A DNA stretch of 64,000 nt, from the NCBI RefSeq assembly GCF_037975245.1, contig NC_092583.1:9137764-9201763 (forward strand). The letters are read 5' to 3'. Shown one piece after another: positions 1 to 64,000 of the stretch. Below the pieces are notes generated by a model. The model was not told the DNA's origin. It saw only the letters and a list, made by a program, of their open reading frames with translations, and searched no databases. Position 1 is the stretch's first letter, and each line of letters starts with the position of its first letter. The stretch comes from Apostichopus japonicus. Taxonomy: Eukaryota > Echinodermata > Holothuroidea > Aspidochirotida > Stichopodidae. A program made the translations under genes and the position numbers.

Positions 1-282
1 GTTTATGGGCTTGCTCATGTTAGACAAGCTTTTGTTCATTCTTGTTTATGCACTTAATAAGGTGTTTTCTGTACAACTGATGCTTCTAAGATGAATATAA
101 AAAACGTGTAACACATTTAAAATGGCATCTATGGCTTTTATCTGTTGTTTATTGCTTATGCGTATTGTCCAGCCCAGACTTTGGCGATACCTTGGAAAGG
201 TGTTTTACAAAATACAGAATTAACACGATCTGGATTGGATAAAGAAACTTGCAATTCAACATCAGTGGGAAGATCTAAATAA
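1..282. other. No gene seen
   Basis: AT-rich sequence with no open frame, splice pair or repeat that I can support. Confidence 0.5.
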
Positions 283-512
283 CACCATTTTTGGTGTTAA
301 AATCAATTCAGTTAGTGTTAATTTTACACCAACCAGAGTAACAATATCAACACCAAAGATAATGAATTTAACACCCTTTGTGGTGTAAAGAAAAGGATTC
401 TCAACTTGGTGTTAATTTAACACCCGCTGGTGTTGGCAAATATGCACTCCAAAAAGAATACAAATTTAACACCATGGGTGTTAAATTTAACACCCGAGTT
501 TTTGCAGTGTAT
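283..512. repeat. ttaacacc/ggtgttaa interspersed repeat
   Basis: About ten copies of aacacc or its complement ggtgtt occur in both orientations here, so the stretch can fold on itself many times. It ends with a cactgcaaaaact-like edge (read on the minus strand) that abuts the LINE fragment. The look is that of a non-autonomous element or degenerate minisatellite; no target duplication could be defined. Confidence 0.55.
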
Positions 513-1280
513 TACCAAGCCAATTCCCGATCCAAGACAGTAAATTCCCTATGACACCCATGCTCTTCAGCCTAAGTAAAAGACGCTGGTGGGGAACTTT
601 ATCAAAGGCATTCTGGAAATCCAGGAACACGACATCTACAGACCTCTGCCTATTTAGTGAACTTGCTACATCTTCCATAAACTCAAGGATATTAGTGAGA
701 CAAGACCTTTTTTGACAAAAGCCATGTTGAGACTCTCTGGTCAAAGACTGACTGCTGAAGTGACAGACCATAGACCTTTTAACAATAGACTCCATGACCT
801 TACAAACTACACTAGTGAGACTAACGGGCCTATAATTACAGGGCTTAGACTTATCACCCTTCTTGAAAATTGGGGTAATATTAGCACATCTCCAGTCCCT
901 AGGAACATAACCTTCATCCATAAATTTACTAAAAACCAACGAGAGTGGAACGCAGAAATGATGTGCAAAAGTCTTCAACAAATACGGATGGATTGCATCC
1001 GGTCCAGAAGCTTTAGAAACATTTAGACGAAGCAGCTCCTTTAAGACAACCTCATTCGAAAATAAGACCGTATCCAGTTAAGGCCTATCACTGCCCCCCT
1101 GAAAATCTGGAATACTACTCGTATCTTCCCTTGTGAAAACCGACACAAAATAGTTGTTCAAAAGATCTGCGAGATCCTGACTATCAGTTACTATATTATC
1201 AGCCTGTGGTGCCCTAAGAGAAACAATTGCATCTTTTACTTTCTGCTTTGACCTGACATAAGAAAAGAAAGTTCTTCAGG
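510..1280 (-). pseudogene. LINE (non-LTR) reverse transcriptase fragment
   Basis: The minus strand encodes the N-terminal and middle part of a non-LTR reverse transcriptase. A linker with FFSYVRSKQK comes first, then SGPDAIHPYLL, then PIFKKGDKSKPCNYRPVSLT, then the catalytic-core motif DFQNAFDKVPHQRLL. The style is CR1/L2-like. The longest open part is 487-981, and translation continues upstream in the same frame to about 1280 but is broken by a TAA at complement 1078-1080. The copy stops near 510, before the YxDD motif, where the ttaacacc repeat begins. It is a truncated dead copy. Confidence 0.85.
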
Positions 1281-1975
1281 CTTGTCTTATACAAATCAAG
1301 CGAATATAACATATACACCCGATGTGGCCTTACAAGGACAAATTAAACCACCGGAGTCTTGTGACGTCACACATATTTCATTTGCACTTAGTCATTGCAA
1401 GATACCCGATGTACGAAATAGCAGAAGCAACAAGCGATTTGTCCAAAGAGTAATTAAACCAAATCCGTGCCCCAGAAAAAATCCCAACATCTCATTTGTT
1501 GCCAGGAGGGTTAACTGTCCCAAATCAGGAACCAAACCCAACCATTATCAGTCATAACAATTTAAGTTACCGTTTACAATAATTCGTGGTTGGGGCAGGG
1601 AGCTGCTACTCTAGCAGCTCCCTGGTTGGGGTTATCAAAGAGATGAATCTAGATGGTAGTTCAATGAGACCACCCACAGTCCCTACACAGCCGCCCCCAA
1701 ATGTATCCAGGGTCAAAGGTGGTGATGGTAGAATCGTGCGATCGTCTGTGAATTTGGTTGGACGTAAAGCAGTTAGGCAAGGCGTAGCCAAAGGCGAAGC
1801 TTTCCGAGGGTTAATTAACGCTACAAAATGCAGTCACAACCACTCATGGACCAAGGAGACGGACGGACGGACAAACTGATGTACATACTTCATATAAAAT
1901 CTAATCCGGGACAGATTATCAGACTAAAGCTAATCGAAACGGACAATCGTTTGTAGATATTGCTTATTCCTGCAG
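1281..1975. other. No gene seen; sequence upstream of kinase-like exons
   Basis: No recognisable coding exon or element. It should hold an intron of the kinase-like gene, because the 1976 exon begins at an acceptor and its upstream exon is not visible. Confidence 0.4.
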
Positions 1976-2157
1976 ATTACTACTGCCAAATCCGTCCACA
2001 ATAATCACCATGTAAAGATTGAACCACTCAAAGCAACGATTAAACCACAAAAAGCAACGGCTGAAGCAATCAAAGCAACGGCTGAACCGGTCAAAGCAAC
2101 GGCTGAACCAGTCACGATCAAGTCTACGCAGACTCAGGAAAAGAAAATTGTTGTAAG
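1976..2157 (+). CDS. Kinase-like gene, linker exon
   Basis: 182 nt, read as starting in phase 0, ending in phase 2. Encodes a Lys/Ala/Thr/Pro-rich linker with about four degenerate KATAEP units and then KSTQTQEKK. Coding status rests on the splice-phase match to the kinase exon, because the sequence itself is low complexity. Confidence 0.45.
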
Positions 2158-3455
2158 GTGAGACTAAGTTTGTTTGTTTCCGCCAGTTGAAAAATGAATT
2201 AAATGAATTTCTTTGATTTACAATGGGATTAAAATCTGTCCAGAATAATCCAAACTGTCGACAGATATTATGAACATGCAGGTTACTCAATAGTCACGTG
2301 GATTACGATGACAAATAATAACGAATTGGAAAAGGGAAAGCATGAGCGAACGATTGTATATGGACAAATTTACATTGATTGAATTGTCACATGAACAAAA
2401 TGACCAGCATTCCAACTGACGAAGTTGAATATGAAACATCTTGAGTGACGATCTATATCGAATATTGTTCTATAGACCTGACGTATGGAACGCGAAATGG
2501 GACAGAATGTGGGAAGTTATACTAAGCTTAATGCTTCTGTACTTTCTGACGAGTTAGACGATGAAGCAGAAGTGGGGGGGGGGGGGTGTTAGATCTGAGC
2601 GGGGAGGATTTATATGGTAGAGATCAATATTTCTCATTGATTCTATTCTAAGGGCAGAGGCAGAGGAAGAAGTTTAATTTGGGTACGTTGAGAATGAGCA
2701 CAGGGACATTGAGACATGCTAACTGATTCGATGGGACAGACACAAACTCAACTCAATACGGCTCGACAAAATGGGTCCTTGATGCATTTTTCAACCAAAC
2801 GGAAATTAAATTATAATTTTTACTCTCGCGATAAAGAGCACTTTTTAATAATATCTTTTTAAATTTCTCATCAAAGAGGCACTCTTTTTTATAAAAAGAG
2901 TACACCTTTTTAATTACGCGAAATTATATTTTTGGCCATTAACACAATGGAAAAAATTAAAATTTATGTAAAGGGAACCCTCTGAGGTTTTTCGAAAGAT
3001 AGGTCCCTAACCCAGAGTGATGTCAACCAGCGAAGGAAAAGCAATGATGAATTGAACGCATAGTTTCGTGAAAAGATTCATATTCAATTAATTGGAGAAC
3101 TTTGTGTGATGTTTGTACTCCGGGACGAGAAATAACACTCATATGTTAATATATACTAAAAAGTAGAATTATGGTCGAGTTTTAATAACAGTCTCTTCAT
3201 GTTTCCTTATTTTTTTTTCAATTTAGGAAAACAACCGCTGTAAAGAAAACGCCAAAGCTACAACGTTTATTTCCAGAATGTGAGTTGTTATTGCAGAGTG
3301 ATCTTCAGCATGGTTTACATCCAACCACTAACAAACCGATTACCCTTGGCAGAGGAGCGCATGGAGTAGTAACACTAATGAAAAGCATGAAAACTGGAAA
3401 GTTGTACGCGGTCAAAACCTTTCAAAATCATCTTAGGAATGCAAAAATATTCAAG
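1976..3455 (+). CDS. Partial protein-kinase-like gene, two exons
   Basis: Exon 1976-2157 follows a ttattcctgcag acceptor and ends at aag/gtgaga with two leftover bases. Exon 3227-3455 follows a T-rich acceptor and starts with the one base needed, so the frame joins cleanly. The first exon encodes a low-complexity linker with repeats of KATAEP and KATIKP. The second encodes kinase subdomains I and II: glycine loop LGRGAHGVV and the VAIK-type lysine in YAVKTF. It ends in phase 0 at a gttagc donor. No start codon exon and no later kinase exons (HRD, DFG) were found before the next gene's promoter at 5.5 kb. It may be a gene fragment, or the rest may be in short exons I missed; reading through the donor stops at 3509. 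Confidence 0.55.
2568..2586. repeat. Poly-G tract
   Basis: A run of about twelve G preceded by agtgggg. Similar G or C runs of 9-13 nt occur near 4219, 5208, 18949, 26080, 34888, 43376, 47866, 49158, 50577 and 51089. Confidence 0.7.
3227..3455 (+). CDS. Kinase-like gene, exon with glycine loop and VAIK lysine
   Basis: 229 nt. Encodes LGRGAHGVVTLMKSMKTGK followed by LYAVKTF, the ATP-binding N-lobe start of a Ser/Thr-type protein kinase. The residues before it (LFPECELLLQSDLQHGL) are a leader I do not recognise. The donor is attcaag/gttagc. Confidence 0.65.
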
Positions 3456-3840
3456 GTTAGCAAACCGCCATTAATTAAAAATTATAGATATGATGTACGC
3501 TTTAAATAAGAACGGTTTATGTCAATCAATAAACTAGTCAATGAACGACTAATCCAAATATGGAAAAGATAACATAATTACATTTGTTTTGTCCAAGTTA
3601 GATAATAAGTTGTATAGCAGTTTGTAACTCAAAATCTTGGTTGATAATAAGAACATCAACTTTGACCTTATACGTTCTCATAAGACTTAGTGAATCACAA
3701 CTTCGTAACAATATAAATATATATATATATTGTCAGATTTAAAGCGCCAGGGGTGCACTCTGTACAATCATAACACTTGGGTAATACGCCCTTCATGACA
3801 GTTATTCAAAGCCAATTTATACGCTTTAACACACCAGTAG

Positions 3841-3985
3841 AATCACTGTGGTCGAGTGGTACGGACTTCGGTTCGTGACACGAAGATCCGGGGTTCGATT
3901 CCTACCTTCGCCTGATGAGTCCCAAAAGGACGACACCGGTCGTGAAGTGGAATTTTTCTGGTGTGTTATTCTTTATTGAATTACT
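3841..3985 (+). mobile_element. tRNA-derived SINE
   Basis: A tRNA-like head shows an A-box-like gtggtcgagtgg (about 3848) and an exact B-box ggttcgattcc (3892-3902). A tRNA-unrelated body with gatgagtcccaaaaggacga follows and runs into a TA-rich tail. Not a functional tRNA, because no closed acceptor stem is present. Confidence 0.7.
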
Positions 3986-4007
3986 ATATATATATATATA
4001 TATATAA

Positions 4008-4118
4008 TTACATTAAAATAATACATTGAAATAGTAGTGAGTTGGAAATCCAGAACAGTGAAAAAACTTCCAGCCTCCACCGGGATTTGAACCCGTGCCA
4101 TTCATTATTCTACATTGT
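4008..4118 (-). mobile_element. Second SINE fragment, opposite strand
   Basis: Reverse-complement B-box ggatttgaacc at 4083-4093 (minus strand ggttcaaatcc), followed on the minus strand by a body reading ggaggctggaag and then ctgttctggatttccaactc, with an AT-rich tail. It lies head-on to the SINE at 3841, separated by a TA repeat. Confidence 0.55.
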
Positions 4119-5527
4119 CTTAAATTTCTGAAGGGGGAGGAGACACCCGTCCCCTCAACCCCCTCTCAGGCGATTGTTTGGCGTTTGCGTTCATCTCAAA
4201 TCTGCGGATCACCCAACTCTCCCCCCCCCCCCCAAATGTCAAAAAGAAATCTACGTCACTTTTAACCTTGGTCGCGATGCGTTCATTTCTACACGCGCAG
4301 CGTGGAAATGGTCTTGTTATAGATACAGGATGGGGAAACTTCGTTGTGAACTTTCCATAAACGGTGCCATGTGTATATGGTATTATGTTAGACAGGCTGC
4401 ATTGGAACAGCAATGTGAAGGCAGTAAACGTGTAGCCATATAGACTAAGTATCATCAGCGTTACCCAACTATTTAAATATTTACTTTAAGTGAGAACAAT
4501 AACGAACTTTTAACACAAAAACAGTTTTATTAGAATACAAAATCAAATTCTTGGTGACATACATAGACTGTTTGACTTGAAGTGTTAGAATAAACAACCA
4601 GCTCAAGCTAAAAGGACACTGTGGCTAGTCCAAGGTGCTACATAACGTCAGTGTTGTCTACGAACTTTTAAAGTTAAACATTTAAGCAGTAGACTATATA
4701 TATATATTTAAGGTTTCTCCTAAAAACCGGTATACTCTTGAACAGGGCTTACCATGTTAATTTTATTTAGATGCTGGAATAGTGTTCCAATGCGAATGGA
4801 AATTAAGGTTGATCCATATAAGAACGTAGCTCATACAGGAAATTCAGCATCCTTCGCATGTATGAGCACTGACACACACGATTAACCATATTTTGAACAT
4901 ATTTTCATCCACCTTACTTACTCCCGTCTGATTCCCTCATCCCCACTCCCTCCCCACCTATCCAAATAGTCCAATATACTGACTTATTTTGTCAGGTTTC
5001 TATTTTGAATAATATCGGGAAAATCGTAGAGTTTTCAATATACCGCTATTATAGAGAAGACTATATGACCGTTTACCATACAAATCGGCCGCAATTAAAT
5101 TAAAGACGCTATAACTGTATTTGCCATTTCCAGACTTATGTTGAACTGGTTAGAGAGACAAATTATAGTGGCACACTTACTCAATGTAAGTTAAATTGAG
5201 GGAGAGGGTGGGGGGGGGGGGATCTCAGGTTATGTGATTATCTCGATGGTCTGTAGACTGTAGGGTCTGCGTTTTGTAGACAGGCAGATCACCTGTATTG
5301 ATTTTACGACCCCCCCCTGCTCCCTCCTCTCTTTTCAGTTTTTGGAATTCGATGTATTTATTAAGTACGTCATAACATTCAAAATTACACTCAAATTGGA
5401 TCAATAAACAAAAATGAAAATCTCACCGAACTGCTTTAAGTTCAATATTGACTCAACCATCACGCGATATGGTTATATCTAAAAGGTCAAGGGTTAGTGG
5501 GCGTAATTTATTATTTGATTCATTTGC
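4119..5527. other. No gene seen between kinase-like gene and next promoter
   Basis: AT-rich, with C9 and G9 runs. One exon-like piece at 5134-5185 is listed separately. Confidence 0.45.
5134..5185 (+). other. Possible small exon
   Basis: A tgccatttccag acceptor and a caat/gtaagt donor bracket 52 nt open in phase 0 (TYVELVRETNYSGTLTQ). The phase would fit after the 3455 donor, but the peptide does not look like kinase subdomain III, so it may be chance. Confidence 0.2.
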
Positions 5528-5535
5528 TATATATA
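5528..5535 (+). promoter_or_regulatory. TATA box of the propeller-DED-ZU5 gene
   Basis: tatatata about 30 nt before a plausible cap region near 5558, ahead of an untranslated exon ending at a gtaagt donor. AT-rich DNA makes TATA strings common, so this is supported mainly by position. Confidence 0.4.
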
Positions 5536-5557
5536 CCATTTCAGATCAAGCCTGTCC

Positions 5558-5859
5558 TCCTCTTTCACTGTAGCATTCAACTCTCTTTCGTGCTCCACAC
5601 TTCAGCGTTTATTACCTAATATTCAGTTGAGAATTTGTTTCATTCTCTGATCAAAGTCATAGCATTTCGTTGTCTTTTAAGTGATCTAAAAGGGCATTCT
5701 GTTTGAAATCTGTGCTATCACTTCACGCTTTCTTGACGTGCCAGCGACTCAACATAAAAAACAAAACGAATTATATCAAGAACAAGTTTATATTCAGGAC
5801 CTTTCGAATAATATTAGCTGTACCTCACCTGCACCTGTCCAACACAGGCGTCTGTCATT
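5558..5859 (+). other. Untranslated first exon (approximate 5' end)
   Basis: The 3' edge is the strong donor gtcatt/gtaagt. The 5' edge is inferred from the TATA position. No long open frame. Confidence 0.4.
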
Positions 5860-6335
5860 GTAAGTAATATTAAACAGTTATTGAATTTTATAACTAGCAC
5901 CCCAGTGTAGGGAAGTATAGCTAAATTGTACAACATACCTGTTTTGGATAAAAATATAAATTTCTTTAAAGAAAATCTCCACTGTTGACCATCGTATATA
6001 TGAATTTATAATTTTCGTGCAATTTCAAACATTTTCTCATGATTTCGCCGTCTTTTTCGCAATCCAACATGAACCAAATATAACTGTAACGTAAACTTCT
6101 TTATTGATCACAGACAGTGTGATTTTAGAATCGGGGATGACCAAAACCATCATTTCATCCATTATATTAAATTCAATGTTGCTCGTTAATCATCAAAACA
6201 GACCACAGGATTCACCCAACATAAGTCTTCTTTTCTTTCCCGATGATCTCTGTATTTATTGCGATATTCCTCGATAAGAATTATTTTAGAAAGTCGTATT
6301 TGTTTCTTAAGAATTTTTCTAATTTTTATCCGCAG

Positions 6336-6410
6336 ATCAGGACTCCCTCTGTATAAATATTATTGTCGTAGAACTACTTGACCAGATATCAAAATGGCCA
6401 GCGCAAAACC
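6336..6410 (+). CDS. Propeller-DED-ZU5 gene: exon 2, start codon
   Basis: Exon between tttttatccgcag and gtaagt. The coding part is 6394-6410 (MASAKP, last codon split). An in-frame TGA at 6379 and the aaaATGg context support this start. Confidence 0.7.
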
Positions 6411-9400
6411 GTAAGTATTATTATTATTATTAACAAAAAATAACATATGATCGAGATGTGTTTATACTTGGCAATAATACATGGCAATATAAAAAAGTAT
6501 AAATTATGTGTTTACTTTACATTGTCCTTTATAGTGGCAATGTTGTATACTGAAAATAAACCGGGCTTCTAACTTCTGAAATGCGGGAAAAGGTTTAGTG
6601 TTGAAGGGTAGCAGGACATCAAGGTGTCGTTACATTGAGGCGGTAAAGCACAAAGCCAACTCAAATCGCTGATAAAATGGATCCTCTCTGCATTTTGTAC
6701 CACAACAATTATTTTAATACGACAACGATAGAGCACATTCCGATTGATTACTGTAATTTATCAGCAAAATGGCACCTCCTGTTTTCACTTTTCCTAAATG
6801 TGTCAATAAAATGACTCTTTTTAAATACCACAATATGAAAAAGTACGGTACTTGTTCAAAATGAGTACATCTAATCTATCAAACGGAGCATTTCTTAATG
6901 TCTTTGTTACAAAAGAGGAGGAACGTTGCCCATCGGATCCCCCCGCATCGTGTCAATCGCCCCTGGATTAAACACAAATGTTTAATGTCAAAGCTTAGTC
7001 TGGTAGACATAGAGGATGACTTTACTTTAGGTGCATAATTAAAGTCGATATGTTGTAGACCTTTAAACACATATGTTATCAGCCCATGTTGGATGTCCCT
7101 TTATATAAATGAGGTTAATCCCTTTGAAAGTACTGGACCGTATTTAGTCTAATACAAAGACCATTACGTTAGTTTCTCATTTATAACACAAAACTCACCG
7201 TAAAGACGTTTATGGCCTCAAATGCCAAATTAAGATTCATTGCAAATTTTTTGATGTCATCCAATGGAGCTTTGTTGCTTTTATGGAGATTAAGTACATG
7301 TTGTGGTGGATTTGATAGAATTTTAAACAATGGATTACCAATGAATTTAGGATTGCACTGAGGCGCTCACGTCATCGATCTCAGGACCCTTAAGTGATCA
7401 TTCCAAAGTTTTAACATATTTTGAAGGTAAATATTTTGGAAACCTGTGTAGCTATAGAAACATATCTACTAGAAGTGTGACTTGTCCTTTGTTTTTTGTT
7501 GGACTATAATACGTCAAAAACTCAAGACTAAAATTCTATTTGAAGCTCCCCTCCCCCACCCGGGAAAAATTTAGACCAAGTTGACTCTCTTTAATAGCGC
7601 CACCAATCATCATTAGCGGAGCCTTTTGACAGTTAGCTTTTTGAAATAGCGCCATCATTTACAACTTGTGACCGTGTGTCTCTTTCTCTTAGTTGTTGGC
7701 GCTCAATGCGAATGAATTAGAATGTACTGCATGCATGTGGTCAACACACAGGAAAAGTTGAATCAGAACGTTACATCAGTACATGCGTATGATAACGATG
7801 AATATTGAAGATAAATAAGTCGTGTTCAAGCAAACAAAATATAGCCAATGCAATTTCTTCAATTTTACTGAAAATTCCTATTAACAAGGCTTAGTCGGTG
7901 TTGCTATATGTGAGAGAAATTTTGTTTCATAAACACACAGTAATTAATGTCAAATGTTTTGCTAGTAATAAGATACTTTAATAGGAAAGTATTTTATTCG
8001 GTCGATTTTCCAATTTCTAGCACTTTTAACTCCGCTCTCCATATATACATTAATGCGGAAATGCAATTTCTTCACGTTTTATGTAGGAAAGGGTTCTTAA
8101 TTAATGGGAAAACCCTATTATTGCTGGAAGTTTTCGACAAGTATTTTCCTGCAGGTTTTTACTCTCCAAATTGTTCTCAGATATTTTTAAAGAACACACA
8201 AGATGACTGAATGTCCAAGTGAGGAAAATTTCTTCGAAGGTTGTAATAAAATCAGTTTAAGAATTTTGACCAAAGGTGACCATATTTGAGTATCTAGCAT
8301 ATTCGGGGCCAATACAGCATAACTTTAAGTCATGGATCTACAGTTAGGCCAGTATCCTAATTATTAGGCCTTGAACGTCTCATTTCTTATATCTTCGAGA
8401 TTACCATGTCGAATAGTTTGCTCTGGACATTTAGTGCTATTGTGGGTAACGACTTTGTAGTAGGACCTAAGCTGTATAGCTACTTCGCAGGCTGAGAGCT
8501 GTTCATCAACATTTCCTTCGATCTAAAAATCAACTCTAAATTCTAAGTTACCATGGATACAACCTTCCAACCCTGACCTAACTTTTCACTTTTTGCTTTC
8601 CACACACACACAGAGTGCATACAACGATACCACGATTCACTGTACAAGATGGTTACATTGTGTCGGCAATGGACGTGCTAGATACAGGCCGTCTGGCTGT
8701 CGCTGGATATTGTAACAAGACAACATGCAGCTTTATTGATCTGTTTATGTTACAATTAGATCCTGATTCTAAAATAACCCCGTTATTATTGACTTCAGAG
8801 CCGTTTTATTATCAGGAATTTACCGAGTTTGGTTCAGAATGGCGGGTTGTTTGTTTACTGGATGATCGTCTGTTTTTAACGTGTTGTAAGAATACGATAG
8901 CTTTGTACGACAGTAGTAATGGCGGTCTGGTCAATCAAGGGAAGTTTAACGGTGAAGCCTCGTGTATGACAACCAGAGATGGGTTAGTCTATGTCGGTTT
9001 AGTAATGTCCAACGAGGTAATTGTCTTAGATTCGAGAAAATTGAGAAAAACGAGGACAATCACCTTAACAGGAATAAGAGAAGACTGGCCCTGGGATATA
9101 ACAGTTAGTAATAATAAACTGTTTATCTGTACAGCCTATGGGATAGCTTTAATGTGTAATAGTGAGGGAGAAATAGAACAGGAATATACACACACACAGT
9201 ACAGACGTGCAGATAGTATAACAGTCAGTGAAGAGAAAGGATTAATATTCATATTATGGGAGGGTGGTGAGGATAGACGAGTTGTTGTTTACTCTCTATC
9301 TGGGGGTCATTCTTCAATCTCTGGGGGTCATTCTTCCATCTCTAGGGGTCATTCTTCTATCTCTGAGGGTCATATCTTGGCTTCTTTTAATGTTCCTACT

Positions 9401-12400
9401 GATTCATGGAGAATCAGGATCAATAATAACATAAACAGATTGTTTGTGGTTACCTGGGATACTGGAGAAGTATATGAATATCACACAGTAAGTACTAATA
9501 CAGGATATATAGGCCTATTGTAAAAAATAGGGCTATTTGACACTTTTATTAAAGCAATCCATTGATTGAAGCTCAACAAATTGGGTATCATTCTATGGGA
9601 ACAAGTGAGGAGACGACACTCTTACATGTATGTTTTGAGATCTGCTTTAAAAAAAATTAAAGAAAAATAAGGAAATTTTTTTCTTGGGCTTTGCTGATTC
9701 TGGTAAGGTTTTCATGAAGGTTTGTCGTACTGTCAATGTAAAAGTGAAATTGGTTTTCCTTATTTTCTCAGTCTTCATTACTTCAAATATAGACAAAATT
9801 GTTATAGATGAATGCGGAATTTTATTAAGAACACAAATATTTCTTGTTTGTTAAGAGGGAGATCAGAATGGTGGAAAAGTGAGTGCAAAATTTTATTAAA
9901 AATTTAGGCCATTGGATTCTTGTTGCACTTTGCAAGATTAGAGCAACACACAAAATTTTGGAAATAGTTTTTCTTATTTTCTGAGCTTACAAGCTCCTAA
10001 TTTTTACAAGTTTGGTATTAGTGAATGCGGAATTTTATTTAGAACACAACTATTACTTGTTTGGTGAGAGGGAGATCACAATGCTGGAAAAGTGAGTGCT
10101 AAATTATTTAAAGAAATTTAGGCCATTGGATGCTTGTTGCCCTTTGCAATAATTGAGCAACACACAAAATTTGGCAACTGTTTGTTCTTAGTTTCTGAAC
10201 TTACAAGCTGCTAACATTTACAAATATGGCATTAGTGAATGCGAAATTTTATTAAGAACACAACTATTACTGGTTTGTTAAGAGGGAGATCAAAATGATG
10301 GAAAAGTGAGTGCAATTTTTTTTTTAAAATTTAGGCCATTGGATGCTTATTGCACTTTGCAATACTAGAGTAACCCACAAAATTTGGCAAATATATTTTC
10401 TTATTTTCTGAGCTTAACAAGCTGCTAACTTTTACAAATTTGGTATTTAAGTGAATGCTAAATTTGAATAAAAACACAACTATTACTTGCTTATTAAAAG
10501 AGAGATCAAAATGGTGAAAAGTGAGTGCAAATTGTTTTTAAAACTTCAGGCCATTGGATGCTTATTGCACTTTGCAATAATAGACAACACCCACAATTTG
10601 GCAAATAATTTTTCTTATTTTCTGAGCTTTACAAGCTGCTTACTTTTACAAATTTGGTATTAGTGAATGCGGAATTTCTCTTTAGAACACAACTATTACT
10701 TGTTTGTTCAGAGAGAGATCAAAATGGTGGAAAAGTAAATGCAAACTTGTTTTCAAAAATTCAGGCCATTGGATGCTTGTTGCACTTTGCAATATTGGAG
10801 CAACACCCAAAATTTGGAAAGGATTTTTCTTATTTTCTGAGCTTACAAGCTGTCAAAATTAGGTATTAGTGAATGCAAAATAGTCTCAATAGTGCAATAA
10901 GTGCATTTTGTTTGGCAATAATGTCTATATAATGAAAATCTAGGCCAACAATTCCATGAAAAGTGATGCGAGATGAATGTTGCATGGCATACAGCTCAGA
11001 CAAAAGATGTGTTTGTTCCTTTATCAATAATTTTGGCTGTCAAATATACAAATGTGACATAAATCAATGTAAAATATTGTTAAGAACACATGAGGTGCAA
11101 ATTCCCATGAAATGAGGTAAATTTCAAGAAAAAGTAAGGACAACATTTTTATCTTAATTTAAGCTATGGTGATTAGTTTGACACTAATGCACATGTATAG
11201 CAAATACTGCACAGTGATGATACCTTGATTTGATGACAGTATTAAGCAGGAAAAAGGAGTGAAAACAATAACTGTTTTGAAAAATATGTCGATTTCTACT
11301 TTAAAAAAAGTATATGAAAGTAACGTGTTACTGCGCAGTGTATAGACAGTTATAAATAGATATTTTATTCAGCCACTGATCAAGAATACAATGTAAATTG
11401 GGTAAAAACAAGAGCTCAAAAATCAAAACGAGTACAAAACTAAAAACAGATTCAAAATAAAAATGGATACCAGGATGAAAATGTTGCTAAGACATTAAAC
11501 ACACAGTGTTAAAATGTCTTAGCAACTTTATTCCTGTCAGTTTTGTGACAGTAAAGATTATAGATATCACTTTGTGTAAGTATTGATACACAATATCCTG
11601 CTCAATCGTCTAAATATGCAGTACATTAATTAACTACATAGTGAAGACCGCCATTTCACTAAGCCCACAATATAATGTATGCAATTGCTATGCACATGGA
11701 TTAAACATAATCATCGCTACCCATTGCATGAGAAAGCATTTATACCACATGTCAACCAGTGTAAGAACAATGGTCTGCCTGTTAAAGGCCTTTTTGGTTT
11801 TGATGATAATCTTAACCTTTGAATTTATGATGGCGTATGAGTGTATGCGTGTGTGTGCGTTTGTTTTTCTATCTGACCGAGGACTTGAACAAAAGAATTC
11901 CAGGTCTTCGGTTGTGATTTCTAAAGAATCACCACGTCCTCGGAAGAATTTCTATTGTATGGGGTATTGTTAAGGTTAGGGTACGTGGATTTGAACAATG
12001 GAAAATACAATGGGGTCCTCGGTTGGAATGTAAAACCAACATGTGTGTGTGTGTGTGACTGAGTGCGTTTGTGACGCCCAGCTTGTAAACATGATATCTC
12101 AAAAAGGGAAGATCAGACCAATTTCATACTTAATGTGTAGATGTACCACATTGAGTACAATGAGCCTATTGTGGGGAATCATGGGGAGACCTCATATTTG
12201 GTGTGTAGGAGTATATACTGTACCACATTTAGTACAAGAAGCCTATTGTTCCTTGTCGAATTGAAAGGTCATTTGGAGTCACCGGGGTCAAATTGTGAAA
12301 ACCTTGTAAACACGATACCTCAAAATGGGAAGCATGGGCAGACTTCATATTTAGTGTGTAGGAGTACCTCAGACTGTAAAAGAAGCCTATTTTCGGTGGA

Positions 12401-15400
12401 GGGCAAAGGTCTTTTGGGGTCACCAGGTCTCAAATTGTGAAAACATTGTAATCATAATATCTCAATACTGGAAGCTTGGGCCGGTCTCTTATTTAGTCGG
12501 TAGAAATAACACATTGAGTTAAAGAAGCCTATTGTTTTTGGTTGGAGTCAAAGGTCATTTGGGGTCACCAGTGGTCAAATTGTAAAAGATTGTAATCTCG
12601 ATATCTTAAGAAGGAAAGCTTGGGAGGACCTCATACTTAGTTTGTAGAAATACTACATTGAGTTAAAAAAGGCTCTTTTTTTGGTGGAGGTCAAAGGTCT
12701 TTTTGGGTCACCAGGGGTAACTTGTGAATACCTTGTAAACAGGATATCTCAAGAAGGTAATCATGGGGAGACCTCATATTTAGTATGTAGGAGTACCACA
12801 AACTGTAAAAGAAGCCTACTTTTGGTGGAGGGCAAAGGTCATTTTGGGTCACCAAGGGTCATATTGTGAAACCATTGTAAACACGATATCCCAATACTGG
12901 AAGCTTGGGCCGACCTCTAATTTAGTGTGTAGAAATACCACATTGAGTTAAAGAAGCCTTTTGCTTTTGGTGGAGGTCAAAGGTCATTTGGGGTCACCAG
13001 GGGTAAATTGTGAAAACCTTGTAAACACGATATCTCAAGAAGGGAATCATGGGGAGACCTCATATTTGGTGTGTAGGAGTACCACATACTGTAAAAGAAG
13101 GTATTTTGGATGTCCAGAAGGCAAAGGTCATTTGGGTCATCAGAGTTTGAAACGTGAAACCCTTGCAAACATTTACACCATAACTATACATTACGTCACA
13201 TTCACAAAGAAAACTGCTCATGATACATCATCGAAACCACAAAGAATTTTTGCATTTTGGTTAAACATGTCATCAGGCCACACCATGTATTAGTCAATTA
13301 CAGTATGTCTAACAGGATTTATAAACCCAGGAAACTTAGTTTAGAGTTATAGTTGATAAGTTCCCATAGTTTTCGATAATTAAATGTTTCACATGCATTC
13401 CTTTTCATGAAGCTATGTAAAGCTCATAGTGCAGTAGCTGCACATAAAATTTAGTATATACACCAATCTTAAAAGAAGTCTTGACAGTGCACATGGACTC
13501 TGATTATTTAAGCATTTGAGCTGCAGCACATGTGGTTTACTGTAGCTGTGCAACTTACAAGCATTAACCAAACTTTCCAGCCTATAGTGCTTCTAAGTTA
13601 GTTGTGTACTGATTCAGTCAATATCTATTACAAGATTGTAGGATTAAATAAATGAATCTGTAAGTAAAAACCTGTGTAAAATACAACACTGCGTCAATAG
13701 TTGACATAGTAATTAATATGTTAACTCATGTAAAACAACACTTCTAACAACTGAAAAATGCAAGATGTAAGAAGGGGGTAGGAAGAGTGTGATTTGTGTG
13801 TGTTTTAATGTTACTGACCACCTACATTGCCCAGAGTTGAAGACACTTTAAGTAGTTTACGTCCATGATCACATTCCCACACAATCATGGGTAATAATGT
13901 AGTGTTTACTGGTTAAGTTGGAGAATGATGTTTAGCTCAATAAACTATCATTTTAAGTTGGTTGCGCCATGAATAAATCTACTACAATCTGACTGATACA
14001 ATTTCATGTATTGAATGTACAGTATTGATGTTCCTGTACAGCTTAAATATCAATCCATCCCAATTGTCAGCTTTTAATACTTTTAATTTATTCTGAAATA
14101 AATATATTCCATTGTAGTTGAAGGAACTCAGATAAACCACAGTCACATAATCAACACCTTCATCATAGGTCATAAAATAAATCCCTTCTATGAATATATG
14201 TTGCTGTCTCAATGCCTCAAATTTCTACTTCTATTTTGTTTTATGGTCTGCTACCACCAATATATTTATTTGATTTAATATTTTGTTTTCCTTTTTGTTA
14301 TAGAGTGAGATCATAACTTTTCAGAACCTCCTGATGTGCTCAGAGTCATTGATTGAGAAAAATGACTGTAAGAAGCTACTTGACTACTTTGAAGTTCCAG
14401 CTAAGAAATCAAAGGGCTTTATAAAGAGTGATACACCCTTTTCATCTCTTGGCCACTATCTCAAAGAGGCAGGAAAGGTTTCTGTTGATGACATCAACTA
14501 TTTAATGACAGCATGCTCTGACAAAGGACTGAGTAAATTGATGGTAGTTTTGACCCTCTACCAACAAGCTCAAGGTATGTTTACATCAGAGAGCTTAACA
14601 GTTAAATATGCTATGAATTAAAAAACATTCAAATGCATCGCCAACACATAGAATAGATGCAATTTTAGGTAATATATCATTGTATTAACTTATCTTTATT
14701 AACCCATTGTTGATAAGAGAGAGACCCTCCATCAACACCATTTGATACAAAAAATGTGGTAAATAAGTTGGAGAAAAATCTAATAACAGCAATGGCCTGT
14801 AAAATACTTTAAACCCAGAAAGAGAAACCAATGTAGATGTCAAGGTATTACATTACAGTCAAATCTTTGGATAGGTCTGTAACTTATAATGGGATATACT
14901 CAAAAGTTTATGTTCAGACAAGATTGGTAAAATTTGGGAATTTCCTTTCCTTTTGAAATTGATAACTCAATATCTTTGATAGATTGGAGGTTCATTGAAG
15001 GGGCTTAACTTTGGTAAATTGCTCAGAAGAAGGGCCAAAATAAAAACCAAGTCAATGGTATCAATTTGCAGTGTCATCTCTAATAACATGCTAAAGTTGG
15101 ACACAAATTTGAGCTCACTAAATTTGGTGCAAGTTTGTCACAATATTTTCCGGAAAGGTTGTACAGCATAAATAATTAACATACATTGAACTGTGTATAT
15201 TAACATAACCAAATCTCTTGGGTTGAAGAAAATCTTTAACCATGTTTGTATCTTATATGTTTGTTTCAGATTCAAAGTTTACCAAAACAGTACTAAAAGA
15301 TCAACTAAAGGCATTAGAAGACAAAAGGCAGGAACTCTCTCACAAACTCACTGAATCAGAAAAACATCAGCTCACTGGAAGACTAAAGACAACAGAGGAG

Positions 15401-18400
15401 GCAAGACAACAGCTGACTGGGAGACTCAAGAAAACAGAGGAGGAAAGACAACACTTCAAAGATGCATTGAAGGCAACAGAGGAGGAAAGACAACACTTCA
15501 AAGATACATTGAAGACAACAGAGGAGGAAAGACAACAGTTGACTGATAGGCTTAACAAAATAGATGAGGAAAGACAACAATTGAAAGATACATTGAAGGC
15601 CACAGAGGATGAAAGACAACAATTCAAAGATGCATTGAAGGCCACAGAGGAGGAAAGACAACAGCTGACTGGGAGACTAAAGACAACAGAGGAGGAAAGA
15701 CAACAATTGAAAGATACATTGAAGGCAACAGTGGAGGGAAGACTTCAGCAGCAGAAAGAGGTAAGATTTCACATATCATGTGATTATAGATATCTGATGA
15801 CCAAGTTACCTAATTTGGGTCATGAGAAATTTATTTACTATGAACAAGATGACCATTCTGTTTGATCTAGTGGTGTAACAGTGAATTTGTAGTTTAGCAT
15901 TCCAAACACAACATGTTTTTTTCCCCAGAAATTAGGGAATGTTTATGATGTCAACAGTACAGGTCTAATGATAAACATATTAACAGCTCTTTTTCTCAAG
16001 GATTTTTGTGCAAGCGTGATATTTAGTTCATATGATGTAAATTTTAGTATTTACATATTAATAGAGGTCAAAGGTCATTGAGGGTTAAGCAAGGTCACTC
16101 AAAGTATGTAAAAGTAAGACAATCAAGAAGTGGAAATTTGAAAAAAGATCCTTCTAGGCGTGAAACTTTTACATCACAAGTAAAATATCCCTATTGTATT
16201 TAAATCTTTAAGTTCTACACCTAGAATACAGGTCTCTCTTGATTTCCACAGGTAAAAATATTCAATCCCTTTATATCAGTGACAGATCTTTCAGAGGGAT
16301 GCAATGTATGGTGGAATGTTTTGTTTATATGGAAGTTCTCTACTAAACTGAAGTTATACCACATTGTCCCAATTGTTAAAGTTCACTAGCAAAACTATGT
16401 ATGTGCTATTGCACAATATGTAGTAGATTAAATCATATTATGGGACTCATTGACCATCAAAACATAAAATTAATCAAACAAATTTATATAATTGAACGTC
16501 TGTCCTTCAATGTGATAGGGCTACATTCATTTTACAAAGAAAGTTGTTCGGCCACCATTCCTGGAAGCTTCTTTTGGAAGTTAGGTCACAGATCTCTGCA
16601 TTAATTTACTTTGAACATGTGATTTCTCTGAGGCAGGTAGTAAATGTGCAGTAGTCACATCCTCAAGTAAAGATCAAAATATTATCAGTTCAGCCTGCCT
16701 GAAAATAATGTGAAGAAATTGTCAACTTGGAGAATGTGTTCCCTTTAGACCTGAGATACTTCAATGCTAGTATACATTTTAATATGTGGCAAATAATCAC
16801 TGGGAGGTGCGTCCCTCTTGTCTCATTCACTGTGCTATTTACATTACAGGAGCTGGAAGAGGCTAAATCAAGTCTGAGAGCTACAAAAGATGAACTTGTG
16901 AAGTCTCAACTGGAATATGCCACAGAATCCATGGCCTTACAAGAGGTCTTGAAGCAGCCTAGGGAAGCCTTGAATCAGCAAGAATTGGTAATGCCCCTTC
17001 ATACTTTCCCAGATCGGGCAACGATTTGGAACAATCCGTAGTGCAAGGCGATGATGCGCATGCAGAACGGGTTGTTAGGGTTTGATATGGGTCCAGTATG
17101 GGTTACTACGGTGTTGTTACAGGTTGATAAGGATTGTTACAGATAGATTCCCGAGTCTATCCCGTATACGTACGTATAACTTACGGGTTCCAATATTGTT
17201 TTCTACGGGCTGTTACATATCAATGACGGGTATAATATTACCAACCCTTCACAACATGTTCAAACCTGTAGCAAGTTGTATCAAGCCGTAGTGCATATGT
17301 ACCAATACTTGGCACAATCTGTTTCTATATGTAACAACAGATCACATGATCACGCCTTACATGGTCCACTACATAGGGTTGCTACATAGCGTCTCCTAGT
17401 TGTCTACTGGTTCTACGGGTCCTCCTACAGGGTTTTTGATCCTTGGTTAGACTCGAAAGTGTTTAAACATTTTCAATACTTTTCCACGTATCTGAAGGCC
17501 GCTACAGATCGGTACGGGTTGCCACAGATAGCTACGTAACCTCCCGGTTCATGGCAGATCAGACCACGGATCACATGCCGGATGTACCGGTCAGCCAAGA
17601 CCGGTCGTGTGATCTGGTAAAGTGTAAAATGTGCTTTAAAAGTATGATTAAGTTTAGTAAGTGAACTATTACTATAGAATCGTGTGTATGTGTACCAGTT
17701 TACCATCAGTAGAAAAGAAGTTTATGAAGTTTGGAAAATATTGTGACTAGACTATACTAATGTGTTGAATTTATGATAAAATATTCCACAGTTTAAGGTA
17801 TTACAAGGTGACAACATAATCTTGAGCTTTACAGAAAATAGTTCAATGAGTTAAGAAATGTTCTTTATTCATGCTCCATTTGATTACATGCAGTGTAAAG
17901 TTAGTATGAGTACATGCACATATGCTAAAATCAGTTGGTTGTTTCAGCTGAAGACATAACTGGTGTAACTTGACAGTTGATAGATAGGAAAACAGTTTTT
18001 TTTGGTTACTTGCCAGGCAGGCGAAAAACCTATGCAGTCAAGTTGGCTTGTGCGTGTGTGTGGGTGCGCAAGGGTGTGCTGTGTACATGTGACGTCCTAG
18101 CAATTGTAAACACATTATCTCAAGATCGGTAACCTCTGCAGTTATTTGGCATGTGGCTTCCCCACATGTCATAAAAATAACCCTATTGGTTTTGGTGCTG
18201 GTCTTAAAGTAATTTCGGGTCAGCAGATGACAAAATGTGAATATCTAAAACATCTCAAGAACCTGAACATCAAAGGAGTTCATATGTATTGTAGGATAGC
18301 CTTATGAAGTTTAAACATTTTTCTTTACAATTTGGTGTACGTCAAGAATTCATTTAAGGTCACCAGGGATAAAAATATCTTCAAAATAGGAAACTTTGTT

Positions 18401-20367
18401 GGCTCTATTTAGTAGCTTCCTTAACATGAGTACAAGAACCTTATTGCTTGTGGTGGACGTCAAAGGTCATTTGGGGTCATCAAAGGTCATATCCTTTAAT
18501 GCCTTATGAACAAACCTTGTAAACATGATATATATCAAATGTGTTACATGACATAGCTCATATCTGGCATGTGTCTTCCTTATAGTGAGTACAAGAAACC
18601 GTTTATTTTGGGTGGAGGTCAAGGCAAATAAGCGCTGGGAGGCGTTAGATTCAGTTTATCAAAGAAGATATCTTTTCTATGTATTTATTTGCAGGCTTTA
18701 TATGCATCTGCTCCGGGGGAAGAAACCCTACATGAAGAAAATGTAACTTCAGACATATCACAGAAATCAAGTTTGGCAGGTAAGATCATAATGTAAAGAT
18801 AATTACTGCTGCTCAATGTAAATATCAAGCAGGCAGTACAATGTTTCCTTATATCAGTCTGTTTGTTCTTAAACATTCCTACCTGCATATCTTCAAAGCT
18901 GCCAGGGGGATGTAGGAAGAGCAGTGGGGGGAGCTAGGGGTATTGGTTGGGGGGGGGCAGGAATGATCTGTAGGGGCGCTTTCGACACTACCTAAGCGGA
19001 GCGCCACCACAGGTTGGCGCGGAGCGTACAGGCATTTCTTGAGTAAAGATCCTCCCTAGATCGCCGGAAAAGACCCTTTCCGGACCTTGCTAATTTGCAG
19101 ATAAACGACGAATGAATAGGTGTCATCGCCATTTGTGACAACTCGAAAGTTTATATGAGTGTTGAAAGTACATGCGCTTCATCACAATGTGAGTGCTCAT
19201 GTTTTCGTAGCCCTGACACAATGCCTGTTGTGCCTATTAGGTATTCTGGACCTGTAAATGCCAACAATACCACATCTGGGGGACGACATTTTGCCAACAC
19301 CTATATTGTCAGAAATATGTCACATGATAGTATGATACTTAAAATATACTACTATAAATTGAAAAAGAAGCATACCTCAACGAACAATCATTCATGAGAC
19401 ATGGGAACATTCACATCCGACAAGCACAAAAAGTGTTATCTTGGCTTCATTTTCCTCCCCTTTGATTTTGAGAATCGATCAATCACATTGTCCAAATCAA
19501 GTTGGTCAGCTATATTGCGCTCCATGCTTATAATAGCAAGATTAAAGATCCTAGTCTGACCTATGGTTGATCGAAGGTAGTTTTTTATCATTTTTATCCT
19601 AACAAATTACCTACTACACTAATCAACACACTGATCATGGACTGCATGCCGACTTAAAAGTTGGTGTTTATTACTATTTCAGCCACTGTGCGTGGCGTAT
19701 CGTCTAAAAATAGATCGAAAACCCCCGTACAGTTCATGGGAATAGTTTTGTACAACGGAAAGTGCCGTAAATTAAGGACCGCTGTTAGAGCATTTTGTCA
19801 GAAAATTACACCAACAAAATGTGACAAATGCCAATTGGTAGATCAGAGCGCAATAAAAAAAATCAATAATCGCGAAGAAGTAAAAAGTGTTAAAAGCTGA
19901 AAAGGACGCCAGCAGCCCATTTGAGTCCATCAGGGGGGTGGGCATCCGCCCCTCCTGACTGTATGGACGCTCCGCCACTGAGGAAGAGGGACAGAGGGGG
20001 TGGGGTGGGCCTTTTGTCAATTAAATTAGTGTAGATGCATTGTCAATCATGTTGAGATATTACAATTCTAGTGAGCTGTGCACAGGTGTCAATATATCAA
20101 GGGGTATTACTGAAACAGGTAACTTCTTTATTAAAAGCAAATTGTCCAGAGATATTTTAATTTGTGACATATTATGCCAGATGCAGACTTGGTACGATAT
20201 GATTGTACAAGATGTGTAGTCTACCTTGTTAATCTATTCCTGGTTCTGTCGGATCTTCTTTCTTACCTGAGATCATTGAAGCAACACACTGGCACTAATT
20301 TACTACTAAAGTTTCTCCTCACTCTACTGTGTATTGATGAGTGTTTATGAAGATGGAAACATTTATA

Positions 20368-20424
<57 letters not shown>

Positions 20425-23400
20425 TATATCTTTATATTGCATATATATATATATATATGCAATATAAAGATATACTGTATATATATATATACTGTATATA
20501 TATATATATATATATACAGTATATCTTTATATTGCATATATATATGTATATATATATATATATATATTTATATATAAACATAAGGCATTTTGTTACGTTG
20601 GGATGCGAGAGGTCTCGATAACTAATTTTTAACGAGACACAAGCCTGGGTTCGTTTCCGTAAGGAACACAGACAAATTGACGAGTCTAGAGATTTTAATT
20701 GAGAACGTAAACTATATTGAACAATTGATTTCGAACCAACAACAACAAGTGGTAATTACAAATATATAGAAAATTACTCACAAACTTAACAAGATAGGAT
20801 ACACTTTAAAACACGCTGGTCTCTTCCAACGGCGATATCCCTCAGCGGCCACGACCTTGATGACGACGATTCTCGGTCCGTTGTACCGCGAAATTCACTG
20901 GTCCTCGACGAAGTTTCTCGCGATCCCAGAAACAGCAGTCACCTTCTTTCCGGCGATGCTCCAAAATAGAAGACGGACTTCCAGCCACAATAGAGTGAAG
21001 CACAAGTCGAACTTCTCGCCGACTAAATATTACCAGAGTCAGTCCAAAATCAGCTTTATAGCCACCAACTCCTGGCGTAACGAACTTCCTCAACGGAGAC
21101 AGAAATTCTTCACCTTCTCCGAAATAAAGACTGGAAAACTGTACTTTCACAGCAAAGTCCTCATCAAACTTCTGAATGGAAGTGTAGAATCAATCTTGTA
21201 TCGATATCTCAATCCTTCAGAAACTACTGGCAGTTGAGCACTGACGATATATAGTAGAATGGTATAATATGTGTCGTCGCTTGTATTCGTACAGAAACTG
21301 AGAAACTCTCCGATCTGGGCGGGCTTTTATACGATTCGCCATGTCAAGAATCATCTAGATCTTTCTCGATACACTTGACCCAGTTTCTCTATTCTTGGAA
21401 GTCCTTTGCATCGCTCGCGAACATTCCAGAGAATCCACGAAGATGTGTACAGCTTACACGCGATCTCACGTAAACCGACGTTAACCCGAGACCAGCGCGT
21501 CATCATAAGGAATATACCAGAACAATCGTGTATTATAACATTGTGACACCGACGGTAACCCGACCTAATTTCTCAAATACTGATTTATCACGTAGGCAAT
21601 TTCAATTACTCTCCACATTATAACATTAGGTTTCTCACTAGCAGTGACTAGCGTTAGGCTACAATGGGCCCTCGTACAATATCAACACCTGCAATGTATT
21701 TCTTGTGAAATATTGTAGAAAATAAAAGCCTCACCTAATTCCTTTTTATAATGTTTCTACTTTTCTGTTATCAAGTGAGGTAGATCACACCCTCCTTATA
21801 ACGGTAAAATATATTTAAGATTTGAAATCAATATTCATCTAAAAAGGTGACAGTTAAGTAGCTATGGTATCACATATGCTTGTAGTGTAGATGAGCAGTT
21901 ACATCAAGAGTACTTCAAAAAGGAACTAAATTTATTCATATTCCACATAAATTATATCTTCTTCCGCTATTGAACTGATTTTTGGCTTTGATGATCATAG
22001 TAACCTTTGCATTTATGATGGTGTATGGGTGCGAGTGCTTGCATTTGTGTGTGTGTGCGTTCGTGATGCCTAGCTTGTTAACACAATATCTCTAGAAGGG
22101 AAAGATTGGACCAATTAGATATTTGGTGGGTAGATGTACCACATTTCGTACAAGAAGCCTTTTGTTTTTGGTGGAGGTCAAAAGTCATTTGGAGCCACCA
22201 GTGGTCATTTGTGGTGTGTAGAAGAACCACATTTAGTACAAGAAGCCTATTGCTTTTGGTGGAGGTCTAGGGTCATTTGGGGTCACCACCTTGAAGGGAA
22301 ACTTTGGCAGACCTCATACTTAAGGAACCCACTATTGGTTTTGGTGGAGGTAAAGGTCATTTGAAGTAAACAAATGCCAAAACTTTACTTCAATCCCCTC
22401 TTACCTGTCTCTCTACGCTAGAACACCTTCCTTATCATAATATTACAAGGGAAGCTTGGACAGATCGCAATTGTTTTGGTACGTAATTGTACCACATTGA
22501 GCACAAGAAGCCTTATGTTGTGGGCAGAGGTCAATGGTCATTTGAGTTCACCCGGGGTCAAATTGTGAAAACCATGCTTTACACAATATTTCAACAACGA
22601 CAGATTTCATATGAAGTATGCTGATGTATCTATCTCGTTTAGTACAAGAAGCCACATTGTTGAGGTCAATGGTCATTTCAGGACAGCCTGTGTCATTGTG
22701 AAGTTTTTGTTGTCACATCATACTGCTTTTCACTGTATTACTCAGATTTGTTGTACACCATCACTATACATTATGTCAGATTCACGAAGAGAACTGCTCA
22801 TGTTACATCATCAAAACCACTATGCATTTTGCATTGTGGTAAAGAAATGGTATTTTGTTGTTATTGATTATTGCGATATAAAGCAATCTAAAAATCAAAT
22901 GATAAATAGGAAAATGTGATCTTATCCATTATTTATTAACCAGTTTTATCAATTGGTTTGTTGTGCTGAGTGTGATCTTTAACTACATTTTATGGTTTTT
23001 TTTTTATTTTCTTTACATTTCAGCTGATTATGGCAGATTGATGGTCAATGTTGCTGAAGATCTTACTCTAGACAGCACTCTGAAATTAGCAACTCTGTTT
23101 GGTCTACCACCGGCAGAAACTGATATGCTACGCCGGGTTTCTCTGATAGAGACACCAGGAATCACTCTGATTAAATTCATGAAAACACGAAACATCATCA
23201 ACATGTACGATGTCACTAACCTACAAAAGGGTTTGGTTTATATTCAGCGAAACCAAACAAATAAATACCTATTAGCCCCATATCAGGCTAAAATTGACCC
23301 CTTTCAGTTTGAAGAAAACCAATCACCAGAACTGCTTGACTGGCCAGGTAAGAACAAATGTAAGGATGCAATCAGAATACATAAACAAAAATAGTAAAGT

Positions 23401-26400
23401 ACAGTAAAACTCTAGAAATGTGTGTTAGTCAGGAGTTAATATTCAGCTTTCAGGCAATGTGTTGATTTAAACTACTGTATTAACTATCACAGTGTATGTT
23501 GGGTTAAAAGAATCAAGTAGATCTTTGGACCAATTATTTGTTGCCATTCGGTTCATATCTTTATCATAAATAAGATTGAAAATACAAAGATTATCCCTAG
23601 TTTAGGGCTCAAGGATTAGCCAAGGATCCATTTAAGCCATCTGGTGACCCTCAGACACCATGCTGGATTCTTTTGATACTCCTGTTGTCTGCTGCCACTC
23701 GTCTAATTCTCTAACAACGAAAAGCTTGTGTAACATATCTATTACATTTTTTTATTATGATTCCTTCAATAATACCTCTTTCATAAATCAGTAGCAAGGC
23801 TATTGTATTGTTGAAGAACGTTTTATTCACGAGGCTCTGTATGGCAAATTTGTTTTTTAGTATGTTAAGGCTCCAGTTACCAGTGTTTCCATTATATTAT
23901 TTTTAGCTGAAAATGATACATTTGTCCCTGATGACAAATCGACACCAGCACAAGGTTCTGAAGAAAGAGAGGAATATCATGACCGTAGTAAAGAAAGTGT
24001 GATGGAGAGATCAGAGAGAGAAGAACTACCAAAACAAAGAAAAGATTCAAAAATACTTGAAATAATGCAAAATCACTCATACATTGAACATAGGATAAAG
24101 TGTGAAGGTGGAACCATTAGCGTCATGGGGGTACGTCTGACTATTCCTGAAGACGCTTTATCATGTGAAGATGTAATTTCTGTTAAAGTGATCTATGTTC
24201 CTGACATACACCTCCCTGGAAGTGCTCGTAGAGGCAGAATGACACCCCTGATAAAACTAGAGCCAGAAGGACTGGCCCTCAACAAGCAAGCCCAGCTGAC
24301 TATTCCTCACTCGGCTATTATCCCTGAGCCAGATCGACATGATGTTATCATCTTCACTGGTCTGAAAGATGAAGAAAATTTACAAGAAGGTAAAAATGGT
24401 GAACAAAGAGCACTTTAAATGCATTTGATGAATTTACCAGGAGAAGTAAAATTAGTTAAATACTCAGAATCAGTATGGTAAAATATATCTTACTTAATAA
24501 TCTCTTGATAGTTACTGTATTTAGGATTACCAAGTAATATATTTTGTATAATATTACTTATCATAGGTGAAATTACTTGGAGTGAAGAGAAGTCTGTTGA
24601 TTCGAAGCTAGAACGGGAGAAGATCAGTCTTGATATTAACATCCTGAGCTACGTCTTTGTTAATTTAGTCAGCCAAGAAACGGAACAGAAGCATATATTC
24701 CGTATTGTTCCATTTATCGATGGGATACTTGATACCAAAGATGATGTCTTAATAACTGTTTGTTTCTGTAAGGACAGTGATGAAGATTACAAGGTGAGGC
24801 TAATCTCCTGTTACCATGGTGATATCTGTAGCAGTTTGAGGTGAATTCTGCCTTGTGCTGTGATCTATAAGTCGGATACTGGGAATCTTGCTTTCTTTCA
24901 TGATTTTTAAGATGGATTTTATCATGTTATACTGGCAAATTATGAAGTGATTGGTTAAGGATGCATTTGTGTGACATATTTATTGATTCATAATAGCAAA
25001 TAAAAAGGAAAACACTGTTACATTTGAAATACAAACATTTACTCTTAATTTGCAACAAGGAAGAGGATCTGATAGAAACAAGCAACATTAATTGGTAATT
25101 TTATTCATTTAAGGTAACAGAAGCTGCTGTTATTTGCTATAGCAGTATTGATGAAGAATAGTGAAGCCGCACAACAAATTGCATAATTGACTCTTGCTTT
25201 TTTTTATTAATTAAGTATTCCATATTCTTATGTTTTAGTTGTTGTTAGAGGACTACCAGTCCAAACTGAGTCTAGGAAACTATACAACATTTCAAGTTAC
25301 CCGGACATTGAATGACGGCAGAGATTCTGCTTCTAACATTGATCTGATGATGTCATCGCCCGGTGATAGTTACCATATGATGAAGGAAGAATCAACAAAG
25401 GTTTGTAATCACAAATGCTATTCAAATTTGTCTCCTAACATTATATGTAAGACTTGTAGTTAAGGATTGGTTACCTAAACTGGATCAAAATGTTGTACTG
25501 GTAAGCATTTTAGCCCTACAACTACTACTTTCTGGTTATAAAAAAATCCAACAGGGACCAGAATCTATGCACAACTTCTGGTGGGCAGTGTTGTTGAGCA
25601 GAATTTTGTGAGGGTTGGTATTTTCAGTTCATGAATTGTGAAGTTCGGTCCTATATTGTTTCAAATGGTTTCCTAAAAAGCTTCACTCACCATGGCTGCA
25701 CTTTGGTGGTGATTAATTGGGATGTCTTTAATTCACCTCCCTTTGTAGTTTTAGTTATTGTTCAGGTGATGTGGCAGATTTGCAGTTGCATGAATAGGTT
25801 GTTGATTAGGTAGCTGTCCTGTGAGCAGGAAAGAGTGAGACAATTACATGCCCTCCTAGTAATTCTCTGAACACTCATCGAAAACAGAAGGATTGATATA
25901 GCTGGCATACATCTACAATCACATGAACATCCATGGCTCGACTTTATTTCTGAAAGGTTCCTATCCCATGGGACATAATAAAGCTGAATGATGTTATGGA
26001 ATTCTTTATTAAAATAGAGAGTGTAATCTTCATTTCCTGCCCATGAAATATAAGGATATTTTACATGGTCACATGTCTTGGGGGGGGGCAGGTGCGTAGC
26101 CAAGGATGGGGGGTGGGGGAAAAGGGAGCAACCGCCCCCCTTGAGCATATTTTTTTGTATGTTTTTATGATATCGCTAGTAATATCAAGCTTAGATGCAA
26201 CTTACAAGGCCTGGGAAGTGCCATTTCCAGCAATCTAGGAGGCATTTTCACACTTTTTTTCAGCCAAATTTTCTTGTATGCGTAGCGCCAACACAATACA
26301 GAATCAATGCAGAATCTATGGCTCTGATAGTTTGCCGACAGGTTCGCCCCTCCCTTGGCAAATTACTGGCTACGCATGTTTGGGGGTTCCAAGCAAGCAA

Positions 26401-29400
26401 GGAACCTACGCGTTCAACTTGGCGTGTGTATGAGTGCGTGTGTGTGTGTGTGTGCGACGCTTGGCTTGTGTACACGATATCTCAATAAGGAAATGATGTA
26501 TCATGATCAAACTTGTTGGGTGGATAGCCCATAGTAAGAGGAAGATCCCTATTGTATTTGGTGCCTGCAAAGGTCACCAAAGGTCAGTAAGATACCAAAA
26601 ACCAATATATTAAAAACAGCAATAACTCCCATTGACAGGGTCCGACATGGTTGATATTTGGGAGTAGTTGTGAATGGGGTAAGGGATCGTTTCCAAACAT
26701 AACAATAATGTGATCAAAGGTCAACAAAGGTCAAATCATGATAAAAAAACTAGTATTTTTACGATAACTTGAGAACGAAATGTCCGTTAGGGTTGGGAGT
26801 TGCTTCAATGTAATCCAATTGTCGACCCGCATCTGGGTGACCCTTGACCTCAATTTGACCTCTGGTGACCTTTACATGTTTTTGGGATTTTTACAGTTTT
26901 GATGCTATTTTCAGATGTCAAAGGTACCTTCTGATCATAAATGTCAATAGGTTGACCCCGTGTGACCTTCATGTGCGAAGTTATATGGGGTCAAAGTTTT
27001 TTGGTCGGAGTTAGGATGGTTGTACAGACTTGTCGATTTGTTTTTTGGAATCAGGAGATTAAACTACATCTGAAACCAAGGTCAAAAGGTCAAAGGTCAT
27101 ATTAAAAAAATGTGCTTATCTTGGGAGGAAACGAGCAAAAAAGAAAATGTTTGGTTTTGATGCTAGATTTGGATACCAAAGGTACCTTCCGATCAAAAAT
27201 GTCAATGGGTTGACACCCGTGTGACCTTCGTGTGCGAAGTTATACGAGGTCAAAGTTAATTTTCAGACATTTAATGCAATAACTCCCAGTTCCAAGGTGT
27301 GACACGGTTGATATTTTGGAGTAGCTGCAAATGGTATAGGGGAATATTTTCAAACTTAACGGTCATGTGATCCAAGGTCACCAAAAGTCAATTAATGATG
27401 AGAAAAGTAGTATTTTTGCAATAACTTGAGAACGAATTGTCAGTTAGGGCTGGGAGTTGCTTCAATGTAATCCAATTGTTGACCCGCATCTGGGTGACCC
27501 TTGACCTCAATTTGACCTCTGGTGACCTTTTCGCGTTTTGGGATTTTTACAGTTTCGATGCTATTTTCAGATGCTAAAGGTACCTTCTGATCGTAAATGT
27601 CAAAAGGTTGACCCCTGGATGAGCTTTGTGTGTTAAGTTATACTAGGTCAAAGTTAATTTTCAGACATTTAATGCAATAACTCCCAGTGCCAAGGTGTGG
27701 CAAGGTTGATTTTTAGCTCATACCAGCATGCTGGTGTGAGATATTGTTACAGTGCGGCGTCTATCACTCTATCCGTCAACAATTGGTAAAACCGCTCCCA
27801 CTCGCACAGTGTTTGATGGAATTTCATGAAACTTGGACACAAGGACCATTGGGTATAGGGCCATCAGAGATGGTCCAAAATTTGGGGTCAAAGGTCACCT
27901 GTGGGCCATAATGGGCCATTTTGTGGAAATACGCAAAATGCTTCTTCTCCTACAGATTCCATGGTACAATGTTGAGGGTTTGTCACGATAGTACTATGGA
28001 AGTTTTACCTTCAGGGTGTTCATGAATTTGAGATCAAAGATCAACTAGGGGTCTTTTGTGGCCCGGGCCGCAGCCCTATATTTTCAAATTGCTCCTGTTC
28101 GTACAGTGTATGGCCAGTTATAATGAAACTTGGTCACAACGTTCCTCGGGATGAGAGTTACGAGGGGTGTTCGGAAAATTGAGGTCAAATGTCATTTAGG
28201 GGGTCATCGGGGTCATTCTTTGTAATATTTTCAAATATCTTAATCTCCTCAAGATTTTGATGGATCATATTCAAAGTTGAACTGATGATTGTTGGATTAT
28301 GTATAAATAAGGTGATGCCTAATAAATTCACAGCGCGTACTCCCTCACCTCATATAACCTATGCATTACCGTATTAACCTCGCTCTAGCATCTGGCAATT
28401 GTCTGTATGTGAGTGTGGCCATCTCCCTTCCGTAATTGCCAGCCTTTTGCGCAAGTATCGCTCTCTCATTGCTCTTACTAATTCTTAAGATCACTTCGTC
28501 TAATATTATCGTTGTTTTTGTAATTCTTTTTCATCTGTTCAACGTCCTGCACGTTTGAACTGCTTCTTGTCTTTAAAACGTTTTATTTTTCGTGATTTTC
28601 GAACGTTTTTTGTTTGCCTCGTGAACGTGGTTCACGTAGCGTGGCTAGGCCCGCACTTTAGTGTAGCGTTGTCCTAGCGTTTGTTTACTTTCACGTACAG
28701 CAGTCGTGTACGTTGTCACACATTACAGTCAAGTAACTGCTTGGTTTAGTTCTTTCATACTGTTCACGTACAGCAGTCGTGTACGTTATCATTTTGCAGT
28801 AAAGTAACTGCCTTGTTTATTTTTCGTACTGGTCTAGATACGAATTTCTTACTGTTCACGTACAGCAATCGTGTACGTTATCATTTTTCAGTAAAGTAAC
28901 TGCCTTCTTTATTTCTTCGTACTGGTCTAGATACGAATTTCATTTGGTTTCCGTGCTGTTTCTATTTTAGTTTCACAGCTTCGAGTTTCGGAGATTTCTC
29001 AAAAAAATTTCAAATTTTTTATAAAAAAAAACAAATTTTTCGAGATTTTTCAGAGGATGGAAAACTGCCGTTCTTGTAAGCAGTTCCGTCCGTTCAAAGC
29101 AAGGGACAAACACGATTTGTGCCCAAAGTGTCGCCCATGCGGGAGCAAACAGACCTGCTCCATTTGCCAGGACTGGGCCCAGGAGCGCTGGGATTTGATC
29201 GGTACCTGGCTGGCGGATAAAGCCGTGGAGAAAAGAAAGAAGGCGGCTTCCTCAAGGCAGGGGAAGAAGAAACCGCCGGCGAACCGGGAAGCCCATGCGG
29301 CCATTCGAGATGGCATAAGCCCTAAACATGGGGGAACGGAGGGCGCCATAGGAGATGGCTCAAACCCTCCTCAAGAACGGGTATCCATACGAGATGGAGC

Positions 29401-32400
29401 TAATTCCCGTGCGGCGTCAGCTCAGCCACGGCCGCGGCCCCAAGAGGGTCCGTCCACATCAGGCCACGTGGAGTCCAGAAGCCCCCGAAGACAAGCGGTG
29501 GCGGACTTATTAACTTCTACTCCGGGGTCATGGGACCACAACCGGAGAGATTTCTCGGGGTTCTCCCCGGAGAGTACGGAACGGCGCCAAAGCCGAAGTA
29601 GGAGCCGTACCCACAGCCGGGAAAGACACCGGCGACCTCGACGCAGGTCGAGGTCTGGCTCGTCGCCCTCGTCCTCGAGTGGACATTCTTCTGGGTGACA
29701 TAGGGCCAAGAAACGCAAGAGGAGACAGTCCCCAGACTCGGGGTAGGCTCTCCTTTCCCAGGTTAAAGACCTCCTGGGACAATTGTTACAAAAGCCGAGT
29801 CAACAGGACAACAGGGGGCTCCGTCCATTCCACCACAACCGGCGCTACCGCCAGCACCGGTTACGGACGATCACGCCCCTGAGGAGGCCCAGGTGGATCC
29901 CTGGGACGACGTCTCCTCCAGAACTGACGACGCGCTGTCGATCGCAGCTAGTGCCCGCCTCCTCAGTGGAGATTCCGAGGCGGATGACGAAGAACCCCTA
30001 CGGGGTACAGAAATTTCAGCGGAAGCCTTTAAGAAGGCGACGGCAGTACTCCGCAGAGTCCTCGGCTTCGAGGAAAGGGTGGATGCGCGTGCCCACGAGG
30101 GGCCGGCATCCAAACTCACATTGAACGCTGCCGCCCAAAAGCCTCGAGCCTCCATCCCGGTGGATGTGGAATGTAGAGAGCGGTTCGAGGCGGTGGCACA
30201 GGCGAAACGCTGGACAGCCTTCCAGCGATCAGCCCATCGCACTTTCCACGTGGGCGACGAAGACTGGGAAAGTCTTTTTACACCACCCCACATCCCGCCT
30301 CAAGTGAAGGAGAGACTTCGGTCGGCGGGTGCCTTAGACGGCAAAGACAAGTTCAGGGAGAAGGGTGCACAGACCCTAGAATCCTCCCTGTTTGACGTAG
30401 ATAGGGCCTCCCGCGCAGGGATGAAGTACACGTCAGCCTTATTGCTTTTCGCCGAGCTATTGAACAGATCGTTCCAACAGGCCCAGGCATCGGGTATCTC
30501 CCGCAAAGATACCGCCGCCATCATTGCCCTCCTGGGACCCGTTTCCAGGATGGTATTAGACCAGTTCGCCCGCGTCTCGGTGAAGGCCACCTTGACACGT
30601 CGGGACCTGGTTTTGAACTCCCTGAATTGGTCGTCCAGATCCACGGCGGACGGGTTCCGCAACTTACCAATCCTGGGCTGTGACCTCTTCGGCGGCAAGT
30701 TCGATGAGAAACTCCGGGAGGAGGCAGAGAGAATGAAATCTCTGAGGGAGGCGGACGAACACATGTCCCGCTCGGCCTCATCCTCGCGCCCACGTTATGA
30801 CTCACGACAAGGTAGCCGCTTGAAGCAACCAAGATCCAGCTACAGTCAGAGTCGGGGCGCCCCGCGAACACAGCAACAATCTGCTCCTTCGCGGCCCGAA
30901 CACAGGCCGTACCGCCAGCAATACCGCGGAAGCCGCGGGCGCGGTAAACGGCCCTATGGATGCCCACCGCACCGTAACGCCCAAGGCCAAGGTGGGGGGC
31001 GACTAAGAGTTTTTGGGGCTCACTGGGAGGAAATCGACCCAGGAGCCTGGGTACTGGACGTGGTAAAAGGGGGCTACAAGATAGAGTTCTCGTCTACCCC
31101 ACCCCAATATGGCCTCTTAACAGCCACGCCAGTACCCGAGATACCGGAAAAGCGGGCCGCCCTCGAGGACGAGATCAACAGTCTCCTCAAAAAAGGCGCC
31201 ATTACGCGGGTCACCGCCGCAAACGCGGACGGCCCCCTCTTCCGGTCCTCGTTCTTCCTCACGCCGAAGAAGAACGGGACTTGGAGGCCCATCGTGAACC
31301 TCAGACCTCTCAACAGGAGGTTCATCCGACCGGAGAGGTTCAGGATGGAGACTCTCACATCAATCCTCCACCTGCTACGCCCAGGGATGTGGGCATCCTC
31401 CGTCGATCTAAAGCATGCCTACCTACATATTCCCATCCGAAGCGAGGACCAGCGATTCCTCGCGTTCAGGTACAAGGCTATAGATTACCGCTTCACATCG
31501 CTACCATTTGGCCTCTCCACAGCACCCAGGGTTTCACCAGGGTAACGAGGGCGGTCCTGGCTCACCTCCGTCGAAACGGAGTAATGGTGTTCGCCTACCT
31601 AGACGATTGGTTAGTACTCAGCAACTCCCAACAAGGGGCTCTCGCCAGTACAAACGCCACCGTCTCCCTCCTGACCAGATTGGGCTGGTTAATCAACATC
31701 GAGAAATCCAACCTCGTGCCCGCTCAATCGATCATATACTTAGGGGCCCGTCTCGACCTCGCCCGCGGCATGGTCTACCCGACGGCCGAAAGAACGGCGA
31801 GCCTAGTGGCCACGGCCAGAGAAATACTAGGCAATCGGAATACCCCAGCGCTCACGTGGCAGCGCCTGTTGGGGAAGAGGGCGAGCTTCACAGAGCTTCT
31901 AGACCTGTGCAGACTCAGAATGAGGCCGCTCCAGCGGCACCACCTCAAACACTATGCCCCGGATCGATCGTCGGCGGCAACGCCAATGCCACTTTCAACG
32001 GGGCTACGCCCGTTTCTCACGTGGTGGGCAGAGTCGGACAGGATCGCGGCAGGGCGCCCTTTCCGGAACCCAGCCCCTACAACGTCGATCACGACGGATG
32101 CCTCCCTCAGCGGTTGGGGAGCGGTTTGGGGCACACACACAGTTGCCGGCGAATGGGCGGAGCCCGAGAGGGGTCTCCATATCAATATTTTAGAGACGGA
32201 AGCGGTCCTGAGGGCCGTACGTCACTGGGCAACCCACCTAACGGGCCACACTGTCACGGTCCGGTCAGACAACACCACGACCGTGGCATATATCAACCGT
32301 CAAGGGGGCATTCGATCCCTGGCTCTCCTACGCAGGACATGGGACCTGCTCGTCCTCTGCGACTCCCTTCGGATCGGCCTACGGGCGTCCCACCTAGCAG

Positions 32401-35400
32401 GGAAGGACAATATACTGGCAGACGCACTGTCCAGGGGGTATCTAGACAATGGGGAATGGGATCTCTCCCGAACGTGGTCCGACCACGTATTTCACCTGTT
32501 CGGCAGGCCGTCCGTCGACATGTTTGCGACGGCCAAGAACGCTCCAGATACCACGACCCACAGGCCTGGAAGACCGACGCCCTAGTCGTCTCATGGGCGG
32601 GCCTCTCCATGTACGCCTTTCCCCCACTGGGATTACTCCGCAGAGTTCTCACGATGTTTCGGGACGTGGAAGCGGACATGCTTTTGATCGCACCTTGCTG
32701 GCCCAATCAAGCATGGTTCCCACTCATCATCGAGATGCTGGTGGACCTACCATACAAATTCCCGCCGGCCGCCAAGCTCCTCTCCCAACGGAGCGGCCAA
32801 ATAACCCACCCCGACATCACGAGCCTCCATCTAGCTGCGTGGAAACTCTCCGGCTCTCGCTCCAGACAGCGGGGTTTCCACCGGAGGTTGCGGACATTGC
32901 AGTGGATGCCCGCCGGCAGTCCACGATTAAAACATACGATTCTAGACTGCACCGATACTATGTTTGGGCCGGGGACAACGCTGTTGATCCCGTGGAGGCC
33001 TCAGTAGACCAGGTGGCGGCCTTCCTACTCGAACTCTTCCGAGAAGGGAAGCAAATAAGTACAATTAGAAATTACCGCTCCGCAATAGCGGCGGTTCACA
33101 GCGGATTCTCGGATGGCTCCTCAGTAGGAACCAACCCGGTCCTCCGCCAGGTCTTAATGGGCATGTTCCACAGGCGCCCTTCGAGGCGCCGCCTGGCCCC
33201 ATCATGGGCCCTCCACGAGGTCCCGACGACCCTCGCGGGCTCTCCGTATGAACCGCTACACAATGCTCCATTGGACAAGCTAACACACAAAACACTGTTT
33301 CTGATCGCGGCCGCCTCTGCCAGGCGCAGAAGCTGCCTTCACGCGCTCACCCTCCAACGGGGGTTCAAGAGGTTTGAACCAGGAGGAGTCAGATTAATAC
33401 CTGACCCTCACTTCCTCCCAAAGAACCAATCAGTAACCTTTACCCCGAACGAGATCTTCCTCCCGAGTTTGTCACAAGCCTCGTCAATCGCGGAAGACAA
33501 GCGCTGGTGCCCTGTCCGAGCCCTTAAGTGGTACATAGAGAGGACCAAACAGCTACGTACCTCGGACAGGCTCTTCATTTTACCGAGGTCGCCTTACACC
33601 CCGGCCTCAAAGGACACCATTTCACGGTGGATGGCCGACCTAATACGTGCCCACACCCAGCCTGGGGAACCCGTCCGGGCGCATGACGTCCGAGGCCACG
33701 CCACGTCCAGGGCGTGGTTCCGGGGGGTTCCCCTGGAAGATATTATGAAGGCGGCGGCCTGGAAGACCCCGTCTTCCTTTGTCGCCTGCTATCTCACAAA
33801 CACCCCTGCCACGGAAGGGGATTTTGCCCGAGCGGCCCTAGGTCCGCCGCCCGCGAGATCCTCGACCCACCGCTAGGGCTCCTGTGTCACAAATGCATAG
33901 GTTATATGAGGTGAGGGAGTACGCGCTGTGAATTCCCCAAACCTTAACCGGTTTGTGAATTAACGAGCGACGTACTCACCTCATATAACATCCCGACCCG
34001 CCTCCCCACTATGGGGGACCTCGCGGACGGAACCATACAACCACGTCGGATACCCTCCTCGGATACTAGGGGAACTGGCCACACAGATATGACCATGTGA
34101 CGGCCTTTCCCCCCAAGAATTTTCGAGGGATGTCGTGGGGGTCCCGCCTACACCCACCGACGACCCACTCTGGGCCCACTCTGGACCCACCTGTCACCCA
34201 CCACAGCCCACCAGGGGCCTCTTCAGGTGAGAATGATTTTTGGATGTATCCTCGGGGTTTCCGCCCCTTGGTCGGTCCTCTCCCCCTTCTCCGTCCGGTG
34301 CCGCACCAGTGCGGCCTGGAAATTACGGAAGGGAGATGGCCACACTCACATACAGACAATTGCCAGATGCTAGAGCGAGGTTAATACGGTAATGCATAGG
34401 TTATATGAGGTGAGTACGTCGCTCGTTAATTCACAAACCGGTTAAGGTTTGGGGATTTTTGGTCAAAAGTTAATTAATTACAATTAATCCCCATTGTTTA
34501 AAAAAATCTGAGCCTTCACCTTTTGCCAAAGCTCCTTTAATTTGTCTCCCAGTCTCTGCAGTGCTTGTTTACATTAGTGGTTAAGCTCTGCAGAGGCTGT
34601 TAGTGGAATTAAAGCAGGACTGGGAGTTGTTATTAACTGTTGAACTGTAAGCATGAGAGCCCTATAGCCAATCAGCACTTGCCCATTCTTAGAAGTCTTT
34701 GAGCCTGAGGTATGTAGGCAGCCAGCCAAACTTTTGGCAAGGAGTGCTTCAGGTCTGCTAAGGTAGAGGGGAGAAAGTTTAATAGGGTAGGTCAGTGGAA
34801 AGGTATTGTTTGAGAGAGTGGGTAAAACAGGATTTAAAGGGGGAAAATAGGAATTATAGCCAGTGGTGTGGCCAGGATTCTGCTAACGGAGGGGGGGGGG
34901 TGGGGTTATGCCTCATGGGCCCAAAATTGGTGGAATCTGAAAAATGGCCTGAAATTTGGTGGGCCATAAAGTTTTGTGGGCCCTACATTTTTAAGCTCGA
35001 AAAGGTATGAGCTTCTGCACTATTGTTGCTCTAGTTTTGGACAAGTTGCGGATGGTATAGGGGAATATTTTCAAACTCATTGGTCATGTGATCCAAGGTC
35101 ATCAAAGGTCAGATAATGTTAAAAACTAGTATTTTGGGGGGAGAAAATGGGCAAAGAAAAAACGTTTGAAATTTTACAGTTTTAATGCTCTATTAAGGTC
35201 TCACCGATCAAAAATGTCAATTGATTGACCTACGGGTGACCTTTGTGTGTGAAGTTATGTATACAAGTTCAAAGTTAATTTTTAGACATTTAATGCAATT
35301 AAATCCCAATGCCAAGGTGTGACACGGTTGATATTTTGGGACAAGTTGTGAAAAGGGTGGTGGAACATTTTCAAACTTAACGGTCATGTCATCTGAGGTC

Positions 35401-38400
35401 ACCAATGTTATCATATCTGTTGACCCGCTTGTAGGTGACTTTATTCTTACATTTTCGACGCCATATTTAGATCTCAAAAGTGCCTTTTGATCAAAAATCC
35501 GATCACCTTTTGTGATCACAAAAGCGTTGGCTATAGTGTTGGTTACTTTATGGGTACATGTAGGACCACAATTATTTGGACTATTTGAGCCCAACCTTGC
35601 TTGATAATATTATGTGTATTGTCATATACCCCAAGCAAGGAACCACAGTGCCCTTGGGCTCTTGTTCCATAATTCTTTTACATGTATTTTGCATTGTTTC
35701 TTTGAGTATATATCAAGCATTCTCATCGTTAGTATAATTGATTTTCAATATCCTTTATCCATTAGCATGTCGACATTGATCACCTCTGTGCTGCCAGTAG
35801 AGTCTCGCATCAGTTCAGACTTAAAAGAAACGACGATGGACATACTGTTATGGTTGATGTGAACTTAAAAGTATCACAACATGAAAAAAACCAGACAGCC
35901 CTTATCCTCCAATCAAAGGTGAGTTATATTTGCTGATTGTCTTCCAGCTGTTTTGGTTCTCATATGTTTCTTCATTATGCAATATTAAGTGGCATCTTCT
36001 CTCTTCTGATCATTTCTTTGCTTAGTAATGTTCTGTCTGTTGGAAGTCTTGCAAGTCTTTTCAGGCTAACTGAATAATGTTAGTGCTGTGACTGAATTCT
36101 AGTTATTTGTTAGCATGTTCTCTCATGAATCATTTTCTTTGTAAACTTGATGGTGGATGACAATTGAATTTAATTGAATTATAATAGTCTGTTATTCAAG
36201 TACTATCTTTTTTTTTCATTCGCTCACTGGTGTACCTAAGTTTCTTATTTTGATACCGTTTTCGGAGTCTTTGGTGTTTTGTTAAGAATATTTAACTCAA
36301 AATGCAGTGAAATGCTGGACACAATGTACATATCACAAGTGTTTTATGCTATGCACTGGCCAACAGTTTCTGGAAACTTTGTTCGTGGGTATCTTAGGTG
36401 CCAATTAAATACTCCATAAGTGATAGGTATATGTTGTCATAAACATAATCCGTTTCCTTGGGATTTCACACATTTTGATTGATTATGTGTTGTTCAATGT
36501 CTGTTTCATCCCTATTTTTCTACATTACGTTTCTACTTTAAACCGTATCATCCACAGGGGTGTGATAGATAGTCTGCAATATTGTATGTTAAACATTCAT
36601 TCATTTAACGTTTTTATCGGTCATATATATTGTGTTTTTCTTCAGGTGAAAAACATTCTCTTATCTCCAGAAAGTCAGAAAATTCTTTTCAGAGAACTAC
36701 ATCTAGGTAAGTTTTAAGTGGAATTTTAACGAATGGTTGGATTTAGGTAGTTTTAAAAGTCCTCCCTGACCTGCATCTAAAGTGAAGTTGGCACAAAAAC
36801 TAAACTGAATGCTCATTATCCTAGACATGCACCAGGTAAGCGTGTGTTAGTGGAGATTAAAAAGTAAGCAAACATACAGAACATGGACCAAGGTGAGTGT
36901 CTAACTAGACGTGAAAATGTAATAGCATTTGGTTTTACAAGTAGACACACCTGAGTGTCACTTATAACAACTAAGGTTATTGGGAAACATTTAATCAGAA
37001 ACTACTTTGTAGCTCAAAGCTACTTTTGAAAGTGAAACTGTAAACAAGACTAAAATTTATGCACAAGACGAGGGGTAAAAGTTGAAAAGTTGCAGGAAAG
37101 GTTTGGATAGTATAATTTACCAATTTATTGTGTGCACGCACCAACGTTCTCCATGCAGGTTGCATGCTTCTTGTGGGCCAGTTGTGTACTTACTTGTTTA
37201 TGTTAGTTGTGAACATTGCTCATTGTTCAAACCTGGCACACAAGTAGCCTGTGATTCATGCCCTTTTAGTTATACATGTGAATCTAGTCTTTTCGCTCAT
37301 TTGAATGTAATGTGAATGTTGTTGTTCTCACTTCAGACTTAGACAGATATGAAGAGTTGAGAAGAGAGATTGCAAAGCTTCTGGATAAACAACATTGTGA
37401 ACAGCTAGGCATGTTCTTTGGGCTCACCCCAGCAGAAAAAGAAAAAATTCAGGAAGCAGCAGAATCTGGAGAGATACTGATGAAAATATTGGATGAAAGA
37501 GAGCTTATCATGCCAAATAGAATGATTCGACTGTATGAAGGATTGAAAGCTATTCACTTTAATAAGCTGGCAACACAGGTGCTGAAGTACATTGATACGT
37601 CACAGAAGAAGAATGGAAAGGAAAAGGAAGGAGCGAAAGATGATAAGAAAATAGTATGCGCTTAGTAAAAACTTGTTAAGACATAATACAGCGTGAAAGC
37701 AAAACAAAAGTCACTTTGTATAAAATCAAGATCGTAGAAGGTTAGAAGGCCTAGTACAGACTGTACTTTCTGATATGTAAAGTATCTTTTTTTTCTCTCA
37801 TGTCTGTCTGAAATGTTTCCTTTCACTAATTGTAACAGTTTCTGCTCACCTGAAGTTACATATGTAGAGATCAAATGTACAGGAAATCTGTGTAGAAATT
37901 TACTAAGCCAAATCAAATACAGTAATTAGTTTTCTATCTTCATGACATAATGATAAAATGTGAATTTCATAAACAATTTTTAATATTTCAACATTATTCC
38001 TTCAGGTAAAAGTTCCAGAGAAACAGTTAGTCATGTCAAAAAGGGAACCACAATTGTCAGTAAATTTCAAAATTTTGATAGAAGAGGGATACAAGAGACT
38101 GGATGTCCAAGGAGCCTTGAAATTGTCTCATGGAAAACTGGACTTGGGAAGACGACTGTTGCTGCTTGCTAAGGAAGAGCATGGTAAAGTACCCATATAG
38201 TCAGCTACATGGGTATTCTTATTTATGTCTTCCTGATTCAATTAACCTAAATCTTATATGACAATCTAGAACCCCATTTCATTGCCTTGGCTGCTTCAGT
38301 GTTCATAGAAGAAAAATAATTTTGTTATTTATTTTTGTAGGAATATTACGCACAAAATAGCTGAAAAATATAATATCATCCAGATGCGGTAAATAAACCT

Positions 38401-41400
38401 AATTCTTGTTACCGTTAATGAAAAATCTATTTCCATTCATCACATCAAACATGTCTAATATTTACTGTTCCATATATGTTGATTCTTCATTATTGTATAT
38501 CTGCAAATAGACAATGGAAACAGTTTTGTGTTGAAGAGCCTATTTTCATAGAGTGAACTGAAACAGTATATGCAATTATTTAATGTTTAATGAAAGTGGC
38601 AAAATCCTTTCCTTTCACATGAAATATAATACTTTTCTCCTCCAGAGAGACTACCTTTGTTCCCTGGGTCAAATCTTTATAAAGAACAATACTTTGATCA
38701 GCATGGAGGAGAGGTGGTTATCGCAGGTGTCATTCTGAGTGTATCAGCTGGGGCGCTACACACTGGAAGGATTGTTAGTCTTTGGGTTTCTACTGAACCT
38801 GCCATTAAAGGACCTTTCTCAAACAAGAGTCTAAGGTTGACCCCCTTTGTGAAATTTGGTCCACAAAGCCTTACTTTACACAAGCCTGTCACATTGATTA
38901 TTCCACACTGTGCTCTAACTACAACTAACCAGATGGGTATTGATGTGTACTCTGGCATATTACAAACAGGTATGTGTTTTCTTCTTTTACCGTGTGTTTT
39001 TCTACTCCAGTGAACGTATATATATTGTCACTAAAATTTGGTTTTTCAACAGAAGTATGTATATGAGCTTGTGTGTACCACCTGTTGACTTGTAAACATG
39101 ATATGCCAAAAGTGCATAATGGTGTTATTTGACACTGTGTGTGTGGTTCCATATTAAATGAATACAAATACCCGGCTTTTCTGTAGAGGTCAAAGTCTGA
39201 AACATTTGTGAGCACAATGATTCAAAAAAGGTTGTGTGAACTTCGTTTGTGCTGTTTAGATTCGCTGGGGTATGTAAAACAAATTTAAAATGTGTTGTGC
39301 TGGTCAAATGGTCATTTGTAGTAAATATGTGTCAAAGCCATAAAACCTTCCAAACCTTCATAACTGCTAAAGTAAAGCTGGAATGAAAGTCACACTTGCA
39401 ATGTGAAACCACCTAAGTACACAAACACAATATTGAGAAGAATATTCCAAACTTTTTGGTTCTGTGTAATGTAGAAATCAATATCTCAAAATAGGTGGTT
39501 ATGTCCAAACAAATCATATACATTTCAAAAGAACCCTTTTCGTATTAGTTGTACCTTCTGAAATGTTGCAAATTTGAGGGAGAGATAAACAACATTACTA
39601 AAGAGAAATAGTACCCTTCGAGCTGTTTTAAACTTTAGGGTTTTATCTAGTGACCTTGCATCCAAACATAGCGTTAGAAACATGATATTTTTCTATTTTG
39701 ATGTTCTATATAAGCAGTTCTGCATTTTCTAACCACCAGAACTGCTCCTTTAAAGTCATCTATTGTATAGTTTAGGATCGGTGATCTACCTTTCACCATG
39801 TTATTAAACTTACTAGCAAAATGTTTTTAAAATTTACTTCAGATAAATCTGTCAAATGGAGCTTAGAAAGGAAACACCTCATCTGCTCTATGAATAGCCA
39901 GCACCTTGCAGTTGAAGCTCATAATCCCTGTCTCATTGGTCTTCATGTCCCTTTCATACCCAAGATGAGGAAGCGTGTTTGTATTTTACCGATTGTAAAC
40001 AGAGTTTCTGATTCGGGGGATCAATTGACAATCCATCTTTGGTTTCATAATGATGACACACTGGAACATAAAGTAAGTAGCAGATTTTGTCATCTCAAGT
40101 GGTGTTGCTAAATATCTCATAGATTCCAGTTATCTGCCTTTCTGAATGACACATGGTTCATACACAGATTTATACAGGTTGATTTATTGTTAACCATATT
40201 AGCGATGGAAATGAAATAGTTCTAGATTGATGCACCCTGCAGGCTCAAACCTCTCTGACAGTCAACTTGTGAAGATATAGTTAAGGTAAGGGTCAAGTGA
40301 GATAAGCTGGTAAAGGCAGTCTGTGGTCATTAAGAGTTGAAAATTATAACTACAATTGAATCTTCACTAATTTATTGTTGTAGAACATTTGACACCTGGC
40401 AACAAGTTTTGTAATTACAGACACATTTATAAAACATACCTTGACCAGGTGTCAAAGACTAGACAGCAATGATTTATATTTCAGAACAAAGGCTGTCAGA
40501 CTATTAATGGTCTTTGACAATGCATCATACTAGACACTCCATTATATTATATATTAATAACATCTCCCTTTTTTATCAAACAATGGCAACCCCAAATAGG
40601 GCCATACTGGGGAGCTGGTTTGCTTCCTGGACAACTAAGCAGTGTGTGCATGGATATTAATGTTAATATTTATATAAATAAGAATATAATCTGCAATTGT
40701 TTTATTTTTATATTAATAGAGTCTTATCCATGAAGAAATCTACCAGCAAAAGGGAACCACAATTCATGATCCTGTGTGTGTTGTACTCAAATCTATGACT
40801 TCAACTTTACATGTTAGCACTAACTCCAGCACACCACATTGTAACCCACATCCTAGAAAAGTGGTTAGTTATATTTGTTAAATATACTTATTTATTTGTT
40901 GGCAACATGTAGAGAAAGCAGCTACTTCCTGTTCCACAGGTAATAATTTGCATTTGTTGGAAGAATAGTTATATGTTATGTTGCGTGGTACATATATGGT
41001 GTTAGCATATGTTTGTATACAAATAAACATATTATTTTAAACTTGTCTTCTGTCATTCAAATGATATTCAATAAATGAAAAGGGGTGAGATGGTCCCAAC
41101 TGCAGCTGTCTATTCAGTTGATTTCACTCTGGACTAGTCCTTCATTCCATCTTCATTGAATGTCCATGTATTGGTTTTATAAGTACTTTGTAATGTGTGT
41201 AACTGTTATGGTCTCTTTTTATGATTATATTTTGCTTATATGACTAATCATTATGTTCAAGCTTATAAGAGCTGATTGGAATATGAAGTTAATAGTCTAT
41301 AGTCTTGCCTGAATACTGAAGCCTTGTCAAATTACTTTACAATGCCCATATATTTAAATATGCATAATTTCATTAGTTTACAATGTATTTTTCCACTGGG

Positions 41401-42784
41401 GGACATGAGTACAGTCAAAGTCAAGGACACAGCTATATTTACAAATTACCTTGCATTTTCCAATGTTTACACCGGGATGAAGACAGGCAATTGAAGTTAT
41501 TTCCCTTGCCTAAGGCCATATGGTAACACGCCAGTCGACCAGTACTGGGACCTGCATTCTTTAAATTGCAAGCCTGGTGCCCTAACAACTTGACCAACAT
41601 GTTAAATGCTCTCAAAAGTTTTATAAATGAATAACCATCAGTTGATTTTCTCTCTTAAAGGATGTTGCTATGGAAACCCTATGGTTAAAAAATAGACACA
41701 TGTTAGAATTCCATCTTCAGAATAAAGGGATCAAAGATACTGTCAATCTGGAAATAGAAGCAAGATATGAAATGTCCGAGAAGATTCTTTTCCAGCTTAA
41801 TATTCAGTTGCAGGTAACTTAATATTTGGATTAAATGAACACATAGAAGCAACTGATTACAAGGAACTTAACGTTTTACTTTGGATTTATCTTAACTACT
41901 GAGAGTCCTTTTATATTTACCTTTTATTTATATGTTTTTTTTTTAATTCTCTTGTGTAGTCGTGTTTCTATTTCTATTGAAAACTCTACTTTGTCTGCCT
42001 AAGTTAATGAGCGAAAGAATTTCCATTATGCAGGTTTGAAATAAAATGTTACAATTTTACACAAAAAAAAAACCTTATGACAATCTCTCTTCATATTACA
42101 AATGTAATACATATAAAATATCCTAAACAGTTACTACTAATTAGCATATCTAAACATCATCACTTAAACCACGTTTTGATACACACTGTCAAATGATAGA
42201 GGTGAGATAGTCACAAACTAATTTTCTAGCAGAATCATCAAGCTTTCCTCTTCATTTTGTCTTCACAGATTGACAAATTACTACATATTGACCAAATCAC
42301 CTCTCCATTCCAGCTCGCCCTACCTGAATGTGAGTAATGAATAACGTTATTAACATTTAAAGGCATGTTAATTAATCGAAGACCAGTGTTGATGTTAGCT
42401 TTACAATCATTACACATGAAATGTGTTCACCTAATCCTACTTTGTTGCTATGTCAACTGGTGGACCAATTGTCAGCTATTTGCAATATTTGATGTTAATG
42501 AAAATCAGTTTTTACACCAAAGCAACACACTTAAAGACTGGGTATGTACACTGTATTGAAGTATCACTGCAGTGAAAAATAAAAATTAATGAAATACAAC
42601 CACGTCTTTCAAAAAAAAATAAAAAAATCTGGAGATAAATCATATTTTATATTTAGTATTATTAAAAACTCTGAGCTTTTAAGGTTTATTTTGCCCGTGT
42701 GTGTAAGAAACACATCACTGTTGTCCAACAATTCTGAATATTGTTTGCATGAAAAAGGTTCTGCTGGATTTATTGTATGTAGAG

Positions 42785-42839
<55 letters not shown>

Positions 42840-42844
42840 TATAT

Positions 42845-42942
<98 letters not shown>

Positions 42943-43275
42943 TTAACAATTTCCTTTTCTTTAAACCTCACAGCCATCATCAAATCTTTTGATCAGCTAA
43001 AGCAGAACTTATCAGAAAATCTTGATGTAGACCATTCTACCCTGCTGGCAACTATTTTCCATATTCCCGAGGAAGGAATCTCTGATATCAAGAAGCACAA
43101 CAAACCAGGAACTATTTTGTTAGAGAAGCTGACCCAAAAATCATTGATATCTCCCACAAACATCACAACATTGGAAAATGCCCTAACAGAACAAGGAAAT
43201 GAAAAATGTGCGAAACTTGTCAGAGAATTCAGAAGTAAAAATCCTGTAGTTCAATCAACAATGTGCCCAGAATAA
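6394..43275 (+). CDS. Multidomain protein: beta-propeller, four DED-like domains, coiled coil, two ZU5-UPA modules
   Basis: Hand-built model of 20 coding exons: 6394-6410, 8614-9487, 14304-14574, 15270-15760, 16850-16987, 18695-18779, 23024-23347, 23907-24389, 24567-24793, 25239-25400, 35766-35918, 36646-36706, 37337-37653, 38006-38183, 38646-38969, 39843-40072, 40720-40860, 41661-41813, 42269-42329, 42974-43275. Every junction has GT/AG and matching phase, giving 1663 residues. Domains: propeller 7-297, DED-like about 300-387, coiled coil 390-597, DED-like about 626-715, ZU5 about 795-885, UPA 895-1075, DED-like 1096-1180, ZU5 about 1270-1360, UPA 1369-1543, DED-like 1564-1650. ZU5-UPA-death-fold order is known from UNC5, UNC5CL and PIDD; two such modules plus a propeller match none of these. 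Role inferred: cytosolic death-fold signalling scaffold. No signal peptide or membrane segment. Exact splice edges could shift by a few bases. Confidence 0.8.
6411..8613. other. Intron 2 of the propeller-DED-ZU5 gene
   Basis: AT-rich; apart from short aat runs I see no repeat or gene. A (CA)n tract forms the acceptor. Confidence 0.6.
8614..9487 (+). CDS. Exon 3: beta-propeller-like domain
   Basis: A single 874-nt exon encodes the whole N-terminal domain (residues 6-297). It shows recurrent beta-rich blades with hydrophobic strands such as [33 protein letters not shown] and [13 protein letters not shown], typical of NHL or WD-like propellers; I cannot tell which family. It ends with EYHT at a gtaagt donor in phase 0. 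A short SGGHSSI repeat is inserted near residues 235-262. As the first domain it probably recognises a partner or ligand. Confidence 0.75.
9298..9375 (+). repeat. 21-nt coding repeat (SGGHSSI x 3-4)
   Basis: Three near-identical copies of tctgggggtcattcttcaa-like 21-mers plus a fourth degenerate copy, in frame, giving [28 protein letters not shown]. Probably a flexible loop between two blades. Confidence 0.85.
9810..10880. repeat. About 212-bp tandem satellite, five copies
   Basis: The unit start gaatgcggaattt recurs at about 9810, 10023, 10237, 10453, 10664 and 10871 (spacing 207-216). Each unit holds ctattacttgtttgtt, gagggagatca, aggccattggatgct and ttttcttattttctgagctt. Lies in intron 3. 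No coding signal. Confidence 0.9.
10881..12030. other. Intron 3, middle part
   Basis: AT-rich; related decayed satellite words up to about 11150, then nothing I recognise. Confidence 0.5.
12035..13190. repeat. Dispersed ggtcaaaggtcatttggggtcacc repeat, tandem block
   Basis: Starts with a (GT)n tract and gtgacgcccagcttgtaaac, then repeats a unit of about 150 bp: gatatctcaagaaggg, gacctcatatttagtgtgtag, agtaccacattgagta, agaagcctattg, tttggtggaggtcaaaggtc, atttggggtcaccagg. Six to seven decayed units. The same family occurs at about 18030-18640, 22020-22700 and in related form at 26420-28300 and 35030-35480. Not a CRISPR array: units are long, decayed and spacer-free. Confidence 0.85.
13191..14303. 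other. Intron 3, 3' part
   Basis: No repeat or gene seen; ends with the acceptor ttttgttatag at 14303. Confidence 0.5.
14304..14574 (+). CDS. Exon 4: first DED-like domain
   Basis: 271 nt, phase 0 in, phase 1 out. Pattern: [17 protein letters not shown] (helix 1-2), [12 protein letters not shown], then [20 protein letters not shown] and [13 protein letters not shown]. The xLxxFLKExGxIsxxNixxL block is typical of death effector domains. Subfamily is uncertain; CARD or death domain cannot be excluded without a profile search. Confidence 0.65.
15270..15760 (+). CDS. Exon 5: coiled coil of 14-residue repeats
   Basis: 491 nt, phase 1 in, phase 0 out. After [18 protein letters not shown] it encodes about nine tandem 14-residue units of the form (G/D)-(R/T/A)-L-K-x-T-E-E-E-R-Q-(Q/H)-(L/F)-(T/K), two heptads each. 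Strongly charged; expected to form a long helix that oligomerises. Confidence 0.85.
15368..15750 (+). repeat. 42-nt coding minisatellite
   Basis: About nine copies of a 42-nt unit containing acagaggaggaaagacaaca, the DNA basis of the coiled-coil repeats. High similarity between units points to recent expansion or homogenisation. Confidence 0.9.
15761..16849. other. Intron 5
   Basis: AT-rich. Holds one perfect agaggtcaaaggtca motif at 16064-16077 inside a decayed piece of the ggtca repeat family. Confidence 0.6.
16850..16987 (+). CDS. Exon 6: coiled-coil continuation
   Basis: 138 nt, phase 0/0. Encodes [20 protein letters not shown] and then a Glu/Gln-rich helix ending QQEL, extending the coiled coil. 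Acceptor acattacag, donor gtaatg. Confidence 0.7.
17030..17630. repeat. Unidentified sequence rich in ctacgggt/gttacag words
   Basis: Higher GC than its surroundings, with many copies of tacggg, ctacgggt, gttacag, ctacat and cgtag in loose order. No unit length is clear and no open frame convinces. Could be a decayed minisatellite or the body of an unknown element. Lies in intron 6. Confidence 0.4.
18030..18640. repeat. ggtca-family dispersed repeat block
   Basis: Begins after a gtgtgtgtggg tract; contains gtgacgtcctagcaattgtaaac, ttatctcaagat, gtggacgtcaaaggtcattt and ggggtcatcaaaggtcat. Decayed copy of the 12035 block. Confidence 0.75.
18695..18779 (+). CDS. Exon 7: acidic linker
   Basis: 85 nt, phase 0 in, phase 1 out. 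Encodes [20 protein letters not shown] then ISQKSSLA. No domain. Supported by phase match, tttgcag acceptor and gtaaga donor. Confidence 0.6.
18914..18921. repeat. Left 8-bp target-site duplication of hAT element
   Basis: aggaagag, identical to 19981-19988 on the other side of the element. Confidence 0.85.
18922..19980 (-). mobile_element. Internally deleted hAT DNA transposon, 1059 bp
   Basis: Ends are inverted: left cagtggggggagc, right (minus strand) cagtggcggagcg, a typical hAT CAGTGG terminus. The flanking 8-bp direct repeat aggaagag is perfect, as hAT insertion makes. The interior holds only the last part of a transposase on the minus strand. The copy is non-autonomous. It lies in intron 7, 142 bp after exon 7. 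Confidence 0.88.
19437..19600 (-). pseudogene. hAT transposase C-terminal fragment
   Basis: Minus-strand frame of 54 codons plus TAA encodes [20 protein letters not shown] then [20 protein letters not shown], the hAT dimerisation-region end as in ZMYM1-like or TTF-type zinc-finger hAT proteins. Everything upstream (catalytic core) is missing. Confidence 0.8.
19981..19988. repeat. Right 8-bp target-site duplication of hAT element
   Basis: aggaagag directly after the terminal ccgccactg. Confidence 0.85.
20363..20573. repeat. (TA)n with embedded palindromes
   Basis: TA repeat interrupted by acagtatatctttatattgc at 20421, its reverse complement at 20457-20478, and the first word again at 20516-20537. 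The 22-bp arms 20421-20442 and 20457-20478 are perfect inverted copies. Confidence 0.9.
20591..21540 (-). mobile_element. Probable solo LTR
   Basis: Read on the minus strand it starts tgttataatacacg and ends cccaacgtaaca (TG...CA). A good core promoter gtataaaagcccgcc lies at complement 21318-21332, with an attaaa-like signal about 630 bp later. Higher GC and no open frame. No second copy, primer site or target duplication was seen, so the class (likely Ty3 or BEL) is open. Confidence 0.5.
22020..22705. repeat. ggtca-family dispersed repeat block
   Basis: (GT)n start, gtgatgcctagcttgttaac, then several units with tttggtggaggtc and aaaggtcatttggagtca. Same family as 12035-13190. Confidence 0.8.
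23024..23347 (+). CDS. Exon 8: second DED-like domain
   Basis: 324 nt, phase 1/1. Encodes [20 protein letters not shown], then [20 protein letters not shown] and a final helix. The same [11 protein letters not shown]...LMKxLxERxIIxxxNxxxL pattern returns in exons 14 and 21. Confidence 0.7.
23907..24389 (+). CDS. Exon 9: acidic linker and first ZU5 domain
   Basis: 483 nt, phase 1/1. An acidic, charged linker of about 65 residues, then ZU5 signature pieces [38 protein letters not shown] and LTIPHSA. These match the ZU5 pattern GGxLxxxGVxLxIPxGAL ... PxVxLxPxGxxFxKPVxLxIPHxA. Confidence 0.85.
24567..24793 (+). CDS. Exon 10: UPA region, part 1
   Basis: 227 nt, phase 1/0. Encodes [29 protein letters not shown] and [20 protein letters not shown] ending KDSDEDYK. 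Paralogous to exon 17 (230 nt). Confidence 0.75.
25239..25400 (+). CDS. Exon 11: UPA region, part 2
   Basis: 162 nt, phase 0/0, [20 protein letters not shown] to KEESTK. Counterpart of exon 18. The downstream intron is 10.4 kb and holds the DIRS element. Confidence 0.7.
26087..26384. mobile_element. MITE-like element with gcgtagcca inverted ends
   Basis: Left edge caggtgcgtagccaagga followed by a G-rich stretch; right edge ctcccttggcaaattactggctacgcatg. tgcgtagcca and tggctacgca are inverted. The style is of hAT-related MITEs; a clean target duplication is obscured by G runs. Confidence 0.5.
26420..27710. repeat. ggtca-family repeat, variant with gacctcaatttgacctctggtgacc
   Basis: Starts with (GT)n and tgtacacgatatctc. 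Two long units of about 640 bp: tcccagt...ggtgtgacacggttgatat recurs near 26620 and 27290, and acccgcatctgggtgaccctt at 26825 and 27480. Dense in aaggtca and complement. Confidence 0.8.
27711..28324. repeat. Interspersed repeat with atgaaacttgg motif
   Basis: Begins ctcataccagcatgctggtgtgaga; carries atttcatgaaacttggacacaagg at 27821 and ataatgaaacttggtcacaacg at 28119, suggesting two related subunits. The DIRS element is inserted in its 3' part. Confidence 0.6.
28325..28437 (+). repeat. DIRS left inverted terminal repeat
   Basis: From aattcacagcgcgtac to ccttccgtaatt. The inner part from tcacctcatataac onward is inverted in 34321-34412; the outer 20 nt are unique to this end. Confidence 0.9.
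28688..28945 (+). repeat. DIRS leader repeats with cgtac...gtacg hairpins
   Basis: Three copies of ttcacgtacagcagtcgtgtacg (28691, 28762, 28855), each followed by ttaca/tttgcagt-aagtaactgc; two also carry ttcgtactggtctagatacg. Each can form a short hairpin. Untranslated leader of the element. Confidence 0.8.
29057..29698 (+). pseudogene. DIRS gag-like ORF, interrupted
   Basis: Starts with ATG at 29057. The N-terminus (residues 4-37) holds four Cys pairs (CRSC, CPKC, CGSKQTC, CSIC), a zinc-binding pattern; the tail is Ser/Arg-rich like an RS domain. A TGA at 29696 ends the frame, yet HRAKKRKRR follows in the same frame and coding-like sequence resumes in other frames up to 29775, so this end is probably degraded. 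Gag would package the element RNA. Confidence 0.7.
29775..31543 (+). pseudogene. DIRS ORF: gag remainder and reverse transcriptase N-half
   Basis: Open from a TAA near 29772 to 31543, with no ATG near the start. The first 300 codons are a gag or linker region; RT begins near 31100. RT pieces: [20 protein letters not shown], motif [14 protein letters not shown], motif [14 protein letters not shown]. The frame is lost at about 31530 through one missing T in a short T run; the RT continues in another frame. Confidence 0.85.
31525..32585 (+). pseudogene. DIRS reverse transcriptase C-half and RNase H
   Basis: Continues the [14 protein letters not shown] is the YxDD catalytic box. RNase H follows with [13 protein letters not shown], the glutamate in [24 protein letters not shown] and ILADALSRG, keeping the D-E-D-D set. 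The frame shifts again near 32550, and the conserved tail ([18 protein letters not shown] onward) is in another frame to 33007. Confidence 0.88.
32449..33876 (+). CDS. DIRS tyrosine recombinase
   Basis: Open frame of 475 codons; the true protein probably begins within it, as the first 130 codons overlap the RT tail and look non-coding. SAM-like core-binding part with [15 protein letters not shown] and [17 protein letters not shown]. Catalytic domain with an arginine in [12 protein letters not shown]412-D-V-R415, W438 and the nucleophile tyrosine Y448 in FVACYL. This enzyme would integrate the circular DNA copy. All hallmark residues are intact and no stop interrupts the core. Confidence 0.88.
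   Translation: MGNGISPERGPTTYFTCSAGRPSTCLRRPRTLQIPRPTGLEDRRPSRLMGGPLHVRLSPTGITPQSSHDVSGRGSGHAFDRTLLAQSSMVPTHHRDAGGPTIQIPAGRQAPLPTERPNNPPRHHEPPSSCVETLRLSLQTAGFPPEVADIAVDARRQSTIKTYDSRLHRYYVWAGDNAVDPVEASVDQVAAFLLELFREGKQISTIRNYRSAIAAVHSGFSDGSSVGTNPVLRQVLMGMFHRRPSRRRLAPSWALHEVPTTLAGSPYEPLHNAPLDKLTHKTLFLIAAASARRRSCLHALTLQRGFKRFEPGGVRLIPDPHFLPKNQSVTFTPNEIFLPSLSQASSIAEDKRWCPVRALKWYIERTKQLRTSDRLFILPRSPYTPASKDTISRWMADLIRAHTQPGEPVRAHDVRGHATSRAWFRGVPLEDIMKAAAWKTPSSFVACYLTNTPATEGDFARAALGPPPARSSTHR
32550..33007 (+). pseudogene. DIRS RT/RH C-terminal tail, frame-shifted
   Basis: Encodes [20 protein letters not shown] and [16 protein letters not shown], typical of the region after RNase H in DIRS elements. 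Overlaps the recombinase frame, as is usual for the family. Confidence 0.75.
33892..33989 (+). repeat. DIRS internal complementary region
   Basis: 33892-33934 is the reverse complement of the left tip 28325-28367; 33935-33989 is the reverse complement of the right tip 34400-34454. The junction is gaatt/cccc. It follows the recombinase stop by 15 nt. Confidence 0.95.
34321..34454 (+). repeat. DIRS right inverted terminal repeat
   Basis: From aattacggaagggagatgg to ggttaaggtttgggg. The inner part mirrors the left terminus; the outer 40 nt are specific to this end. Confidence 0.9.
34455..35029. other. Intron 11, right of DIRS
   Basis: Mixed sequence. gtggtgtggccaggattctgc at 34863 resembles a hAT/MITE start but no matching right end was found. 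Poly-G at 34888. Confidence 0.4.
35030..35480. repeat. ggtca-family repeat, variant copy
   Basis: Shares ggtataggggaatattttcaaac, ggtcatgtgatccaaggtca and ccaaggtgtgacacggttgatat with 27290-27400. So the DIRS element separates stretches of one repeat type. Confidence 0.75.
35766..35918 (+). CDS. Exon 12: UPA region, part 3
   Basis: 153 nt, phase 0/0. Encodes [20 protein letters not shown] and [20 protein letters not shown]. Same length and phase as exon 19. Spliced to exon 11 across 10365 nt. Confidence 0.75.
36646..36706 (+). CDS. Exon 13: short linker
   Basis: 61 nt, phase 0/1, [20 protein letters not shown]. Same length and phase as exon 20. Acceptor tttttcttcag, donor gtaagt. Confidence 0.7.
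37337..37653 (+). CDS. Exon 14: third DED-like domain
   Basis: 317 nt, phase 1/0. Encodes [59 protein letters not shown], then a Lys-rich tail. Donor gtatgc is weak; an in-frame stop lies 9 nt into the intron, so a shorter product ending here is possible. Confidence 0.75.
38006..38183 (+). CDS. Exon 15: linker, no domain recognised
   Basis: 178 nt, phase 0/1. Encodes [20 protein letters not shown] and [20 protein letters not shown]. Acceptor ttccttcag, donor gtaaag. Has no counterpart in the first ZU5 block, where an acidic linker stands before ZU5. Confidence 0.65.
38646..38969 (+). CDS. Exon 16: second ZU5 domain
   Basis: 324 nt, phase 1/1. ZU5 pieces [38 protein letters not shown] and LIIPHCAL. 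Closer to the consensus at the IPHCA end than the first ZU5. Confidence 0.85.
39843..40072 (+). CDS. Exon 17: second UPA region, part 1
   Basis: 230 nt, phase 1/0. [20 protein letters not shown] then [20 protein letters not shown] and [13 protein letters not shown], aligning with exon 10. Confidence 0.75.
40720..40860 (+). CDS. Exon 18: second UPA region, part 2
   Basis: 141 nt, phase 0/0. [20 protein letters not shown] and a Ser/Thr-rich tail. The donor could instead be 3 nt later (gtg/gttagt), which keeps the frame. Confidence 0.65.
41460..41610 (-). mobile_element. Possible SINE in intron 18
   Basis: Minus strand reads ttggtcaagttgttagggcaccaggcttgcaattt, an A-box-like tRNA head, then ggtcccagtactgg where a B-box would stand. 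Structure is decayed; assignment is tentative. Confidence 0.4.
41661..41813 (+). CDS. Exon 19: second UPA region, part 3
   Basis: 153 nt, phase 0/0. [20 protein letters not shown] then [20 protein letters not shown]. Same length as exon 12. Confidence 0.75.
42269..42329 (+). CDS. Exon 20: short linker
   Basis: 61 nt, phase 0/1, [20 protein letters not shown]. Same length as exon 13. Confidence 0.7.
42787..42938. repeat. (TA)n microsatellite in intron 20
   Basis: About 150 bp of TA with two tac breaks. Its right edge is 35 nt from the exon 21 acceptor. Confidence 0.95.
42974..43275 (+). CDS. Exon 21: fourth DED-like domain and stop
   Basis: 302 nt, phase 1 in, TAA at 43273-43275. [59 protein letters not shown] and a last helix. 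Closest within the protein to exons 14 and 8. Confidence 0.78.
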
Positions 43276-44184
43276 TGACTGAATTCATAATGTGGTTCAT
43301 TGTAACCAAATATTGATGAATACGAACATCATATCACCATTAGTGATGTACCCAGGAATTAATTCACTTAAAAGCGGGGGGGGGGGGGGAGTTGGTGAGA
43401 CATTTGTACAAACCGTTATTTACAGTCAGAGCTCATAAAACAGGACTATAAGTGTAATTACACCTGTAAGAGTTACATGAAATATTCTCCTCTCCTTCCT
43501 AACACTGTTATGTATGTATATGCTCTATTTGACCAAGTCCATATTGGTATACTTATACCTTTAATACCATAAAATGTTAAATCGTTCAATATCAGAATAA
43601 TAGTAACTTTGACAGAGTTTGAATATGGAAGGTGCATTGTTTTTAGAATATCTAACAGTTTTGTTTGATGAAGATGGGTTGAGGTCAACGTGACAAATTT
43701 TGTAAACATGGTGTCTTAAGAAATGCAAAAAATTGCCAATCTTCTAGACACCTTATACAGATTTCTCTGTCATTTGATAACGTTGGATAACATTTCGCAC
43801 CTGGACTGATGTCTGTACTGATGTTTAGCATGTTACTTAAAGATGATGTTCAGTAAATCCCATCAAGATTGTCCTGAAAAGTATATTCCGGTGGCTCAAA
43901 CCATTCTTAGATATCTACTGCTTCCTTTGGCCAAACCACATCCGAATAGCCTTATTTTTGTGGAAAGTTATGAATTTATTAAATTTGATCATAGTAAGTT
44001 GTGGATGCATCTTTCATTAACATAATGAATGGTATCATGGTAATTGATCTGAAAGTGTTTCTGTTTTTCTTCATAGTATCTATATCATGTTTGTATAGAG
44101 GTATACAAATCTTGAAGAAAATCTGAGAACTGATGAACTATCTGGCTCTCAAGGAAATGTACATATTCACTTCATATTATTGAC

Positions 44185-44190
44185 AATAAA
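44185..44190 (+). terminator. Possible polyadenylation signal of the propeller-DED-ZU5 gene
   Basis: aataaa about 910 nt after the stop. Further aataaa words lie in both copies of the 244-bp duplication (about 44790, 44930, 45035). Confidence 0.35.
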
Positions 44191-44654
44191 GATACAAACT
44201 AAGTAATCATTGATTATTCCTATATATAATTGGTATTACCTCTAAGTTTGAGGTTGATGGGAGGGGGACTATGCCAATACCAAATGTATCTCTGGATAAT
44301 GTGGAGGCGACAGATTCAAAATACTTTACAACAGACCTCTTAATACTCATTTAAGTACATAGATCAAATGGTTCTCATGAAGACCTTGATTAGAGGTTTT
44401 TCTTTAGCATGCCTATTCGTTCATGACCCTTTTGGAAAAAAAACACAACCCTTGCTGACGTATATACCTTTGTGGAAACAGATGTTTTTTTCTTTGCATT
44501 CCTGTAGACAGGTTGGCAAACATTAACTCCTAAACATGTATCAAGTAACTCTTCTATTCATTTATTATTGGTGCTCGTTGCGTAACCCGACAAGCGGGAC
44601 CTCAACCTGGCAACGACAATCTTCGCTTTCCTTTCAATGCGATGTTTTGTGTGC

Positions 44655-45146
44655 CTTGGTGATTTAAAGTATTTTTAAGAATGAATATTGATATTTATTA
44701 CATGTTCATCCTTGATTATTGATATCTTCAACTTGTTTGTGACATAGTTAAACACAGCTAGGACATGTATATAGAACATGTATATTGAGAATAAAATTAA
44801 CCTTCGCATGTTGCTGTTTTGTGATTATTTTTATGTAAACCGGACGGCCGTAGCCTGTTTTCGGGGAGTGGGGGTTGGATGTAGGGGAAGCTGTCCCCCT
44901 TGGTGATTAAAAGTATTTTTAAGAATAAATATTGATAACTATTACATGTTCATCCTTGATTATTGATATCTTCGACTTGTTTGTGACATAGTTGAACACA
45001 GCCAGGACATGTATATAGAACATGTATACAGAGAATAAATTTAATCTTTGCATGTTGCTGTTTTGTGATTATTTTTATGTAAACCGGACGGCCGTAGCCT
45101 GCTTGCGGGGAGTGGGGGTTGGACGTATAGGGGAAGCTGTCCCCCT
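44655..45146. repeat. 244-bp tandem duplication, two copies
   Basis: cttggtgatt(t/a)aaagtatttttaag starts copies at about 44655 and 44899; both run to cggacggccgtagcctg, gggagtgggggttgga and ggggaagctgtccccct. Differences are few, so it is recent. Confidence 0.9.
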
Positions 45147-45539
45147 GTGATTTCCACTTCCTAAATGGGAAACACCCCTTACAATATCGTTCATTAGCTT
45201 TACAAAATCACACTTCATTTCATTTTCCGATTAAAAATTAAAATTTGAAGTCATAAAATGTTTTCGTTGAGTTTTACACATGACTAATACTAATAAGAAA
45301 AGAGCGTCGGAGTGGGGTGGGGTGAGGAGGTATTGAAATCTGCATCGTATCATTAATGTTGAAGGAAAACTGTGGTGGTACAGGCGGCCTGGGCACAGGG
45401 TTCTGTCACCCCTCCCCTCGTACAAACTTCTGCCCCCCACATGTATATGTTATATATATCTCTCTCTCTAATGGTGATCTGCCTTAAGACAGGTCCTTCA
45501 CCAAACACAAAATCATAAGAACCGCCCTTCTGCATTCCT

Positions 45540-46379
45540 CTACATAGTGAAATAATTTCTGCCATCTCTGATATCATGCATCAACATTACTCTCTTTCTC
45601 CCTCTTGGTCGCTTCCCGTTCATTCTTCCTTCAAGCACATCTTTCAGTAGTCCGTCATGTCTCAAGATGTGCCCAATCCACCTTTTCTTTCTCAGCTTAA
45701 TAGTTTCTCCCAGCCTGCGGACCTCACCAACCCTCTGTAGAACTTCCTCATTTGTGACACTGTCTGACCACTTTATGTTCTCAGACTTTCTCCATAGCCA
45801 CATCTCCAATGCGTCTATTCTTTTTCTGTCCTCTTTCCTTAGTGTCCAGGTTTCTGAGCCATACAGGAATACACCCCACACAAAACATTTCATTAGTCTC
45901 TTCTTTAATTGTAACTCAAGACTAGCAGTAAAAAGAGAGTTGTGTGGTTTGAAAGTTTCCTTGGCCATTGCCACTCTTGCTCTGATTTCGGTTTCACAAT
46001 TTACATCTTCCGCCAGTAGACTACCAAGATATTTGAAGTGTCTGACCTGTTCAAGTTCCTTCCCCTCTATCTCTATATGAACTCTCTTTTGTTCCCTTCC
46101 AATCTTCATGACTTTCGTTTTCTTGATGTTAATCCTCATCCCATACTGGTTGAAAACTCTGTTGGTATTCTCCATCATACGTTGAAGTCCAGCCTCCGCG
46201 CTTGCTAACATTGCCTGGTCATCTGCAAAACGTACCGACTTTATCCATTGTCCTCCAACTTGTATTCCTTCTTGAATTTCATCAAGTGCGTCAGTTATGA
46301 TGGCTTCTGCGTAGATTGTTAATAGGACTGGAGACATAAGACATCCTTGTCTCACTCTTCTCCCTATTGTGGCTGATAT
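45540..46379 (-). pseudogene. LINE reverse transcriptase C-terminal half
   Basis: Open on the minus strand for 271 codons. Motifs: RQGCLMSPVLLTIYAEAI, VRFADDQAML (catalytic box), INIKKTKVMKIG, FKYLGSLL, FLYGSETWTLRKEDRKRI and RWIGHILRHDGLL. The 5' part is missing: the copy begins beside a (TA)n run at 46383. The open frame suggests a fairly young, 5'-truncated insertion. The 3' end cannot be fixed. Confidence 0.9.
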
Positions 46380-46382
46380 ATA

Positions 46383-46385
46383 TGA

Positions 46386-46437
<52 letters not shown>
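46383..46437. repeat. (TA)n microsatellite
   Basis: Pure TA for about 55 nt abutting the LINE fragment's truncated 5' end. Confidence 0.9.
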
Positions 46438-46438
<1 letters not shown>

Positions 46439-46439
46439 A

Positions 46440-48255
46440 TACGGGATACCGTTAACCTTCACCACTTCTACCCGTCGCTTGCACTCCTTATACTCGTGTA
46501 CAATTTCAACTCCTACATCCTTGTCTCAACCAGCAGTAACCAGTTGTTACGTCATTTGTCTTATTGTTTCGCAAAACAACTATATAATCCTAGGGAGGTT
46601 TAGGATTTAAATGCCCTAATAAGATTAATCCAGAAATCCCCTTAAAGTAGTATTTGTTTTCTGCAGAAGAGCTTCTTTAGCCATTAGCATCCAACCACAC
46701 ACCTGTTGTTGTCCCACGCCGTATATATTGACGTGGTAAATGTCTCGTATGTGTCCTGACATTTTCTTATCGCAGCATTTTCAATCTAGTATTTTCCAAA
46801 GATGGACTGCTTTACTATGTAGTTACTTATGACCAAAGCTATCCACAATTTCCAAAAGAAAATACTTCTTTTGTACATAAATCGGATTTCCTTCATTTCA
46901 TATTGTATTCGAAATTTCCTTATGTAACCAGATGTTTGGGTGCCGCCATTACTCATATCATCTCGCTAAAGAATCTTTAACATAGTCCAGTGACAGTCCA
47001 TATTGGCAGTTCACTCTCCTCTGTTGCAGTCCGTCATAGTTCCGTGTCTTTGCAGTGGGACCCGAATACCCCTTCCCCCAATGACATAACAGACTGCGTC
47101 GTGCAAATTCTAAACGTGAAGTTTAACATCGAGTAATTCTAAATATACGGCTCTGGTCCAACCAGAGCCGTGTAGAGAGATGGCTCTGGTAATAACAGTG
47201 CCGTAGTCCAGCTCTGGGTCCTAAAGTGCGTGATCTTTCCAATTACAGATATTTAAAGATTTTGTGTAGCGCTTCAAAGTAATTCTCGGTGATTTCAGAG
47301 ACTGCAACTTGTCAACATTCGCGGAACTAGACAATACGACAATAAGATTCCAAAGGAACCACTTTTGCAACTGTGTTAACGTACCGTTCCTGTAAACTTC
47401 TTTGCAGTTGGAAAACAGATAGAACGGCTGACTCTAGAGACAAGTACCCTGTAACTGCCGATCATCAGTTATATATGAAATAGCCTACATGTGAGTGTAT
47501 ATAAATAATGACGTACCTCCCTCTAACAGATATCCAAAGAACCCATTAAATTATAGTTACTTTTTGTTTCTTTCTTGAGTTGGAGCTGCATTGGCAACTC
47601 TAGCTATCTCGTAATACGAATATTGGTTATGCATGTGGGGTATACCTAGTATAGATGGCGACCAGGCGTTTGCTTCCTTGTCACCCCATGCAGGGGATGC
47701 CGTCCTGGGGAGGGGGTAAGAAGAGGGATGCCCCCTTCTCGTTTGAGACAATTTGTTTATGTAAGATGGATTTGATGCAAAATGGTGCTACCTTTGGCAA
47801 AGACTTGAACTGAAAATATCATCAATATGTGGCAACCCCCAAAGACTGGTACGCGGGGCTGACCTCCCCCCCCCCTTCACCACCGATGAGTACGCTGCTG
47901 GATTTATGATATTAACTTAAGGACACCTTACGTCTTTGTTTGCCCGTTGTTATCACAATTGCCACAACATTTTCATAATTGCGCGGTTTATGCACATTAA
48001 AACAATGAAGACAAATGAAGAAAAAAAAATCACATATCTGTCTCGATATAGCTGTGTGGAAAAAAAGTACATATGTCAAGTATTTACACAACATTGCAAT
48101 ATATTGATTTCACGTTCACGGTTCATTATTTTAATGACCGTTTTCTACATGTTGCCACTGCGGTACAACATTACGTTAAGGCCACGTCTTTCTTTGCACA
48201 CGACACCATGAGATTTAAAGCTAGACGCAAGCGCAATGGTTATCACATCCCATGA
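46440..48255. other. Intergenic, no gene seen
   Basis: No exon or element recognised. Holds a perfect 11-bp hairpin at 47147-47171 and a C10 run at 47866. Confidence 0.5.
47147..47171. repeat. Hairpin acggctctggt-cca-accagagccgt
   Basis: Perfect 11-bp inverted repeat with a 3-nt loop; ggctctggt recurs at 47180 nearby. Not followed by a T run. Function unknown. Confidence 0.7.
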
Positions 48256-48259
48256 GTAC

Positions 48260-48266
48260 TATAAAA
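48260..48266 (+). promoter_or_regulatory. TATA box of the carboxypeptidase gene
   Basis: tataaaa 63 nt before the ATG, placing a start of transcription near 48290 and a 5' UTR of about 40 nt. Confidence 0.6.
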
Positions 48267-48328
48267 CAGCTTATATCCAATTTGAAGGAACGATATTGAC
48301 ATTAATTGTCATCTACAACTGATTTAGA

Positions 48329-48393
48329 ATGTTTCTCGTCACCTTCCTCGTCGCTGTCCTGACGAGTTTTGCAGCCGCAAAGGATTATTCAGG
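48329..48393 (+). CDS. Carboxypeptidase exon 1: signal peptide
   Basis: [20 protein letters not shown], hydrophobic core then AAA before a probable cleavage site. Phase 2 out, donor gtaaga. Confidence 0.85.
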
Positions 48394-50279
48394 GTAAGAA
48401 TTTCAAAACTTCTTGTTTGTAACGTATGTTTGATTATATGAGTTTTTAACAAACTCACTTGAACAGATATAATTGTGTCCCATATTTTGCTTAACCGCTA
48501 CTCAGTGGAATAAGATGCAATCTAAATTATTCTAGACTGTAAAAACGTTATAAATATGTAAAAGGAACATTCATATTTGTAGCATAAATATTTTTTTTTC
48601 CATAGTTCAATAGTCTATTGGACTATGGAAGTAGTGTAAGTAGTGTGCAATATTTGCACGTTGGCAAAATCATATTCTGAAAATATATGTTTCTTAGCAA
48701 CAACTTGACTGATTTTCAGGCTCTCCCTGTTTATAGCCCCTTTTATAGGCAAGCCCTACTGACTATAAACGTTTCTGGCTGTTGTTGCCAGTAAGATACA
48801 TTATCGATGGGGAAGGGGTACGTATCGGTGAACAATATAAGGGCACGTATATCAATTCGCCAGTGCTATGGTAAAAGATCATTTCAAATATACCGCGTTG
48901 TCAAGGCGACTTATCCGAAATCTGAGAAAATAGTTCCTTCTGCTTAAGGCCATGGTCTTCAAAGTGGGGATCCCATTTTAGTGGAATAATATTGGCAATT
49001 TTTGTTGGAAAAAATCATAAAAATGGAAAAAAAACCTTTAGCAAAAATACTTCACAAATTGCGATATAACCACATGTGCAAAAAACTGCAAGAAATCAAT
49101 GATCAAATGTGGATGAGTCTTATATTCTTTTGATTTTTTTATATTGTTGGATGACGGGAGGGGGGGGGGAATACTTGGTGTGGGGTTAAATGCAAATCCC
49201 AGTCACTCACAAACATTGGGGAAAGTGGGAAGTCTGGTGAAATCAGGAAAGTCCGCCGAAAAAAAAAAACCTTGGAGAAGAAAAAAAACTCTGGTTTGCG
49301 AAAGCCAAATAATTAACAATAAAAATAACTAAACTACAAACCAAGTAACCGTCAAATTAGAACAGGTGAAACTTATTACAAAATCACAATTTTAGAAACC
49401 TGTTTAGAACTTTGAAATGCGTACAAATCTTTACTGTTTATAAGCAATGAGGCCTAATTGAAGCTGAATGCGATCATATAAAGAATGAATCCTATCACTT
49501 ATCTGCTGTTCATAAATCTCCCGTAAAAACTTTTCCCGTGTATGCTTCATAATCTATTTCACATACGTGTACTCGTACATACTTTGCGTGTTTGATTATT
49601 TTACAATTATATATCGATGAACGCATCAAATAGATAAACTTACACTTTTCCTAAAAGCAGCTTCGAAAAGCAGATGAAACATAGTTGTATATGCAATGCT
49701 ATACACTTGGTGTGTTCGATGATTTAAGTGTGTGTTTCTTTGCCGTTCTATAGTAAGTTAAAATAAAACATTATTTGTGTAACAATATGAGATATACGTA
49801 TGAATACCCGTATACATGTAACCTTTTTAGTTTTTGTGTGTTCGATATCATCAGCAAATAGACGGATGGAAACATCTGCAATCGCTCTTTGAATATCATT
49901 TGCATAGCTTACATTGCGGGCTGAAACAGTCTCTATACATTCACTGCAACGCTGTAAGTGCCAATGACTGTAAATAACATCATTGAACAGCAAGAACACC
50001 TTGTGAAATATAAAAGTTAAAAAATAGTTAAGATAATAATTATAAGGAAATCAGCTTATACAATGTAGATTTTAAGTTAATTTCAGCACCGACGGAATTA
50101 AGCGCCTTAAAGGCAGCTGCTTTTAGCATGAAAATTGCCAGATGAGAAACTTTAGTCGAACCCTACATACTAACATACAACATACAGCATTTATGTTAGT
50201 ATGATTGAACATGCAACCCTTAAAATATTATCCGAAGCAAAAATGTTATATGGGACAAAAGGTTTAAGTTGTATATATA

Positions 50280-50351
<72 letters not shown>

Positions 50352-53300
50352 TACATGCATATACACGTTTAACTTTTATTGCAGACACAAAGTCATTCGC
50401 GTTATCCCACGAGAAGAATCGGCACTTCATAATCTCCATGGCTTAGCAGGAGAGGTAAGTAAAGTATACCTGTCAGTAATTGTGCAGTACCAACAACAGA
50501 ATATTCTTGCCCAAACAATGCTGATAAGGAAACTGAAGCGGGTGGTTTGTGTAGTGTGTGTGTGAGTTACGGCAGTGGGGGGGGGGGTCAGGTTTGGAGG
50601 TTAAGAATCCTACATTCTATACGTTATGATAATCTGTGTGTTCTATGATAATCATGTTCGTTCTGGTTGTAACTTTCTTTATTACCTATGGCAGATCCTG
50701 GATTTGTCCAAGGGTATGGGAGGATGGTGTTGGGGGAGTTCATGTACTACAGAAAGACATTATACAACCTATATAAGAAAACATCGGTAACATGGAAGAA
50801 AATCATTTGTGCGAGGCGTGCTAAAAGTCCAACCACTGCGTATGCCGTACTTGTTATGATCAAAACTAAGTTTATAACAGGCTTATGTTTTGTGAAAACA
50901 TGTCCAAAGGGGGCTAGCATAGCCTGCATAGACCTGACACGGGCACTGTATATCTTCATTTACGGTACCATAACTTCATTTCATAAACTTTAAAAAGTCC
51001 ACATTTCTGCCTATTGTTCAGTTGTAATAATTTTATCGGTTTTTGAGTACTTGCTGGGCTGGGCTTAATATACACGAAGCGGTTGTTCCCCCCCCCCCAC
51101 CTACCCCCTGTCCTTCTTTGGATATTGATCGTCGGCGTCTGGTATTTGTAGCTTCTCTCTATGATTTTTTTAGATATGACTTGCACCTATGAACATTTTA
51201 CTTTTGCATGAGTTTTAACTGTAACTTAATGTCATGTGTATTGCGTTTTCTATTTTAAGCTTCTTCTTCAACCTGAAGACACATTTCCTTGAGTATTGAC
51301 TGTATTTTTCGTGTTTTGTTGTTCTATTAATTGACTTTAGATGTTTACTTTTATGGTTTCGCGTTTTTGAAAACCCCATTTAATAATGGAAGAAGTGTTC
51401 ACTCTAAGCACATAGCATAACAATTCTCGAATACACATTTTATCTTCTGTTTATCAAATATGATCATTATTTCTGTTGGTTTATCGATAACTTTCTCTCA
51501 TTTTCAAGTTTGACTTCTGGCAAGACGCCAGAGAGGTTGGTTCAACCGCTGATATTATGGTGTCAGCCGAAGACCATCCTTGGTTAGCATCAAAGTTGGA
51601 GGAACGTGGCTATGACGTCATGACGATGATTGATGACGTACAACCTCTATTTGACCTCCAAAAGATACCCTCTACATCCGCTTCCTTTGACTACGACAGT
51701 TATCATAATTTGGATGACGTAAGAATTCATTGTTTTTCATTATTTTTTATTATTATTTACTTTTTCTGTTTTGATGCTTATTATTGCGTTCTTATTTTCA
51801 AGAAATTATATTTCAAAGGCCTAAAACTTGCTAGATATGCTATCATGGCCACTTATTGGAGGCAATTTTGGAGGCAGCAGGTTTACATGTTGTAGATTGC
51901 TTTGTGTTCACAGTGTTGCCATGGTGATAATGATTGACGCTAGTGCAGACGTTTACCTAAATTTAGTACCACTGCGATATTCATTTACGTTTTGGTTCAC
52001 TTTACTACGGTAGTCCTGAAGGGACAGACGAATTGTAGACTTACCGCACGTGTTATACAAAACGACAATACGTCAAAAATATGTTGTCGAGTAATTTGTC
52101 AACTTGACAAATGTCGAGTGTTATTGACGTAACGCAGAAACTCGACAATTTGACGTCACGTTAACGTAACTTGTCAACTTGATGTTAAAGTAAGGCTTTA
52201 GTTGTCCTGGCTATAAAATGTGCAACCTTTCGTAAAAACAAGAAGACTATAAAATGAAGAAAATGGCAATTTGATCTGATATGTGATAATTAAATTAATT
52301 AATTGAATTTTGAAATGAACGTAAGATGAAGCTAAGCTTACCTAAATGTACAACCTTGGTTTATTTCATGAACTTGTCTTGATATAAAATGACGAAATAG
52401 AAGGTAACTAAGCATATATTTGTTCTTGATTATCAGGTCAAATACCAGGCTGGAAAAAATCTTTGTTGTAATCATTGATAGCTAAAATATAAGAATTAAA
52501 ACATCAATTTAATCAACTCCTGATACTTCTTTCAATATTCTGTACTAAAAATTCAGACAACATAACCCCCACAAAAAAATGTAAGTTAAATCAATATGAT
52601 CTGCTTTCGCCATAAAACTAAGCGCAAAGCGATGCGTGACATACATCAGGAATTTTAATATGTAAATATTTGCTGTTCTTTTTTTTCCTAATTTAAATAT
52701 TACTAATACACCTTCTATTGATATTTTCCAGGTAAGAAAAAAAGGATATTAAACTGACGTCACATTAAGTTATTTTCATTCCAATACGCAAGTATTTTTA
52801 ATGGAAAACCAAATCATAAATTCTCTGTTAAAAAAGAAGGAATATATTATTTGTGGAAAAATTACAGATAGTGTGTCATATTGATACGCTTTGTTTCAGC
52901 AAACACATACAAATGGTAGAAAATACCCAATGTCTGCTTTTGATTCTGTTCTTTTGTTAGACTGTCTGAAATATCACTTGCTTGTATATATGATGTATGC
53001 GTGATTAACGATAAGATGCGTATAAACAAACATCCAGGTTGATTTAATTTATCTATACAGTCATGTGATTTTGTTATTTTAACAAGAGAAGAAAAGTCAC
53101 TTTTTCTTCGACAATGTGTTTTACCGGTAAATGTCTTTTTTCCCTCCGTTTTATTGATCGTTTTCCATCAATGTGAACAGAAATTTGCCGGTAAATGTCA
53201 ATGCGATTGTACCAACACAATACCAGCCACGTTTTTCTTTATAATGTTATTAATGTTTATCGAAAATAATCCGTAGGTTTAAAGAAATATGTTGTGATCA

Positions 53301-56300
53301 ACCTTATGGATAATGTAAACGTAGGATGAAAATTCCATTATTATGATTATTTGTGAATATTTTATAATATAATTTGAGAGGAACAAGAAATATTATCACA
53401 AAACAAACTGTTTTCACTGAACCATATAGCACGAAGGAAAATATGTTGGTACTGATTTTACGCCCAATGAACATTGACTACTGTACCTAAATGTGTATTT
53501 CTCTAAACTACTGGCTCGTTCTCTAAAATGTAAAACGTTGCAGCCATGTTTTGTGGATTTGTTGTTTTTCCTAGCACTTCATGTAAAGCCATATTATCCA
53601 TGCTCACAAGATTTGATTGATTTTTGTTTTCATCGCATATGTTAGATCAACGCGTGGATGACGGATTTTGTTGCTGAGTACAATGAATTTGCAGAATTAG
53701 AGGCATTTGCTAAGACGTACGAGGAAAGATCCGTGAACAAAATAAAGGTAAATTGAAATTTAATAAATTTGAAAGCAAGAAGTAATCCATATTTCATGGC
53801 CGTTAGGACAGAATGAATATAAATACTAAAAGGAAAAATTCACAACAAGAGAAAACAATTATTTTTACTGAAACAGCGAGTCAATGTAACATGATTTTTA
53901 TATCTGAGATAACTGTGTGAATGATGTCAGGACAATTTGCGTCTGGCGTAAAAGGTAGCGGGCATTGGACTTTTCGGGGTTGGAGATTTCTCCACCTTTC
54001 CCGCTCATTATGTTGCCTATGTAACTGGATTAAGATTACAGACATTATTATTGGTCGATAAAACCAACTGTTGGTCATGATAAGCGGACTAAATGTCGAT
54101 GAGTTTTTCTTTATATTCAAATCCATCATAAGTATTGAATGGTTCAACTATTTAAGAACTTGCAGACCAAGAACATATTACGTTACTTTTGTGAAGTTGT
54201 GACATGGCCCTTTCCTTATGTCCTGATTTATTCAATTTGGTTTTTATTTCGATTGGGTTCGTTTCCTATTTGTACATGTTTTCCTACTTTACATGTATTC
54301 GCGAACTGTTGTTTCGTGTAACATACTTAAAAAATGATGAATTTATATTACAAATCATAAGCAAATTCTGATTACATTGATGATGAACTATAAATAAACG
54401 AAGGAACAAACATGTGATTAAATGTTATTAGTGCGCTCATCTGGTGTCACATCCCTGTTGGCTGACCAGCCTTCAATGTTTACAGTATTTTTTTTAAATC
54501 ATATTTTTTAAACTTTTTTTGAAAACTCTCTGAAATAACGTAGTTTTAAATCATGATTTTTTAACTTTATTCATTTCTGGTTGGTGAATAAACTTTTGAA
54601 AGAGGTGATCAACATTACAAATTGAGTGGGTTTCACTCGAATAGGAAAATGTTTTGTACTTTCATGTCCCGTTTCAAAGCAATCGCTGTGACAGTAACAA
54701 TGAATATTATGATTCTATCACATAAAGGTAAGGAACTGTTTGTACTGTCTGTAATAGTGTTTTGGAGTATGGTATGGGAGGACAGTATAGAGTGGTAATA
54801 GGATTAGGAAGTTGTCCAAACTGGCTGTAATTTTAATGAAAAGTAGACTCATCGTTGTCTTTGCGTTCATCTCGAATCTCCATCCCGTTACGAGCCTTCA
54901 ATAAGTTACAGTAGTCACTGCAAACTCTCTGAAAGTACGTAGCCCTATTTTCCCATATTTCCTCTATTTTAAAGTCATTTTGTTTTTACTTTATTCGTTC
55001 TGTTAGCTCTCCTCGGATTTGTCTGATCAATCGAAGCCAATATTTTTCATCATCGGTGGTACGCATGCGCGAGAATGGATTACGCCAGCTACTATGATGT
55101 ACACTGCCAAGTTTGTAAGTTTAGAACCACTTTCAACCTGTATTATGTCTTTCAATTAGGTGTAATGTTAGAGAGTAGGAGCTGCTCCTATGCGGTGCAT
55201 TTCCCCCAGTTTTGTCTCAAATTTGTACTATCTCTCTTAACACGTTTAGACAATATTGTCAGTTCAACAGCAGTTACGTGTTATTGTATACCAGCCAGAG
55301 TTGGCCCTGCTGTTTCGCGTTTTTGATTCCATGTACCTCTTCACGGTTCAACCCAGACGAAGTCTAAACCAGAAAACTGACTTCTTACCTATACTTTAGG
55401 ATTTAACAGGCTCTTTTCTTCATTCATGAAAACCATAGTTAAAAACGTAGTTACATAAGTGCAACTTTCATACCAGGTTTCTCAGGTATAATGTTCGGTA
55501 TAAGTTGTATTTTCCTTTCCCTCTCTCTTAGCTGGTGGAGCAGTATGACTCATCAAAGAGAGATAATTTACTAGATATCATGGAGTTCCATATTGTTCCA
55601 GTATTCAACCAAGACGGCTACGAATATACGTGGACTAATGTAAGTGAATGGATATTCGTTAGCTCCAACATACGATTATTTCGATTTCGATTTTTCCGCA
55701 CGTTAATCATACTGAAGCCTTAGGTTTTGAGACACCAAAAGTTGCTCCATAAATGCTCTATATTAATTTTCTAAAAATTGGCAACCATAATACATATGTA
55801 TACCATTATCACATGCCAGGACAGAAAGGCTATATATATCAGCCCCACCTCCCCCAACCCCTTTCATGTCCCTCGTGAACGCGCGGATACTTTATTCACG
55901 CAATTGTGATTCTGGTCCATTTTTGAGTCTTGTCTTTGAAATTTAATTTATTTTATGGATTGGTATAATAAGGTGAGCAGAACATTCATTATGAATATTG
56001 TTCTCTAACACATTTTTAGGACAGAATGTGGCGCAAGACCAGATCTCCCTCCTCCTTTAGATGCGACGGAACTGATCCTAACAGGAACTTTGATTGTCAA
56101 TGGGGAAGTGAGTATCAAATCTAGTAACCATATCAACATCGACGCTACGTACGCTTGTATCATCGTTTATTGGTTATCAAAAGTTCTTTAGAGTCAATTT
56201 CTGCTTCTTTTTTTGGTCACTTTATCAGACTATCAGGCATCCGATTTGGAAACATTCGTAGCCCTGATATAATGTTACTTATAATTTTATTTATACCACT

Positions 56301-58590
56301 TAAATTTACTTGTAATTGAAGAACGTATTGTACACAAACTTTGTTGAATCCAGTTTGTTGTACCCAGCATTCCAAAAAATGTTGTCACTTTACGTCGACT
56401 AATATATGAATGGTTAAGACGGTTACAAATATCGCAGACCGCACTCTGATTCCAACTTATGAAATAGTATATATACGTCAGCTAGAGTATAAAACCCGTT
56501 GGTTAAAACATCGTCGTAATATCATGCTACGAGTTTACGGAGCATACGAATAAGTAAGACTTATATGCATACGTAATCTAGCACAAGGTAGAGGTAAGTA
56601 CAGATTTACTCTAAAACACCCCATTACATTCTATCGGAAATCTCTATCTTAGAACCTTCGACACACGCTTCTTGGTTTATGAAGCCCCCTTCTCAAACCA
56701 TACGATACTGCTCTTCAGGCCTGTAGCCAGAAATTCTAAGTTGAGGCACCAACAATTTAAAGGAGGTGTAAAATATTTCTGCTCTGTGACTCGAAAAGTT
56801 TTTTCATCCACGTGATGTACAAATGGGAGGGGGAACCTTGGTTTGAATGGGGGTACACCACCTCACACACCACCCTATCCCCCCTCCCTACCTCACGACT
56901 GCGACCCAGGATGTCTTCGAGCATGCTTCTTTTCAATCTATTAGGAAACGATATGTACGATTATATTTTATTTTCCTCTTGTTTTGTGTTTAAGCTGGGG
57001 GCTCTAGTAGTTCCCCCTGTTCAGATACCTACATGGGAACCAAGCCAGCCTCTGAGATTGAAGTCTCCAACTTGCAGAACCACATTCTCTCTATCAAAGA
57101 TCGAGTGAAGATATTCATGGACGTCCACGCTTACAGCCAGTACTGGATGTACCCTTATGGGTATTCAACCGAACTACCTGAAGATAACGATGATTTAGTA
57201 AGAAATTTGAAATATGTTCCTGGTTCTATTTCATATGATATGTTAGGGTGCGGAGGGAATGGATGGGGGGGGGAGATAAATTATGTGAGACCCTCAATAT
57301 CGTTTTCATAAAGGATTACTGTTAACTTGCAAAGGAGAAAACTGCATAATTAAAGAGTATCCCATTTGATGTTACGTTGTGACATGTCAGGAAATACATG
57401 TCATGCCGCTGCTATTTAAAGGAAGAAATAGCCTAACGTGCTTTAGGTATACAGATAAAGGCCTATACTAGTCAAATCACAAACAATACCAATACAAACA
57501 AAAAGAAAATGCATTTTCATCACGTGAAGTAGTAGCAATAATTTTCCAACAAAAACCCCTCAAATAGAGCAAGCTTTATTACTTAGCATAAGAAACGTGT
57601 GATATGTATGATATTCATTGTCTCGATGGCACAATTAGTGGCTGCCTATTCTCTAACGTAAAAATCGGATAAAACAAACACCAAGAAAACACTGCAGACC
57701 GCTCGTCTGTAATAAAGACCCTCTTCATTTCTCTTACCAACTCTTCTGTTTTATCTCTCGCTCTTTTCTTCTCTTATCTCCTCAGTTCTTGCAATTTTGT
57801 ACAAAAAAGATTGATTTCATTATAATCCAATTTCAATTCGTTCGTTCTTTCTTCCCTTCCCGACAGTATGGTGCTTCCAGAGTTGCCGTCCAGGCTATCC
57901 GTGCTACCCATGGAAAATGGTTCCAATACGGCAGCATTGCTAATGTGATATGTGAGTAAAGAGAATGATGCGTGCCATTACTGTTTATACTTTAAACATA
58001 GTACAATTGTTCCAATAGAAGCTAATTATTCATGTTTCGAAAACATTTATGGAATCTATATCAGGTTGATCTACCGGTGGCATGCTGATGCGTGTATCCT
58101 GCTTGTAGAAACCACAGTGACTAAAACACTGGCGCAACACCAACTTTTAAAACATTGCATCTTTTCTAGCAAAAGAAATGAAAAAAATACCTAAAACTTC
58201 CCTCTTCGATAACGGTTTGTTTCTTTGATAGTGTCGTTTAGTGTTTGATTTTGTCAATTAACCTCTTGATTTGAACAATCGTAATGTGTAGTAGCTTGAA
58301 CTGGGTAAAATATACACACATATCTAGAGGACATCAGAGGAAAGATGATAAAGGAATATACCTATGTTTGTGTTTGTTTTTGTTTTGGCGTTCCAGATGT
58401 GGCAAGTGGTTCGTCAGTGGACTGGGCCTATGATGTAGCAGGCATTAAACATTCATACGCTCTTGAGTTGAGAGACAGGGGTCAGTACGGGTTTGCTCTC
58501 CCCGCGGATCAGATTCAACCCTCGGCTGAAGAATTCTTCGCTGGTGCAGAAGCTATGGTCAGATATTTAAAGATAGGCAATGACTTATGA
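48329..58590 (+). CDS. Metallocarboxypeptidase A precursor (M14A), complete, ten exons
   Basis: Exons 48329-48393, 50385-50454, 51509-51718, 53646-53747, 55007-55114, 55532-55639, 56020-56107, 56995-57197, 57867-57951, 58397-58590; all GT/AG and in phase; 410 residues, the usual length. A signal peptide of about 17 residues is followed by an M14 propeptide (to about residue 100) and the catalytic domain. By bovine numbering: zinc ligands H69, E72 (H169, E172 in HAREW) and H196 (H295 in VHAYSQ); R127 (R226), N144-R145 (N242-R243), Y248 (Y347), E270 (E370). Position 255 is Val354, which favours aromatic or aliphatic C-terminal residues, so A-type. C138-C161 pair kept (C236, C259). A secreted digestive zymogen is the likely role; activation needs a trypsin-like cut. 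An in-frame TGA at 48320 supports the start. Confidence 0.93.
50274..50342. repeat. (TA)n microsatellite in carboxypeptidase intron 1
   Basis: TA repeat with aaa breaks, ending about 42 nt before exon 2. Confidence 0.9.
50385..50454 (+). CDS. Carboxypeptidase exon 2: propeptide start
   Basis: [20 protein letters not shown], the conserved propeptide entry (VxRVxPxxExxxxxL). Phase 2 in, 0 out. Confidence 0.85.
51509..51718 (+). CDS. Carboxypeptidase exon 3: propeptide and linker
   Basis: [20 protein letters not shown] and [19 protein letters not shown], matching the M14 propeptide fold; ends [11 protein letters not shown] at the start of the enzyme domain. Confidence 0.88.
52094..52112. repeat. 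Palindrome atttgtcaa-c-ttgacaaat
   Basis: Perfect 9-bp arms in carboxypeptidase intron 3, in a stretch with repeated tgtcgagt, tgacgt and ttgtcaacttga words. No wider unit recognised. Confidence 0.6.
53646..53747 (+). CDS. Carboxypeptidase exon 4
   Basis: [20 protein letters not shown], the first helix region of the catalytic domain. Phase 0/0. Confidence 0.85.
55007..55114 (+). CDS. Carboxypeptidase exon 5: HxxE zinc motif
   Basis: [20 protein letters not shown]. Carries both H69 and E72 equivalents. The residue before His is Thr where vertebrate enzymes usually have Ile. Confidence 0.92.
55532..55639 (+). CDS. Carboxypeptidase exon 6
   Basis: [20 protein letters not shown] region (read [20 protein letters not shown]), with the conserved NPDGY-like [10 protein letters not shown] motif. 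Confidence 0.9.
56020..56107 (+). CDS. Carboxypeptidase exon 7: substrate-binding arginines
   Basis: [15 protein letters not shown] then [11 protein letters not shown]. Holds the R127, N144 and R145 equivalents. Phase 1 out. Confidence 0.92.
56995..57197 (+). CDS. Carboxypeptidase exon 8: third zinc ligand
   Basis: [20 protein letters not shown] and [18 protein letters not shown]. The acceptor is ttgtgtttaag; it restores the split Thr codon (GTGGSSSS). Confidence 0.9.
57867..57951 (+). CDS. Carboxypeptidase exon 9
   Basis: [20 protein letters not shown] then YGSIANVI; the next codon, split across the intron, is the Tyr248 equivalent. Confidence 0.9.
58397..58590 (+). CDS. Carboxypeptidase exon 10: specificity loop, catalytic Glu, stop
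   Basis: [12 protein letters not shown], then [19 protein letters not shown] with the catalytic Glu, ending at TGA 58588-58590. Confidence 0.93.
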
Positions 58591-58649
58591 TCATAAGCAT
58601 AGGCTACTGAATACTCTCGATAATACACAATAATAGGATTGATATGACA

Positions 58650-58655
58650 AATAAA
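58650..58655 (+). terminator. Polyadenylation signal of the carboxypeptidase gene
   Basis: aataaa 60 nt after the stop codon. Confidence 0.65.
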
Positions 58656-61600
58656 GAAAAATATTATGCATTAAAGAATTTAGGAACTTATGTTAGCGGT
58701 GCAAACTCTTGACTCCGAAAAACGCACGACTGCGGAGAAATGACGAAATAATTATTTGATCTCTTGACTCTTGTTGAACGCACTGTTCAACAAAAATAAT
58801 GATAGCGTAACGTACAACCTTGTATAACATGTACACGTAGTCTAGTACGGTATATAGCTATGGTGTGGTAGTGGTGATGGTTCAATCTATAAAGAAAATA
58901 GACAAAATTGTATCTTAAATTTCTACATCAAACATGGTTCATAATTACTTAAACAGCAAAGGAAATAATACACATGGGAATGAATATGTCTTAACCTAGA
59001 TACTACAGGTTTGAAATGAGTAAACAGTTAAAATTACAGAACATTTTTCGAGAAATCTGACGCTTAATATACGAAAGTATGTAATTCAGTAACTTTTAGA
59101 CACATTTTAAAACCAATGGTGACGAAGAAAAATGACTTGGCAAAGTCTAAAATAATTTTGGCGAATATGGCTTGTCGAACACTAAATTCAATATATAGGT
59201 TTTCCTTAAACATTAATGCAACTGATATTACACTTAATACATGTAATATTTAATGATAAAAGGTAAAACTTACGAAATTGGGTTCAAAAAAGTGCGATTT
59301 CGAAATCGACGATTGAAATGACATGTGACGAATGCCGGAAGCCGTAGCCCAGGGGCAAATTATAACTGAACATGGATGACGCCCTCAATTTTTAAAGTAT
59401 ATGCTACTATTCCGAGTGTACACCTTACGAATGCAAGGTATGAGACATAATGGTATAATTCAGCAGTTAGTATAAATAGTTCACAGTCGGAATTGTTGGG
59501 GGAAATTTGTTAGCATTTCGTTCTCCTCCAAGCTATCTCCGCATTCCAACAACCCATTTTGCAATTCCACTAACATATATGCCAAAGGGTCTTTTCATCT
59601 GCGTCAACTCATGTTGCTGGGTGTTATTGATAAAACCTACCAGTGTGACAGATGACCCTTGTTGATAATATATTTATCTATTTAAGAAATATTTAAAGAA
59701 ATGTATTTCATCATGCATGTAAATTGAGTACGGTATCTGGCTTAAAATAATATATATTAAACTAGCAATAATTTATTATTTATTTTCAAGCTAAATACAA
59801 AAGAGTCATATCCATATGTTTGTTTTTTATAATCTAGTGGTGTACGTAATGAAGGCCAACTCAGTTAAAGGACCGGACTAGAAAAGCTTACTAGCTTCCT
59901 CTTGTTCCTTTTTCTTTCGTTTTCATATTTACGTTTATTGTTAATTTTCATTTAATTTTGACTAATAGCTGTCATAAGAAGTCATCTTTATCGATAGTTT
60001 GTCACAAACGCGCATGCGTTGTCTTCCAACTGATTTGGTCGGTTAGTTAGATTGTGAATCGTTGTATTTTACGTCAACCAAGTAGATCTAACTGACATGT
60101 CCTAACTCTGAACTGTGTGCCAAAACCTGGATATTCGATATGAGCTTATTTTGCGGCTTAATCTTAGTTAATTTGTGTTCATCGCAGTTGAAAAGGAAAC
60201 CGCCCACCGGATAAAAGTCTTTTTCAATTATACCGTTCCAAAATTCTACGTGATTTGTTGTAATTGTTATTGTTCAATTTTGTTTTAAAGAATAAACTGT
60301 TATGAAGTGTTTATTTTTTTGGTGACTAATTTATTCTGCGTTACTGTCATTTAGGACTGGAAACGTTAAGGTCATGGATCGCATTTTGCTCATTATCATG
60401 GTGCTTTCAATCCAAGTTAAGTTCCCGATGTAGAGGCTTCCAACTATCTAACGAGGGAGGGATTGGACCTCCCTCTATCTCCCTTTCTGAACTCACTCCA
60501 ACTAATTCCCTTCCCCGTCCTATGTTCTCCTTAAAACTTCCTTATGTCCTACCCTTCCTTTCTCTTTCCCTGCCCTCTTTTCATCCGGTTATTCCCCTAC
60601 TAATTGCTATGATATATTTAGCTATTCAGACATCTACCGGCTGACAAAATCGACGATAAACGAATGGAAACGTACGGTGTTATGGAGTTGAAGGAGAAGT
60701 AAACAAAATATTTTAAATGTACCTGAAAGAGGATTGAAGTATATATTATCTTCTTTTATATATGTTTTATATTTATTAGTAAATAATGAGGCCGCTACCA
60801 GGGCCCTGCCAAGCCCCCCACCCCCTTAGAGTGAGTGAGTCCGTAAGCACAGTGATAAGTACACTGTTACTGCATCATTTCGTGGAATATCCACCTCATA
60901 CCAAGAAAGCAATGTAATCAACCTACTATCTCAATCAGTTGATCGTTTAAGGGAATTGCAATGCACTATTTTGTTTAGATTTTTTTTTATAGATTTTACG
61001 TCTTTGTACCTCTGATGTATAACCTTATACTCTAAGGTGGCACAGCATCCAATGCTCAGGCTTCATGCGCCTACCAAGTTTAAACTTGAGGTTTAAGGGA
61101 ACGTTTGCGGCATACTTTGTACACTAATATTGATGTTTGATCCCATTGGAATTTTAAATATTAGATGTGGCGCTATAATAATTTCGTGCATGTAATTAAT
61201 AATTTTTTATTCTTCGATTTATATAAGTACGGTAGCCTCTACTGTACACTGTCTTAGTCTAACGTTAATAAAAACCATCAGATATGCTGAAAAAATTATT
61301 TAATTCCTTAGAATTCAGCGCAGAAAGGATTCATGGAATCTTGACAAAATGAACTAACTTAAGCCATACTATAGTAGACTTTATTAAGTGTTTGGGACAT
61401 TGTACGAACAATTTAAAAGTCGAGTACGAGAGTTCAAGTTACCGAGTATGAGTACATAATTTAAGTATTACTGAATGTGAGTACCAAATACAAACCCACG
61501 AGTTCGAGTGTGAAAAAAATGTGCTCAAGAACGAGTACGGAAGCGAGTACCACAAGTCTGGATCAGTAGTTACTGGGGACAAATCTGGGGTCAACTATTT

Positions 61601-62190
61601 GATATTTTCGTTTATTTGTTTCGTCAAGTTATCACGATTACATTTGCATTAAATTGCTAAATGTATAAGATTGCTCGCAACAATGGATTTTTAAAGTTTT
61701 AATCTATTTGTAGAATAGTTAACGAACATTAGATATTGTTAAGCATTTTACGACTCGATGCACAAAATGGTATAGTTGCTGTAGCGATGGTTGTGTGTCC
61801 CATTGCGCGAGTTAACTTTCAGTTGTTTGACGAGTTGAAGCTTAGGCTGAGTTGAATCGAAACTTGACAATCAAGTCGCCGAAAGATACCTGTCGTAGCG
61901 CCTTAGCGCTAGCTAAATGGTTTTCTGACGCAATTCAGTTTTTTCTTTGGGGCGGAGGGGTTCTGCATTGCATATACTCATTTATTATTCTCCCTACATT
62001 TCTAAGTGACACTATATAGTTCCCTTGCAATAACTGGGAATACTGATCTGAATTGTATCTGATTTCCTTTCTACCCTGCTGTTACAGCTCCGTATGTGAA
62101 CTATACAAAAGACAGATAGTTTCGTTAATTATCTTAGCATTACGCCTAAGCAGTTTAACGAAGCCTATATCAACCTCATCTAATTCGCGC
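58656..62190. other. Intergenic, no gene seen
   Basis: AT-rich, no exon recognised. A short loose repeat of gagtacga/gagtac words lies at 61420-61550. Confidence 0.5.
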
Positions 62191-62193
62191 GCG

Positions 62194-62200
62194 TATATAA
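62194..62200 (+). promoter_or_regulatory. Possible TATA box of a right-hand gene
   Basis: tatataa after gcgcgcg, about 490 nt upstream of a strong donor at 62690. Confidence 0.35.
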
Positions 62201-62224
62201 GCTGGTTTCATCATATAAACGGTA

Positions 62225-62689
62225 CGAGGGCCCTGCAATATATAGTGAAGTGCGTGTGCCTACACTAGCGAATCGCTTCTACAGTTTTGTGTGTGGAAAG
62301 TATAGGAGTTATGAATTGAGCGCAATCGACGCTTTACGATATCTATTTTTCGCGTTGCTGTAACATAACCCGTAAGCATATAGTGCATATAGTACTCAGC
62401 CAACATTATAACTTCACCCAAAGATGTGTCACGCTCAACAAATATATCTGAAACTGTACTGTACAGAACTTTCCAGAAGTTCCGAAGGCGCTATATCAAT
62501 GCGTATCAATGAACATTTCAACGCATTACAATTATATTGTGTTGAGCACTAAGATGCGTAGTGCGTCCGCGCACAAGTCAACATGGTCGGCATGCAGGGT
62601 TTTCATGACGTCACACAGACGAAAACTGTGACGAATACAGCGATTTATTTCCAGAAACTGGAACCCACTGCCTCAAATTTATATTTCTG
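62225..62689 (+). other. Possible untranslated first exon
   Basis: Ends at ttctg/gtgagt. An ATG at 62583 opens 35 codons, but joined to the next exon it stops at once, so it is probably leader with a short upstream frame. Confidence 0.3.
62606..62613 (+). promoter_or_regulatory. CRE-like palindrome tgacgtca
   Basis: Perfect 8-bp cAMP-response-type element just before the 62689 donor. Sequence match only. Confidence 0.4.
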
Positions 62690-63503
62690 GTGAGTATAAA
62701 GTTTCTTTAGATCATTTTGTTCACCATTTACCACCAGAAAATATTGAGAACTTAGCTTATTTACCGTAGATGTACACCTTTTTATGGTGTGTGATAGAGT
62801 TTTCATTATGCGTACGATTTTCCAATACTTTGTTGTTTAAAACTAAATATTTCCACCATATTAATTCTAACAATTAAGGCCCGATGCTAACATATCAGAC
62901 GGTTTGATTCAGCAGTGTGAAAATGGTGGAGGCTTGGGCCTGGAGGTTGGGGGAGTGGAGTGGAGGGAGGTCTCTCGGAATTATAACAATGTGTGGTCAT
63001 TGGCTGGTTGATACACTTTACAACAAGGAAACTTATGTTGCAAGAAACTTAATATTATAATGCATTAAAAATATTTTGTTAACAAATCATCTTTTGTTCA
63101 GCCTTGTTTATCGCGCTATTTCAATTTTGTATGAGTGTATCGTTTGTAGCCTATTTGTTTGGTTCTCCCGGTTTGTCATAAATAAAAAATAAATAAAAAA
63201 GTAAATAACCGATACCTTTCAATTATCTATGAGGCTAACTAAAATGTTTTGCTTTACAATTTAAAAATTTACGCTGACCCTATAGGCCAATGTGTGACCT
63301 TGTTAAGAATAACTTACATGCCGGCTATAGGTTATCCTAGCATAGACTATAGCACTAGCATATAGTCCACTCATTCTTACAAAGTGCCTGTCTTGTTTAC
63401 TTTGTTTACATTTATGAAAAAGTGAGACGTTTTCAAACTAAAATTAAACTATACAACAATGATATTTACGTATAACACTATGACATTTTTCTTTACTATG
63501 CAG

Positions 63504-63571
63504 TTGATGACAATGTTATCCAGACATATGAAAGAATTTCAACACCAGCAAACCCAACCGGCCCTCATTAA
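63504..63571 (+). CDS. Possible first coding exon of an unknown gene
   Basis: Acceptor ctttactatgcag, donor ttaa/gtaagt. ATG at 63507 gives MTMLSRHMKEFQHQQTQPAL. Not recognised; the gene would continue beyond the window. Confidence 0.35.
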
Positions 63572-64000
63572 GTAAGTTTGATGAAGCTTTGTCGAGTTGA
63601 ACTATGAAAAGGGGCGACAAACAACCTAAATGTATTAAAATGTAGGCCTGTATTTAAATTCGCAGTTGCCTTACGCAGTTGCAATACGTCATGTGGTCTG
63701 TCATAAATGGATGTCCATACTTTTATGTTAGAACAGATGTTTCAAAACAAAATACTGATTTACATATTTAAGAATCAGGGTGGTACTTCGTCATTAACTA
63801 GAACATTGCGACTAATTATTCGTTCATTTCAATTTTAAAGGTGGAACATTTCGCAACGTGTTTGTGTATTCTTGTTTAGTTCCTTGAGCTAAAGTATGCT
63901 TGAATCGATGTTATAAAGAGAGCCACAAAGCAAAATTAGAGCCCCTCCCCATGTCACCCCATCTCGCATTGTAAATGTATACAAGTCATCTTAATTAAAC

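Follow-up and report, generated by a model that had tools for sequence, protein, structure and literature searches.

The gene on the forward strand of the window, the 64,000-nucleotide stretch of Apostichopus japonicus DNA analysed here, is on balance probably a member of a sea-cucumber family of large cytosolic recognition receptors with a death-fold output, as judged from its domains and its relatives. Its product carries, in order, a six-bladed NHL-like propeller, a DED-like domain (DED1), a coiled coil, a DED (DED2), a ZU5-UPA module (module A), a DED (DED3), a UBA-like domain, a second ZU5-UPA module (module B) and a last DED (DED4). Differences among the paralogues are concentrated on one face of the propeller, both in A. 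japonicus and, separately, in Holothuria leucospilota.

The gene consists of 20 coding exons (6394..43275, +), and the reading phase was kept across 19 of the 19 junctions. Eighteen exons were located by eye and two (18695-18779 and 35766-35918) by a scan of splice-site scores. The rebuilt frame comprised 1664 codons and a TAA stop codon. A database protein, P0001 (A. japonicus 'uncharacterized protein isoform X2' in NCBI/UniRef, 1663 aa), showed 100% identity across the 1045 aa searched, and its full-length comparison with the rebuilt 1664-aa protein showed one Glu fewer, at the exon 4/5 junction. The 1663- and 1664-aa forms are explained by a CAG/GAG tandem acceptor of exon 5 at 16850/16853. 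P0001 is an independent gene model and therefore supports the single-gene reading; the exon phases and the shared domain order in H. leucospilota also favour one gene.

All exons lie on the forward strand. Exon 1 (6394..6410) contains the start codon, encodes MASAK(P), ends at a gtaagt donor and agrees with the N-terminus of P0001. The propeller (aa 6-297) is encoded by a single 874-bp exon, exon 2 (8614..9487). Exon 3 (14304..14574) encodes DED1, the weakest of the four death-fold-like domains, and exons 4 (15270..15760) and 5 (16850..16987) encode the coiled coil, which in exon 4 was assigned from its sequence pattern and from weak Pfam coiled-coil and SMC-type NCBIfam matches. The linker exon 6 (18695..18779) was one of two top-scoring scan candidates, the other starting at 18665, and agrees with P0001. 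DED2 is encoded by exon 7 (23024..23347), and a linker together with the module A ZU5 domain by exon 8 (23907..24389). Exon 9 (24567..24793), which has a Holothuria match, spans the end of this ZU5 domain and the start of the UPA domain. The UPA domain continues in exon 10 (25239..25400) and exon 11 (35766..35918), the latter the best-scoring scan candidate and in agreement with P0001, and ends in exon 12 (36646..36706). DED3 (exon 13, 37337..37653) and the UBA-like domain (exon 14, 38006..38183) follow. In module B, the ZU5 domain is encoded by exon 15 (38646..38969), its end and the UPA start by exon 16 (39843..40072), the UPA domain by exons 17 (40720..40863) and 18 (41661..41813) and the UPA end by exon 19 (42269..42329); exons 16-18 are covered by the alignment with UNC5B. 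Exon 20 (42974..43275) encodes DED4 and the stop codon.

The introns and flanks of the gene contain further elements. Intron 2 has long-period tandem repeats at 9793-10852 (about 214 bp) and 12221-13107 (about 144 bp). A DIRS-like retroelement lies in intron 10 (28325..34458, +), outside the protein; it has 99-nt inverted repeats (28344-28442/34316-34414) and two further inverted pairs, and its open frames gave RVT_1 and phage-integrase SAM-like matches over the cut-off. Reverse-transcriptase-like frames of other retroelements were found at 490-1077 (-), which matches RVT_1, and at 45543-46451 (-), which was judged by eye. Just upstream of the gene is a protein-kinase-like gene exon (3230-3460, +; Pfam E 0.0028, under the cut-off). 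Downstream, M14 carboxypeptidase-like open frames were found at 51491-58587 (+), where an activation-peptide match was obtained with a query whose first nine residues were incorrect.

Support for the individual domains was graded: the two ZU5 domains are firm, the UPA domains and DED2-4 are supported, and DED1 and the UBA-like domain are weaker. Both ZU5 domains exceeded the Pfam cut-off of 21 bits (module A, 31.3 bits; module B, 41.6 bits). UNC5B (3g5b; E 4.3e-11) headed the PDB matches obtained with the family profile, and its chain residues 13-288 corresponded to the ZU5 and UPA domains of module B. A PDB phmmer search with module A and DED3 gave no matches (0), and an alignment profile was needed for a match. 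Structure prediction of the C-terminal half (P0008 and 21 relatives) gave a mean pLDDT of 41 and a pTM of 0.24, DED4 alone being modelled with some confidence; this domain, which follows the ZU5-UPA of module B, was matched best by DED structures.

The DED-like domains are predicted to have a death fold, and their assignment to DEDs rather than to CARDs or death domains is tentative. In Pfam, DED3 (E 0.001, 19.7 bits) and DED4 (E 0.012) of the window protein and the Holothuria DED4 (E 0.0002) matched the DED family, all under its cut-off of 35.9 bits, and DED1 and DED2 of the window protein and DED1-3 of the Holothuria protein gave no Pfam DED match. The five best PDB matches of a pooled DED profile were the DEDs of c-FLIP (E 0.017-0.044); whether the putative DEDs are of the c-FLIP, the procaspase-8 or the FADD type is not distinguishable at such distance. 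With hhalign, DED2 matched DED3 (probability 90.8) and DED4 (probability 80.1). DED1 matched a profile of DED2-4 (probability 95.7, E 9e-9) and DED4 alone (probability 64, E 6e-5). Pfam and PDB profiles gave no confirmation of DED1, and its PDB search, in which the query alignment misplaces the last helices, found nothing related. The H. leucospilota comparison speaks against DED1, since its match to that species' own DED2 and DED4 gave probabilities of only 5.6 and 0.2. A CHMP7 winged helix was also considered for DED1: the DED1 segment of P0036 matched it in Pfam at E 0.0021, under the cut-off, and profile comparison favoured the other DEDs. A death fold is weakly favoured for DED1 over a winged helix.

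The exon 14 stretch of the family profile was matched by six CBL/CBL-B UBA sequences (E 0.007-0.09), and its Holothuria counterpart matched Pfam UBA at E 0.0064, under the cut-off; the window segment itself gave no Pfam match. The propeller was predicted with a pLDDT of 86.5 and a pTM of 0.87, and the eight best structural matches of this model (VIA-align) were all NHL propellers. The full protein showed no NHL sequence repeats in Pfam to E 1, and the likeness of the predicted propeller to NHL proteins is one of fold, a six-bladed NHL-type fold. NCBIfam gave SMC-type matches on the coiled coil and a weak beta-propeller repeat match (E 0.069). Two coding tandem repeats were present. A 21-bp repeat (7 aa, SGGHSSI-type; 9299..9378, +; TRF) encodes a disordered loop within blade 5, where model residues 231-248 had a pLDDT below 50. 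A 42-bp repeat (14 aa, two heptads; 9.2 copies; 15359..15743, +) lies in coiled-coil exon 4, and because of it the coiled-coil length can change in frame; the spacing between the DED1 and DED2 motifs was 129-629 aa among the 23 proteins in which both motifs were found.

Several domains of related systems were also looked for. A hydropathy scan revealed no convincing membrane span (the best 19-residue mean, 1.52, was inside the module B ZU5 domain). Scanned with Pfam to E 1, the full protein gave no Ig, thrombospondin, RING, B-box or TRADD-N match, and Pfam found no NACHT in the window protein. The triplets HFS, SFS and NFS occur nowhere in P0001, and the PIDD/FIIND-type autocleavage motif is thus absent. 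The hydropathy scan and the lack of detected extracellular domains suggest a cytosolic location.

These results bear on a sequence-only reading of the same DNA. It had described 20 phase-matched exons giving one 1663-residue frame; the rebuilt frame (1664 aa) and the 1663-aa P0001 agree with it. Of the domain order that it proposed, the propeller, the two ZU5-UPA modules, the DEDs and their union in one gene stood, the first DED proved weak and the UBA-like exon 14 had been missed. Profile searches and structure prediction, which it had suggested as a check, recovered the ZU5 domain twice over the Pfam cut-off, the UPA domain through 3g5b and the death fold through the DED4 model. Its author had known no named protein with this order, and a search of titles and abstract openings in open-access PubMed Central yielded no paper naming such an architecture.

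The gene is not a single case. A first protein search found 41 family proteins, some of them isoforms, all from A. japonicus. Thirty-six of the 41 were on four long contigs (11 on the 18.2-Mb, 18 on the 29.3-Mb, 4 on the 46.0-Mb and 3 on the 32.4-Mb contig), and 5 were on shorter contigs. Relatives from H. leucospilota and additional fragments from A. japonicus came in with a second search (67 proteins in total), and a third, with a profile from both species, found 61 proteins, again from A. japonicus and H. leucospilota only; the second and third searches scored the approximately 8000 candidates sharing most words, so that absence from other echinoderms is not implied. The H. leucospilota relatives showed 34-39% identity to P0008, and one of them, P0053 (1996 aa, about 35% identity), carried the whole order from propeller to DED4, the UBA-like domain included. 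The earlier suggestion to look for the same order in other echinoderms was thus borne out, and its framing as a single gene gave way to one member of an expanded family in two sea cucumbers.

Not all family members have the complete order. H. leucospilota P0062, P0064 and P0065 stop after one module, and A. japonicus P0037-P0039 stop soon past exon 14. In P0035 and P0036 (29.3-Mb contig) the last unit is swapped for a different ZU5-UPA and a RIPK1/TNFR1-like death domain; P0036 matched Pfam Death with 40.4 bits against a cut-off of 22.6, and the P0035 cassette was matched in the PDB. Near the end of their ZU5 domains are KLKHFSWEKF (P0035, with HFS) and KLNNFSWEKF (P0036, with NFS), which by our own reading of the sequences, rather than by a computed alignment, would occupy the place of HF/S in PIDD and SF/S in CARD8; HFS, SFS or NFS occurs somewhere in 12 of 68 family proteins, and the motif by itself proves nothing. 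Two relatives contain NACHT: A. japonicus P0040 extends into such a domain, and the order in H. leucospilota P0067 is DED-like domain, NACHT, coiled coil, DED, ZU5-UPA and DED. In both, the NACHT domain may come from a neighbouring gene fused in prediction. In the P0031 model, domains of transposon type are joined to the family protein.

The two modules are related by an internal duplication. Each of exons 9-13 has a counterpart of the same phase and similar length among exons 16-20 (227/230, 162/144, 153/153, 61/61 and 317/302 bp), which argues that the duplication is not a chance resemblance. The module A ZU5 of Holothuria P0053 was 51% identical to module A of the window and 29% to module B, and its module B ZU5 was 42% identical to module B of the window and 31% to module A. 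In a tree of 20 ZU5-UPA units from 14 proteins, the units formed an A clade (support 92/96) and a B clade (89/86), each containing both species. The automatic cutting of units had passed over every unit in P0022 and P0027 and part of those in P0024 and P0060. Long branches were flagged by the tool, and the support of both clades, short of the tool's star, is moderate. Because the A and B clades each hold both species, the duplication probably predates the split between Stichopodidae and Holothuriidae. Within each clade the copies of one species grouped together, for which separate expansions or within-species homogenisation would be alternative explanations.

Variability of the propeller was then expressed as site entropy among 29 A. 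japonicus proteins, that is, the 31 (of 41) in the alignment less the isoforms P0018 and P0025. Of the 291 propeller letters, P0012 had 2, and so practically no propeller, while P0002 had 163 and P0005 had 105; each site had at most 28 letters, typically 27. Mean entropy was 1.75 bits in the BC loops, 0.91 in the DA loops and 0.72 in strand A, and lower elsewhere (AB loops 0.37, CD loops 0.53, strands B 0.42, C 0.44 and D 0.60 bits). Sites above 2 bits accounted for 8% of positions in the propeller and for 0-1% in ten other scored stretches, the coiled coil and two linkers having been left out of the scoring. Residues 229-250, which form the tandem-repeat loop, were excluded from the face tests and kept for the mean entropies and the 8% count.

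Twenty-four propeller codons between 8657 and 9460 (+) exceeded 2 bits, and 21 of these 24 (269 sites scored) were on the BC/DA or top face, the loops being assigned to top or bottom from the predicted propeller model. Their first bases are 8657, 8663, 8666, 8714, 8717, 8723, 8954, 8960, 9002, 9005, 9011, 9077, 9080, 9092, 9134, 9137, 9140, 9206, 9212, 9260, 9401, 9407, 9455 and 9458. Five of the six blades have such sites and blade 2 has none. In a circular-shift test, which corrects for neighbouring sites only, 2 of 290 shifts reached the observed value in A. japonicus (3, 7, 1 and 3 of 290 at four margin settings), and 2 of 290 did so in H. leucospilota (0, 3, 2 and 0 of 290), for which the face tests used 4 full and 2 partial propellers. 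Among the 4 full H. leucospilota propellers, sites with at least 3 residues numbered 17 on the top face and 3 elsewhere, and site entropies correlated between the two species (Spearman 0.29, 256 sites).

The 27 most variable sites were rich in W (5.6% vs 1.0%), K, E, R, D, Y and N and poor in I, L, V, F and T. Among the 26 proteins with enough letters at these sites there were 25 different combinations, with a mean pairwise difference of 0.79 over 27 sites that had been picked for variability. Sites 15/17, 114/116, 158/160, 198/200 and 263/265 flank the residues V16, A115, P159, A199 and S264, whose entropy was 0-0.5.

We compared the faces within and between the species. In the 72 A. japonicus pairs with 14-20% overall difference, 0.300 of top sites and 0.104 of bottom sites differed, and the 6 H. 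leucospilota pairs gave 0.256 and 0.098. However, between the window propeller and four H. leucospilota propellers the values were 0.617 (top), 0.727 (bottom) and 0.652 (other), and at 60-73% such values are near saturation and could hide a top-face excess. A freely drifting face would be expected to be the most divergent between species too, and the lower value of the top than of the bottom face there points away from relaxed constraint. In a McDonald-Kreitman-like table of sites diversified in A. japonicus against sites fixed between species, the top face gave 36:15 and the rest 13:54 (Fisher P = 2e-8, a value that treats linked sites and related paralogues as independent and comes from paralogues rather than sampled alleles). 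The closest A. japonicus pair, P0027/P0030, showed no top-face excess (4/105 vs 3/97), and in the most distant A. japonicus bin the contrast narrowed to 0.400 vs 0.245 (99 pairs). The contrast between top and bottom could also be widened by gene conversion that homogenises positions other than the variable ones. The concentration of paralogue differences on one face is a strong pointer, short of a formal test of selection, to diversified recognition rather than relaxed constraint; the excess is found in both species separately and is absent between them. That the propeller senses a ligand, as the sequence-only reading had proposed, gains indirect support from the hypervariable face.

The sensor diversification rests on this evidence, and the steps downstream of it are drawn from the named domain families. 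In the mechanism that we propose, the propeller would bind a ligand through the BC loops and strand-A starts of its top face, and top faces differing between copies would bind different ligands, such as a pathogen molecule, altered self or an allogeneic cue. Clustering of the protein would follow from ligand binding together with the coiled coil, whose length varies and which contains the 14-residue repeat; the earlier reading had likewise proposed a coiled coil that oligomerises and four death folds that recruit effectors. The DEDs and the two DED-ZU5-UPA units would open from a closed state and nucleate an assembly of the DED type, in which caspase or FADD-like proteins would be the partners and cell death or inflammation the output. 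The UBA-like domain may add a ubiquitin contact. Ligand binding, clustering, the switch, the DED partners and the role in immunity or allorecognition are all put forward in this conditional sense.

Other explanations were weighed against this receptor. Under neutral birth-and-death expansion, the copies would be redundant scaffolds whose top-face loops vary as structurally free. Loops in general tolerate change, the copies cluster on few contigs with P0031 fused to transposon-type domains, the pair P0027/P0030 lacks the excess and the between-species values are near saturation. We nevertheless consider it unlikely, since AB (0.37 bits) and CD (0.53 bits) loops are conserved in comparison with BC loops (1.75 bits), between species the top face does not exceed the bottom in divergence, and the excess is found in both species separately with variable residues rich in W, Y, R, K, D, E and N. 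Somewhat less likely again is a propeller that binds RNA or a self protein like that of TRIM-NHL proteins, the paralogues being regulators with diversified targets: near-saturated differences (0.79 over 27 sites) and species-wise expansion would be unusual for conserved regulators, and the Pfam scan to E 1 showed neither RING nor B-box. The proteins might also be c-FLIP-like or decoy regulators whose DEDs cap or tune, whose ZU5-UPA locks and which mainly inhibit death signalling. The best matches of the pooled DEDs to c-FLIP and the lack of HFS, SFS and NFS in the window protein suit this idea; it is nonetheless improbable, because c-FLIP DEDs cannot be told from those of procaspase-8 or FADD at this distance and several DEDs with a coiled coil suit assembly.

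Database names suggest a netrin receptor. UniRef gives the name 'Netrin receptor UNC5' to seven of 17 BSL78-named relatives that the second protein search found in A. japonicus, and the 2017 A. japonicus genome paper counted 234 netrin-receptor genes, among its most expanded families, and read the expansion as compensation for a missing central nervous system (PMC5638244). A UNC5 identity of the family is highly improbable: the window protein has no convincing membrane span and no Ig or thrombospondin match to E 1, and DED-like folds replace the UNC5 death domain. A netrin role was rejected for the same want of a membrane anchor and extracellular domains. The nervous-system reading is probably wrong for this family, to which the 234 genes may largely belong. 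Least likely of all is a locus made of two or more genes joined by prediction, for which the long introns, one with the DIRS-like element, and the NACHT relatives P0040 and P0067, which could be joined neighbours, might be cited; P0001 is the same protein, H. leucospilota has the same order and the exon phases match.

Having weighed these, we favour the recognition receptor, and more tentatively, as a view a little short of probable, a wider picture of the family: a germline-diversified cytosolic repertoire of tens of genes, with an NHL-type propeller as the variable part and DED-ZU5-UPA arrays as the signalling part. The repertoire would perhaps include many of the 234 'netrin receptors'. It would be an animal counterpart of the fungal HNWD allorecognition or immune receptors, independently diversified in two sea-cucumber families from one ancestral design, with some copies carrying a potentially autocleavable ZU5-UPA-Death cassette. 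If true, this would give invertebrates a new class of immune or allorecognition receptor, one whose variable face can be tested and whose death-fold output is built in, and a convergent animal parallel to fungal propeller receptors; the published 'netrin receptor' expansion in a farmed species would have been read in the wrong biology. The family would also offer a natural example of DED and ZU5-UPA units undergoing duplication, exchange and perhaps a gain of cleavability. The main text of the H. glaberrima genome paper has no mention of ZU5, UNC5, NACHT or netrin (PMC13228809).

Among proteins with ZU5-UPA followed by a death fold, PIDD1 and the FIIND proteins NLRP1/CARD8 share this order with the window protein. 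PIDD and CARD8 are described as cleaved at HF/S and SF/S at the ZU5 end, PIDD also having LRRs (PMC3210808). In contrast to PIDD1, with its LRRs and cleavable HF/S, the window protein has no HFS, SFS or NFS; it also differs from P0035 and P0036, whose ZU5-UPA-Death cassette carries HFS or NFS at what we read as the PIDD place. UNC5 and UNC5CL have the same ZU5-UPA-death fold order, and 3g5b was the best PDB match, but the window protein has two modules, DED-like domains in place of a death domain and no extracellular repeats or membrane span that could be found. TRIM proteins carry a coiled coil, as does the window protein, and the TRIM-NHL proteins Brat, TRIM2 and TRIM71 share the six-bladed NHL-type propeller; the window protein differs in having no detected RING or B-box and in its N-terminal propeller followed by death folds.

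In the variable part there is a close parallel with HNWD proteins, which carry NACHT, a domain absent from the window gene. Like the sea-cucumber family, those of Podospora anserina form a gene family with a propeller whose variable top d-a and b-c sites are paired around a conserved residue (21/24 sites on the top face here). In HET-E, the WD40 codons under positive selection belong to the top platform, where those of the d-a loop and of the b-c turn form pairs that each bracket a conserved residue (PMC1805685), and the output of HET-D/HET-E is cell death (PMC2873952). HNWD propellers differ in their seven or eight near-identical WD40 repeats, whereas the window gene has six divergent NHL-like blades together with DEDs and ZU5-UPA, and codon-level positive selection was measured there, protein variability here. 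Expanded DED-TRADD-N proteins with WD40 propellers, highly variable in amphioxus, are described from amphioxus and oyster, with mention of UPA-Zu5 fusions (PMC8195603). They resemble the present family in a lineage-specific expansion in marine invertebrates and in the joining of DEDs to propellers; the window gene differs in having no TRADD-N (Pfam to E 1), an N-terminal and NHL-like propeller, and paired ZU5-UPA modules with a UBA-like domain, which the passages on these proteins in PMC8195603 do not describe. Diversified propellers joined to death-fold domains are thus already known, and the sea-cucumber family is a newly and differently built variant of them.
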